From contig JAKSYS010000370.1 in assembly GCA_022925895.1 (NCBI GenBank), forward strand, positions 1-60,297: DNA of 60,297 bases, in the 5' to 3' direction. Origin of the DNA: Fragilaria crotonensis. Taxonomy: Eukaryota > Bacillariophyta > Fragilariophyceae > Fragilariales > Fragilariaceae. The notes beneath the pieces were generated by a model. That model was given only the letters and a program-made list of their open reading frames with translations. It was not told the origin of the DNA and did not search any database. This document shows positions 1 through 60,297 of the stretch, one piece after another; the stretch's first letter is position 1, and each line of letters starts with the position of its first letter. A program made the position numbers and the translations under genes.

Positions 1-46
1 GAGTGGTCATACTCCGTAACAGACACACACACACATACGCACAAAC
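1..46. repeat. Dispersed 24-bp repeat plus CA microsatellite
   Basis: The first 24 bases are the exact reverse complement of a motif found twice near 44.4-44.6 kb (44430-44453 and 44577-44600). A short CA run follows, as a GT-rich run precedes the copies at 44 kb. This looks like the end of a dispersed repeat cut by the window edge. The remainder up to 395 holds no gene that I can see. Confidence 0.6.
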
Positions 47-395
47 CAAATTTAAAAAGGATACATATATGACACTATGACTACCACCAGGTAGTATATC
101 AAGAGATACTCAGTACAGAACAAAAATCTTTACAAACCACCCTATGCATAATATCATAGAATATAGTCATTTGCTGTATACTCTGGTATTAAAGTACGTA
201 GGTAAATGTATTGCGAATTGGGTGAATGACATTTGTGATTTTTAATCGGAAAAACGGGGTAAAAATGGGACTCTAGAAAAACAGCGATTTCTTAGTAGTA
301 AGTGGATATCACAATAACGGCAGAAGGGCAGACCTCGATCGCCTTGCTCATTTCTCATTTCATGCCTGGATTGACGTTTGTGGCATGCAAGCAGT

Positions 396-2674
396 TTAAA
401 GTTTAAAGCTTAGGCGCTGGAGTTGGTGCATACCTCTGAGCACTGGTCCAATCGATTGTGTATCCAATGTTATCTGATAGCTTTCGTCCGTCTTGAACAA
501 TTCGTTCCGTCCTATACGTTGACAGCGAACTTTGAGAGTATACGGCCGTCGATGGACCTCCGATCGCGATGATATCTCGCAATTCATTCTGCGAACGCCA
601 CCTGATCCACTCATGATAATACCCATTTCCCATGGTTGAGACGATGTGGTATACTCCGATCGAATGTTGTTGATGGTGATGCTTTCGACTACTTCATCCG
701 GCTGTCCATTGTACACCAAGATGGACCCATGGTTGATGGCTTGATTCTTATTCGACCGAATGAACACACCTCGGTTTACCTTCACGTTGCTCACTCCGTA
801 ACTATCGATTGAGGGCTCGGCGGCAATATACAGTGCTGCGGCATCGGTATCTTCAGCGTAAAGATCGATCATGCTGATGTCTCTGCCACCCACAACGGAG
901 AAGGCTCGGCCCGAGCAACTAGACATGACCCTTGGCGATTGCAAAAACATGTTGTTGACCTGCACGCCCTGCTTCTTTTTGTGACAGGAACGACACACCA
1001 TCGGCACCCGAGTTGAATATTTGTGGTCGAAGGATGTTCCCGAAGCTTGATCCCTCTGTGACATATATGCCACCGGCACGAGTGTTTTTCACGATGACGC
1101 GATCAATAATGAAATCGTGACAGTTGCCCACGAAAATGCCAGCTGCTGCCGACCCTTCAATGGTCACGCCTCGTACCACAACGCCTCTGGAGTTCATCAA
1201 GCGCAGCTTCATTGATTCATATTGAGTCCATCTTTGTGTGTGGTGCTTTTCATTCCGAGGACGATGTTCTCGACGACCACTCTGTCGGCGTTGATCCAGA
1301 CTCCTGATCTAGCGTCGTTCGTCGCCAGAAGGCGACCACCTCCCTTGATGACGAGCGCCGGAACTCGAATCTGCACAATGTCGTTGTGAGCATAGGTCTT
1401 ACCAGAGGAAATCAGAATATTAGCTCCTGGAGGTGCTCGCGAGAATAATGCGTTCAAGGCGGCGGTGTCATCAGTCACGCCATCACCAACTGCGCCATAT
1501 TGCTCTGGGGTATAGCGTGGATACGCCTCCCCATATCCGATGAGATCTTTAAGGATTCGCCCATCTTTGATCAAGTGAATCGTGCGGTATGATGATAACG
1601 GAGATTGTGAGTAGAAAGCCTGAGATGGACCGCCGGTCATGTTCATATTTCGGATTTCGACCCAGAAAACACCGCCTGAACCATATGACGTAATCCCAAC
1701 TTCAAACGGTAGAGATTTGGTGGTATTGACTGATTGAACGTCGTTAATGGTGATGTTTCGAATCACTTCAGTGGTCCGACCATTGTAGATCATAATGGAG
1801 CCATGACTGGCTGCTAGATTCCTGCTTGAACGAACCAACGTGCCACCATTCACCGTCACGTTACTGACACTGTAGGTGTTCGTAGAATTTTCCGCCGAAA
1901 TGTACAGGGCGGCCATCTCGCTATCTTCAGCATAGATGTCATTCATGACAATGTCACGGGAACCCAGTATTGCGAACGCTAGACCTTTGTACCGTATCGA
2001 ACTTGTGGGGATTGCAAGAGTATATTGTTCACCTGGCCTCCGTCCTGTCTCGAGGACTGAATAACAATAGCGCTTTCGCCTGAGTTGAATGTTTGTGGTT
2101 GGAGAAGAGTCCTGCTGCTTGACTTTTCGCCGATGTAGATAGCACCAGCACGAGTGTTCCTCACGACGACCTTGTCCAGAATGAAATCGATGGCGTTTCC
2201 AACATGGATGCCCAAATTTGCCGACCCTTGAATCGTCACTCCTCGCACGACGACACCGCGACAGTTCATCAAGCGAAGCTTCATTGACTCATATGTATAC
2301 CACCTACCGGTAGTCGTGGCGCTTTTCATTTCAAGAATCAGGTCTTGCATGACGACGCGGTCAGCACTAATCCAGACCCCAGATCTGCCTTCATTGGTTG
2401 CAAGAAGGCGACCTCCACCGGTGATTTTAAGGTCTGGGACCCCTATCTGAATGATGTTGTTGTGGGCGTATGTTCGACCAGCTGGAATCAGTATTGTTGA
2501 ACCAGGAGGAGCTTGAGAGAAGGCTGAATTCAAAGCGACTGTGTTGTCCGTCACACCATCACCAACTGCGCCAAAGTTCTCCACTGAGAGAGTTTGTCCT
2601 GTTGCGAGACAAAGAAGTAGTGCGAGCGAGCAAGCGATGAGAAATCTAGATGAAGTATGCACGTAATCAAACAT
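396..2674 (-). pseudogene. Secreted beta-helix protein A, two tandem helix domains, frameshifted
   Basis: The start is at 2674, with a signal peptide ending near LATGQ. Domain 1 opens with the pectate_lyase_3-type motif NFGAVGDGVTDN and runs to about 1530. Domain 2 reopens with QYGAVGDGVTDD at about 1500 and runs to the end, where a short APTPAP tail replaces the long Pro-Thr tail of the plus-strand paralogues. The repeated V-x-I and N-x-I strands fit a right-handed parallel beta-helix of the cell surface or extracellular matrix; no substrate can be inferred. The frame breaks near 1970, 1215, 990 and 590, so no continuous protein is encoded as written. The nearest relative is copy B (9502-11807). 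It pairs head to head with copy D (start 3474). The breaks may be decay or assembly error. Confidence 0.8.
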
Positions 2675-3473
2675 GGTGGATGGGATTTTTGTGCTTTTTG
2701 CTGGATTGAAGCTGTGTCGAGGTTAATCGTTATTGTGAGAGTTTCCGTTCGTGTTAGATCGAGGATTGGTAGAGAGTACTCACAGTTCGTTGGAATACTC
2801 CGTGCTTAATACGCCAAAACATTTCGATGTACACGCAACGCATATGCATATGATGACAAACAATTTCATAAATTATTTAATACTTCAAGGTGTCCGCGGG
2901 TGAGGTGCTCGGTATTGAGCAGATTACGTAGCGACGCTCGATACTCTGGCCGTAGCACTCAAGCATTTCGTTAACTCCAGTTCAAAGTTCTTATGTACTC
3001 GAATGATTTAGGAGTACAATGTAACGCATAGCGTTCGAGATTACGCTCCAATAATTCAATTATGACTTGAAGTGTCTTCAGTCGAGGAGCTCAGTATTGA
3101 TGCGAATACTCTGAAGGAGTTTGATATCATATATAAGAATAATACACGACGAGGGGTTTAACATGGAACCGAACAATAAATCAAATATGTGGACGTTTTT
3201 GTCAACCTTAATACCTACTCTAGTAGAGCACGAAACGTGCTGTGTGTCTAAAACTCTCATTCACATCACGTAGGGATTGACAGTATTCCATGCTCAGACA
3301 CGTCGAGATTGCAGGAAAACAGTACAAGATTGATATCTGCTCGTTGACATTGTGCACCACATAGGTATATCCACGAAGATAAAGTCATTCGTGGTCAACC
3401 GCCTTAATTTTATTGACAATACGAGTCTCGCACGCGTCTTCGAACATAATCCACGAATTGAAATAATCAAATT
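2675..3473. promoter_or_regulatory. Divergent intergenic region between beta-helix copies A and D
   Basis: These 0.8 kb lie between the start codons of A (minus) and D (plus), so they must hold both promoters. The promoter layout shared by copies B, C, E and F is not clearly kept here: there is only a CAATCCAGCA-like stretch before A and a CCACGAATTG fragment about 15 bp before D. No other gene is apparent. Confidence 0.45.
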
Positions 3474-4780
3474 ATGATGTTCATCCCATGTACCTCTTCA
3501 TCGCGATTTCTCATTCTCTGTGCATTCGCTTTGCTCGCCGGAATCGCAACAGGACAAACCGTATCAGTTGATGCCTATGGGGCGGTCGGTGATGGTGTTA
3601 CGGATGATACCAACGCTCTGAACTTAGCCTTCGCTCTCGCTCCGCCTGGATCTACGATCCTGATTCCAGCAGGTCGAACCTATGTCCACACCGACATCGT
3701 CGAGATAATAGTTCCATCAGTACTCATCAAAGGAGGCGGTCGCCTTTTGGCGACCAACGAAGCAAGGTCAGGAGTCTGGATCAACGCTGACTATGTCGTC
3801 ATGGAAGGCATCGTGCTCGAAATGAAAAGCACCACGACACGGTGGATGGGATACGAACAAATGAAGCTGCGACTGATGAACTCTCGCGGCATCGTGGTGC
3901 GCGGGGTGACCATTGAAGGTGCTGCAGCTGCAGGCATCTACATCGGCAACACTCACGACTATCTCATCGATCGAGTAATCGTGAGAAACACTCGTTCTGA
4001 TGCCATTCATAACACAGAGGCATCAAGCTTTGGCACCATCATTCGACCAGACATATTCAACTCGGGAGATGATGGAGTTGCATTTGTGTCCTACAGGAGA
4101 GATGGATCGCAGGTCAACAACATGATATTGCAGTCTCCTAAGTTCCGATTGCAAAAGATTGGTCGAGGCTTCTCAGTCGTCGGTTCCCGAGACATCGTCA
4201 TGAATGATCTCTATGCCGAGGATAGTGACGCTGCCTCACTGTACGTTGGCTGTGAGCCATACTTTGATACCTTCGGTGTCAGCAACGTTCAAGTAAACGG
4301 TGGCTTGTTTTATCGGTCGAACAAGAATCAAGAGTGGGACCGCCAAGGCTCCGTCCACATTTTCAATGGTCGACCAGATGAAGTTATTCGTAACATCACC
4401 ATCAACAACATTCGATCTGTGTATACGAAAGGTAACCAACCGCACGAAGTTGGAATCAAGTCTTCAGGATCTGGCGGTGTTTTCGGTGTTGAATTGAGGG
4501 GACTTTACCATGTCTGGAGGTCCATCAAAAAGCATTTTACTCGGAATCTCCGGCGTCGTCGTATCGCACGGTTCAATGGGTGCAGGACGGGCGAGCCCTT
4601 AGTGATCAAGGAGCCTACGTGGGTGGCCTGCCGACAACGGCCACATCGGCGAAACCGACAAATCGTCCAACGACACGGGTACCAACAAAAAAGCCGACTG
4701 CAGCCAAGCCAACCAGACGTCCGACCCGCCGTCCCACCCGACGTCCAACACCCTCTCCAACCCTTTTTCGTGCAAAATAG
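3474..4780 (+). CDS. Secreted beta-helix protein D with Pro-Thr rich tail, one frameshift
   Basis: A signal peptide of about 27 residues (hydrophobic core FLILCAFALLAGIATG) is followed by YGAVGDGVTDD, the N-terminal motif of the pectate_lyase_3 beta-helix family, and about 330 residues of short V/I/N-rich strands. Residues 199-200 are a double Asp in SGDDGVAF, like the catalytic Asp pair of GH28 polygalacturonases, but the other GH28 motifs are absent, so enzyme activity is unproven. An extra G in the run at 4498-4501 shifts the frame. The true continuation lies in the next frame to the stop at 4780 and encodes a low-complexity tail of KPTRRPTRRPTRRPT type, probably an O-glycosylated or wall-associated stalk. 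Sister copies E and F carry the same tail. It is the divergent partner of A. Confidence 0.82.
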
Positions 4781-4869
4781 GGTCTTCAGTATTTGTTCAA
4801 ACCTTCGAACTTGGCTCCAGACAGCATGCCACTAGCAGTTAGCGATTGGCGATTCTCTTCTTTCATGTA

Positions 4870-5520
4870 CTGTATGCATACGAAATTAATCAGATACGAC
4901 CGTTTGATGTCGGTTATCTTTTTTTGAAGTTAGAAGTTGCGTCCTTGCGGCCGACACTGATTTCCACTCTCTACCGGTAGAGAGTAGAGGTTCCCGTTCT
5001 GCTACTTAGTACTCGAGTACTTCGTACCGTACGAGGGTCGTTCGATGTCCGCGGTGGAGGAAATCATACACCTAAAAGGTATGACTCTGAAAAGGTACGT
5101 AAATGGTATCAGGAAATGCAGTTATCCAATGTTAGTTATATTGAAACCACAACCATGAAGTATCAATAAGACAGGAATGTGTGTATCGCTTTACATAGGG
5201 CATTACGTAGGACATTACATAGTACTAATACTCGCGTACTGCATTACGTATTGCAATACATTGTACTCCGAGTACTAGTACCAGGTACAGTACAAGTACA
5301 TTACGTACATCACTACGTAATTCGGTACGCATGTGATTTCCGTAGTAAATTCAGTACAGTAGTACTCAATTTCATAGTACTAAGTACATTCCGTATTTAA
5401 TTCAGTAATACATTCCGTAGTACAGTAGTGCTTTTGACTCTAGCAGTACGGCCAGTACTTACAACTTGTACTCCAGAGTCCAGATACACTCTCAGCAGAG
5501 TATTTCCAGCAATTCACAAC
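4870..5520. other. GTAC-rich palindromic intergenic DNA
   Basis: No gene is seen. The stretch is packed with short self-complementary words built on GTAC or TAC...GTA, such as TACTAGTA, ACTCGAGT, TACCGGTA and TACTCCGAGTA. The same texture recurs at about 14.9, 29.5-30.1, 34.5-34.7, 37.0-37.2 and 59.3-59.5 kb. Confidence 0.6.
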
Positions 5521-6660
5521 TCTGTGGGATTGTTCTCATGTTTCCTTTAGCTAGAGTCCATTAATTCCTCCCAATTGGACCATCACTGGTGGATTCACAA
5601 ACTTCTGTTCATGGGGCATTTGCCAAAATGTTTGTCAAAAGAATGCATGTAATCTATCTTCCCTTAAGAAATTGATCAACTGGGAGGCTCATTCTAGTAT
5701 AATAATTCACCAGACTTTAGTGGCCCGTACTACTCATGTGGTCAATTCCTGATCAAGCAAACAAATGTGGTGGCAGAAATCACAAGTGAATCTTTTTGTC
5801 CAGGTCATCTGCGGCATCATCCACTCAAGAATGCACAAGCATCACTTCTAGCCTCAGCATTAGGCTACTAGTACTAGTACTAGCTACTATATGATGTGCT
5901 GAGCTTAGCAATTGCATAGAATGACACAATCAGTTCTTGACTGGACTTAACCTGCAATTTCTTTCTTCAGCCAAACACCTTTCTGCTGCTACTCTATTGT
6001 TGGATTGGTTATGCCAGTGCTGGTTCTGCTCCTGAACTGGTATGTGCTGAGAACTATCACCCCACAGTGCAACACATAATCATATGACAAAACAGGATTG
6101 GATGGGCTCCATTATTTTGGAGGAGATTTAGCATGGGCTGGAGTCAACACCAGCAATGCTACAACTCATCCCCTCAATGAGATGGCAATGATGACCTCAA
6201 TCAATATACTAGCTTGGCGTGGCAGGCAAATTTAATCCAACTCATATGTTGGGAACAATGGTGCAAGCTTTGGAAACATCAGAATCAAGGGACACACGGG
6301 CACTACAATCACACATCACACCCAAGCAGAGGCCTCAAAATGCAAAATGCGCCAGTAATTAACAGAGGTCTAGTAGTACTACTGACATCCTCATACAATG
6401 CAGTACAAGGTGAAAGTACAGAAGAAGCTGTCACATCAAGACATTTCTGATCATGACCAACATCCCCTAGTAGGAGTCAACAAAACTGCTGGCGATTCAT
6501 GTGTCTTTCTTTTGGAAAAGTTATCGACTCATCAGAGTAGCAATACTTTAATTTGCCATTGTCATGATGTCACCTAGTGAAAAATGATTGCAGCAGATCC
6601 CACAGGAGTGTTGTGCCTATCCATGTGAGTCAAATACCTTCATCTTAGGCACAGTGGTAG
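5521..6660. mobile_element. CpG-depleted relic, probably an old transposable element
   Basis: No intact frame is present. By direct count these 1,140 bp hold only seven CpG dinucleotides although the base composition is not extreme, while TG and CA are abundant. Neighbouring beta-helix genes carry several CpG per 60 bases. That fits long-term cytosine methylation and deamination of a silenced element. No family could be assigned. Confidence 0.5.
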
Positions 6661-8907
6661 CAGGTAAAATACACTTTGCACACTTGCTATTATTTAATAC
6701 TCGGAGTATGTCTCAGCATGCATAGTTGTCGTCTTAGTTCAAGCAACACAAACTGCCACGACACGACGCTGGATATAGGTACTGTACTACTGTAGTACTG
6801 CTCTATTGTCGTTCATTTTTCATTTTTCTTATGTACTGTACTTCAAGTACTGTCGTACAGTCTCGATTAGTGCGCGAAATTCAAAATGTTGAAGTAAGTA
6901 CAGGGGAATAACCATTCTTTAACTGTCAACGCTCGTCAAAACATGGACGTGAATTGGATTAGGGCCGCCCGGAAAGTCATACAACTAAGCGGATTCTGTT
7001 CCACCCCACTGAATTCAGTCTAAATGCACTGAATTCAGTTTCCATTTCATAAATCCGATTTCTTTTGATCTCTTCATTTGCCTTGCTTATGCCTCCGTAC
7101 ACGTTTGAAGTCACATTCAAGTAGAATACAGGTTATCAAGATGCGCGTTTTTGGATCGGTAGTTGTTGAGATACGATCTTTTAAAGTTCCGCAAGTGAAC
7201 GTGAATTTTCATCGTTAAAAAATTATCATGCCGAAAAACAAACGGCTACACCATGGCGTCCGAGCGAAGATCTCGATCGTCAAGACGTTTCTCCACCCAT
7301 GAGCGATGGATTGTGCGAAGTACCCAATGTATCAATGATTGATGCATTGGGTGACCTTCATCTCATGAAGCACGAGGAGAAAGGTGTCTGCAAATAAGTG
7401 CAGGACAGTTTCACAACTCATCACAATGATTTTGACGACGGTCAAATCTACTCTTGCTGTGACCCAATTCTCAAGCTTCAACCAGGAAGGACCGCATGAA
7501 TTCATGTCAAAAAGACCGTCACAAGACAATCTGGAAGGTGGGGATCATGTGGCTGTTGAGGCTGAAGAGCTTGAAAGCCGTAAAGTACTGCCTTTTCCAA
7601 AAACAAAATCTCAACATTTTGAGCACAACGTATTGCTGCTGTTGACTACTATGAGACTGCTCCTGAAGCCTTACTGACCCCAAATGACAACATCACGAAG
7701 TGTCTTCAAATTCTTGGGGAAGCATACGCGTAGATGTGAGAAGAAAGTCAGGGTGAGCGAGGTGCAGCCCACTTTGGTAAGAACTGCGGGCTGGCTGATC
7801 CGTGTCTGCTGCACTCTACCTTGCAAGACATTGCTTTCTCACCAAATTTTGCAGACAACTAAACAAAAGCACTGCTGTAATTGTATTGCAGTTATAATTG
7901 AAATCTTTTTGTATCATGCGAGGTGTTTCATTAATGTATTGGCACGCTTGTTGGTGATAACGGAAGGAGAGTTCCCGGAGGAGATTGTGTTGTGCAAAGG
8001 ACTTTCCTGACAACCATTCTGTTTCACTTCGATCCCCGTTGCCAAGTTGAAGACCTTTTGTAAGCTCAGAAACTCTTCAATCTCATCGGAAGATTTACTT
8101 GTGCAAAAGACTGGATGTTCATGTGTTGCTGCGTTAGGTTGTGATGGCGCTCGTGAACGTGAATGCAGGGCTTGTCGAGGCATTTGTCACAAGGCCTGGT
8201 GTCGCACTTAGACAATTTGAATTCAATTGCAAGCTTGCAAGTATCAACAATCTGAAATCAGTGTACATGAAAGCCGACACAGCAAGGTCAGCATGAGGTT
8301 TTGTTGGGGTAACAACACTAATTGTGGGGTGGAACGACCCTCCCCATGCTGATACGTGGAGAGGACTCAACGTCGGAATTCATCTCCGATAGGCACGCAC
8401 AACATCATTTGTCTACAAAAAAGATGCAAACCACTCCTGGAGTTGCACCATAGGTTGCTTTGTGTGCCCCATATGCATCGTATTCGCAATGCATCAGAAG
8501 TTAGAGGCTCGTGAGTGAGCAACGTAATTCAGTGAGATTAAAATTTTCAATTTTTCTTCAACCTTTCAATTCCAATAACTTTTTTCCTGTTAGAGCCTTG
8601 ACTTTCGTCCTTCTTACAAAGTTGTAGTAGACGTAATGATTGATTTAATTCTGCCTTTATGCGATCAGGAGAGCGGCAACGATTGAGATAGGGAAAGTAA
8701 ACGAAGCACTGAATTCAGCGTTTAGGGTGAGATTTAACCCGTAAGTGTATGATTTTCGACGTTTGCCCTTGTTCCTACGTGTCGTTTGTACCAGAACGTA
8801 CGCACAACTGGACCTTGGGGCAGGTCGGAAAGTATACACTTTAATTGTATGACTCTCGGGAAAATCCTTGTACTGCAGTGTATACTCCGCTCAGGTCCTG
8901 GAAGGTC
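6661..8907. other. Intergenic, no supported gene
   Basis: Open frames here are short and overlap in several frames, without recognisable domains or codon structure. CpG content returns to normal beyond about 6,900, so this is not simply more of the CpG-poor relic. I see no RNA gene or defined repeat in it. Confidence 0.5.
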
Positions 8908-9133
8908 AATAGCGACCAAAGGAATTATGACCGAGGATGACCGAAAATTGGAAACGGCCCTAGTTTTGCACTCAGCCGAGTTAACTGTTAACCCGTGTAA
9001 CGGTGGCTTCGTATAGGCTATAGGAAATAGGAAGCCACCATTACACGGGTTAACAGTTAACTCGGCTGGGTGCAAAACTAGGGCCGTTTCTAATTTTCGG
9101 TCATCGTCGGTCATAATTCTTTTGGTCGCTATT
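8908..9133. repeat. Long imperfect inverted repeat (foldback), 103-bp arms
   Basis: Bases 8908-9010 and 9031-9133 are reverse complements over 103 bp with five mismatches by direct comparison, separated by a 20-base loop. A transcript would fold into a long, nearly perfect hairpin. It sits about 30 bp before the start of the block duplicated at 27.5 kb. It could be a foldback-type MITE or a hairpin RNA source. Confidence 0.85.
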
Positions 9134-9163
9134 GTTACTTCGACGTGCAAGCATTGTCGGATG

Positions 9164-10428
9164 TTTGTTATGCCTCGGCGTTTCGACACAGACTCTGCAA
9201 CGAGCTCCGTGCCCCTGAATGTACCTTGGGGTCAGATTTTTTGATACACGGCCAAAACGATACGAATGCTCTGACCTCTGAGTGCATAAACCAAATACAC
9301 AACATAAGGCGATGACACATTAACTTGGTCATACATACGATCTATTCTTATACACTGACAACTATTGTGCACAACAGGACTTTGTCGCCGTATCGTTGCC
9401 TCGAAATCTCAATAGTATTGCAGCATTGCAGTACTCCATTCTCAGGTGAGCTGTGAGGGTAGGATAAGACGATGTCTATGAACATATCACTCAGTGACTG
9501 CTCATTCTCGAGCACCTCGACGAACGTACAGCTGGCGACCAGCTCGAGAGACAGGCACAGGCGCCCGAGTTGGTGCATACGACGGAGCACTGGTCCACTC
9601 AACACTGTATCCAACCTTATCTGCCAGTCTTCGTCCATCTTGAACAATTCGCTCCGTCCTTAACGTTGACAAATCATTTTGAGCGTTGAGAACCAGTGAG
9701 GGACCTCCTACAGCGATTATGTCTCGCAATTCGATTCTCTTCACACCGCCCGACCCAGTCATGATAATCCCCATTTCCCATGGCTGTGAGTTTTTCGTAT
9801 TCTCTGCCCGAATGTTGTTGACGCTGATGTTTTCAATGACGTCATACGGCTGGCCATTGTAAACCATGATGGAACCATGGCCGATTGCTTGATTCTGGTT
9901 GGACCGAATGAGCACACCACCGTTTACCTTCACGTTGCTGACTCCATAGCTGTTGATTGATGGCTCGGCAGCAATATACAGTGCTGCGGCATCGGTATCC
10001 TCAGCGTAGATATCATTCATGATGATGTCTCGGCCACCCACAACAGAGAAGGCTCGACCCGAGGGCAAGACATGACCCTAGGCGATTGCAGGAACATCTT
10101 GCTGACTTGTACTGCGTGGCTTTTTGCGACAGAAATGCTACGCCGTCTCCACCGAGTTGAGTATCTGGGGTCGAAGAATGTTCCCGGAGCTTGACCCCAG
10201 TTATGTAAATACCAGAAGCGCGAGTGTTTCTGACCACGACGCGATCTATTGTGAAATCAACGCAGTTGCCCACGAAAATGCCAGCTGCTGCTGCACCTTC
10301 TATGGTCACGCCTCGCACAACAACGCCTCGGAGTTCATCAAGCGCAGCTTCATTTGCTCGTATGCCATCCAACGTTTCGTGGTGCTTTTCAATTCGAGGA
10401 CAATGTTGTCGACGACCACTCTGTCAGC
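9164..10428. repeat. Segmental duplication, copy 1 (with 27502-28796)
   Basis: This block matches 27502-28796 almost base for base, covering the 3' flank and the last helix domain of copy B and of copy C. Differences are an 18-bp stretch missing here near 9326, a few substitutions and several one-base gaps. Similarity to that frame ends at the GTCAGC at 10423-10428, where copy C switches to matching domain 1 of B. Confidence 0.85.
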
Positions 10429-11807
10429 GTTGATCCAGACTCCTGATCTGGCTTCATTCGTCGCCAGAAGGCGACCACCCCCTTGATGACGAGCGCTGGG
10501 ACTCGCATCGCCACAATGTCGTTGTGGGCATAGGTCTTACCCGAGGAAATCCGGATCGTAGCTCCTGGGGGTGCCTGCGAGAATAATGTGTTCAAGGCGA
10601 CGGTGTCATCAGTCACGCCATCACCAACTGCACCGTATTGCTCTGGGGTGAAGGTGGGATACGCCTCTCCATATCCTATGAGATCTCTTAGCATTCGTCC
10701 GTCTTTAATCCAGTGAAACGTGCGGTATGACGACAACGGAGCTTGAGAGTAAAATGCCTGTGATGGACCTCGGGTCATGTTCATGTTTCGGATTTCGACC
10801 CAGAAAACACCGCCTGAGCCAAACGACGCAATCCCAACTTCATACGGTAGAGATTTTGTGGTATTGACTGATTGAACGTCGCTAATGGTGATGTTTTGAA
10901 TCACTTCAGAAGTCCGACCATTGTAGATCATAATGGAGCCATGGGAGGCTGCTAGGTTCTTGCTTGAACGAACCAACCTACCACCATTCACCGTCACGTT
11001 ACTGACGCTGTAGGTATTCGTTGAACTCTCAGCCGAAATGTACAGGGCGGCAAGCTCGCTATCTTCAGCATAGATGTCATTCATGACAATGTCACGGGAA
11101 CCCAGTATTGCGTACGCTACACCTTTTGTACCGCGTCGAACTGCTGGGGATTGCAAGACAATATCGTTCACCTGGCCTCCGTCCTGTCTCGAGGACTGAA
11201 TAACAATGGCGCTATCGCCAGAGTTGAATGTTTGTGGTTGGAGAAGAGTCCCGTTGCTTGACTTTTCGGCAATGTATATAGCACCAGCACGAGTGTTCCT
11301 CACCACGACCTTGTCCAGAATGAAATTGTAGGTGTTTCCAACATGGATGCCCAAATTTGCCGACCCTTGAATCGTAACTCCTCGCACGACGACTCCGCGA
11401 CAGTTCATCAAGCGCAGCTTCATTGACTCATATGTATACCACCTACTCGTGGTGCTTTTCACTTTGAGAACAATGTTTTGCATGACGACACGGTCAGCAC
11501 TGATCCAGACTCCCGATCTGCCTTCATTGGTTGCAAGAAGGCGACCTCCACCGGTGACGATAAGGTCTGGGACCCCTATCTGAACGATGTTGTTGTGGGC
11601 GTATGTTCGACCTGCTGGAATCAGGATTGTTGACCCCGGAGGAGCTTGAGAGAAGGCTGAATTCAAGGCGACTGTGTCATCCGTCACACCATCTCCCACA
11701 GCTCCGAAGTTCTCCAGGTTGAGAATCTGTCCTGTTGCGCAACGGAGGATCAAAGCGAATGCGCATAGAATGAGCTGACGCGATGATACTATACTTGAGC
11801 CGAACAT
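9502..11807 (-). pseudogene. Secreted beta-helix protein B, two tandem helix domains, frameshifted
   Basis: It starts at 11807 with a signal peptide (MFGSSIVSSRQLILCAFALI...) and continues uninterrupted for about 450 residues. Domain 1 begins NFGAVGDGVTDD and domain 2 begins QYGAVGDGVTDD. The domain repeat unit is about 1,070 bp, about 357 codons. In domain 2 the frame is lost at the C-run 10478-10482 and again near 10330, 10195, 10150, 10121 and 10062. Compared with the near-identical copy C, each of these sites is one or two bases shorter, and most lie in a homopolymer. The last readable part (9502-10068) ends with a short APTRAPVP tail. The position of the GDD motif reads GGD. The divergent partner is E. 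Whether it is a real pseudogene or an assembly artefact is unresolved. Confidence 0.82.
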
Positions 11808-11922
11808 GATTGTTGGATTGTGTCAACGTTGTACTCGACTTTCTGCTCGATCTCTGTTTTATGAGATGTTATCGATTGAGTGGTGAAAATGTGATGCACA
11901 AACGCTTTAAGTTCGTGACTCG
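11808..11922 (-). promoter_or_regulatory. Conserved promoter of beta-helix gene B
   Basis: Read in gene direction it contains CGAGTCACGAACTT (about 105 bp before the ATG), then CTCATAAAAC (TATA-like, about 55 bp before), GAAAGTCGAG, and CAATCCAACAATC directly before the start. The same ordered words occur before C, E and F, with similar spacing. The functional role is inferred from this conservation only. Confidence 0.6.
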
Positions 11923-12600
11923 TTCAAACATACTCGAGTATAAGCGAAGAGCTTTATGTGTCCAAACTTCGTTTTTAAATTGTCGCCAGCGTTTGGGTCG
12001 CGCATGCCTAAATGGACGCATTTTGTCCTCAAAGGTGACGAGTACGTTTTTCGAATAAGTCAGTTTAAGTAAAAATACCTCCTACGCATGTATGTATATA
12101 ATGAAGATGTCCTGGCACAGATCGAAAGGACTTCGAAGAAGACGAAGAATTATTGTCAACTGTCTAAAACATATACTGTACATATAATATACATGCGAAT
12201 AAGCGCCTGGCCACCCAGCATGTGTGAACTCCCGATGTGTGGCACCCTTTTGTCTCTTTTATACCGTGTGGGACAAATCAAATGTCGAGGAAAAGATCGA
12301 AAGAACTTTCATTAAATATCGTTTTTCTGACGTGGTCTACATTTATACCGATGAGGAAAGGCATTACTGAAGCACGTGTGAATTTGTCATTTCGCATATT
12401 TGCGAAGGAAAACGGGACATATGACTAACTCGAACGACTTTTCGTGTACGTCTGCTATAAAGAGGATTGCCTTTGTGGAAGAGCGACGCCAGGGACTACT
12501 AAGAAGCCTGGAACATTTAACTTGAAATTCAATATTAATCCGATTGTACCTACTATCATAGTTGCTCCCGCGCTACGCAGTACCTAATATCCTGCTGGAT

Positions 12601-12704
12601 GTCCGAGTCACGAATTTCAGATTTGTGAACATCTCGCTTCAACGATCATTCGATGAGCACCTCATAAAAAATAAAGCGCAAAAACCGAAAACAACTCTAC
12701 AATC
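12601..12704 (+). promoter_or_regulatory. Conserved promoter of beta-helix gene E
   Basis: It contains CGAGTCACGAATTTCAGATT at 12604-12623, about 100 bp before the expected start, then CTCATAAAA at 12661-12669 and an ACAATC stretch before the start position. It matches F closely and B and C on the other strand in gene orientation. Between this and the B promoter, 11923-12600 holds no gene that I can support. Confidence 0.6.
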
Positions 12705-14119
12705 ATATTCGGCTCAGGTAACGTTACATCGCGCCTACTACTTCTGTGCGCATTCGCTTTGCTCGTCGGACTCGCAACAGGTCAGTCCGTATCGGTGGAT
12801 ACCTATGGTGCGGTTGGTGATGGTGTGACGGATGATACCGACGCTTTGAACTTAGCCTTCTCCCTCGCTCCGCCTGGATCTACAATCCTGATTCCAGCAG
12901 GTCGAACCTACGTCCACACCGACATCGTCGAGATAATAGTTCCATCACTAGTCATCAAAGGAGGCGGTCGCCTTTTGGCGACAAACGAAGCAAGGTCGGG
13001 AGTCTGGATCAACGCTGACAATGTCATCATGGAAGACATCGTTCTCGAAATGAAGAGCACCACGACTCGTTGGGTGTCATGGGAGCAGATGAAGCTTCGA
13101 CTGATGAACTCCCGCGGGATCGTGGTGCGCGGGGTGACCATCGAAGGTGCTGCAGCTGCAGGCATCTACGTCGGCAACACCCACGATTATCTCATAGATC
13201 GAGTAACCGTGAGAAACACTCGTGCTGATGCGATACATAACACAGAGGCATCAAGCTTTGGAACTATCATTCGACCAGACATATTCAACTCGGGAGATGA
13301 TGGGGTAGCATTTGTGTCCTACAGGAGGGATGGATCACAGGTCAACAATATGGTATTGCAGTCACCCAAGTTCCGGTTGCAAAGATTGGTCGAGGCTTCT
13401 CAGTCGTCGGTTCCCGTGACATCGTCATGAATGATCTTTATGGCGAGGATAGCGACGCCGCATCACTGTACGTTGGCTGTGAGCCATACTTTGATACCTT
13501 TGGCGTCAGCAATGTACAGGTGAACGGTGGCTTATTTTATCGGTCAAACAAGAATCAAGAGTGGGATCGCCAAGGCTCCGTCCACATTTTCAATGGTCGA
13601 CCAGATGAAGTTATCCGAAACATCAATATCAACAACATTCGATCTGTGAATACGAAAGGTAACCAATCGCACGAAATTGGTATCCAGTCTTCAGGATCTG
13701 GCGGTGTTTTCGGTGTTGTCTTGCGGGACATGACCATGTCTGGAGGTCCATCGAAAGCGTTTTACTCGGAATCTCCGTCGTCGTCGTACCGCACGCTTCA
13801 ATGGGTACAGAATGGGCAAGCTCTCAGTGATCAAGGTTCTCTCGTCATTGGTCCACGGACAACTCCTCCGTCTGCTGCGCGGACTAATTCGCCCATCAAT
13901 GCACCAACGAATCGACCAACAAGTCGACCGACAAAGCGACCAACAAGTCGACTATCGAGTGCACCAACCAACGCTGCCACGGGATCATCCACAAATGGTC
14001 GATTCGTCGTGCCCACACGTTCACCGACCGCACGGCCGACGACACGTGCACCAACAAGAAGGGTACCAACCAAAAAGCCAAACAAGTCGAAAAACCTGTT
14101 CCTCAGACCCACGAATTAA
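12705..14119 (+). pseudogene. Secreted beta-helix protein E with Pro-Thr rich tail; start lost, one frameshift
   Basis: By alignment with B, C and F the start should be at 12705, but the codon reads ATA (ATA TTC GGC TCA). Downstream the frame encodes the usual signal peptide (RLLLLCAFALLVGLATG), YGAVGDGVTDD and the helix, with SGDDGVAF intact at about 13290-13306. The A-run at 13381-13383 is one base shorter than in F and shifts the frame. The protein resumes from about 13400 (MNDLYGEDSDAAS) to the stop at 14119. The last 80 residues are a Pro-Thr tail of NRPTSRPTKRPTSR type. It is most like F, and its divergent partner is B. A non-ATG start or an upstream exon cannot be excluded. Confidence 0.8.
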
Positions 14120-15066
14120 CAATATACTCTGAAGCAGCGAAATGTTGGGGACACACATAGTGCGAGAACCGAAGCGTCAATGGAAGGGCGGTGTTGTTTC
14201 CATTTTCTCGTCGTTATGTAGCTGTAATGATTAGTCATGTAATAGAATGCAATACATGTATTCTGCTGCATATGTTTTTCAGGATTATCATTCTCCCGAC
14301 GTATGCAATACAACATCGAAATGACCAAAGGCTGCAAGTGTGCCCAGAGAGCAAAGGGGAATCTGAAACACAATATATCATTTTTTCATATGCTCAAATG
14401 CGAAGTGTGTGAATTTGAGGTTTATTGTCTTGAATAGAACATGCCGAGGACAGCAAACACGGCCAGATCTGAGAAGCTTTTTACTTCGAGCTCTGCGTAG
14501 CTGGGATTCCGACGGTACAAAGCGTGCACCAGGGGACCGATTGGATCATGCGGGACGATATTCCAAAGTTGCTCAGGGAAGAAAAATTGATTGGATGCCA
14601 AAAGACATTCAATGGGCCTTCAGCGCCGAGTGGAGCATTCTTCAGGAACACTTTTATGACAGAAGGCTCAATGCCGGCAAACAAAGCAATGACACGACAG
14701 GTGACGATACATAGCGAAGCATAGTGGGCATAGGATTTTCTCGCCGCTGTAAACTCCGAGTGTATCAAATCTGAGGAGTGAGGAGTGAGGAACACTGCAG
14801 CGGAAAGATGTGTATGTGTATGATATGTATGATATGCATAGATGCACAAGAAGGAGCGTTGATGGTACTATGGTGACGTTTTGCGACCTACGACTATGTA
14901 CGACACCTTGGCCTTGGTACTCCGTACTTGGTAGTACAAGTACTCGTACGGTACAAGGTACTGGAGTACAACCAAAAAAGTGCCTCGAGCCGTTTCGACC
15001 GCTGGAGCCGTTAAACTGGGAGTAAACGCATACAAAGAAAGTCCTTCAATTTCAAGAAATCAACAG
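14120..15066. other. Intergenic, no supported gene
   Basis: Short open frames at 14409-14849 on both strands mirror one another and show no domain. There are GTAC-type palindromes at about 14920-14970 and minor GAGGAGT and TGTATG microrepeats at 14770-14840. Confidence 0.45.
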
Positions 15067-15150
15067 AAATTGCTACAGCCGAGTTGATCTCGGATAAGCT
15101 GCAGATATAAATTGCTACAGCCGAGTTGATCTCGGATAAGCTGCAGATAT
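15067..15150. repeat. Perfect tandem duplication of a 42-bp unit
   Basis: Units 15067-15108 and 15109-15150 are identical. Each contains an inner palindrome, CCGAGTTGATCTCGG. Two identical copies suggest a recent slip or a small binding-site duplication. Confidence 0.85.
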
Positions 15151-16131
15151 GTATGCATATAAAATGATGTCATTTAGAGCGGTGAACAACCCGCTGAGTA
15201 AACTGGGGTTGTGAATGCTGCCACAAGATGTTGAGGGTTGGCAATTTTTGGCCCTCGGGGTTTTCACCCCATTGATCGCGTACCACCAATATGGAAAAAC
15301 TCTGTAGCAGTAGAAAACAAGTACAAGAAGAAAACAAGTACAAGAAATCATCGACGAACTGGGATGAAAAATTCTCAACCGAAGCCCAAAAAGTCGTAAG
15401 GTGTGTATACATTTAAATGAAGTGCCTGGAGCCGATAAATGCAAAAATGAGCTTTGCAAGTTGAGCAACAACTTTGTCATTTCTTGCTTCAGCACAAGAA
15501 TGATTAATGCACTGGATAGTAGTCAAGAACATTTGAACAGTATTTGTAAGCAAACAGAATTGAAATCAAAGCATTTTTGAGCAAGATATCTTTAGTCCAA
15601 CAGGGTTAATATAAATGGCTCCAGGCACTTTTATGTGGTAGTCTCTACTGTTGACATATTTCCACCATGTGGGTACTAGTACACAGGAGGCTACTGTGGC
15701 TGGAAGACAGTATGCATATGCATATCATACCACCATGATCCATGATGATGGCAGACGGCGGGTAAAAATGAGTCTCACGGTCAGTTATGATGTGAGTAAA
15801 ATTATACATCCGAGTTCATTGGAAGAGATGACCTGCAGCTTTCTAAACATATTTCCAGTTGAAATATTGTGAGTATTTTGGTTGGTCATCAATGTGCAAA
15901 AAAAACCATATCTAATTTAACGTGCTGCCGCGGTGTTCGGATTAAAAACACTCGACCCACACGATTAGACACTACCACCGTATGCCGGTAGCGGCTAACA
16001 TACTTGCACGTGTATCCGTGTTAAGACTTGAGACCGAAGTACGAATGAATGGACTTGACCCCTTGAATTGCTTTAGCTTTTGCCCGTTTGATGCTCTGTT
16101 TAATTAAGGGACCGTGAACTGCCAGCCAATT
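15151..16131. other. Intergenic with one conserved 75-bp motif
   Basis: No gene is supported. The segment 15898-15972 (an A-run, then ACGTGCTG, CCGCGGTG, CTCGACC and AGACAC) recurs in degenerate form at 47500-47581. On the minus strand it ends in a T-run, as a Pol III transcript would. The end of the LINE-like element lies near 16131; no poly-A tail or target duplication was found. Confidence 0.4.
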
Positions 16132-16890
16132 TTAATTATAAGCCACTGTTTTGGTGAAATGTTCTGCAAGATAGCGATGTAATAGTTGTTGGACACTGGG
16201 TTCCATCTGATTCCGGTAGTCGTATAGGTCAGTTAGCGTACGTTCGACCACTCGCCGCTCCGCCTGCGTTTGTAACCGAGCGTCAGCGCCGTGGAGAGCC
16301 TTATTGCGCAAAGCCCAGAGGAGAAACCATTGTTGCCAAATGGAGCGAATGACTGCAATCTGCCATCGCTGGCCTGTGTACCGCTTTGTTTCAATGGTAT
16401 GGGCTGGGCGCGCATAGTACTCGTCCTGGTGTGAGCCCGATTCTTGGCTGAACCGGCCCAAGAAGACGATATGATTCCAACCTATGGCATTTTGTTGAAA
16501 CACCAATCTTCGGATTGATGGGGATGCATTGGGAAGGTGGAGTTGGTAAGCTGTTTCGGCATGTGGGTGGGCCCACCACTCACGGATAACTTTAAGCAAC
16601 AAAGCATGGAGTTGGGGCATGGTGTCCGAGTCCTGCATTTCTTGTCGACAGTCAAAATGAAAGACTGACGCCAGGAGTCGAGCGAGATGCCGCGGACAAC
16701 AGATGATGTGCTGCCAGCTTTCCACGTGGGTGTTGCTTAGTGTCGTTGCATAGCTTTGCCATGAGCATGCCAGTTGACCACCGCCATAGTAGTTTGCGGT
16801 GTCCACGATTAGCGCTCCTGAATGTGGGCTTGTAACGCGGGCGCCGTTGCTTGGTATCGTAAGGCGACTTCATAGTGTGTAGTAACTGTC
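16132..16890 (-). pseudogene. LINE-like C-terminal region after RNase H
   Basis: The frame 16132-16806 (224 residues) ends the element. It has an aromatic, helical pattern, QNAIGWNHIVFLGRFS then WQIAVIRSIWQQWFLLWALR with RNKALHG, which I associate with the tail of diatom LINE-like polyproteins. Function is unknown. The upstream join to RNase H is frameshifted. Confidence 0.5.
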
Positions 16891-16893
16891 CCA

Positions 16894-17472
16894 TTAGGAA
16901 ATTCTGTGAACACCCGCCCATTCGGTCATTAACACATCTGGTCGAGACTGTCCGAATTTGCGTTGGTATCTCAAGGCTTGAGCATCGGCATCGACGTTTA
17001 ATTGCGCGAGGAGGGATAAATGCCGATAAGGAAAGTCGCGATCCTGGTGACCTTTGACGTGTTGGAGAGCTAGTTGTGGCATGTCGTGAAGAAGGGCCTG
17101 GCTACCCCGGAGAACATCCCACTCTGGAAGCGTTGGCTCCAATGGGAAACTGGGGATTGTTGCCATGTCCGTGTCAGAGGGTACTGTTGCACCATTCAGA
17201 GATGCTGCTGGGGCTTGTTTCTGCTGAACCGTATCAATCAAACTCTGACTGTCGGTTGCTACGATGCCGAGCCATTGATCATGTTTCCCCGTAAACTCAG
17301 CCAAACGACAAAGGAAGGCAGCACAAAAGCGATAGGAGACCCTCAGAGCAGTATGCATGAGGGGACGCACTACAGGCAGGTCCCATTCCATAAGCGCATC
17401 ACTCACCCTGATCGGTACTGAGTGCCCAACCAAAAGCACCTTGAATTTGATGCCAATCCGAACCGTCACCAA
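16894..17472 (-). pseudogene. LINE-like RNase H domain
   Basis: The frame shows the RNase H pattern WLGIVATDSQSLIDTV (active-site Asp) and, about 75 residues on, LQHVKGHQDRDF with NVDADAQA (His and Asp of the C-terminal active-site loop). The first strand lies in another frame upstream (17399-17677). RNase H would remove the RNA template after first-strand synthesis. Confidence 0.7.
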
Positions 17473-17630
17473 CAGCTCGAATACCGTGCTCGAGCGCGAC
17501 TGCGACCATAAACGGATCGTCGGTCAGTTCAACATGATCCAAAAGTTCTTTTTCCCAGCTGGGAAGAGATGCAATATAGTGGGTAAACGTGCCGGCTATC
17601 GGTGGGCTGTGAGTCTCGAGCGTGTGACTT

Positions 17631-18679
17631 TCATGAACAATTTTCCAACGCTGTGGCATGTGTTGGAACGCTAGCATCGGGACGGCTTGAGGAGGCAGCT
17701 CTACCCAAGCCTTGGAGATGTGTGTCTCTCAAAAGAGACGTTCCGAGATCAGGGTGCATTTGATATGTCTGTCTTGTATCTGGACCCACAACCGGCCTGA
17801 AAACCGATAGGCCGGATGACGCTGGCATAGTTTGTGAAGCGGAGAACCCAATCACCTAGGGGTTGAATCAGGTGGCCGTCTCGTGTACTCCAAAGGAGAT
17901 TCGCCGCCTTCCACAATTTCCAAGCAGCAGACTTGGATGGTCTCTCTGATAGATGGATGTGCCACAGGTATAGCTACTGATGCATGAATGATTCCCGAAG
18001 TCTTATTGTGGTCCAGCTTTCGTCCGTTTATACACGTCAGGTCCGACAGCGTTACTGCCTTCAGATACAAGCGACAATAGTTAAGCTTACAAATCTCAAC
18101 AGAGGTGAATTTCCCCGAGGATAGAATCACATCCATGATGCAAAAATCATGTAATCGTTGGAGCTCTGGCAAGTATGGAGTGTCGAGACGAAGCTTGGCG
18201 TTGATAGTCGCCAAAAACGAACGCAGAGAACGTAACCATTTTGATTCAAGGTGCGGAAAAGGATCATGAACGCAATCCAGAAACGAGAAAGAGACGCCAA
18301 CCTGTGCCTGAAACCATGAAACAGTGATGTGAAGCAACTTCCCTGCAGTAGACTGTTTCCGCCACTGTCGAATAAACGTCATGACCTGTGAGATACCTCG
18401 TTGGACTGAAAGAGACCGAAAACAAGCTCCGCCTAAAGCCAAAGGTCCGAACAAGATTGCCTTCTTCGTGTTCCGATTGAAGCCGCATCGAGGAACGATG
18501 ATGGACATAGCCTTCCGCTGCACACTGTCGAGACACTGCGGTGTGAGGGACGAACAAGCGAGCGGATAACACACTGCGGGTAAGTAACAGGCGTAGTAAA
18601 ACGTCCACGCCTCCCGTCGGGTAAGAGGAGTCACCCACAAGAATTCTGTGAGAGTATGCTCTTGTGCTTCAGCTGTCAA
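17631..18679 (-). pseudogene. LINE-like thumb and connection region
   Basis: The frame 17852-18679 (275 residues) continues directly from the reverse transcriptase in another phase, overlapping by four bases. It has the usual post-polymerase pattern of these elements: RREAWTFYYACYLPAVCYPL, then SVQRKAMSIIVPRCGFNRNT and GPLALGGACFRSL. A short further piece lies at 17631-17855. No catalytic motif is expected here. Confidence 0.65.
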
Positions 18680-19911
18680 TATTGTTCTTGTTGGGTCCCC
18701 GGAGGGTCTTTGTAATTACCCAGTGTCTTGTGAGCCGTGTATGCTGGGAGTATTTGCAAGGCTTTGGTTTCCTGCGCTTGACGATCCCATACTTTGATAG
18801 ACACATCATTCGATGAATGTGCTGGAACCAAGACCGGGGCACCTGTCAGAGAAAATTGCCATTGGAGTATGTGACTGGAACACTTGTTTAATTCAAGAGA
18901 CCCCCCGCTTGCGTGTAACACATCTGTCCAGTATTGAGCATTCTCTTGTGCTTGCGAAACGACGATGCTTTGCATAGTCTCCCGAGATCCATCCCTGCTA
19001 AACAAATTTGTTTGTCCATTGCAACCGTCAACGAAACCAATAAGTCCCAGCAGAGCTTGTACGAGTCCGTGAGTATCCCAACACGTGGCCCGGTGCGCCC
19101 GAGTATCGTAGCAATCGAACAAGGTACTGGAAAGGAAGCACCAAATGGCTGGAGAGTTGGCACTTCCTTGTCCAGTGCCGTATAATGGGAACGCAGGTTC
19201 ATGATGGTACCCGGTGGCAGATATGCCCAGCTCGGTGCGCACATGGAAGTCTGCCTGCTCCAGAGTAGACGCATTGCATGCAGTGGCAGCCGGAGGAACA
19301 CCATATTTCTGACTGACGGTCATCCCGAGGTTAGGAATGATACGGTCGTAACACGCAGTGACATCGTAAGTTGTGAGAACCAATGGTTTACGAGTTGCTT
19401 GGGAGATTTCGAGTTGAAGTTCTTCAATGAAGACCGGCTCGGTGGCGTTTCGAAATGGGCGAGAACCAAATTGGCCATCGTTCAGCAATCGCAGATCTTC
19501 GGCTTGATGCATCGCTTCTCTCCACTTAATCCCAAGAAACAAATTGAAGAGAAACAAATTGAAGTCTGCTTCATACATGTGAATCACTCGCGTTCGATGT
19601 AGCCTAACATTGTCTGGATCTTTAAACAACATAGTATTGACAACTTTTTTCCAACGTTGAAACGAATATCCTCGTTCGAGGGCGAAGTTGAGAATCTCCA
19701 ACCACAGTGTGCGGATAGATCGCTGCTTAAAATCCAAATCGTTGCGTCTTGCTTTGAACTCAGGGGTCAAATCCTCATCGGAAGCGTCGGAGGAAAACGA
19801 GTGGCGTGCGATAAGAGATTTATAATAATGTCCTAAACGCATACCTGATGGGGAGGTGGTAGTTGATTCGGACCAAAGTTTCAATTTGGCGCAAAAATCG
19901 TCATCATTCAT
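18676..19911 (-). pseudogene. LINE-like reverse transcriptase, catalytic Asp replaced by Gly
   Basis: A 411-residue frame carries reverse transcriptase motifs in order: TTYDVTACYDR (motif A, catalytic Asp), YGTGQGSANSPAIW (motif B), and IGFVDGCNGQTN at the motif C position. Active enzymes have two Asp in motif C (FVDD or YADD). Here the second is Gly, coded GGT on the minus strand at 19024-19026, one base away from an Asp codon. The polymerase should therefore be inactive. The fingers region (SGMRLGHYYK, DGQFGSRPFRNATEP) is well kept. Confidence 0.85.
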
Positions 19912-20314
19912 AATAGGCCGGCGGGTAGTATCTTGAAATGCCTCGTGGGCATATCAAAGGTGATGGATAAGCATTTGAACGCTGTCGTTGTAGTCCGTTA
20001 CATCGAATTCCCCACGCAGCTTTTGATATTGTGCGGCGCTTATTCCAGTATACCCTAGCAATTCAGACAATGGGGGGACAGTGAACGGTGTCCCATGCTG
20101 TGCCTGACCAAAATGAAGCCGGTTTCTTTCTTGCTTGGAGGAGACGAGGAATGATATCCGATGGGACGTCAATTTGTTGCCGTTGCGTACATGTCTTTTG
20201 ATCGTTGCTCTGATGCAGAGGAATCTCTAGACGTACGACACCCAACCGAGTGTTCTTTGCCCGGACGTTTCTAAGCTTCTTGGTGACTGCTTTGATGTCT
20301 TCTGCTTTCTGAAG

Positions 20315-20944
20315 TCAACGTAATTGCTGTGCGGTTTCTTTATCCGAAACTCGGATCGAAGACTCCAATTCTTGGATTCTTTGTCGACGTTCGGCATCGC
20401 GAGTGACGTAACTTTCCTTGACGATGCGACGTATTTCGCAATGTGCGAGGCGAAGCAAGCGAGAACACTGACCTTGAGTACGTGGAACTTCGTCTTCAGG
20501 GAATTCGGCGGCATACTCATGAAGAAGTCCAGAAACGTCGAAATGAGTCCGGATGGCAGAAAGGCATTTCCGAGTGGATTGAACGCGAGGACGTCGTGCT
20601 CGGGATAATTGTTTCGACCAAGCATGCTCACCGAACGGTGGTATGGAGGATTCCGCAGATAGACTCGCAGCGAGGACGTCGCGGTCCAGTCGCTCCGCGA
20701 ATTGATGTCTGTTGCCTGGAAAGGTGAACCGGCGGCTTCTAGCGAATGCATTATGAGCTTCCAGAAGTTGGTATGTGCGATCGATATACGCTGTAACCTG
20801 ATGCACGTTATTGGCTCTTAACATTTGGCGAGTGTGTGTAACGAGATCTGGGGTAGAGCTCCCGAAGAGTTTTGCCGTGTCAAAGTCGAGGGAAAAACCG
20901 CGATGATCAGATGACAATCTGGCGTTAAACGATTCGTAGCCCAT
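20315..20944 (-). CDS. LINE-like linker between endonuclease and reverse transcriptase
   Basis: A 209-residue frame begins with the last endonuclease strand (SSDHRGFSLDFDTAKLFG). It is followed by a helical, Arg/Glu-rich region (DAERRQRIQELESSIRV) as found between the endonuclease and polymerase of many LINEs. Between 20315 and 19911 the frame is broken again and short pieces continue the polymerase N-terminus. Confidence 0.6.
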   Translation of the reverse strand: MGYESFNARLSSDHRGFSLDFDTAKLFGSSTPDLVTHTRQMLRANNVHQVTAYIDRTYQLLEAHNAFARSRRFTFPGNRHQFAERLDRDVLAASLSAESSIPPFGEHAWSKQLSRARRPRVQSTRKCLSAIRTHFDVSGLLHEYAAEFPEDEVPRTQGQCSRLLRLAHCEIRRIVKESYVTRDAERRQRIQELESSIRVSDKETAQQLR

Positions 20945-20949
20945 TAAGG

Positions 20950-21835
20950 TCAGGGCGTCACGAACTCGTAAACTTCCGAGTGCATAATCGAGACATTTGG
21001 AGCCTCTGGAGTACGTTGCGGGAACCTGGGAGGAATGCTGAGAAGGGCCGAGGTTGACCAGATGAAGTTCGCCAGCAACGAAACGTAATCCATCTGGGTC
21101 TGAACCAAAGGATTTGTTGAAATCTCCACTAGAAGGATAGCATAACCTTCTCTTTGATAGCTCCGTAATGTGGATAGAAGGTCACGTCGAAAGGCAGACC
21201 TTGGATTAGTAGTGACCGGATCCTGAGATTGCAGGAGGAGGCTGCAGTGTTGACCTGCTACCGTGAGGTTCCATTCGTGGCCTCTTTTTCCACCGGTTGG
21301 TATGCTGACACGAGGACTACCTTGGTTCCCGACCTTCCGGAGAATTCTTGTATAACCCACCGGCCCCATCGATCTTGGATTTGATTATCAATTCGACCCG
21401 AAAGATGACTAGTTAATAACAACGTACCGCCAGGTTTATATTGGGTAGAGAATGGAATTGGCGTGGTGCCCGCGATAACTTTGTGTTGTCCCAGTACTGT
21501 TGAACGGTGTCGTATAAGGTACTACGAACTCGCATTTTGGTGACATCGAGATTATGCTCTTGACCACAAAAAATGTCAGCTTGGGTTTCTTGAACGACTT
21601 GAGAGACATCATTCAATTGGCCTCCGCGTTGGTCGAGTGACAAACCGTTCACATTTTGAACATAAATGCGCGTCTGGTTCTGTGCTTTCTGTGCAAGGAC
21701 ATCCCCCCATGGGTGATTTTCCCGCTGATTTCTTCTTGTCAGACGATTTGGTCGGCGAGAGACTGTGCTGGAGGATTCCCATTGCAACGGGGTTCTACTA
21801 AACAGGTTTTTCCATTGTTCTTTGGCTCTTTCCAA
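20950..21835 (-). pseudogene. LINE-like endonuclease domain, frameshifted
   Basis: The frame at 21413-21835 includes IYVQNVNGLSLDQRGGQLND and ADIFCGQEHNLD, the N-terminal strand Asn and the helix-strand Glu of the exonuclease-endonuclease-phosphatase fold used by LINEs to nick target DNA. The domain continues in another frame after 21413. The closing SDHR motif, which carries the catalytic His, appears in the start of the next piece (LSSDHRGFSLDFD, about 20900). At least two indels break it. Confidence 0.7.
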
Positions 21836-21916
21836 TGAGTCAGCAGTGTCCTGAGCCCTCGCTCCGTACTAGGGCAGGGTCATCGGTTGTGTGAACGAGG
21901 CTTACTGGAGGATTGC

Positions 21917-23680
21917 TCATGCTCCATCCGCTCCAGCTAGATCCAAGGAAATTTTGTATTGTAGATCTAGGTGAGCTGTGTGTTGATGGGTGTGTTGTGC
22001 AGGAGCCGCCGAAGGGTTGACCAAGGCGTTTGGCAGAGGGTGCTCTTCCTGCGTCAATTGAACCTGAGTATCATCCTGATGATTGAAGGCGTCTTCTAGA
22101 TTTGCGTATACATCCATAAAATCTGATCGCGGAGGTACTTCGATCTCACTGGAGGTTTTTTGTTCGCAAGATGCCTGCTGGAATTTATCTTCGCCTTTGT
22201 TAGTCGAACAAAATTTCTTGTTTTCAGGGGAATGGAGGGCCATTGATGAAGCCGTAGACTGAACTGATGCTTTAGACGCAGACGAGGACCCTGAAGTGGA
22301 GCTCGATTACTCGTCGAACAGGAGTTGTGCAAGATTAGTCCAGCGTGGTACTATGTGGCTTGGGAGGCTCCGCTGCATGTGGGCCGTGTGCACAACTGTG
22401 TGTTGGTCATCTTTGCAAAGTGCTCTCATAAATCGAGTATTGTTGCTGACATCGTATGCTGACTCTCCATATTGGATAAGAGGCGTTGGTTCAATACATC
22501 AAATTGTTGTGATGTATATGTCTTTATGTTTTCCATATCAACCGACATTTGTTGTTGAGTCTGATTTGCTTCCTTCATTTGTGCGGTTGCGAAGTCTAAC
22601 TTGTCACTAACGGCAGTCACTTGTTGATCCAGATTGTCTATCCGCTTCAATTGATGTTCCATTGAAAGGAGTTGATCGGCTGACTTCTTGCTAGAGACCT
22701 CTAATGCATGTAGCTTTCGTTGCGCTGATTGCTCATGCTCATGAAATCGCGTATCTGTCGTCACCGAAGTTCTCGAAGCTCGGGTGAGCGAGTGAGTAGA
22801 CGCTGTACTACCATCCTTGGTACCGAGGGGAGCTATGTCCACTGGCGCTTTGTTGATCAACGTCGGCCGCCCTCCCTGGTGGAACTGGCAGCTTTGTACG
22901 ATCACCACAGGGTTGAGTAGTTTGGGAATTTTCCGCTGGGGTCGGCCAAGAGGATCGAGGAGGTGAGCGTCGCTGAACTTTAGAGAAGTGGGCTCCGTTA
23001 TCGTCGTTCTTGCTGCCTCCTGTAAACTGGGGTTGTGTATGCGTGGGAGCTTGTTGCCACACCGACGCTGCGGACAATTGTTCAAAGAACGAGACATGAG
23101 CTTGCATTTCCGCCTGGATATGAATAACATCAGGTAGCCCCAGTAGGTTGTCACAAAAGCTGGCTTCTCGATGGCTTGGTGGATACAAGCTCAATTTGTA
23201 GTGTCGCCACGCGCGGGTAGCAACATCTAAGTAGTGGCTCGGCACTAGCAAGTATGCTTTATGATCCAGGTGTCCATTTACAACATCGCATAGTGCTGGA
23301 GAAGAATTGTCTGGCGCCATAATGGTGGACATCCACTCTCTCGCAGATCGCTCCCGTGTGGTGCCATCCGCATTGAATTCCGTACGCCGTTGGTCTAAAT
23401 GGTTAACCTGGGGAGACATTGGTATTGCCTTGAGGGACCGTGCCCATTTTTTGTGAAATTGAAAATGGCCTTTGATTTTATCTTCGGACATAGTGCCTAG
23501 AGCGTAGCGCGGAATAAACATAGCACTACCATGGCCTGTTAACACCGGGAGTAGCGCTTGACACAAGGGTGTGACATGTTTCTCCCCACACTGAATACGA
23601 AGATGAGGAATCGGTTGGTCCATTGGCATCTTTTTGTGTCGCACAACGTCGAAGTACGTTTTCATTTTCTGGGAGAACAC
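21917..23680 (-). pseudogene. LINE-like ORF1 section with coiled coil, frameshifted
   Basis: Three pieces in different frames read as one protein: 22808-23680 (begins MFSQKMKTYFDVVRHKK), about 22426-22800, and 21917-22243. The middle piece carries a clear heptad-type coiled coil (QRKLHALEVSSKKSADQLL to MSVDMENIKTYTSQQ, about 90 residues), typical of LINE ORF1 or gag-like proteins that trimerise and bind RNA. The first piece includes DVIHIQAEMQAHVSFFEQ and a Pro/Ser-rich spacer. Frames break near 22810 and 22330. Confidence 0.6.
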
Positions 23681-24282
23681 TGCGCAGGAATTGGGTGTAG
23701 CGTGAGAGATGGGTAGTGTTTGGTGCTTTCAACTGTAGCTACGTAACCTGCCGTAACCATTTTTCCGCTGTTGCTCGTTGAGTTTGAGATAGAAACTTCT
23801 ATCTGTTGGGACTTAAAGAATGTGATCATAGCTTTGGAGCGCATCCACTGGCCGGGTGTGGTAGTGAACCCGATTCGGAGTCGAAACACAATCCTTTGCT
23901 GAGCGTGAAGAAAAGCAACTACAGGAGAAATGAAATCACGGAGTTCTGATGCAGTCATGGCACTGACGGATTGTGACGCCACTAAATCTTTGCTGTCCCA
24001 GCGGTAGAGTATCCCGACATCGGATGGTATCATATTGCTAATGATCCCATAAATGGAGTCTTCCTTATCACCCTTGTACTTGTGAGTGCGTTCTGGTGGC
24101 GTCCACTTGACTGTGACTCGGTGAGTGCCGTCGTTTGTTGCCACTGTTTTATAGGGAGTGGATTTGGACTGCGTTGCAGAGGGACTCTTGGATAGTGTTT
24201 CAACCTCGAGGATGTCAGATGCTCGTATCTTCCCGTCATCGCTCTCCTCATCGTCTTCAGTCACTGTCATCCTTGCGACCAA
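23662..24282 (-). CDS. LINE-like element, second N-terminal ORF
   Basis: A 206-residue frame begins MVARMTVTEDDEESDDGK, nine bases beyond the stop of the previous frame, and the two may be one reading frame split by an indel. The middle (DSIYGIISNMIPSDVGILYR, then RIVFRLRIGFTTTPGQW) looks like a folded alpha/beta region. The end overlaps the next frame (23680) in a different phase, again suggesting a frameshift. No named domain is recognised. Confidence 0.55.
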   Translation of the reverse strand: MVARMTVTEDDEESDDGKIRASDILEVETLSKSPSATQSKSTPYKTVATNDGTHRVTVKWTPPERTHKYKGDKEDSIYGIISNMIPSDVGILYRWDSKDLVASQSVSAMTASELRDFISPVVAFLHAQQRIVFRLRIGFTTTPGQWMRSKAMITFFKSQQIEVSISNSTSNSGKMVTAGYVATVESTKHYPSLTLHPIPAQCSPRK

Positions 24283-24290
24283 GATTGCTG

Positions 24291-24980
24291 TTAAAGACGA
24301 GGCTTCTTTGGTGGTGAACGTTGTTTGGCAGCAGATCTTGGAGGATTTTGGGGGTTAATGAGGTTGACAGGAGCTGGCATCTGTGATGGAAATGTGGTAG
24401 ACTTGTTTGACCGAGAATCACCGACAGATTCTGTGGGAGGGCTTTTGGAACGGCGGCGACCTGGCACTGGGATCCAAGCTACCTGGTGGTCTTCAACTTC
24501 CATAGATGTCATGAATGGCATGGTCTTCCAGGAATGTGCCAGAGTATCGGTTTCGTGGAGTGTGGTGGGATCAAAGTGCGAGAGGTAGGCTCGGGACACG
24601 TTTACAGCCCAGTCGTTCAACTTAGGTGGAATGTTCATTTCTTGATCGACGTGAAAACGAATATTATACCAAATCGATCGATGAACTTGAAGAGGATCGG
24701 TTTCAAACTTCTCCCAAAGTTCATCACATTCGAAACAGTCTTCAAAGACAAAGAAGCCAAGAGAAATGTGACGATACCAGTTTTCTTTCGTCCCTTTCTG
24801 ACGATAAGCATACTCGTTTGCATCGCGTCGGGAGCGTTCTTCGGGAGTAAACCAATCTGGTCCGCTCGTAGTTGGAGAATCGAGCCACGTCTCGCAATGG
24901 AAGCCATAAGCAGAGGACGCGGACGTCCAGTCCTCAGGGGTGGCTACCGGTGGAGCGATGAGGGCCGTTCCGTCGGCCAT
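24291..24980 (-). CDS. LINE-like element, first N-terminal ORF
   Basis: A 229-residue frame starts MADGTALIAPPVATPEDW. It has an aromatic- and acid-rich middle (WYRHISLGFFVFEDCFECDE) and a basic, Ser/Pro-rich end (SAAKQRSPPKKPRL) that could bind nucleic acid or act as a nuclear signal. The frame stays open upstream to 25355, but that extension is unlike the rest and the ATG at 24980 is a better start. I do not recognise the family; the role as a gag-like or ORF1 protein is inferred from position only. It is followed at once by the next frame. Confidence 0.55.
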   Translation of the reverse strand: MADGTALIAPPVATPEDWTSASSAYGFHCETWLDSPTTSGPDWFTPEERSRRDANEYAYRQKGTKENWYRHISLGFFVFEDCFECDELWEKFETDPLQVHRSIWYNIRFHVDQEMNIPPKLNDWAVNVSRAYLSHFDPTTLHETDTLAHSWKTMPFMTSMEVEDHQVAWIPVPGRRRSKSPPTESVGDSRSNKSTTFPSQMPAPVNLINPQNPPRSAAKQRSPPKKPRL

Positions 24981-25539
24981 GGTCAAGCTTACGGGTACGC
25001 GACAACTTCCTATTCCAGATACGCAATCACGAACGACGTACAGAACGTGCGTGCAAAGACTAAAACCAGAAAACTGTGTGGTCATCAATGTGTAATGGGT
25101 GATCAACCTTTTCTGAAGAACACCAGAAACACAAAAGAAATGATGCTCATCTGAAGAGCATGTTTCAGAGAAAATGCCCATCTGAAGAGAGCAGTGTGAG
25201 CCAAACAAGTGTTGGGGTTGGGTGACTAAATGATCATCTTCATTAAGTTTCAACATGAAAACAGTCATTGCAGTGAAGAACAACAGGAAAACAATCATTG
25301 CAATTGATAAGTGGGATTTGATTCCCGAGTATTTATGAAATGATTTATTGTCCACTTGTGTAGTAATGTGTAATTTGTAAAATAGACCTGGATGGATGAG
25401 GAGATCGGAAAAATAACTATTTGTACGACTGAAAGTCTGTCAAGATAACTGACCATACGTTACTCCCTATTTGGTTGGGATGATCAAAACCTCAATGTAC
25501 AGCAATACTCCAGTACCACTTCTATTCAGGGAAGCCACT
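24981..25539. other. Likely 5' region of the LINE-like element
   Basis: The first open frame extends without a stop to 25355, but the extra residues look like non-coding sequence. GAAAA- and TCATCT-type near repeats (about 25140-25250) suggest small internal duplications. No promoter was recognised. Confidence 0.3.
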
Positions 25540-27060
25540 GAAGCAGCACCTTGAGGAGGAAAACCAGCATTTGTCTAGATAGTACAAGCCATGTCATACA
25601 AAAGGTCTGATGCATTCCATGGTAAACTTGGAATGGGAGCACAGAGCAAATCACACAATAACATACTGTATTGGGCCAAAGCAAAGAGTATTGCCCTTGC
25701 TGTCACCCTTTGAAACTACAAAGAAGCAATCATATGGTGGTCCGGATGTGTTACCAGGAGTTTCCGTACTATGACAAGGATCGTGCTCTCTAGTATGTAG
25801 CTAGCTACTGGTTGATTTTACGTATGTACTAGCCCTGCTCAAGGCGATCCGGATGAGGAGTCATGATCACAGGGCCATGACCACAGAATGGGATGAAGAC
25901 AAGAAGAGAAATCACATTATTGGCAACAAAGATATAATCTTTTTGTTCTGGTTTGGACACGAAAAGGAGCAAGAAGTGAAATATCATCTTATATTAGACC
26001 CAATACTCTGATTTCAATCTCTGTAGCTCATAAATCCCAACATGCTCCCTCACTCACTGGGTCAACATGATGATGGTATTGGATTTCAGCATTGCTGACC
26101 ATGCATTCCATCTGGGATAGTCCTCTGAGCAATGCAATCTGCAGCCTTGAACGGCTCACTGACTTAGTAAAATAGTTTCTCTTGAAATTCTTCAGCTAGT
26201 ACCTTCTTGAGTGCTGCCTCAACACAGCAACCAGTGATGAGTACCTTGGGCACCAACCCATAACTGGGGAACTCCTTTAGATGGCCAAGACTACTACCCT
26301 GCTTCCTCCAGTTACAAGATATACAAACTGGGTCATATCAATGGCTTTGAGCAATATGGTCAATTGCCATGCATAAAGATTGATATAGTCGAATCCTCAC
26401 ACTTGTCACGACACTTACTGAATCTTGCAGCCTGCGTACATTGTGGTGTACTGCTGGATCTCACAGAAAGTAATCATGTTGCTCTACTCTAGTGTCTATC
26501 CTCATGGTCCATGATTTGCTTTAATTTAGCCCATCATATGCCTTAATTAACCTCATCATAGGTTCATCACTGCTATCTACTCAAAACGACAGCAGAGTTG
26601 ACCATGATGGTCAATATGAACATCTTGATGCTAATGAAAACACCAGATCGGACCTCTCCCATTACACAAGTAAGCTATCAAGTAGCAAGTGCAGAACTGC
26701 AAGCTTGAAATTCCAAATGGCTTGCACTACTGATTTGGGAAAGCTTGAAGAAATGGTGTCGGTCAAGGCCCATCAGAACTTCAATGTAATCTTCTATACC
26801 ACCCTGTGGGCCACCTTCTATGATCTTTTAATGCCTCATTAATATATTTCTGGCCTCAATGAACTTAAAAGGTGCAAAAGGAGTGGGAAATTTAGTGAAC
26901 AGTCACCGTTTTTTCGAGACCTTGTTGTCGTTTCATTTTTTGAAATCAACATTCATGTTGCATCTCTGGCTACCCAATAGTCAAGATAGCATGGATCCCA
27001 CTGTCATCAGCATTTGCTTCAGCAATGTCATGATAATCATTTCTTCCATTTTTGGGCTCA
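25540..27060. mobile_element. Second CpG-depleted relic, probably an old transposable element
   Basis: No intact frame is present. By direct count 25981-26880 holds seven CpG in 900 bp, while TG and CA are frequent. One reading of the minus strand near 26170-26390 gives a protein-like stretch broken by several stops, but no family can be named. The edges are approximate. From 27060 to 27501 nothing is seen. Confidence 0.5.
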
Positions 27061-27501
27061 CTTGGATTTGAACATTGCGAGCTGTACGTGATGTGACGTC
27101 ATGGTCAAAAATGCTGAATGACAAAAATACATGCATTGTTTTTAGCTTGAGATTTTGTTTTATAACTCAACTACAAAACAATTCTAAGAAATTGCCTATG
27201 TAAACCATGAAACCTTTCAGTGTTCCAAGGAGAAAGGCCAAGTATGGAGTCCAATGGACATTGTTCAAGATAAGGCAAGGAATATCCGAGATCGGCGAAT
27301 GCGGGGTAATAACCCCTTCGGAGGATAGACATTAGAGGGCTCTTAACCTGGTGCAGATCTAGAGGTACGAAGCGCGAACGGAGTTGGTTAAGACCAAGGT
27401 CAAAGTCAATATAACTTTGCTTCTAAACTACGGGATCGTTTCTCGAGAATGAGCTTTTTTACGACTTCAGTCAGGGTCTGGACTCTGGACCAAGTGGTGT
27501 A

Positions 27502-28796
27502 CGATGTTTGCTATGCCTCGGCGTTTCGACACAGACTCTGCAACGAGCTCCATGCCCCTGAATGTACTGTACCTTGGGGTCAGATTTTGATACACGGCCA
27601 AAACGATACGAATGCTCTGACCTCTGAGTGCATAAACCAAATACACAACATAAGGCGATGGCACATTAATGCAAAACAAAAAGTTCCTTGGTCATACATA
27701 CGATCTATTCTTATACACTGACAACTATTGTGCACAACAGGACTTTGTCGCCGTATCGTTGCCTCGAAATCTCAATAGTATTGCAGCATTGCAGTACTCC
27801 ATTCTCAGGTGAGCTGTGAGGGTAGGATAAGACGATGTCTATGAACATATCACTCAGTGACTGCTCATTCTCGAGCACCTCGACGAACGTACAGCTGGCG
27901 ACCAGCTCGAGAGACAGGCACAGGCGGCCGAGTTGGTGCATACGACGGAGCACTGGTCCACTCAACACTGTATCCAACCTTATCTGCCAGTCTTCGTCCA
28001 TCTTGAACAATTCGCTCCGTCCTTAACATTGACAAATCATTTTGAGCGTTGAGAACCAGTGAGGGACCTCCTACAGCGATTATGTCTCGCAATTCGATTC
28101 TCTTCACACCGCCCGACCCAGTCATGATAATCCCCATTTCCCATGGCTGTGAGTTTTTCGTATTCTCCGCCCGAATGTTGTTGACGCTGATGTTTTCAAT
28201 GACGTCATACGGCTGGCCATTGTAAACCATGATGGAACCATGGCCGATTGCTTGATTCTGGTTGGACCGAATGAGCACACCACCGTTTACCTTCACGTTG
28301 CTGACTCCATAGCTGTTGATTGATGGCTCGGCAGCAATATACAGTGCTGCGGCATCGGTATCCTCAGCGTAGATATCGTTCATGATGATGTCTCGGCCAC
28401 CCACAACAGAGAAGGCTCGACCCGAGGGGCAAGACATGACCCTAGGCGATTGCAGGAACATCTTGCTGACTTGTACTGCGTGGCTTTTTTGCGACAGAAA
28501 TGCTACGCCGTCTCCACCCGAGTTGAGTACCTGGGGTCGAAGAATGTTCCCGGAGCTTGACCCCTCAGTTATGTAAATACCAGAAGCGCGAGTGTTTCTG
28601 ACCACGACGCGATCTATTGTGAAATCAACGCAGTTGCCCACGAAAATGCCAGCTGCTGCTGCACCTTCTATGGTCACGCCTCGCACAACAACGCCTCGGG
28701 AGTTCATCAAGCGCAGCTTCATTTGCTCGTATGCCATCCAACGTTTCGTGGTGCTTTTCAATTCGAGGACAATGTTGTCGACGACCACTCTGTCAG
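27502..28796. repeat. Segmental duplication, copy 2 (with 9164-10428)
   Basis: This is nearly identical to 9164-10428, including the non-coding 3' flank of the beta-helix gene. At 28793-28798 (GTCAGC) the match switches from domain 2 of copy B to domain 1 of copy B. Confidence 0.85.
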
Positions 28797-29106
28797 CACT
28801 GATCCAGACTCCCGATCCGCCTTCATTGGTTGCAAGAAGGCGACCTCCACCGGTGATTTTAAGGTCTGGGACCCCTATCTTAATGATGTTATTGTGGGCG
28901 TATGTTCGACCTGCTGGAATCAGGATTGTTGAACCAGGAGGAGCTTGAGCGAAGGCTGAATTCAAGGCGACGGTGTCATCCGTCACACCATCTCCCACAG
29001 CTCCGAAGTTCTCCAAGGTGAGAGTCTGTCCTGTTGCGCGACAGAGGAACAGAGCCAATGCGCATAGAATCAGCTGACGCGATGAAGCGATACTTGATCC
29101 GAACAT
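27865..29106 (-). CDS. Secreted beta-helix protein C, intact single-domain chimera
   Basis: This 413-residue protein is uninterrupted, the only such member of the family in the window. A signal peptide (SSRQLILCALALFLCRATG) is followed by NFGAVGDGVTDD, the helix and a short APTRPPVP tail ending in RRGARE. Residues up to about ISADRVV match domain 1 of copy B; from VVDNIVLELKSTT on it matches domain 2. It thus behaves as B with one 1,070-bp repeat unit removed. At the GDD position it reads SGGDGVAF, so a GH28-like Asp pair is absent. It is probably secreted to the cell surface; ligand or substrate is unknown. Its presumed divergent partner is F, now 8.6 kb away. Confidence 0.88.
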   Translation of the reverse strand: MFGSSIASSRQLILCALALFLCRATGQTLTLENFGAVGDGVTDDTVALNSAFAQAPPGSTILIPAGRTYAHNNIIKIGVPDLKITGGGRLLATNEGGSGVWISADRVVVDNIVLELKSTTKRWMAYEQMKLRLMNSRGVVVRGVTIEGAAAAGIFVGNCVDFTIDRVVVRNTRASGIYITEGSSSGNILRPQVLNSGGDGVAFLSQKSHAVQVSKMFLQSPRVMSCPSGRAFSVVGGRDIIMNDIYAEDTDAAALYIAAEPSINSYGVSNVKVNGGVLIRSNQNQAIGHGSIMVYNGQPYDVIENISVNNIRAENTKNSQPWEMGIIMTGSGGVKRIELRDIIAVGGPSLVLNAQNDLSMLRTERIVQDGRRLADKVGYSVEWTSAPSYAPTRPPVPVSRAGRQLYVRRGARE

Positions 29107-29231
29107 GATTGTTGGATTCTGTCAATCGTTTAATCGACTCCGTGCTCGATACTCGATACTAGTCTTATGATAAGTGTTTCGAATTAGTGATCGAAGAATG
29201 TGCTGCGTAAAAATCTGAAGTTCGTGACTCG
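29107..29231 (-). promoter_or_regulatory. Conserved promoter of beta-helix gene C
   Basis: In gene direction CGAGTCACGAACTTCAGATT lies about 115 bp before the ATG, followed by ATCATAAGAC, GGAGTCGA and AATCCAACAATC right before the start. The first element differs from that of F at only two positions, although F lies on the other strand and belongs to the other subfamily. Confidence 0.62.
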
Positions 29232-30733
29232 AAGAAACATATTCGAGGAGCTTAACTGTCCAAACTTCGTGTTTGAATTGTCACAGGGAGATGGGGTAAA
29301 GCATTCTTATCCACGCGCATCCGTACGCTGCTCTACGCCTCTCACTGAATCTCAGCTGATACGATTGGTTGAAACTCGGGCAAGCGATGGCACACGTGGC
29401 ATGACAAATTGACACTCAAGTATGCGCAGACCTTTGAACTCCATGTTAGGACTGCATCGTTGCACTGTATCGAGCGCATTCCGGAAGCTGTATTGCACCA
29501 TACTCCAAGGCTACTCGAAAACTTTCTACTACTACTACTAGTAGAGTAGTTCCAATGCTCTCGCAGAACTTGTAGTCAAGTACTACTAGTACTTGTACAC
29601 TGTTCGTATGAAAAAGAAATATATGATAGTACCATATACCATAGTACTAGGTACTAGACTACTACTACTACTACTACAGTAGTAGTAGTATGGTAGCATA
29701 GAAGAAGTGCTGCTGCATGCTGGTTCTCTCAAGCTTTGCGAGTATCCCTGGAGGAAGCGGCTTTGCGAGATGTCCTTCGTTCCAGATAATCATGCAGCTA
29801 CGATCTACGATGAATGGACCCTTTTAGAAGCACGGCCATCTGGAGTAGCCATAGGTTTATATGTTAACATATACTCGAGTACGGAGTATCGCCCTCTACA
29901 TCTCGTCTACTCTAGCAAGCACTCCTGTATAGTTGAGGGTATGTGCCTGATTATGGTACCAAGTGGCGCTGCATTTTACTCTCATGCTCTCGTAGAGTAG
30001 AGAGCTAAAACACTCCGCCATCTTGTATGGACAGGTTTATGCGTACCTGGTACTCGAGTATTACATTACTCGATTCAGCTCGATGTATTTTGTGCAAACA
30101 GTAGAATACGTGGTACTCATTACTCTAGCTACCAGTAGTGGTAGAGTACAATGCAAACATTTTGTACCTCTTACTCAGTCTGCAACAGGGTCTTCAAAGT
30201 ACTACAGAATACACCCTACTCTGTCTTCATTAGCGATAGAATTTCTCAAGGTTGGGTCAGAACACTCGTTATTCTCTCGTCCTCCGTGACCACCTCCAAA
30301 ATCTGGAATTCAAAAGTTCGTGCTACCTTTCTACTAGCCAACTGTCTGGCTCTGATCAATATGCCCAACTTTCCGCTGACCGTCAAAAGATGGGCTAAAC
30401 TGAGTCCTATGGAACCGTTTCACTCGTTTTAGTAAGACATAAACAGTGAGCATTTAGCCCAGCACCACTGCACCATTGTGCGATGAATATAGTGCTACTA
30501 GCTTCGACACAAGTGGAACAACCAGGAACGGACAACCATGTGCTTTTACCAGTACGAAGGAGAACAACCTCGGTGGCAAAGAGACAACTAAACGGCACAT
30601 GAACAATTGGCTTCTGCTATAAGACTGCCCCGGCGGAAGGAAGAAATTGGTAGAGAGAGCGTAATCGGCCCGCCCAGAATACTCCTCCTACAGTTGACAT
30701 CATGGCGATACTCACTCCTACTACTTGATATCA
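29232..30733. other. Intergenic, triplet runs and GTAC palindromes
   Basis: No gene is supported. Inverted CTA/TAG triplet runs occur at about 29530-29552 and 29661-29692, with many GTAC-type palindromes to about 30180. The left end of the Harbinger-like element should lie near 30430-30730, but no terminal repeat could be fixed. Confidence 0.45.
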
Positions 30734-31763
30734 CTAGTACCTGCATTGAAAAGGCCTTTCTCCAGTTTCAAATGCAAGTTGTGTGCAAACAGCCACAGCG
30801 GCAAATGCAATCTTGTGCTTATGACGCACGTGACGCCACCGATGTTGCATACTTCCCCATTGCTTGAGACGTCGATTGACTGTCTCGTGTCGAGCCCTTG
30901 CTCTTGTTTTTGCCAAGCGGTCTACGCGGGAAACACAGTCATCAGGAGTACGAGCTTTGACATTGTGTCCACGATAACCCCTGTCTGCTTCAACCATTTC
31001 GTCATCACCGAGAAGGTGCATCAACCTTGATTTGAAAATTTTCACATCCGGCCACTTTCCGCATTTGTAGGGTCCATTGACCCAGACAATATCACCTGTT
31101 TGAATGCAAATAGCCATTTCGTATCGCAAACCGGGTCCCCGAAATTTGTGACTGAACCACTGACTGTCGAACGGGGTCGGCTCTCAATCGGGAAGTCAAC
31201 CCCATCAACTGTAACCTTGCAGGTCTTGCCCTGTCAGATCGAAACCGGTTCTCCCATCGAATCTTGCGTAGGCCGTAAGTAGAAGAACAACTTTGATATC
31301 AATTTTGCTTGGAACAGAAAACTTACCACGTCATTCTTCTTTTTGCAATGATCATCAAAACAATCCATGTCCAAAATCGATATGTTTTCCGACTCACCGC
31401 AGCAATTGTCGACAAAACATCCTCTGTTGCATATATCTTCAGAAACATAAGTGCCCAGAGAAGATGTCTTGGGAGAACATTGTGAACTAAAAGGAACTTT
31501 TGCATTTCTCCCATATCATAAAGCAGACTGTTGGACTGACGCCAAAATGGGATCGAAGTCCCTGTCAGGGACGCCGGCCCCAGGTTAGCGTTGCTCTTCA
31601 AGAGACGCCTTGCTTCAGAGATAAAGGTGTCTGGAGTTGTAGTTCTTTCCATGATTCCTGTCCTTTCCTGGCTGGCCAATGCAGTGGGTATGTTGACTGT
31701 TGATTGCGGATTCTGATTTTCCGGTGTGATGGAACATGCATGCCACCACGCAGTCACGCACAA
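30734..31763 (-). pseudogene. PIF/Harbinger-like DDE transposase, one intron, frameshifted
   Basis: The 5' part (31323-31763) encodes the helical N-terminal region with LPRHLLWALMFLKIYATED, usual in diatom Harbinger-like proteins. A GTAAGT donor follows directly near 31320 with a CAAG acceptor near 31265. After it come VTVDGVDFPI (first Asp) and, in shifted frames, PFDSQWFSHKFRGPGLRYE. The 3' part (30734-31129) has IVWVNGPYKCGKWPD, VEADRGYRG (second Asp) and RHETVNRRLKQW (Glu). All three catalytic residues of a DDE_Tnp_4 nuclease are therefore present, but at least two indels interrupt the frame near 31180-31250. It is divergent from the gene at 32705, as in two-gene Harbinger elements. The exact start is uncertain. 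Confidence 0.75.
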
Positions 31764-32035
31764 CTATCATAGGAGATTGTCGAAGTAACCGGGTATGAGA
31801 TTTTTTAGCTCCACTGATGTTCTTGAACTGTGAACAACACTGTTCTTATTTGGATCTATGTTAATCATTGATGTTTATGTGTATAAAGTATGACTCTCAT
31901 GCATGAAGAATAATCAATACTGGATAAACCCTGGTTGTCAATGCGGCGGGTGATATCTTGAAGGGCGGCTTTCATATGCGTTGGCATCACACGTATGTAC
32001 ATGCATTTACAACCCAACTTGCACATTGGTAATAC

Positions 32036-32220
32036 GCAGTTGTACGCAGTCATACGCAGGACTGCGCAGGCATGCGCAGCCATGCGCAGCCATACGCAGG
32101 CACGCTGAGGTGTAGACAGTATCTTTTCTACATGCGGTGTGTCCCTACGTAAGGCTGCGCAGGGATGCGTACGGCTGCGTATGGCTGCGTACGGCTGCGT
32201 ATTGCGGCGTAGCTACTACT
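32036..32220. repeat. Inverted pair of 10-bp tandem repeat arrays
   Basis: Roughly 32038-32105 contains six to seven units of type ACGCAGSCAT in register every 10 bases. About 32150-32215 contains the reverse complement type, ATGGCTGCGT, also every 10 bases. The two arrays are separated by about 45 bp and lie in the spacer between the divergent Harbinger-like genes. A 10-base period puts every unit on the same face of the helix. Confidence 0.8.
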
Positions 32221-32704
32221 GCGTATGTCAAACAAATGATTATGGTTCCCGCGGACAACGTCGTATGCCGAAGCATAGGGCCACCGAAGTCTATGTAAAA
32301 AACATTGTATCGGTGTCGGACATTTTAGTATCGAAAGACAACCCTTCCATCAGGAAGTATCATTTATCAAATGTCCGTTGCCATGGAATATGATATGGAC
32401 TCGAGAATCAATTCTGTTCGGTGTCATTCATCTAGACCTACGCAGCCGCCATGAAGCAATGAAATGGAGCCAGCAATCTGATAGAATATGATTCACACTT
32501 CAAAATGTTGTGACAACCTTCAACCTGCTTTCACCTTCCACCCCACTATGCACCATACGTAGCGCCATGGGACTCCGATGACTGCACGACTCATTAGCAG
32601 TCGGAGTTGCCGCTACGAGGTTTGAGTACCTGATTCAACGACAAGTTTGAGGAAAACCATGTCCCGGTACTTCGAGAATGATTATCTCACTTTCTCATTT
32701 TATA

Positions 32705-34260
32705 ATGCCACGTTGGACTGTCAACGGAGAAGACGCTGCCGCCCTTTTTGGTGCCATCCACCGAGGCTTGATTGACCCAAACGGAGGAGAGGAGGAGATT
32801 GCTCTTGCAATAACAGAGTGGCTTCGTTCCAATCCAAGCTTAGAAAGGAAGTACCCAGGACCTAATTTTCGAAACAATTTCGGGCGGAATTTTCGAAGAG
32901 TGTTGACCAGGTACACAAAGTGGCGGAACAGCCCAGGTACGTAAATATCATTCTTGGACATCAAAGTTTTTGCCGCCGACAAATCTATACTCAGACACTG
33001 GTTGTCATGACATAGCTGGAGGAGGTACCGTGCCACTGCAGTTTTTGGCCCTTGCAAACGTTGACCTTCCAGCACGAAACGAAGACAGGGTGCGCGGACA
33101 CGGCGAACGGCCTGGTAGTGACCACGGGCAAGATTCTGAGGACAACGACCTTTCATTGGCAAGCATCGGCGACAGAGAAGACGAGGAGCAGGAATCCCTG
33201 GGTGACAACGAAGGTGACAACAACAGTACTGGTACTAATCATAGTGACATATTGGTAAGTGGAATTGTTGTTTGCGTCTGTTGAGGTATTGCAAAAAGCA
33301 ATCATCAGCACTGACATTTGTTTTCTTTATTCTACAGGACCTCAACAACCTCCAGATTTCTGCCACCAGTACTGTAGCAAAGATGTTCATCGACTCATTT
33401 CCTGGGCCTAATTTTGTAACCGAGAGCTTGAATGGTGGCTTCATTCAGGTAACACAAAAATCTCTCGGAATCCTTGTGTACCTTCAGTCTGGGGTGGATG
33501 TTTCGTCCATTGAACACAAGATCACCGTTGTCTCTAAGAAATATGCAAAGCTTTCTCTCACTGTGAAGCAGCATGAACACATGATGAATCCATTGCTGAT
33601 CACACCGATTCAGTCGAACTTTCAACCTGTTATCAGCTGCAAGCGGCTTTACCTACAAGCCAGGCTACGTCGTGGTAGTAACATCATCAAGGGTGAGAAA
33701 ATGTTCGCTGGGGACTTCCAAGATGGGTTTGTTCAGCCATCGGGTCAGAATTGTGAAGGAGAGTGTGAGTATCGGGCTGTAAATAGCAGCGTCTCGCCAT
33801 TCAGGATTGCAAACGTTGGAAGTTCCAATGGTAACCATTTGCAGGGTGTGGTCCTTGAGACCTACCTTTTGTACAAATTGGAAGAAGGTACCATAGGTGC
33901 CCTTCAGGCTCCAGAGTACAGAATGCCACCGCAGGTTCAATCGCCACCACCAGCAGGTCGTGTTGGCCGGACTCAGCTCCTCATGGTACTACCAGTACTA
34001 GTGCACGACGCCGAGGAGAGGATGATGATGACAGGAAGCCAGCGCCAAGAGAGACTAGGAAGCCAGTGCCACGAGACACCACCACTTCCTCCCGTTCCCA
34101 GTTTGATCCTTCTGCTGACGCAGGGGTTGCTAGGAGGCAGGAGCATGTGGTCAGCACCGTCATCAACATGGAGACTGATGATGATGATTATGAAGATGCT
34201 GTTGAGGAGGGGTCGCCTGGCAAGAGGCGCAAGTTCTACAACCAGCACCTCTCGTACTAG
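32705..34260 (+). CDS. Harbinger-associated partner protein, three exons, one frameshift
   Basis: Exons are 32705-32936, 32995-33254 and 33338-34260. The introns are 58 and 83 bp, with GTACGT and GTAAGT donors and CTCAG and CTACAG acceptors, and the phases match. The N-terminus (MPRWTVNGEDAAALFGAI, then GLIDPNGG and NFRNNFGRNFRRVL) looks like a Myb/SANT-like DNA-binding helical module. An acidic linker follows in exon 2. Exon 3 has a conserved-looking core (VTESLNGGFIQVTQKSLGI, IEHKITVVSKKY, KQHEHMMNPLLI) and an acidic end with a basic GKRRK nuclear signal. One G is missing near 33985, and the true tail lies in the next frame to 34260. By position it is the DNA-binding partner of the divergent transposase. 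The core fold is not one I can name. Confidence 0.65.
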
Positions 34261-34979
34261 TTCCAGTGACCCCCATCATGTATGTTCGTGTTGTAGTAAC
34301 TGCTATAAAGACGTGGTTATTCGAGATTCGAGATTGCGTAGTGCTTGTTCAATACTCTCTACACACCCTCATCTATTGCTACAAGCAGAGGAGGAGTATC
34401 ATTAGAGTATATGTTTTAATTCACTCTACTACTAGGAGATGTCCGCCTGATGCCTTTCCTACAAACGAGCGTTATCAAAGCTGCAACATGAACTCCAACA
34501 AAGGAAATTTCTCTGAAACGCCACTCTACCATGAACAGCGTCGAGTCCTACTACTGGTACTACTACCGTAGTACCAGAGCACGGGATTGAGAGTATGACG
34601 TACTACTTGTTGTTCTAGTAGCAGTATCTAGTAGTGTACTCCGAGTACTGGAGTACGACTACCGGTAGTACATCATGCGAAACGCGAAACCGTGTTCATG
34701 GTTGCACTACTCACTACTCCAGCTATTAGGTCTACTAGTAGCTGAGGTTCGTGCACGAATGTACGGTGCCACAGCGCCACGACGTTGTTGTATTAGAATG
34801 GAGTTCGAAGTCCTACGCGTACATAGATGTTGCTCTGTCATGCCACGTGTGCCATCGCTTGCTACCCTAGAAATCCATTCAGAGTCTGAGAGAAGTGTCG
34901 ATCAGCGAACGGATGCGCAGGCGCAAGAATGGCTTACCCCACCTCCCAGTCATTGGTCATTTATGATCTTATAACCCAC
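34261..34979. other. Intergenic, GTAC-rich
   Basis: No gene is supported. Dense GTAC-type palindromes (ACTACTAG, GTACTCCGAGTAC, TACCGGTA) fill 34540-34740. The right end of the Harbinger-like element should lie within this stretch. Confidence 0.4.
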
Positions 34980-35943
34980 GGGTTTTGTCAGATGCTATCT
35001 GACAACACAGAAACCACCTATACAGTGCACTGTAGTAGAGTAGCCTACTATCTTTGAAGGTACGGGAACGCACGTCTACATATGCATATCATCCACCGCT
35101 TGCTCATGTTTCTGAGTAATCTAGTACTAGTACCAGGTACATGTAGACTGAAGTATGATACGTATGCATACCTGACACAGGCTTGATACTGCCCTATACA
35201 CGCAATACTTAAATGCTGCAAGATTTTACCATTTGTAGATCGTCGCCATAGTTTGGCCAATTAAATACTCAGAGTACATTTCAGGAAGGACATCGGCAGT
35301 TTTCCTTCAAGTACCGGTAATTTACTTAGGGATTCCGAAATCAAAAGGCAGTACTCCAAGTACTCACATTGATTCATTGTATTTATTTGGCCAATCAAAT
35401 ATCAATCTGAACCTGAAAGGCAGAATATCATTTTTAATTAGATCGATTTGCTAAATCAAATATATGCTATCATAGTACAAAAGGCATTATATTAGAATAA
35501 CGAATAATATCAAATTCAGATACATACACACTGAATCTATTAAGTAAGCAATTTGATTCGACCAAATGGGTTGTCCGAAACAAGAAGGCAGTGCATCATT
35601 CTTACTTACATTGATTTGGCCAATCGTATGATCTTCTGGAACAAAAGTCATTAAATCAATTATTATAGTTTGATGGGCAATTGCAATACTTAAAGACTGG
35701 CTTCTTAAGTATCCAACCGATTAGCCCGCTCGGGCAATTTTCTTACCGTAAACAGAAGTTGTCATACAAAATCTGACAAACCGGTAAAGATCAGAGATCC
35801 GCAGCAACACTCCTGTACCTGGTCATACATTATCTACAGAGGTACAAGAACCATGATCAACTGGATCCCAAGGTTTTGTCAGAATTCATCTGACAACCAT
35901 CTGACAGACCGCTAGAAAACCCCGCATGCTATCTGACAAACCC
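34980..35943. mobile_element. Putative non-autonomous element with GGGTTTTGTCAGAT ends
   Basis: The left end 34980-34993 reads GGGTTTTGTCAGAT, and the right end 35931-35943 is ATCTGACAAACCC, its near reverse complement. Further TGTCAGAT/ATCTGACA palindromes lie just inside both ends (34993-35002 and 35877-35907). The interior is AT-rich and contains diverged tandem units with TTGGCCAATC and AAAGGCAG words (35260-35690). It has no coding capacity. No clear target duplication was found, so the borders are provisional. Confidence 0.45.
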
Positions 35944-36013
35944 TGGGGATCTATGCATACTTACATCGACTTGTTATAATATCGATTATGTGGTACAAGT
36001 ATGTGGTATGTGG

Positions 36014-36511
36014 CAGGGATTGGAAAAATAATACTGTCCCACGTTGAATCTGGTATTACAGTCCTCCAGTAGGTAGAATGGTATTGCGCTGTTGCACTGG
36101 GAGGTATTTTGGTATTGAAAAATCCTTCAGTCCGGTATGAATATAACTTCTCTTCATTTTTCGAGTCGCAGTACTTACTCGGTTCCATTGGTTTCGTCCG
36201 GTAGGTATAATGGTAGTAAAAACACTACAGTAACAGTAAACTTCAGTACTACAGTACAGAAATGAACCGTAAACACACTGATGCAGGACAGAACATTTAT
36301 GGAAATTCCGACTGGTATTCCCGAACACCGGAATTCAAAATACTACCGACTAAACTCAGTAGAAAATAACCAAGGGTCTTGGTTACTGGTTGGTATATTG
36401 CAACTCGCAGGTAACCAGTTATTGGGCATTTTAAAAATCACAGTAGTGGTACAGTATAATACCATCGGTATTTGGTTACCGGTACCGGTGGTTATTTACT
36501 TCCAATCCCTG
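36014..36511. mobile_element. hAT-type MITE, 498 bp, with 8-bp target duplication
   Basis: The ends are inverted repeats beginning CAGGGATTGGAA (36014-36025 and its reverse complement 36500-36511). Both sides are flanked by the identical 8-mer GTATGTGG (36006-36013 and 36512-36519), the target duplication length of hAT elements. There is no reading frame for a transposase. The tips resemble those of the complete hAT element at 44731-47397 (CAGGGGTTGGAA), so the same transposase type could move it. Confidence 0.88.
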
Positions 36512-36519
36512 GTATGTGG

Positions 36520-37585
36520 TATGTGTGACAAAAACGTCGTTCGAGTACTTTCTTAACTCATGAATGAGACAACGTACAGAAAATGTGACTTGTGAAGATT
36601 CAACTCTCCTGCATTTCTACGTACAAATCCCCTTCGGTATAATGATCATGATTTAATTCGTGACTGCGAAGCTAGAGATGGGTCCGAGATCTGAGAGGCT
36701 GACTGCTGACTGCGAACTGCGATTCAGAGATCCAGGCATAAGTGTGTGAACACTGTAGCAAATGGGCATTTTTTTTCGTCATTTTCGCTTATATCGTTGA
36801 AATATCGAAAGTGCAGATACCCACCATATCCACCTGCAAGGTGGGCAAATTCTCTCTAAAATCAGATTACATCTCGTTCGTTCTACAGACAAATAATACC
36901 AATCAAAGAGGTGCGTTACCCAAGAGTTTTACCAGGCCTTCCTGATGAAGAAACTCGAGACTGCAAGTACACCAGGTACTTGTATCAGAAACCAGTTCTA
37001 CTTGCATTTCTGTACTGGATTACCTTCGAGCACTCCCGGTAGATAGTGTATTACATTTCACTCTCAATTGTACAGCCTACAAACGGCGAAAGTATTCCAG
37101 TGTTACCGGTAGTAGTACAACTACAATGCAATTGTTCTGAGTGTATCCTACACATTTCGGTCTCAGAGCTTAAATTGCGCCTGCTATGTACTGTATGCGA
37201 ACTACTCGAGTAATAACTTATCCCCAGAATGACCGACCTGCCGTTTGTTTCTGCCATAAATGTACTACACTCGAGGGTGAAAATATCCTGGGAACGATCG
37301 AAAGGACTTCCATAATTATGCGGAGATCGCAAACTAGACTTGTGGAGTACCGGTAGTCCTTGACCGAAAGTGGGTCGAGCATTTTCACATGGTGTGTACT
37401 ATACCACGTGACCTACATATACCGGCAATATTCGAACAATATTTTTGTCTTGAATACTACGGTAGAGTTGTGACGACAAAAAACTATTCAATTCATGCAA
37501 GCCCGACGCAAATGACTTAGACACTTTAAACACGAAACTACCGGTAGACGGTTAAGCCCTTGCGTCGTATATATATCATTGCATG
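36520..37585. other. Intergenic, no supported gene
   Basis: Short open frames only. GTAC-type palindromes and TACCGGTA words occur around 36960-37560. The conserved promoter of copy F begins at about 37586. Confidence 0.5.
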
Positions 37586-37701
37586 TCCGAATCACGAATT
37601 TCAGATTTTTAAGCACAGAATTCTTCGGCCATCACTCAAACGGCCTCACTCATAAAACTAATACCTCTCACAAAGTCGAAACAACCTTTAAACAATCCAA
37701 C
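37586..37701 (+). promoter_or_regulatory. Conserved promoter of beta-helix gene F
   Basis: TCCGAATCACGAATTTCAGA starts at 37586, about 115 bp before the ATG. CTCATAAAAC follows at about 37650, CAAAGTCGAA at about 37671, and ACAATCCAAC ends directly before the ATG at 37702. The order and spacing match those of B, C and E. Confidence 0.62.
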
Positions 37702-39111
37702 ATGATGCTCCAATCAAGTACCACGTCATGGCGCCTTCTGCTTCTCTGCACAGTCGCTTTGCTCATCGGGCTAGCCACAGGTCAGTCCGTATCGGTGGAT
37801 ACCTACGGTGCTGTTGGTGATGGTGTGACGGATGATACCGACGCTCTGAACTTAGCCTTCTCCCTCGCTCCTCCTGGATCAACACTGCTGATTCCAGCAG
37901 GTCGAACCTATGCCCACTCCGACATCGTTGAGATAACAGTTCCTTCGTTACTAATCAAAGGAGGTGGTCGCCTTTTGGCGACAAACGAAGCAAGGTCTGG
38001 AGTCTGGATCAACGCTGACAGAGTCATCATGGATGACATCGTGCTTGAAATGAAGAGCACCACAACACGGTGGATGGGATACGAGCAAATGAAGCTGCGA
38101 CTGATGAACTCCCGCGGGATCGTGGTGCGAGGGTGACCATCGAAGGTGCTGCAGCTGCAGGCATCTACGTCGGCAACACCCGACTATCTCATTGACCGTG
38201 TGACTGTAAGAAACACTCGATCTGATGCCATTCACAACACAGAGGCATCAAGTTTTGGAACTATCGTCCGACCAGGCATATTCAACTCGGGAGATGATGG
38301 GGTAGCATTTGTGTCCTACAGGAGGGATGGATCGCAGGTCAACAACATGGTATTGCAGTCACCCAAGTTCCGATTGCAAAAGATTGGTCGAGGCTTCTCA
38401 GTCGTCGGTTCCCGTGACATCGTCATGAATGATCTCTATGCCGAGGATAGTGACGCCGCCTCACTGTACGTTGGGAGCGAGCCATATTTTGATACCTTCG
38501 GTGTCAGCAACGTACAAGTAAATGGAGGCTTGTTTTATCGGTCAAACAAGAATCAAGAGTGGGACCGCCAAGGCTCCGTCCACATTTTCAATGGTCGACC
38601 AGATGAAGTTATTCGTAACATCAATATCAACAACATTCGATCCGTGAATACAATAGGTAACCAACCACACGAAGTTGGTATCCAGTCTTCAGGATCTGGC
38701 GGAGTTTTCGGTGTTGTCTTGCGGGACATGACCATGTCTGGAGGTCCATCAAAGGCGTTTTACTCCGAATCTCCGTCGTCGTCGTATCGCACGCTTCAAT
38801 GGGTACAGAATGGGCAAGCTCTAAGCGATCAAGGTTCATTCGTGCTTGGTCCACTGACAACTCCTCCGTCTGCTGCGCGGACTAATTCGCCCATCAATGC
38901 ACCAACGAATCGACCAACAAGTCGACCAACAAAGCGACCAACAAGTCGACTATCGAGTGCACCAACCAACGCTGCCACGGGACCATCCACAAATGGTCGA
39001 TTCGTCGCGCCCACACGTTCACCGACCGCACGGCCGACGACGTGCACCAACAAGGAGGGTTCCAACCAAAGCCAAACAAGTCGAAAACCTGTTCCTCAGA
39101 GCCCCGAATAA
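37702..39111 (+). pseudogene. Secreted beta-helix protein F with Pro-Thr rich tail, frameshifted
   Basis: The start is the ATG at 37702 (MMLQSSTTSWRLLLLCTVALL), giving a standard signal peptide. Upstream in-frame codons to 37579 overlap the promoter and are unlikely to be translated. The helix begins YGAVGDGVTDD. One G is missing at about 38131 and two bases near 38180, so a stop appears at 38134 while the original frame resumes after 38180. SGDDGVAF is intact at about 38287-38307. The tail, of NRPTSRPTKRPTSR type, runs from about 38885. Small deletions near 39041 and after alter its last residues compared with E. F is 8.6 kb from C, the minus-strand gene it should pair with. Confidence 0.82.
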
Positions 39112-39266
39112 CAATTAAATGTTTGGCGGCAGACACGTCTTTTGAAATCCGCTGAGACAATGGAAGTGGGACGTTTTCCTTCCTCTCTGGCTGGTATTTG
39201 TTGTGGGGAAGAATAGAATATACGATAACATGTAATATACTAAATTTATGAATACCTCTGCGCTAC

Positions 39267-40933
39267 CTATGCAGGATTATCATTCCCTCGCAGCACCTCG
39301 CTGCGTTTGGGCTCCGCGAATCGGTTCAACACGGTTCTGCACTCGTCCATATCGTTACCGTACACGCCAATATTGATGCGACAAACCACTGGTGCGCCTT
39401 TCTGGCGGTCGGGTTGCACCACACTGTGGATCACAATGCGACTCGAGCCTGAGTTGGCGTTGTTGTATGCCAGCACTGCTTCAAATAGATCGTCAGAACT
39501 TCCATAGAAGTTGATGTCACCGCTTCTACGGAAGAGACCGACCTTGAAGCCAAAGTGTTGTCGGAAGCGGTGAAGGGTCATCAGCGCCGGACAACTTCCA
39601 GTGACGCGAGGATTGATATCCACCAGATAGCCACGTCCCTTGGAATCAAACAGTACATCAATGCCGCAAAATCCCCAGAAACCCAGTGAATGACAGTACT
39701 TCACAACCTCTTCAACAAATGGCAACTGCATTCTCTTCAGACTCTCTTGGTCGCTTGAATCCAAGTAGGAATCGGAACTGAAGGTGCCATCAGCCAATCG
39801 TTTGTTCTCGTTGGATCCAAGCCATGTCACATTAGTTCCGTTGGGATGCATGAAGAAATGGCAAGCCACATTACGAGCGATATCGACGAAATCTGTCACA
39901 ACGAAAGTCGGGTTGCCAGAGTCGATGAGATACTTTTTGAATTGGGCTTCATCCTCGTCGTTTCGAATGATGAAGATGCCCTTGCTGCCCATAGAATGTG
40001 TCGTCTTGACAACACATGGGCGAGAAGTGCGCGTATCAGGGAGCAGTTTGGTTGTCTTTTGCGTCATGAGTACAATCGAATCTTTGCCTGCCAAGTGATA
40101 ATGAATCATCGGATCGTTGACGTGGTTTCTGATTTGCTCTACAGGAAGGTATGCGTAAACAGTATCGTCCTCTGTTACCTTTGATGCGAATGTGGGAACC
40201 CGAATATCTGGGACAGTCCTGGTCCAATGATCGATGAGTCCATTAGGTGGCGTTCCGTCTCGTAGAAAAACCGGAAAGGACGACCCGTTCATGAGCGCGT
40301 ATCGGCATGGACCCAGCATCGCCTTAACCTTTGTTGATTTTGGCGCTGGCCAATCATGGAACTTGAACTTGGCTGTTGGAACAGAAGCAGATGGTTGTGA
40401 GGGGATATCAGTATACAAAACAATGCTAGAATAACTAACAAGGAACTTAACAACGCACCGTGGTTATGGAAGGCGTTCCCTCCCGCAGGAATCGAGGAAG
40501 GACTTTCGAAGAGCATAATGATCTTGTCATTATCCTTGTTGTTGTATTCCAGCCCCTCCTTGACAAAATCCGAGTAGAACTTCTGGCCATCCCAGTCTCT
40601 GACTTTAAGTTTCGAAAATGAAATATCGAAGTCGGACAGCATCGGCAGCAACGATGTAGAACCATCGACAGCACATGCATCTTCGCGTAAATTTTCTGTT
40701 TCTGTGACAATCACGAGTGTAGATTGAGGAATCTTCGTGCTTTCAGCCAGGTCAACTTCACGAAGCACGATCGAGTCGCCAACATTCCTCGTGGCGGCGT
40801 CCGCTCCTTGAACGGCAAGTTCCAGCATTGTAAAATCATCTAGCGACGAGGAGATTCTATGGCGACCGAGTGCAGGATCAGGAGAGTCCACGAGGATCAT
40901 TATCGAGTCGGTTGTATTCGTGTTGGGTGACAT
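39267..40933 (-). CDS. ATP-grasp domain protein, two exons, 526 residues
   Basis: Exon 1 is 40459-40933 and exon 2 is 39267-40372. The 86-bp intron has a GTGCGT donor and a TTCCAACAG acceptor, and the split Ala codon joins in phase. The C-terminal half is an ATP-grasp ligase fold: CVVKTTHSMGSKGIFII is the ATP-contacting loop strand, and GFWGFCGIDVLFDSKGRGYL with VDINPRVTGS gives the Mg-binding Asp and Asn. The N-terminal 200 residues contain a YSDFVKEGLEYNN region and no clear domain. ATP-grasp enzymes join a carboxylate to an amine or thiol through an acyl-phosphate; the substrate here cannot be inferred. There is no obvious targeting peptide. It is head to head with the methyltransferase gene at 41651, 0.7 kb away. 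Confidence 0.8.
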
Positions 40934-41650
40934 GTTGAAAGGATTTCAAAATTAATGAGCTTGTCGCAATTCTTCCAGGATGATGGACGTCTCAGTCCTG
41001 TGGCTCCAGACGAGGGAATCTACAAGCGTCGTTGCGAGATTACATCATGATTTCATTATCCCTCCACGACGACTGCGTAGACTGTGTAGTATGCCTGGAA
41101 TTGCTTTTCGGTTGTTGTGCCCTTATTGCACGATGCACATTTGCTTCACGACTGAAAACTAAGACAGAATGCACATGTTAAAAACGTAGTACTCTGAGTA
41201 GGAGTACTACGGTCGTGTCGCCCATAAGATTCGAGTCACGGCAAAGGGATCTCCGATGAAACTCCTCGTGATACACGCATGGTTCCGTTGAGGTCGCTTT
41301 TTGTAAGTTTTGATGGAGTGGCTTTCGCTATATTGCATACCGGGACAGCCAAGGTGCACGTGCCACATGCACACGGCAGTACGGGTACAAGCAAGAAAAG
41401 GGACATACTCCAGGTGCATAACATCCAATGCATATGGATATCGTGTCGTGTGTCATTTGTCGTAATTGTGATGATAGTCATGCCGTCATGACCAACACCC
41501 AACTCACAATTACCTTCAGTGCTTTAAAGCCCAAACCATGACTGCACGACAGACGGGCATGCGTCGGCCACCGGCAAGATGTTGACGATGACATCTGGAA
41601 ATCGCTGTACTTCGACTCCAGTATCTTTTTGACCATATCTGCCGAACTCG
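40934..41650. promoter_or_regulatory. Divergent intergenic region, ATP-grasp and METTL21-like genes
   Basis: This 0.7 kb spacer lies between two start codons on opposite strands. It has a small GTAC palindrome at about 41190-41206. No conserved element could be recognised. Confidence 0.4.
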
Positions 41651-42712
41651 ATGTCGTACAACTCATCGTCGTCGTCGTCCTCTAACGATGCCGAGAACTC
41701 CATGCCAAATTGGCACGCATTATTCTGTCAGAGTGATGATGACTCATCTGACGCCGACGACCTTCCCATATTTGTGCCTGACCACATTCATGAAGTCCAC
41801 GTTGCCGAATCTGCGGACTACCGCGGAGAGATTGTGCAGTTGACAATCCCTGATGGAGACGGGTCGAGCAGTATCAGCTCGCATGCACCAACTGTTCGCA
41901 TGTCTGGATGTGGGGCTTCTGTGGACCTGCTCCAGCCCAATCATTCCAACAATATCGAAGGGACCGGTGGTGTCGTCTGGGGCTGCGCTCCAGCGATGTG
42001 CACCGTTCTTTCCGGAAGCTCGTGTTACACTTCTACAACACCAACAATCGAGACTGTCGCTTTTGCTGCGTCTCACGCACTCGCTGTCAGTCCTGAGATT
42101 GATTTCTCGAACCAGGTCATCCTCGAACTCGGTGCTGGTACTGGGGCACTCGGTCTGTGGATCGCCACAAAATGGCCGACGGCCACTGTATTGCTGACTG
42201 ATTTGCCAGAAACGTTGAATTTGCTGCAAGACAACATCAAGGCCAACAAGTTGGAGAGTCGGTGCTTTGCCTCCGAGCTTGCCTTTGGTGACACGGTACC
42301 GTCCTTCTTGGCGAAACTAAAACTCCAAGATTGCGTGGTTGGGTTCAAGGGTGTAATTCATGCCATTGTCGCATCGGACTGTCAATTTTCCGCGTCTGCA
42401 GAATTCTTGTGGCAGCCCTTTGCGTCGACGCTGAGATCGGCAGATCCTCTGACTCGGGTGTGGATTTCGCTTCAGGAACGCCATGGCGTTCGGAAAGAGC
42501 GCCTGGAACCATTTTTGAATGCGCTCCGAGATTTGGCGGGGCGGGGACGACACCTTCTACAGCCGGAAGTCAGCGAGTCAGAGCAAATCACGGGTGGTAC
42601 CTGCGATGAAGGCAACTGTTCTTTTGCGGAGCTGTTCCACCCTGGTTTGGGAGAGGGATCTCAGAACTACAATGCGGAATACCCAAATCGATGTTTTTAC
42701 CTTGCCTTGTAA
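41651..42712 (+). CDS. METTL21-like protein lysine methyltransferase
   Basis: This is a 353-residue protein. The Ser-rich N-terminus (about 100 residues) is probably disordered. The class I SAM-methyltransferase fold begins with GGVVWGCAPAMCTVL, then VILELGAGTGALGLWIA (motif I, SAM binding), ATVLLTDLPETLNLLQDNIK (motif II acidic residue, about 190-210) and AIVASDCQFS, which stands where family members have the D/E-x-x-Y/F catalytic loop. This is the Methyltransf_16 (METTL21/METTL18/FAM86) pattern, enzymes that methylate lysines of chaperones and translation factors. The C-terminus RCFYLAL is typical of the last strand. The exact target is unknown. It is tail to tail with the next gene, with 98 bp between stop codons. 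Confidence 0.83.
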   Translation: MSYNSSSSSSSNDAENSMPNWHALFCQSDDDSSDADDLPIFVPDHIHEVHVAESADYRGEIVQLTIPDGDGSSSISSHAPTVRMSGCGASVDLLQPNHSNNIEGTGGVVWGCAPAMCTVLSGSSCYTSTTPTIETVAFAASHALAVSPEIDFSNQVILELGAGTGALGLWIATKWPTATVLLTDLPETLNLLQDNIKANKLESRCFASELAFGDTVPSFLAKLKLQDCVVGFKGVIHAIVASDCQFSASAEFLWQPFASTLRSADPLTRVWISLQERHGVRKERLEPFLNALRDLAGRGRHLLQPEVSESEQITGGTCDEGNCSFAELFHPGLGEGSQNYNAEYPNRCFYLAL

Positions 42713-42810
42713 GCTTCCGCGATATACTCATGATCGAAGGTTGCAAATGCCTTCTTCGTGTGGCTATTTCTGGCGATGTCGCTTGATGAACACAAACAGC
42801 GACAAACTGG

Positions 42811-44187
42811 TCATCCTTCCAGATCCGTGTACCATTTTTCGGAGAAGCCATGGAATATCATATTGTTGCGTACATCGCGGTAGAAATCCTTGGTGTGCTG
42901 CTTTAATCCATAGATCCACGCCATGGCTGCCTCTTCTTCGTTAGATATTTCTTTGGCATCCGACGGGCCACGACCTTCTTCCCAGGCTGAGGACACGACT
43001 CGATGTATGTAAGCCGTCGAAACACCACCTGTGAGCCAACAGTACCCGTCAATCGTCTCCACCAACTCAAATTTGAAAGGCTTGGGTTCGATTCCTTCTT
43101 CTGCACAGAACCTATACCATTCTTCACGATCGTCGGGGTCATCGAAATCTCCGTCGTAGTTGCAATGAGAATATCTGAGCTCATCGGGATCATTCGACGG
43201 ATCTACCGTACCCTCAAGTTCGAGAGGAAACTCTGTGGAGATGACAATAGTTCCAGGCTTGCACTGATAGCCTATTGCCTTGCTCAAACTGGATATTATG
43301 GACTTGGACATGCAGCTTGAAAAGACAAAGACACAATCAGAGTCACCAAAGTAAACGTTCGGATCGTCAAACGAGCCACACGTAAAGTGGATTGGGGCCA
43401 ATTTAATCTTCATGTCGGATTCGCTGGACAACGGAAGATAGTGAACAGCAACGTCAGATGATAATGCAGGGTCGTCTTTCCCCTCAGCGTCATCACAAGG
43501 CTCTTGATCATGTCTGCCCTCTTCTTCAAGCACAAATTTACCCTCAAACTGCTTCAAGATATCGTCTTCTCCGACAAAACTGGAAGCAACCTCTTGATTC
43601 TCTTCAAAACTACTACCAATACCACTACTGGTCGGATTGCATCTTGCAAGGGTTTCTTCGGCCACCACATGAATGCTGTTGAGCAATTCGACACCCCGAC
43701 AAAGTCTCCAACCTGGATGCAGTGCCGCAGCAGCCAGTACAAGTCGTCCCGTTCCAGAGCCAATATCACAAAATGTTTTACCGTTCCACGATGGAGGGTC
43801 ATCATCCTTGTTGTTGCCTTGGTAGTACAGATCTTGCGCCCTGTCCAATAGTTCGGCAAAGAAATAAAAATCAAACTCCCCATACGTGAGTTGCTTCGGC
43901 GGGTCTTGTCCCTTTTGAATGAATGGCCAATAACCATCCGTCCGACTCGCTGCATTGCGTTTCGCAAGATCAGTCGGAGGGTACAGCTCATGGAGGCCCT
44001 GCAGGACTGCGGCATAACTTGCACCCGACTTGGAGAACTTGTTGGGATCAGCCGTTGGATTTTCTTCGGGCACCAAGGTCGCGGCAATTGCCATTCGACG
44101 CACCGGACGACGCGGCCCTCGGTGGATGCCGAACGATTGTGAAAGGCAGGGGGAAGTAAGGAGTAGGAATGTCGCCAATCTCTTCAT
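42811..44187 (-). CDS. Putative plastid SAM-dependent methyltransferase (DOT1-like fold)
   Basis: The start is placed at 44187. The frame is open to an ATG at 44265, but the ATG at 44187 begins a clear signal peptide (MKRLATFLLLTSPCLSQSFG) followed by a basic, Arg-rich stretch. A Phe just after the predicted cleavage site is the diatom plastid-import signal, so the protein is probably imported across the complex plastid membranes. YGEFDFYFFAELLDRA, KTFCDIGSGTGRLVLAAAAL and WRLCRGVELLNSIHVVAEET form a SAM-binding domain close in order to DOT1-type methyltransferases, where a Glu of GVE contacts the cofactor. The substrate in the plastid is unknown. An acidic insert lies near residues 195-240. 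Total length from this start is 458 residues. Confidence 0.75.
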   Translation of the reverse strand: MKRLATFLLLTSPCLSQSFGIHRGPRRPVRRMAIAATLVPEENPTADPNKFSKSGASYAAVLQGLHELYPPTDLAKRNAASRTDGYWPFIQKGQDPPKQLTYGEFDFYFFAELLDRAQDLYYQGNNKDDDPPSWNGKTFCDIGSGTGRLVLAAAALHPGWRLCRGVELLNSIHVVAEETLARCNPTSSGIGSSFEENQEVASSFVGEDDILKQFEGKFVLEEEGRHDQEPCDDAEGKDDPALSSDVAVHYLPLSSESDMKIKLAPIHFTCGSFDDPNVYFGDSDCVFVFSSCMSKSIISSLSKAIGYQCKPGTIVISTEFPLELEGTVDPSNDPDELRYSHCNYDGDFDDPDDREEWYRFCAEEGIEPKPFKFELVETIDGYCWLTGGVSTAYIHRVVSSAWEEGRGPSDAKEISNEEEAAMAWIYGLKQHTKDFYRDVRNNMIFHGFSEKWYTDLEG

Positions 44188-44722
44188 CGATAGATAGCCG
44201 ATGGCGCGATTCTGGTTCTGGAAGTGCAGATGATGTGATGGAGACATAGGCCCATCGCTATTCATGATTTATGCGTACGCGTGCACATCATTCGACATTC
44301 GACATCATGAAAGGTGATCAGGTGATCAGTGATCAGTAATCAGGGATACGGGATACGTGATCGATCAAATGCGTACTATATCCTACTATATTATAAATTA
44401 ATTGTGTGCGTGTGTGAGTGCGTGCGTCCGTCTGTTACGGAGTATGACCACTCTGGGGTACTGGATCAAATGAATACTGTCTCATACTCGGAGCATAAAT
44501 GTCATACATGCATACTGGAGTACTCCGTAAGAGATGTCGGTAAGATTTGCATATACGTAGTTGCGTCAGTGCGTGCGTCTGTTACGGAGTATGACCACTC
44601 TGGGGTACTGCACTACTTGCGTATAGTACTGAACTGTACAAACAGTACACACAACCGTGCACAACCCATACCGTACACGCCGTATTCCAGAAGTCCGACC
44701 AATTGGGAGGTACCCACTAGTA
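44188..44722. repeat. Intergenic with two direct copies of a dispersed repeat
   Basis: Copies at 44430-44453 and 44577-44600 share GTCTGTTACGGAGTATGACC and continue into CTCTGGGGTACTG. Each is preceded by a GT/GC-rich run. The reverse complement opens the window (1-24). GATCA-type microrepeats lie at about 44310-44340. No gene is seen. Confidence 0.7.
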
Positions 44723-44753
44723 CTATATACCAGGGGTTGGAATAGTTATACTA
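44723..44753. repeat. hAT left target duplication and TIR
   Basis: The target duplication CTATATAC (44723-44730) is followed by the left TIR 44731-44753. Confidence 0.92.
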
Positions 44754-47397
44754 CCGGTTTTGGTATACCCGGTTTCCCGGTTTCTAACCGTACCAATACT
44801 GGCATTTAAAGAAACCCGGGAAACCGGTGGTGCATTGGTCGTCAGTTAACCAACTACTACCACGCCACCCCGGTTATGACTGACCTGATACCGCGCCAAC
44901 ATTTAACTAACTACTCCCGTGGCACAGTATACTACCACAAGGTGGTATTCAAAAGAACCGCCCGGTTGTCAAGAATACTGGATCGTGTCAACGAAGTGGG
45001 TTTCATGTGAATAGCATTGGAGCGCAATTCTGCTCTAATTGATTAAATTTTCTGACCGCTCTGACCTCTAAATACTTGTACATTTATGAACAAGCTCGTG
45101 AATTCTACAGGCTGCAGAGTCCAGACTTTGCCGCTCAAGAATTGTAATTCTTGTGCTCCTCTCGAGATTCTGAACATAAAACGTTTCGTGATGGTACCTA
45201 CACCAAGTTCTGAGAGCATTCCAAGCTCAAAAGAACTATGTCAATACTTCTTCCTCCCTCCAGAAGGTAATGTATGGCAATGCAAGAAGTGCAATAAGGT
45301 TAAGCTGAAGAATGGCGGATGGACAAACCTCCTCAATCATCTGAAGTCATGCGTTGGGACAGACTTCAGGATGGAGTACCGGCGTGTACAGAAGTCAACA
45401 GGGGTGTCATCAATGGTTACTTCCTGAAAATGAGCAATGCCGAAAAGGAAATGTTTGACTGGATTGAGCTATTGGTCATGAATAACTTTCCCCTCACCTT
45501 TGTTGATTGCCCCTTAATCCGCCGTCAGTCAAAGCTCAGATCAGTATGTTCCAAGACTGTTCGCAAGCACATACTTGCACTATGTGATGTTGTGAAGGAG
45601 ACCATAGTGACCAAACTGTCCGCAAGCAAATTTGTCCTTATGTTTGATGGATGGACAGAGGGCATGGAACATTACATCGGGCTGAACATTTCTTACAACA
45701 CACAGTGCAAGGAAACTGGAAAACAGGTGCCAACTCATTCATTGTTGTCAATGCGCCCGCTTCTCGCAGAAGAAATTGTAGGCATGACTGCCGCGGATCA
45801 CTTGAGACACATTTCAAAGGTAATGTTATCATATGGGCGGGCAAGTGAGGATATACTGTGTTTGGTGGGAGACAATTGTGCTGTGAATAAAAAGATGGCA
45901 GCAGATCTTGGCGTACCAATACTGGGATGCGCCAGCCACAAGTTCAACTTGGCTGTTCGGGCGTGGATCAAGTCACAACCACAACTTGCAATGATCATTA
46001 ACAAGGTTTCAATGGTCATGAAGAAGGCATCCACTTTAAAGGTGGCTGCGAAGCTCAGACAACTCACAGCATATTCTACAGTCCGCGAGAATGATACTCG
46101 CTGGTCATCTACTTATCAGATGATAAAGAGGTTCTTCAAGATTCAGTCACACTTGAGCGTCCTCGCAGAATTGTTGGAGTGGTTACCCAGCCACTTAGAA
46201 ACTGATATTCTTTCAAAAGCATATCGTTCACTCACCAAGTTTGATCAAATCACAGTAATGCTTCAGCGCGAAGGCATGACATTTGTGGAGGCTCGAAAGA
46301 TCTTCAACGAAGTTCTTAAGGACTATCCGGAGTTTGCACATCACCTGGGTACATCTGCATCAATCGTGGAGAATCCAACTTTTGAGAAGGCAATCATGAA
46401 GATAACAACAGCAACACCTTTGTCGGAGGAAGAGCGTTGTGCTGCATCATGCATGCTCCTTGATGTTTCTTCTGATGCCGAGGAGTCTGAGGATGGTGCT
46501 GGTGCAGACCCAGTTCATGACTCTGACGACGACGAGGAAGGAGGAAATGGGAACTACGCCAAATCACTCGAGAGAAGGCTCAAGCGACAGAAAACAAACA
46601 ACGACGGCACCGACAACTACATCAACTTTGATGTTCTCCCTGGTACCTCTGTGAATTGCGAGCGTTTGTTCAGCTTAGCAAAGCACATTTTGTCCGACAC
46701 CCGAAAGAAGACCTCACCAAGACTCTTCGAAGCACTCTTGTTTCTCAAAGTGAACAGGAAGCTTTGGGATGTTTATGACGTCGGAATAGCAATGGGACGA
46801 TCATCTGCTGCTGCCGCATCACGAGGAGACCAGCATAGTCTTGGTGATTCAGATGATGACTCTGTGTACGAACCTCTGTATTAGACATGGTATTGGTGTA
46901 TCTACTATTTAGTAGCATTAGATTCTCTACTAGCTAAATAGATACGTCGAAGGTCAAGCACTTCTCGTCTTGATGCTGTTGTCTCACATCCAACATGAAA
47001 GCCCGGCGACAAGAACGCTCTGAATTGAGACATACTACTCGGACTTCGTCGTACAGTCGTACAGTTTGTGCACTCGCAGATTCGCTGTTTGTTATACATC
47101 TTCGTGATACTCGCAATTCTGTTCGTAGCTTTTGCTTTTACGTGGACTACGAGTAGAAACATTTCAGTACTGCACTGTTGTGATACAGCAGTCAATGAAA
47201 CCGGTTTTAACCGGTTTGGAGATTGAGGTACCAGTTGACCAACCGGAGGGGAAAAATGGCTGTGGTTATACTAATACTAAACCGTAGTAAAGTCTTCGAC
47301 GTTTTCAACCGAAAGATAGTCACCTGCACAACCGGTACAGCAACCGCTGCTACGTAATTTCCCCGGTTAGTATTTGGTATAACTTTTCCAACCCCTG
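44731..47397 (+). mobile_element. Complete hAT DNA transposon, 2,667 bp
   Basis: The 23-bp terminal inverted repeats are at 44731-44753 and 47375-47397, starting CAGGGGTTGGAAWAGTTATA, with two mismatches. Identical 8-bp target duplications CTATATAC flank them at 44723-44730 and 47398-47405. One transposase gene fills the centre. The subterminal regions hold several CCGGTTT/AAACCGG words that could be transposase binding sites. The exact duplication points to a fairly recent insertion. Confidence 0.93.
45086..46884 (+). CDS. hAT transposase with BED zinc finger, one frameshift
   Basis: The N-terminus carries a BED-type zinc finger (VWQCKKCNKVKLKNGGW then NLLNHLKSC), which binds the transposon ends. 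The frame is lost at the G-run 45401-45404; adding one G would join it to the second frame. That frame holds the hAT core: FVLMFDGWTEGMEHYIG (first Asp), CLVGDNCAVNKKMA (second Asp) and CASHKFNLAV (the conserved Cys/His motif). The C-terminus has GTSVNCERLFSLAKHILSDT and FLKVNRKLWDV, the hAT dimerisation region. About 600 residues in all, the usual size. With exact TIRs and target duplication and only one homopolymer break, it may be functional in reality. Confidence 0.88.
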
Positions 47398-47405
47398 CTA
47401 TATAC
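47375..47405. repeat. hAT right TIR and target duplication
   Basis: The right TIR at 47375-47397 is the reverse complement of the left with two mismatches, and CTATATAC follows at 47398-47405. Confidence 0.92.
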
Positions 47406-48137
47406 AGCTGTACTATGTACTACCAAAGTAAGTCTGAAGACGTACAGACGTACCCTACATTTCCAGTTGTGCGCGACGCTACCTGGTACCAGGTACTGTA
47501 AAAAAAAAAGAACATCTATTTTACGTGCTGTTGCCGCGGTGCCCATGAGTGGAGAAACTCGACCTGCACCCGGTCAGACACAGCACACGACGCTACTCAG
47601 TACTCCGAGTACACGCTATCTGGTACTTCTGTACACACTTCTCACGACTCACGACCACCGCTCCAATACAGAATTCCCTCTGCAAAAACCGCCAGAACCC
47701 AAAACCACGATGGCCATCCTTCAGTCTTGATGTTAAGTGTAATCTGTTCAGTACGAGCCTCGCAGATGTAGCGGACGATTACCCAGACGTACTCGAGTAC
47801 CGCCGCCGTCACTTCCGACTTTCGTGTCGTGCAGCGTCCAGCAAGAATCTGTTTACATCGCTGTATTTCATCTTGTTGACTGGTGGTTGAGGGTGGCCAC
47901 AACGACGAGCCGTCGTATGCGCCACTGTTACAGCAATGAGTAGAATTGCAAACCTAAACGCCCTCAGATTGTTGTGTTGGGCCAAGGCACCGTTGTGTCA
48001 ACGAGAAGAGAATCCAGAAGAAATTCGAATCCTCTGCTACGATCACACAAAAAACGAGAACTCTAATACGAACACTGGTATTGCTGTTGGTCCAATCTGT
48101 CAAGCACAAATAATCAGAACCTTGTTTCGATACAACC
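47406..48137. other. Intergenic with second copy of the 75-bp motif
   Basis: 47500-47581 repeats the motif at 15898-15972 (A-run, ACGTGCTG, GCCGCGGTG, CTCGACC, AGACAC). From about 47990 the sequence is the 5' flank of the next gene, repeated once about 990 bp downstream. No further gene is supported. Confidence 0.5.
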
Positions 48138-48833
48138 ATGATCAGAGTTGCTCTTATCTTGAGTCTCCTTTCCCTGAATACTACCGGCTGTGCTGGTGAT
48201 GTCGGCCCTCTCCCATCCGCTCGCTTTATTGCTGGTCGACTTCGTTCCATGCATCGCAGCGCCCTGCAATCCACCGATGTGTGCTTTACGCTCGACAGTT
48301 ATGCCGAACCCATGTTCAGCGCCCTCTTTGGTGTGACTTTCAACTGTGATTGCTCCCTCTCTGGAAGTGTGTACAAGTTGGTTTGCCAATCAGGAAGTGA
48401 AATCTGTTGTGGTGATATTTGTGGATCAGTCAAGCACACGTCAACTCTGGATTCGTCGGGAAGTGTCCCAGGCCATGAACAGACTTGTTCCAAATTCAAC
48501 TCTCCAGCTGACGTTGCGGGGCAGGAGCGATGTGCAGAATTTGTCTACTGTGGAGGCGTTGGAAGTACATCCTTGTGCAGTTGTTCGGGGAATGTGGACG
48601 GACAATCCTGTGGGTCCTGTGACATTTGCAAGCAACCCACAATGAGTGAACCCTGGGCGATTTACGCCGTCAACTGCACCAATGTGGCAGGATTCGAAGA
48701 TTTTCCTGCGGACTGTACAGAAGCAGACAGGTTCATTTCGTTGGCATGCAGTTCTGCTCCAACGTCCAGTTCCATTCTTTCTCTTGCCATCGTATCCACT
48801 ATCTTGGTGGCGATGTCCTTCATGTCTTCCTAG
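48138..48833 (+). CDS. Cys-rich secreted or surface protein (tandem copy 1)
   Basis: A 231-residue protein begins with a signal peptide (MIRVALILSLLSLNTTGC). The mature part is rich in cysteines with closely spaced pairs (GSEICCGDICGSV, then STSLCSCSGNVDGQSCGSC), suggesting a disulfide-bonded extracellular domain. The C-terminal 20 residues are hydrophobic (SILSLAIVSTILVAMSFMSS) and end without a cytoplasmic tail, as in GPI-anchor signals. I do not recognise the family. A diverged, broken copy follows in tandem. Reading frame and start are clear. Confidence 0.75.
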   Translation: MIRVALILSLLSLNTTGCAGDVGPLPSARFIAGRLRSMHRSALQSTDVCFTLDSYAEPMFSALFGVTFNCDCSLSGSVYKLVCQSGSEICCGDICGSVKHTSTLDSSGSVPGHEQTCSKFNSPADVAGQERCAEFVYCGGVGSTSLCSCSGNVDGQSCGSCDICKQPTMSEPWAIYAVNCTNVAGFEDFPADCTEADRFISLACSSAPTSSSILSLAIVSTILVAMSFMSS

Positions 48834-49130
48834 CGTTGTACTGTATGATGATCCTTGGCAGGTTAGTTCAAGCAATTGAGCTTCAGGCTGTCCGGGGGCA
48901 CCTACAGAAACAGTCCTAAGATATCATCATCCTTGTCTCAATTCTTCAACTCTTCTGTTAGGCGAATCTTCTTTCACCTTAGACATTATTCTGTCAACGA
49001 CAATAAAATCCAAAAACAATCCGAAGCGCCCCCTGCAATCACAACAAAACGCGAACTCTAATCCGAACAGTGTCAAGTCTTCTGGTCCAATCTCTCGCAC
49101 AAATAATCAGAATCTTGTTTCGTAAAAACC

Positions 49131-49890
49131 ATGATCAGGCTTTTACTTTTGCCTACTTTTCCTGGATACTACCAGTTGCGTTGGTGGTGTCATTCCTCGA
49201 CCATCCGCTAGCATTCTTGCAGGGAGAGATCGCAACTTGCAGCAGCATCGTGCCCTGCAATCCATGTATAAGTGTGCGTTTCTTGAGTCACGGGCCACCA
49301 CCATGTTCACCACCCTGTTTGGGGTGACTCCCAACTGTAATTGCTCATTCTCTGGAAGCAGTTACACGTTGGTTTGCCAATCCGGAAGCGAAATCTGTTG
49401 TGGTGATATTTGTCGAACCGTCAAGCAGACGACAACGCGGTATGCCACCGGGTATCCGACGGGACATGAACAGATTTGTTCTTAATTCACCACTCCAGCT
49501 GACCTTGCCGGAAACGAGCAATGTACAGTATCTTCATACTGCTCAGGTATCGGAACCTCAAGCCTTACCTTATGCAGTTGTTCAGCGCATGTGGACGGAC
49601 AGTCATGTGGTTCATGTCGCAGTTGCGCCAACGACGGCAAACCTTCTGTGCCATATACGGCCTGGCCGATCAGCGCCGCCAACTGCACTAATATTGCTGG
49701 ATTCGAAGATTTTCCTGCTGACTGTGAAGGAGTACGCAAATTATTGCCGTCGGCATGCACCAGAACTGCGCCTCCTTCTGCTGCTCCTCCTCCTACTTCT
49801 ACTTCCTTGCTTTCACTTGACTTCGTGCCAACAATCTTGGTTGCGATATTCCACGTCTTGATAGAGGTGTGGGATGATACTGCCCGGTAA
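49131..49890 (+). pseudogene. Cys-rich protein, tandem copy 2, broken
   Basis: It is a duplicate of the preceding gene with about 990-bp offset, including the 5' flank (CACAAATAATCAGAA just before the start). The ATG at 49131 is kept, but the signal-peptide region is five bases shorter, which shifts the frame. The remaining body reads well (SGSEICCGDICRTV, MDGQSCGSCRSCAND), but a TAA lies in frame at 49483-49485 where copy 1 has AAA-like codons. Unlike most breaks in this window this one is a substitution, so it is probably true decay. The C-terminal hydrophobic end is altered (LLSLDFVPTILVAIF). Confidence 0.75.
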
Positions 49891-50383
49891 CATTAAGATT
49901 GAGGTGAAAGCTGACAAGAAACCTGACTGTTTTGGAATCGTAAATAAGGCAATGGCCACCTATCGTCGCAGGGCAGTTCGTCGGCAGCGGTGTTTGTACT
50001 CAGAGTACCAGTAAAGGATAGGGTGATGGACCACCACGAAGGGTGCTTGTATTATCAATACCTTTCTACACTACCTTTATCATTCGATAGTTCGTCGGAT
50101 TGAAATCGTAAACTGAATGCCGATGCTGGTGTTGTCTGGGACTTGCATCCTGGGGCCGGGCGTTTCGGTGCCCCATGTATAGCACATCTTTTGTTGTTCC
50201 ACTACAGTCCTACTTGGGTCATAAATAGGACCCTACATGTCTAGAGTATTCGTCTTCTTCCATTGAACTATTGTTTTATGCAAATCTTCTGTCCCCTTTG
50301 CGTAGAGAGCGCCACCCCAGCGACGCAAGCGAATGTGTATTCAAGTTGACACATGTCATATAAACACGCATCCTTACCATGCC
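49891..50383. other. Intergenic, no supported gene
   Basis: This is the spacer between the broken Cys-rich copy and the 3' end of MND1. No repeat or RNA gene was recognised. Confidence 0.5.
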
Positions 50384-51248
50384 TTACTTGGGAATCTTGT
50401 CTTCTGGGTCTGACAACAATTGCAATGTGTATGAGATGATGTAAAACATGCGTTTGAAATTTTCACTTGCCACTTACAATCAAAAGCTGGCGTGATGCCC
50501 AAAATCTTGATGGCTTCCTTCTTGTCCATACCTCGTTTCTTGACAAGATATGTCTTGCAATTGAACACATTGTCCGTCCATCGATTTGCAGCATTCTTCA
50601 CTAATTCCAGCTCCTTCTGCAAATCAGCCAGAGCTTGCGGATCATTTTCCTTCAATGCTTCATACTCGATCTGCAATGCGGCACGCTCCTTGGACAATTC
50701 TGCCAGACGCGCCAATTTGGCGGCGCGTTCACCACCCTCATCCTACGACCTCGCTTGGCATCCGCAAGTTTGGCGGACGCGAGCACTGTTTGTTCTTTCA
50801 GAACAATAATCTCTCGGGTGTTGCCTCGTGTTGAAGTTGCAGCTGACGGTCTTTCTTGGCTGGAAACGACCAAAGTAGTTGCTGCCGCCAATTTTATCCT
50901 TGTCGACGAGACCATCGTCTACCAGCGATTGATTGATATCAAAACACTGATTGTTTCAATAATAATAGGTGAGTGAATGCAAGCTACGCAAATGTTTGTT
51001 GTTTGATTCTGTTGCAATGCTCCATCCAATTCGAAGAGTGTGTAATACACGCGCGCGCTCGACATGCATGGAAGCAACATTTGTAAACTTGTTGGGACAA
51101 CAAAAACTCACGTATTGGCATTGACACCTGCCTTGGAGGCCAAGGAGAGTATTTCCTTCTCCGTATACACTTGCTTGGTCGTATGATAAATATCCAACAC
51201 TGCCTTGCGCTTTTCGTCCTTGGACATTCGTTTAGCGCCGCCTGCCAT
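50384..51248 (-). CDS. MND1: MND1, meiotic recombination protein
   Basis: The start is at 51248 (MAGGAKRMSKDEKRKAVLD). Three exons: 51112-51248, about 50477-50946 and 50384-50409. The introns have GTGAGT and GTAAGT donors; the second is 67 bp with a TTGTCAG acceptor. The N-terminal winged-helix (VYTEKEILSLASKAGVN, then SLVDDGLVDKDKIGGSN) and the Leu-zipper coiled coil ending in AANRWTDNVFNCKTYL match MND1, which with HOP2 stimulates DMC1/RAD51 strand exchange in meiosis. The protein ends in a short DYPEDKIPK tail, where other MND1 proteins end in FDY-like residues. The frame is broken by one base at the T-run (minus strand) at 50872-50874 and again near 50745, and the first exon junction is imperfect. 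In a conserved gene this suggests sequence error. Confidence 0.85.
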
Positions 51249-51644
51249 GATGGAAGGTGTGTTGGTTGGATGATATTCGTCTCGTTCACCTCTGTGTTTG
51301 TCTAGAGGCACAATGTCACTTCCAACAGCCAACTACAACGTGAAGCAACAATAAGGACGCTTGACTTTGTAGAGAAGCCGATCAAACTGCGATTATGATC
51401 CGTTGTCAGGCGCCAGGAAGTGATCCGACGAAGTGTGAATCCCTGTCATCAAGACAGAGAGTTTGCCTGTTTTTGATCTTCGACAAATTCGTACTCTATG
51501 GTAATCTTACGAGTAGAGCGGTACTCGAGTACGTGAAATTATGGCGCGCTGTGAAGGAAATCGTGCGCCGGTAATCGAAATAGCATAGTACTTGAACGAG
51601 CTAGTAGCTAGACTCCCGGCTCCCGGTGTACCATGCGCTTGGAC
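51249..51644. other. Intergenic, upstream of MND1
   Basis: It holds the MND1 promoter region and the left flank of the copia insertion. No further feature is seen. Confidence 0.45.
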
Positions 51645-51650
51645 TGCGAG

Positions 51651-52110
51651 TGTCGAGGATAAGCGTTTACTAACCAACGACAGTACCGGTGAGGATGTAC
51701 TGGCTGTGCAAACAGACAGACATCCAGCACCGGAATCCCGCTTCCGTCGTGTGTACGCGGGAACTACGAACGGCATTCCGTTGGCAACGCGCACGATCCA
51801 GAATCTACAGTATCCGAACGACAGTAAATCGCCCGACAAGAAACTACAATTGTTTGATGATGTAGATGGCGATTGGACGACTGTAAGTAAGAGAGAAAGG
51901 AGAGTTAAAAGAGGAGTTAAGATCATCTCCAACCAAGACAAGAGATCCCTGTCTGGGAAGGTTGGCAGGACTGATCTGAGACAAGGAAGTAACTAAAGTA
52001 GTTACAATATTTGGAACCGGAATTTAGAGTCGGTAGTATTGTCAGTTTATCTACAGTAAGGTAGAGTTAGTACGTGCGTACGAGGCAGGAGATATCTGGG
52101 ATTCTCAACA
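51651..52110 (+). repeat. Copia 5' LTR, 460 bp
   Basis: It starts TGTCGAGGAT and ends ATTCTCAACA. It contains the transcription start and poly-A signals by family knowledge; none was recognised directly. A frame of about 115 codons is open through it. Confidence 0.95.
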
Positions 52111-52146
52111 CGTTTTTAAAAACGGTTAGTTCGAAAGTGAATCAAG

Positions 52147-53408
52147 ATGAGCGGCGAAGGTAAGAAGGCACTGGAGACTATCAAGGTCATTCCATTTTAT
52201 GGAACGGATACTTCGAAGGGCGGACTTGAACCGAGGGAGTTCTTTACGAAGGCGGAGGTCTTTGCGGCTACAAGAGGTTTCAAGAAGGCAATGTTGGAAG
52301 AGAAGATCAAGGAAGAGTTTGCTTTCAAGGAAGACTTGACGGAAGAAGAACAGTTGTTGGTCAAGCAAGATGAAGACGCAAAACATTTTCTGATCATGTC
52401 CTGTCGTGGCGATGCGTTTGCGATTATTGAGTCTCAGGAAACCGCATTCAAGATGTATCAAGCTTTGAAGAATAGGTATGATTCAAAGAAGACAAAGGAT
52501 TTGGTCAAGGCGACGACAAAATTGGAAAATGCTTCATGAAACATGACTTTGATGACCCTTACATATGGATTTTGGAAATGGAACGTTTGAATCGCGATGT
52601 CGAGAAGTGCGAGAACGGAATCAAGAGGAGCGATGAGCAAATGCAGGCGACTATTTTGTCGAGACTTCCAAAAAGACGCTATGAATCAGTCATCACATCT
52701 CTAAATGGAAAGATCGGATCGAACGACTTCACGTATGATGATTTTGTGTCGGAAATTTATGTTCACTATGAAATGTTCATTGAACCCTACAAAAACAGGT
52801 TTGCAGAACAGACAAAGGGTAAGCATTTAGCGCTCAACACTGTTTCTGGCAAGGGTGGATGGAAGGCATTCAAAGGAAAGTGTAATAAATGTGGCAAACA
52901 AGGCCACAAAGCTCGAGACTGCAACAGTACAGGTGAGAATAAAAACGCAAATTTAGGCAAAAAGTTCACAGGAAAATGTTTCAAGTGCGGAGACATGGGA
53001 CACATGGCAAGAGATTGCAAGAAGGTCGGATCTACTGCGGAAAATGGTATGTTTGTCGGAATGTCCATTGCAGGTCGTGGTAAGACGGTATATGAAGACA
53101 GTTTGAAAAAGGACCAAGCAACGGTTGATATGAACAAGGTCGCGATGAAAAACTTGGGAGACATTGCAGAGGCAAATAAGACCAAGGTCAGTACAGAAGA
53201 GAGTAAGAAAAACAGTGAAACGGACATTGAGGGAAGCCCTAAGAAAAGCATTGAAGAAGTTGATGTTGAAGATAACTCGTTTGCGAAGAGACGCAAAATC
53301 GACGAAATTAAGGAGAAGGAGCAGAGAATGTCCTGGTATGATATGTGCGCGACAAGTAACGAAGAAGAAGAAGAAGAGATGATGATCGGAATTAGAAGAA
53401 AAGAATGA
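52147..53408 (+). pseudogene. Copia gag, one frameshift
   Basis: It begins MSGEGKKALETIKVIPFYGT and carries a Retrotran_gag-type helical region. The frame breaks at about 52530 (an A-run, GAAAATGC) and continues from there through MKHDFDDPYIWILEMERL. Two CCHC zinc knuckles follow, CNKCGKQGHKARDC (about 52880) and CFKCGDMGHMARDC (about 52977), which bind the RNA genome. The end is acidic and Lys/Glu-rich, and passes near 53400 into another frame. Confidence 0.85.
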
Positions 53409-53424
53409 AGACTCGGAGGTTGAA

Positions 53425-54353
53425 GTGTTTGAAGTAATTGACTTAACTGCAAGTGAGGTTGACTTAACGGAAAGTGATGACGAAGAGGTCGAAGAGATTG
53501 TTAAGAAACCCGAGAAGAAGAATGACCCCGATTTGTTTAATGAGAATGAGAAGACAGAGCAGACACGAATGAAGAGAGGCTTGTTTTATGAAACCGACGA
53601 AGAGGAAGACACAGACCAAACTGAGTACTCAGAGGAGCACGGACAGTATGGTAATGTCGTAAATGGCGAATTTTATATTTACTCTGGGAGTACATGCAGC
53701 ACAAGCGTAGAAAGAGGTACAGAAATTATTGTCAATGAGACCAATGAAAAAGAAAGGAATGACACTAAAGACATGGAGAAAGACGCTGAAGACATAAAAG
53801 AAAAGATATGGAAAGTACTGGAAAGATGGGTGCACTGGATATTTCGGACAAAGATATGGAACAAAACCACGATATGCAAAAAGAAGAACAAGTGTACATG
53901 GTTTTCAGAGCTCAGCGTGAAACTAAACTTGAATTTCCCAAGTGGAGAAGTAAGGAAAGAGACAAGAAAGAGAGTTGGTTGATGGATTCCGGCGCAACAA
54001 CTCATGTGGCTACTAACTCCAAGATGATGACGAACGTAAGGACCGCAATGAATGGTCAATTTGTGCGTGTCGGCAACAATGCAACCATGCAAGCAACTGC
54101 AATTGGTGACCTCACTTTGATGCAGGGAGGAACCAACAAGAGAATGTTTCTCAAAGATGTAATGGTTGTTCCGAACTTTGCAAAGAATCTGATCAGTGTG
54201 GGACGATTGACAGATCATGGAAACGCTTTTGCGACGGATAAGACAGGTGCAAGGTTGACAAACGAGAACGAAGACGTATTGAATTTTGAGAAAGGAACTG
54301 ATGGAATGTTTTATTTCTTTGCGTTAAGAAGGAAAAGAGGTAAACAATGTTGA
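53425..54353 (+). pseudogene. Copia gag-pol linker and aspartic protease
   Basis: The frame 53425-53800 is an acidic linker (SEVDLTESDDEEVEEIV). After a shift near 53810 the protease reads WLMDSGATTHVATNSKM, with the catalytic Asp at 53985-53987, and continues with VVPNFAKNLISVGRLTDHG, a typical copia protease end. It matures the polyprotein inside the particle. Confidence 0.88.
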
Positions 54354-54387
54354 AGGAAGTAATGAGAAAGGTTCAGAAACAAAGAAA

Positions 54388-55215
54388 ATGAGAAAAGAGA
54401 TGGACATCAATGAAGCCCACCGCAAATTTGGGCATGCAACTGAGAAAGTGGTTCGAGAAATGTTGAAAACGTTGGACATTGAACCTGTGGGACAAATCAA
54501 GACATGTGACGGATGCTCGCGTGCAAAGGCTACTCAAAAGCGGACTAAAAGGTCACAACTGTTACTGCAGACAAACCCGCGGAACGTTTATTCATGGATA
54601 CAGCGGACCGTACAGTGAAACAGCCGCAGGAAATCGATATTGGTTTAAGCTGGTTGATGACAAAACCCGCAAGTCATGGGACTTTTATGGTGCTAGGAAG
54701 AGTCAATTGAAGAATGTCTTAAAGACTTATTGGACAAATTACGCGCGCAGACTATAGTTTAAGTTCATACGGTGCGACAACGCCGGTGAACACATTGCTG
54801 ATCTGAAGAAAATGTGCGAAGAGTATGGTATCGTATTGGAGTATACTGCCCCATACTCCCCAGCACAACGGGTCGTGGAACGAATGTTTGCTCGAGATGC
54901 CAAACGAGCTTTGGCAATGATGTTGTCTGCCGGTTGGACAAAGACGATGCAGTCAAACTTTGGGCAGAGGCAACCAAGACTGCTGCACTTATTGGCAACT
55001 CCATCTCAAACACAAGGAGTTCTATCCCTCCTGACGAGTTATTCTACGGAAAACCAGTAAACATTTATCCAAATTTGATTGAGTTCGGTCGCGTTGGATA
55101 TGTGACGAATCGACAAGGTATGATCAGGAAGTTTAAGGAAAGGAGCACGAAGATGGTTATGATTGGCTATGCCGAAAACCATTCGCGGGACGTTTATCGG
55201 ATGTATAACCCCTAA
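54388..55215 (+). pseudogene. Copia integrase, three breaks
   Basis: The GAG-pre-integrase zinc-binding part (NEAHRKFGHATEKVVREM then CDGCSRAKA) is followed by the core in a new frame (AAGNRYWFKLVDDKTRKSW). An in-frame TAG occurs at 54755-54757. After it come RCDNAGEH and EYTAPYSPAQRVVERM, holding the second catalytic Asp and the Glu. From about 54940 the frame changes again to KLWAEATKTAALIGNSIS and PPDELFYGKPVNIYPN. The integrase inserts the cDNA. Confidence 0.85.
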
Positions 55216-55226
55216 CTAACAAAGTT

Positions 55227-55712
55227 GTGGAGACGCGTGATGTGTACGCTTGGGCGGATTTTACTCACGATGCGAACGACATACGCATGACAATGGCACA
55301 AATGTTCGATCCCGAACTTGTCCAAGGACAGGAAAGTAACACTCCTGAAGCGCATTCAAATGAGGACGTTCCAGCAGCTGCAGACAAGCGGAAAACAACG
55401 TCCATTTGATCCCCGAATACGACGATGAAACGCCGTCCCTACTTGAACGGGACAACCTCCTAGATGCTTCTGGAGCAGGGAGGATGAATGACGATTACAT
55501 TCCAACATATGACACCGAACAGGAGTACTCGGATATGATTAATGATGAGGATACGAACCAAAGAGTGACGAAGTCAAAATTCACCAAATCGACAAAACTC
55601 TACAATTCAAAACAACGAAGATGATTCGAGCAGCGACGATGAAAGCGAAGCCAAAGGAGTATCAGATTCATCTGATGACGAAGAAAGCATTGTATTTGGC
55701 GAAGAAACTGAG
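55227..55712 (+). pseudogene. Copia integrase-RT linker
   Basis: An acidic, low-complexity spacer (EEDTRDVYAWADFTHD-like start, then repeated D/E/S stretches) lies in several frames between integrase and reverse transcriptase. This region is variable in copia elements. Confidence 0.6.
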
Positions 55713-56804
55713 ATGAGAGACGACAATGAAATCGTCAATGCTCCAAAAGCAAAAGAACCAAAAACTACGAAACTTGACAAAGAAATGAAGAGACTGGGAG
55801 CAACTCCCGCAGTCATTGAAGACGACACTGGGACACGAACAAGAAGTCGGGCACGGATTGATCAAGCAGCATTCAATACCATGCTTACGTCTGACCCAGG
55901 AGAACCTAAGACATTTAAGCAAGCCGTGGAAGGCCGTGAAAAGGACAAATGGGTACCATCGGCAAAAGCCGAGATCAATAATTTCTTGTCGCGAGATGCG
56001 TGGCAGAAATTCCCAAGGAAAAATCTTGACAACAGGAAACCGATACCAGTGAAGTGGATATTCAAAGTCAAAGAAGAACAAGATGGGAGCAAACGGTACA
56101 AAAGTCGGATTGTGCTTAAAGGATATGTCATGGTGCCGGGAGTGGACTACACAGAGTCATTTTCCCCAGTTGCAACAGATACAACAGTACGTACAGCGAT
56201 TGCTATGGCACTGTACAGACAAGATGAAAAATGGACTGTTGAAATGATCGACATTGAAGCGGCATTCTTGAACGCAGAACTGGAAAGTGACAAACCAGTA
56301 TATGCAGAATGGCCAGAAGGAATGGTGGATCTGGGATTCATCACAGAAGGAGAACGACAAAAGTATTGTATCAGACTCACCAGGGCAATGTATGGAGGTG
56401 TGGATGTTCCAAGGCTATTCATGAAGACGTTATACAAATACCTGACTGGAGAAATGAAAATGTCACAGAGTGAAGTTGATCCATGTCTGTACTACTGGAA
56501 GGACAAAGCAGGAAATGCTACTTTACTTGCAGTTGTACATGTTGATGACGTGGCACTTATTGGTGATAAGACAAACATTGAAAAATTCAAGACAGAATTG
56601 AAGAAGAGATTCAACATCTCAGATCTTGGACAGTTGAAGAAACACTTAGGAGTCTGGTACGAGTGGAAGAAGGATGACAACGGAGAAATTTATGTGGTGG
56701 CTAGCATGAACAAACTGGAAGAAGAAATTGTAAGTGCATATCAGGAGACAGCAGGAAAACCGGCAAAGGATGCGATTACTCAGGATTTCCGGGACAGCAT
56801 TTAA
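55713..56804 (+). pseudogene. Copia reverse transcriptase
   Basis: A 363-residue open frame includes KWIFKVKEEQDGSKRYKSRI, GVDYTESFSPVATDTTVRT, DIEAAFLNAEL (first catalytic Asp) and LLAVVHVDDVALIGDK (the two Asp of the catalytic box at 56544-56549), all as in RVT_2 of copia. This domain is uninterrupted and its active site is intact. It copies element RNA into cDNA in the cytoplasm. Confidence 0.92.
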
Positions 56805-56824
56805 CAAAGAACAAAGGCGATACA

Positions 56825-57866
56825 GTGAAGATGACCGAATACAGGTCATTGGTCGGTAAGATTATGTACCTGATGACAAAATTGGCACCAGACATTGCCA
56901 ATCCAGCAAGAGAACTGGCACAACATTTATCTAATCCAGGACACGAGCATTGGAAAGCGCTAGAACGATTGGTCGGACATATAAAGATGAAGCCATATGA
57001 AGGATTGGTGTACAGGAGACCAAAAGAGCTGAGACCGATATCTATTGTTGACTCAGACTATGCCAAGAACATAGACGACAGAAAGAGCATATCGTCCGGT
57101 CTACATACACTGGGTGGAACACTAGTACATTGGGAATCGAAAACCCAACATGTTGTGACTCTATCAAGTACAGAAGCGGAATATATTAGTTTGGCGAAAG
57201 GCGCATGTGAAAACAAGTTCATGATGATGATGCTTGACGAGGTCATGCGAAACCCATCAGAAGAAAGACTTATTGGAAAAATCTATGAAGACAATCTGGG
57301 AGCGATTTATTTGGTTAAGAACCAACATGTCGGAGCAAGAACAAAACACATTGATGTGAGGGCACATTTCATTCGAGCTAGAGGACACTGGATATTTGAA
57401 AGTGCAATTTGTTCGTTCAGAAGAAAATGCCGCAGACATTCTGAACAAGAACTGCCCTGACAAGTTACATACCAAACACGCCCAGAACATGAGAGCTGCT
57501 GATGGTCGCTGGAGGGAGGATGTCGAGGATAAGCGTTTACTAACCAACGACAGTACCGGTGAGGATGTACTGGCTGTGCAAACAGACAGACATCCAGCAC
57601 CGGAATCCCGCTTCCGTCGTGTGTACGCGGGAACTACGAACGGCATTCCGTTGGCAACGCGCACGATCCAGAATCTACAGTATCCGAACGACAGTAAATC
57701 GCCCGACAAGAAACTACAATTGTTTGATGATGTAGATGGCGATTGGACGACTGTAAGTAAGAGAGAAAGGAGAGTTAAAAGAGGAGTTAAGATCATCTCC
57801 AACCAAGACAAGAGATCCCTGTCTGGGAAGGTTGGCAGGACTGATCTGAGACAAGGAAGTAACTAA
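56825..57866 (+). pseudogene. Copia RNase H, reading on into the 3' LTR
   Basis: The RNase H runs SIVDSDYAKNIDDRKS, WESKTQHVVTLSSTEAEYIS and KIYEDNLGAIYLVKNQ to HIDVRAHFIRA, then shifts near 57400 to KVQFVRSEENAADILNKN. That last frame does not stop before the LTR at 57521. It crosses it for about 115 codons to TAA at 57864. The added part is charged (DWTTVSKRERRVKRGVKI). Confidence 0.85.
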
Positions 57867-57980
57867 AGTAGTTACAATATTTGGAACCGGAATTTAGAGT
57901 CGGTAGTATTGTCAGTTTATCTACAGTAAGGTAGAGTTAGTACGTGCGTACGAGGCAGGAGATATCTGGGATTCTCAACA
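57521..57980 (+). repeat. Copia 3' LTR, 460 bp
   Basis: Identical to the 5' LTR over the full length. The pol reading frame continues into it up to a TAA at 57864-57866. Confidence 0.95.
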
Positions 57981-57986
57981 TGCGAG

Positions 57987-58283
57987 CAACAGATACCGGA
58001 ATTGAGAAAAATGGTGGTGACATAAAGAGGAACGGAACCACAGCGCCGACTTCCATATGGTACCAGGGGTGGGTTACGTCTCGAAGACCACCTCTGCCTA
58101 AAGCTGGAAATGGACTCAGAAAACGCGACAGTGTTTGCATGTTCAGCGCCTGTTTCACGGAAAGTACAAACATTCGGATTAATGGTGGTGACTGGTAGGT
58201 CGTAGATACACTTCAGATGTTGTTAACGGCTCCGATGTAAGCGCCATTCACTCTCACTCTCCTAGCGCAGATCTTTTGCATTA
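57987..58283. other. Right flank of copia insertion, no gene
   Basis: Short spacer to the 3' end of the next gene. Nothing was recognised in it. Confidence 0.4.
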
Positions 58284-59153
58284 TTACCCGACCTGAGTTG
58301 GGATATCCGACAGTTTATGCAACAACCGGACGGCTGGATTGCCTTGTAATACCGGAAATTTCAAAACTCGTATGTAATCCCAACCATTCAGAGGTTGTTC
58401 CAGATTGACTTTCGTAAAACTCTCCAGCTGATCCACGTCATATCCTGGCGGTAACACAATCAAAGACCCCGTATTGGGTTGATCTAATCTCTTCAATTCG
58501 AACAATTCATTCCAGCATGTACTAAACAGTTCGCATTCTTGCATCAATACTTGAAACCGCGAAACAGCCAACATGCGTCGACCTTCTTCGATGAATTGCG
58601 CATCAAATTCATCATCCTCTTCGGATACGCATGGGATATCCAACAATGCCTGTTGCATGGCATCCAGAAATCCAGCCACAACTTGGCGCTCAGGCTCGCC
58701 CGTGGGAATGGCCTCCAACCGTTTCCAAGGAAACGCACTGCTACTACTGCTGCTGCTTGGCAGCAATGCGGATGTATCTAGAATCCCTTCATCGTCCACG
58801 GCGACTGCGGGAGTTTCCAAAAGAAAGCTCATGGCTGGGACGGTAGAATCCACAGCGAGAGAGCGAAACACGGGATGCCAATCGTAATTGGCCAGGAAAA
58901 AATCGCTCATGGCAGCATCGGCGGCGTCGAATCTTTCGAAGGCAAGATTCAAGCGGAGCCGTGAATCACCATGTGATGAAGCATCTGCAGCATTGGTGCT
59001 TCGGCTGAGACTCGTTCCATGGTTGGCACGGGTAGCTCCTCGGGTGGAAATGAAGGAGGATCCAAAACTCAAGACTGGCGAGATCAGTAGTTGTGAGAGC
59101 ACGACAACAACAGATGCATCCTTCATCCTCATATGCATGATTCGATGTAGCAC
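58284..59153 (-). CDS. Putative plastid-targeted protein of unknown function
   Basis: A 289-residue frame. Several Met codons lie at the start; the one at 59126 (MKDASVVVVLSQLLISPVLS) begins a signal peptide followed by FGSSFISTRGATRANHG, a Phe at the cleavage site and a Ser/Arg-rich transit-like stretch, the diatom plastid import pattern. The mature part has no domain I recognise: FLANYDWHPVFRSLA, a polyserine run, VVAGFLDAMQQALLDIPC and LIVLPPGYDVDQLESFTKVN. A similar arrangement is known from conserved hypothetical plastid proteins of diatoms. It runs toward the copia insertion, its stop about 300 bp from it. Confidence 0.65.
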   Translation of the reverse strand: MLHRIMHMRMKDASVVVVLSQLLISPVLSFGSSFISTRGATRANHGTSLSRSTNAADASSHGDSRLRLNLAFERFDAADAAMSDFFLANYDWHPVFRSLAVDSTVPAMSFLLETPAVAVDDEGILDTSALLPSSSSSSSAFPWKRLEAIPTGEPERQVVAGFLDAMQQALLDIPCVSEEDDEFDAQFIEEGRRMLAVSRFQVLMQECELFSTCWNELFELKRLDQPNTGSLIVLPPGYDVDQLESFTKVNLEQPLNGWDYIRVLKFPVLQGNPAVRLLHKLSDIPTQVG

Positions 59154-60297
59154 ACTAGTACTCGTGCAACACCTCGGCAGGGATACAAAGTGTCACAGAG
59201 CGTGGTTGATCGCTTCGAGACGTACTTTCGACTTTGGATCGCACACACGTTCGCAAAACTGCAGCCTGCAGATTTCGCTTCAATCGCGGAAAATGGCATC
59301 TGGAGTCGGAGCTTTCCGATGAATAGACGGAACACCTCAGAATTTTCGGCGTCCCAACTGTACAGCATTATTGTACTGGTACTGCGAAAATACGTAGTAC
59401 CCGTACGTAGAACGAATTTCGACGATCCGCACGGTCCAACGACGTACAGTACGAACTCCTACTAGTACAAGTACTACCGGTAGTAATCTGTACTCTGTAC
59501 TCCATCATAGCGCGAAGCACCAGGTACTGGAGTACAATTCACAATGATTGTATTCGACGTAAATCCAGAGATTGGTATCATTATCTGCACAGTCTCTTAC
59601 TAACATGTCCCATCATTTCATCCCTGGAATTTAAAGAAGAGGATAGCAAGGTCTGCAGTCTTTGGAGGCATTTTCCGGTGAAAATCCCCAAGGATTGTAA
59701 TCTGCCCCCTTTCTAGGCATGGATGAAACCTATATCTTCTTTATGGATTCTAGGTTCTTCGGTTCCAGTCGTGCTCGAATCAAATTGAAAGCGGGTCCAA
59801 GGGGATACCAAGCAAATGATGGTTAAGCTTGAATGCACTTCGACCACTGCCCCGAGGTAAGTTCAAAATACTACTTTATTGGTACGCAAATTTTGGCAAA
59901 CTATATACAATGGTTGAACATCGCCACTACTGGAGTATCTATACCGCTGACGTAGATTGAGTGCAACCCTGTGATCATGAATGCCAGTGGTTTTCACAAC
60001 TGTTTACCACGCTGGACGGCGCCGTCTACGTTTCCTGGGTTGCGCCTCCTCTCAATCTTACAATCATTAATTATGCGACTTGGGACAGTCGACAAGTACA
60101 CTCCGAGGACCCCTGCTTTAAAGGTATGAGTTGCGACTAGTGACACGAATTCTTAGAACTTAGCCTTCGTATGATATGCATAGTGGATAATGGTACTCGA
60201 ATCCAGACAAAGACTTCTCAGGAACCGCATCATTCGAATTCCAAGGCCGAATAGTTGTCACCCTCTATGAGTTCAATCTAATATCTGGAACAACAAT
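59154..60297. other. Intergenic to window end
   Basis: It includes the promoter of the preceding gene and GTAC-rich DNA at 59360-59530. No gene is supported in 59530-60297. Confidence 0.45.

Follow-up and report, generated by a model that had tools for sequence, protein, structure and literature searches.

The window analysed here, 60,297 nt of Fragilaria crotonensis contig C303, contains six genes of a beta-helix family arranged as three head-to-head minus/plus pairs, A/D, B/E and C/F, the layout described in the original prediction. Comparison with the rest of the genome, carried up to window position 44.2 kb for contig C548, revealed that the window represents a single haplotype of an array that has four pairs on C548; the window starts within the array, and the fourth pair is seen on C548. 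We refer to C/F as P1, B/E as P2, A/D as P3 and this fourth pair as P4. The minus/plus order, or its mirror image, holds in all four pairs on C548 and in all three on C303. Start-to-start spacers, whose ends were placed to within a few bases of the gene starts, are 799, 893, 805, 892 and 852 bp, with 1,461 bp in P1 of C548 and 8,593 bp between C and F in the window; the values of 0.8, 0.9 and 8.6 kb first given for the window thus correspond to 799, 893 and 8,593 bp. By the criterion of a start-to-start spacer of around 1 kb or less for a divergent pair, C/F of the window falls outside.

Family membership is borne out by Pfam PF12708 (Pect-lyase_RHGA_epim), which scores 39.6-57.6 bits against a cut-off of 27 for the helix-start ORFs scanned, those of genes A to E. 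The division of minus and plus members into two subfamilies and the Pro/Thr tail of the plus members, read on C548, also agree with the original prediction. Its picture of six paralogues is correct for the number of genes and incorrect for the number of domains, as A and B each hold two in tandem and the window contains eight beta-helix domains across its six genes. This doubled domain was absent from that account, as were the fourth pair and the second allele, and it did not mention that catalytic residues have been lost (see below). Searching the open-licence literature on such pairs and on genes of this kind in diatoms revealed no account of the arrangement.

Plus-strand genes

The plus-strand (D-type) genes each encode one beta-helix domain bearing an aspartate triad, followed by a tail rich in Pro and Thr. 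Gene D (3474..4835, plus strand, P3) has a hydrophobic start and an intact triad; its tail frame is broken near 4500 in the window, and the C548 allele encodes 434 aa with a cationic Pro/Thr tail. Gene E (12705..14119, plus, P2), whose tail is composed of Pro, Thr, Lys and Arg, has a frame break near 13376 and ATA in place of the start ATG of C548. Gene F (37702..39111, plus, P1) has a cationic Pro/Thr tail and is broken near 38130-38180 in the window; its C548 allele is open over 474 aa. All four D-type genes are open on C548, where their tails contain 14-17 Lys and Arg residues versus 0-2 acidic ones. Among D paralogues dN/dS is 0.11-0.19, and the structural model of gene D has a pLDDT of 89.7.

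Minus-strand genes

The minus-strand (A-type) genes are tandem two-domain genes, A1 followed by A2, with the beta-helix domains approximately 1.07 kb apart in A and B. Gene A (412..2674, minus strand, P3) comprises A1 at ~2674-1530 and A2 at ~1520-412, and gene B (9505..11807, minus, P2) comprises A1 at ~11807-10660 and A2 at ~10658-9505. Gene A has a broken frame in the window; its C548 allele is the only A-type copy open throughout on that contig, at 755 aa from Met. Gene C (27865..29106, minus, P1) is a one-domain allele, open over 413 aa and modelled with a pLDDT of 86.2, which is A1 up to a switch point and A2 thereafter, having been reduced to one domain by a 1.07 kb deletion relative to the two-domain state.

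The A-type genes may no longer be functional but in decay, since on C548 three of the four end early (P1, P2 and P4, at 341, 557 and 503 aa), whereas the D-type genes are all open, and since the frame break in A2 of gene B occupies the same place in both haplotypes. A fuller version of this idea, in which the A-type genes are by now mostly pseudogenes carried along with their D-type neighbours, would also account for the domain lost from gene C, but we consider it unlikely: the P3 copy and gene C retain their open frames, parts of the assembly are rich in small indel errors, and deep comparisons give dN/dS values of 0.19-0.30 among A1 paralogues and 0.19-0.23 for A2. Shallow A2 comparisons, on the side of decay, give higher values, 0.31-0.94, based on few changes.

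Frame breaks and assembly quality

Frame breaks are not limited to the third unit: A, B, D and E are broken as well as F. In a 5.3 kb comparison of three contigs, only seven private substitutions separate the window from contig C215 over 5,341 gap-free columns; for this reason, and because of the junction in C215 described below, we reject C215 as a third haplotype. The same comparison contains 14 private deletions of one or two bases (11 in C215, three in the window) and seven one-base gaps common to C548 and C215. So few substitutions beside so many small indels point to residual assembly error, and many of the frame breaks probably reflect long-read indel errors. One of the two breaks in gene F also occurs in C215 and hence is not private. 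The view that every frameshift in the window marks a pseudogene is mostly rejected by this comparison; the rejection does not extend to the A-type genes, three of the four of which are also broken on C548.

These data raise the question of whether the one-domain gene C, along with the frameshifts, is an artefact of a poorly polished haplotype contig. This explanation is probably right for many of the frameshifts, and the excess of small indels over substitutions between C303 and C215 is what it would predict. Additionally, at the window transposon described below C215 continues into DNA allelic to contig C403 (96% alike), so the assembly may hold misjoins, and gene C is covered by one contig only. 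However, the gene C deletion runs between equivalent points of two domains that are ~66% alike in DNA and leaves the frame open, a feat hard for an assembler; the flanks of the gene are 98.6% identical to C548 over 19.9 kb, and the chimeric protein is modelled well. Taken whole, the artefact explanation is improbable.

Predicted catalytic residues and fold

Three aspartates at the spacing of a GH28/GH87-type triad are present in all four D-type proteins, and the 23 bacterial rows of the alignment are likewise all Asp-Asp-Asp. At these sites A1 has Gly-(Asp/Glu)-Ser in four of four sequences, and A2 has (Ser/Gly)-(Gly/Ala)-Asp in both rows that cover them. Each domain has thus lost two aspartates, the first and third in A1 and the first and second in A2. 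The family profile aligns with the GH87 enzyme Agl-KA over positions 3-336 (E 3.9e-10), and the triad falls on the Asp-(23)-Asp-Asp of that enzyme. Alanine mutants of Agl-KA at D1067, D1090 and D1091 retain 0.09-3.12% of activity after 18 h, and the three aspartates are described as common to GH28, GH49 and GH87 (PMC6814745). The triad of GH110 (D321, D344, D345) has identical spacing (PMC7939477). The presence of the triad in the plus genes and its loss in A1 and A2 suggest that each pair is likely to specify a functional glycan hydrolase, cationic in its tail, alongside a tandem pseudo-enzyme.

The triad by itself is no proof of hydrolase activity. Polysaccharide enzymes and phage tailspikes make up most of the best structural matches of the D model (Z 29-34), and the top matches include lyases and epimerases. 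Bacillus circulans Agl-KA (PDB 5zru) shares the right-handed beta-helix and the Asp-(23)-Asp-Asp that D-type proteins keep, but in structural alignments the GH87 structures (5zru, 7c7d, 6k0m and mutants) are only 18-19% identical to the D model. The galactose-binding-like domain that precedes the helix in GH87 is missing from the D and C models, in which the helix directly follows the hydrophobic start. The GH87 Pfam family CatAgl_D2 (PF22816) scores below its cut-off of 27 bits for D (14.4), C (15.8) and part of F (13.9), with no match for the remaining seven of ten window ORFs. The GH28 polygalacturonase ADPG2 of Arabidopsis (PDB 7b8b) resembles the D model in fold (Z 33.5), and Glyco_hydro_28 (PF00295) has no match at E<=1 in the ten window ORFs. 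The mannuronan C5-epimerases AlgE4 and AlgE6 and the alginate epimerase/lyase 8ja4 also share the fold (Z 33-34 over 281-283 residues), but their sequence match is confined to profile positions 5-42. NCBIfam matches lie far under cut-off, and PHROGs matches fall mostly on the helix start.

Could both gene types instead encode structural or adhesive surface proteins, with the D triad serving only to bind calcium or glycan? In Agl-KA a calcium ion is held by two of the three aspartates (PMC6814745). The structures matched by the D model include the adhesin PfbA (Z 31.8), and wall attachment would suit a cationic Pro/Thr tail. Against this stands the triad pattern itself, with exact spacing throughout the D-type and bacterial proteins and loss in both A-type domains, as expected if the residues are catalytic in one partner only; we regard a purely structural role as somewhat unlikely. 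A second possibility is that the A-type proteins are still enzymes, of a lyase or epimerase type employing other catalytic residues. The alginate epimerase/lyase and the lyase RbmB are among the structures closest to the D model (Z ~34), and the constraint on A1 and A2 in deep comparisons would be in keeping with retained function. Reading of the alignment, however, revealed no alternative catalytic set, and the aspartate losses in A1 and A2 fit relaxed catalysis better, so that this possibility appears quite unlikely.

Probable copying of the pair, and gene conversion

Trees of the A1, A2 and D domains each have the topology ((P1,P2),(P3,P4)), the congruence of plus and minus members that had been proposed as a check on unit duplication. 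As two further four-tip trees would agree with the first by chance in 1 of 9 cases, the strand arrangement is the stronger argument: tandem duplications of single genes, each on its own, cannot produce a strict minus/plus alternation over four pairs, and we reject as the main route a history in which either gene type was tandemly duplicated independently of the other. In the protein tree A1 joins A2 to the exclusion of D with support of only 86/80, and two inner (P1,P2) forks are weak (86/78 and 80/45).

The synonymous divergence of partner genes is unequal. Between P1 and P2 it is 0.25 for the plus genes, 0.12 for A1 and 0.008 for A2, and between P3 and P4 it is 0.17, 0.13 and 0.05, respectively. 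Different duplication times for the partners, which would count against copying of a unit, thus find partial support. Within the minus genes identity changes in abrupt steps, indicative of gene conversion, and this can account for the apparent youth of A2. Alignment of the spacers, proposed as a further check, gave a divided result: similarity exceeds that of shuffled sequence for P1/P2 (z 13.3) and P3/P4 (z 7.7), but the spacers of different pairs barely align (474 of 743 positions identical for P3/P4 versus 470 of 756 for P2/P4), and copied spacer sequence has not been kept.

The unequal partner divergence, the conversion steps in the A-type genes and the poorly conserved spacers would also be expected if the two gene types had multiplied independently and conversion between neighbours had produced the matching trees. 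This history is highly unlikely, given that the alternation of strands is beyond its reach and that promoter elements follow the split between P1/P2 and P3/P4. Copying of a divergent two-gene unit, as originally predicted, is the best reading and is mostly supported by the sequence comparisons; both unequal divergence and poor spacer alignment can be explained by gene conversion.

Promoter elements

The promoter element CGARTCACGAAYTT lies upstream of gene C (29218..29231, minus strand) and of gene F (37588..37601, plus strand). Exact copies of it number 13 in 62 Mb: nine lie within the array, and three of the remaining four in copies of one repeat. The P2 spacer (11808..12704) carries mirrored promoter elements at 11909-11922 (minus) and 12604-12617 (plus), and the P1/P2 element is present in all four promoters of P1 and P2 on C548 and in all four on C303. 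No match to it was found in P3 or P4, which carry another element, located in the P3 spacer (2675..3473) at 2890-2916 and 3072-3098 and restricted to P3 and P4; this difference counts against the model proposed below. That both partner genes share these elements suggests joint control of the two genes of a pair.

Bacterial relatives

The strongest prokaryotic relatives found are beta-helix proteins of the Geodermatophilaceae (Klenkia, Geodermatophilus, Modestobacter), which are 36-40% identical over nearly the whole domain and have an intact triad. Their low-complexity part precedes the helix, whereas that of the diatom proteins comes after it. Two domains in tandem occur in Geodermatophilus pulveris as well, where both keep the triad. 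A two-domain Geodermatophilus relative reaches PF00295 with 27.4 bits against a cut-off of 22.9. The two Geodermatophilaceae loci that we read contain no divergent active/inactive pair. As to a possible acquisition from bacteria, homologues occur in 18 of 112 genomes in the family to which the L013 genome belongs; among 396 genomes sampled from its phylum, the one positive is the L013 genome.

A viral origin was considered and rejected. In a scan of viral-contig alignments 164 stretches were confirmed and 80 retained, and no retained match extended past residue 266 of 413; a single-protein viral scan gave zero matches, and phage tblastn returned 41 records, none with 80% query coverage.

Proposed model

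What the sequences show of gene order, the two alleles, domain trees, deep selection, the triad and the promoter motif leads us to propose a tandem array of a divergent active-hydrolase/pseudo-enzyme unit, coordinated by its promoters and reshaped by gene conversion, a model that we consider evenly balanced between right and wrong. In the putative order of origin, one gene would have been duplicated in inverted orientation, the minus copy would have fused to a second domain, and the whole unit would then have been copied to give four; its coding parts would be continually rewritten by gene conversion as the spacers drift. The D-type product would be a secreted beta-helix protein with the three aspartates, and the predicted catalysis, of the GH28/GH49/GH87/GH110 inverting glycoside hydrolases, and its strongly cationic Pro/Thr tail could anchor it in a wall matrix that is acidic and sulphated. 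The A-type product, two fused domain copies each without two of three aspartates, should bind glycan without cutting it. A candidate substrate is the 3-linked mannan of diatom walls, and the pair members may be co-expressed, their shared promoter elements suggesting joint control.

More tentatively, a relative of an actinobacterial polysaccharide-locus enzyme may have given rise, in a diatom, to a divergent active hydrolase and tandem double pseudo-enzyme, the latter a glycan receptor, guide or decoy for its partner in remodelling of acidic wall mannan, now in four copies with two promoter types; in all its parts this scenario is rather unlikely. If the proposed model is true, linked active and inactive forms of a secreted glycan-enzyme fold have been kept paired through repeated unit duplication, and the genes are concrete candidates for the reshaping of diatom wall polysaccharide, with a clear prediction for each partner.

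Allelic inserts in the P1 spacer

The heterozygous strain provides a natural experiment, in which a P1 spacer of 1.5 kb and a two-domain partner on one haplotype face a transposon-filled spacer of 8.6 kb and a one-domain partner on the other; this contrast could show whether joint control needs proximity. The window spacer holds a DNA transposon of ~5.7 kb (29287..34946) with inverted ends of ~170 bp that are 75-76% alike, a MITE-like element (34976..35948) with short inverted ends and a 0.5-kb repeat (36013..36514) that is 96% alike to C548:249794-250295. All three are missing from the C548 allele; the splitting of the third pair by transposons, as predicted, is therefore real, but in one haplotype only. 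PIF/Harbinger transposons have inverted ends and generate a 3-base target duplication. The label "Harbinger-like" given earlier is consistent with such a duplication but unproven, since no transposase family matched at E<=1 in five window ORFs or four ORFs of a sister copy. The duplicated target is CAG in the window (29284-29286 and 34947-34949), AAG in the C259 copy and imperfect in the C339 copy.

Two haplotypes of a divergent gene array

The assembly that holds the window (62.1 Mb in 881 contigs) also contains an allelic counterpart of it, 219.8-256.7 kb of contig C548, in reverse orientation. Identity is 96.9% over window positions 61-5050, 98.6% over 9153-29021 and 97.7% over 36510-44000, and on these alignments the window represents the other haplotype of that stretch. 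The predicted layout of three head-to-head minus/plus pairs is real but incomplete: C548 carries four pairs, P1 (C/F in the window), P2 (B/E), P3 (A/D) and P4, which is absent from the window, and genes A and B each comprise two tandem beta-helix domains (A1 and A2), about 1.07 kb apart in repeat and tblastn maps. On C548, the minus-strand (A-type) gene of P3 is open over 755 aa, and those of P1, P2 and P4 stop prematurely after 341, 557 and 503 aa. The plus-strand (D-type) genes have one domain and are open over 434-474 aa in all four pairs; their C-terminal tails of 55-95 residues contain 14-17 Lys plus Arg and 0-2 acidic residues. A putative signal-peptide-like hydrophobic stretch is present at all three starts examined (one D-type gene, gene C and one A-type gene). 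Gene E has ATA at window positions 12705-12707, the place of the start ATG in the C548 allele.

Gene C has a single beta-helix domain in an open frame of 413 aa. Its DNA follows first A1 of P1 and then A2, switching within a common GCTGAC, with about 1,065 bases missing between the equivalent points. Relative to C548 P1 it is 99.7% identical over 387 bases at its start and has no differences in 280 codons of the A2 part; the predicted structure of the chimeric product is a full helix (pLDDT 86.2).

Another contig, C215, aligns with window positions 30966-42018 at 98.4%. Aligning the three contigs over 5.3 kb (5,341 gap-free columns) gives 3 private substitutions in the window, 4 in C215 and 51 in C548; private deletions of 1-2 bases number 3, 11 and 1, respectively, and seven one-base gaps are common to C548 and C215. 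These counts indicate that the window and C215 are the same haplotype over the aligned 5.3 kb; since private substitutions are few and short deletions more numerous, many frame breaks in the window look like residual long-read error. One frame break in gene F is also present in C215.

A transposon-split allele

The third unit was predicted to be split by a Harbinger-like element and MITEs. The inserts are indeed present in the C/F spacer, but only in the window haplotype: a transposon occupies 29287-34946 between copies of a duplicated CAG target, next come a MITE-like element and a repeat of 0.5 kb, and the 1,461-bp P1 spacer of C548 lacks all three. The label Harbinger-like is tentative, being based on the target duplication and the ends. 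The same transposon recurs, complete or in part, on C498, C339, C259, C246 and C215. Left of the transposon, C215 runs on into DNA 96% alike to contig C403, which suggests either a misjoin at the repeat or a rearrangement. C215 departs from the array haplotype exactly at the transposon end (C215 position 25775), and its DNA beyond is allelic to C403. Both CGARTCACGAAYTT promoter motifs are retained beside the inserts in the window, and the split allele is one of the parts worth following.

Probable unit duplication and gene conversion

In a DNA tree of 21 rows, A1, A2 and D form three clades, each split ((P1,P2),(P3,P4)); in clade D the (P1,P2) and (P3,P4) forks have support of 88/85 and 100/99. 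Terminal groupings are the exceptions: window A1 of P3 joins C548 P4, and C548 A1 of P2 joins P1. The partners differ in synonymous divergence, which is 0.25 (D), 0.12 (A1) and 0.008 (A2) for P1/P2, 0.17, 0.13 and 0.05 for P3/P4, and 0.33-0.44, 0.35-0.46 and 0.50-0.55 across the deep split among C548 copies. Duplication of the partners at different times, which was to count against unit copying, could be read from these values, but separate tandem duplication of single genes cannot yield alternating strands, and we therefore favour gene conversion as the cause of the inequality. Abrupt steps in sliding identity show that conversion has occurred: C548 P1 and P2 are 87-97% identical over the first 750 columns and 98-100% thereafter until the gene end, and window B has a 3' flank 99% identical to P1 versus 89-92% to its own allele. 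The original prediction that a divergent two-gene unit was copied whole thus appears mostly right, given congruent trees and alternating strands, although the partners have diverged unequally.

Ratios of dN/dS of 0.11-0.19 (D) and 0.19-0.30 (A1) between paralogues, and of 0.19-0.23 for A2 across the deep split, show purifying selection. Shallow A2 comparisons, with few changes, give 0.31-0.94, and window A1 against its own P3 allele gives 0.54, to which frame errors may add noise.

Promoter elements

Spacers are 98-99% identical between alleles (P3 780/795; P2 878/887). Those of different pairs, whose alignment had been proposed as a check on unit copying, are close to unalignable, with conserved remnants close to the gene starts. 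The two P1 promoters carry a 40-base repeat in mirror arrangement, 85% alike. The motif CGARTCACGAAYTT lies approximately 90-125 bases upstream of both starts in P1 and P2 and is absent from P3 and P4, whose spacers carry a different element; all five genome-wide matches to the latter fall within P3/P4 spacers. With at most one mismatch, CGARTCACGAAYTT has 4 matches in the window versus a shuffled mean of 0.11. Of its 13 exact sites genome-wide, 9 fall in the array, 3 belong to copies of a single repeat and 1 stands alone, and the backwards-read pattern has none. Since these spacers were themselves the source of both motifs, counts within the array are not independent, and only those elsewhere in the genome are.

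Fold and catalytic residues

The D-type model is a right-handed beta-helix (pLDDT 89.7), and the structures closest to it are mostly polysaccharide enzymes and phage tailspikes, with many rows tied within one Z unit. A family profile built from 13 rows, namely window pieces plus five bacterial proteins, aligns along the helix with the GH87 enzyme Agl-KA, for which D1067, D1090 and D1091 are reported to be required (PMC6814745); the GH110 residues D321, D344 and D345 (PMC7939477) have identical spacing. In the alignment this aspartate triad is complete in all four D-type proteins and in all 23 bacterial rows (two pairs of which are identical), but not in A1 or A2. Both lack the first Asp; A1 also lacks the third in four of four, with Glu replacing the second in one, and A2 also lacks the second in both rows covering the site, a third row ending earlier at a frame break. 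The window pieces show the same pattern. The D-type partner therefore looks active, and the A-type would be a doubled pseudo-enzyme or on its way out, an asymmetry that is another part worth following. Diatom walls contain a 3-linked, sulphated mannan that bears glucuronic acid, and this polymer is a possible substrate; a review (PMC4584364) describes its anomeric linkage as unsettled.

We consider the chances about even that an array of divergent units, each pairing a D-type hydrolase with an A-type tandem pseudo-enzyme, jointly explains these features. That the pseudo-enzyme serves as a glycan receptor, guide or decoy for its active partner, in a module copied four times, seems unlikely. Both estimates were lowered slightly, the first from just better than even, since the majority of A-type frames are interrupted on C548 as well.

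Prokaryotic relatives

A scan of 84,980 prokaryotic species with two peptide patterns gave at least 592 candidate stretches and at least 59 loci. Almost full-length matches to the domain come from five of these, which belong to Klenkia, Geodermatophilus and Modestobacter, genera of the Geodermatophilaceae; identity is 36-40% and E ranges from 5e-61 to 1e-81. Among those listed, the remaining loci mostly match its first part only, and a few weak ones extend further (for example L030, residues 29-315, 24%, E 8e-7). Within Geodermatophilaceae 18 of 112 genomes have a match, 10 of them two or more; in a phylum sample of 396 evenly drawn genomes, the query's own source genome alone matched at E<=1e-15. 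A further 29 genomes were hand-picked among those behind the other 54 loci. Matches at E<=1e-5 occur in 18 of them, led by a Burkholderiales bin (32%, residues 31-276) and a Paenibacillus (23%, residues 29-321). In a protein tree a branch with full support sets the diatom rows apart, and the split between D and A1+A2 has support of 86/80. In this comparison, with Fragilaria crotonensis as its one eukaryote, the pattern would fit a transfer between bacteria and diatom in either direction.

An acyltransferase-3 gene lies near the helix gene in both Geodermatophilaceae loci read; such genes are frequent in polysaccharide loci. A Geodermatophilus pulveris locus (L014, 1531-4071) encodes two nearly identical tandem beta-helix domains, both with the Asp triad.

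Other elements

Between E and C, remains of a LINE-like retrotransposon (16132-25439, minus strand) are present in both haplotypes, with a reverse transcriptase match (1e-5) just under the cut-off. A Copia-type element at 51651-57980 (RVT_2 domain, 1e-40) has two identical 460-base stretches (51651-52110 and 57521-57980), which suggests recent insertion. A 526-aa open frame at 45304-46884 scores 19 bits for hAT dimerisation, a weak match below the cut-off of 21.4. The array is flanked by an ATP-grasp gene region, to which a second stretch (C548 340156-341446) is 70-79% similar. Of 19 silicon-transporter matches listed in the assembly, 18 pass the PF03842 cut-off, which marks the source as a diatom, and a 1,456-aa open frame at 29749-33762 of contig C97 carries three tandem silicon-transporter domains.
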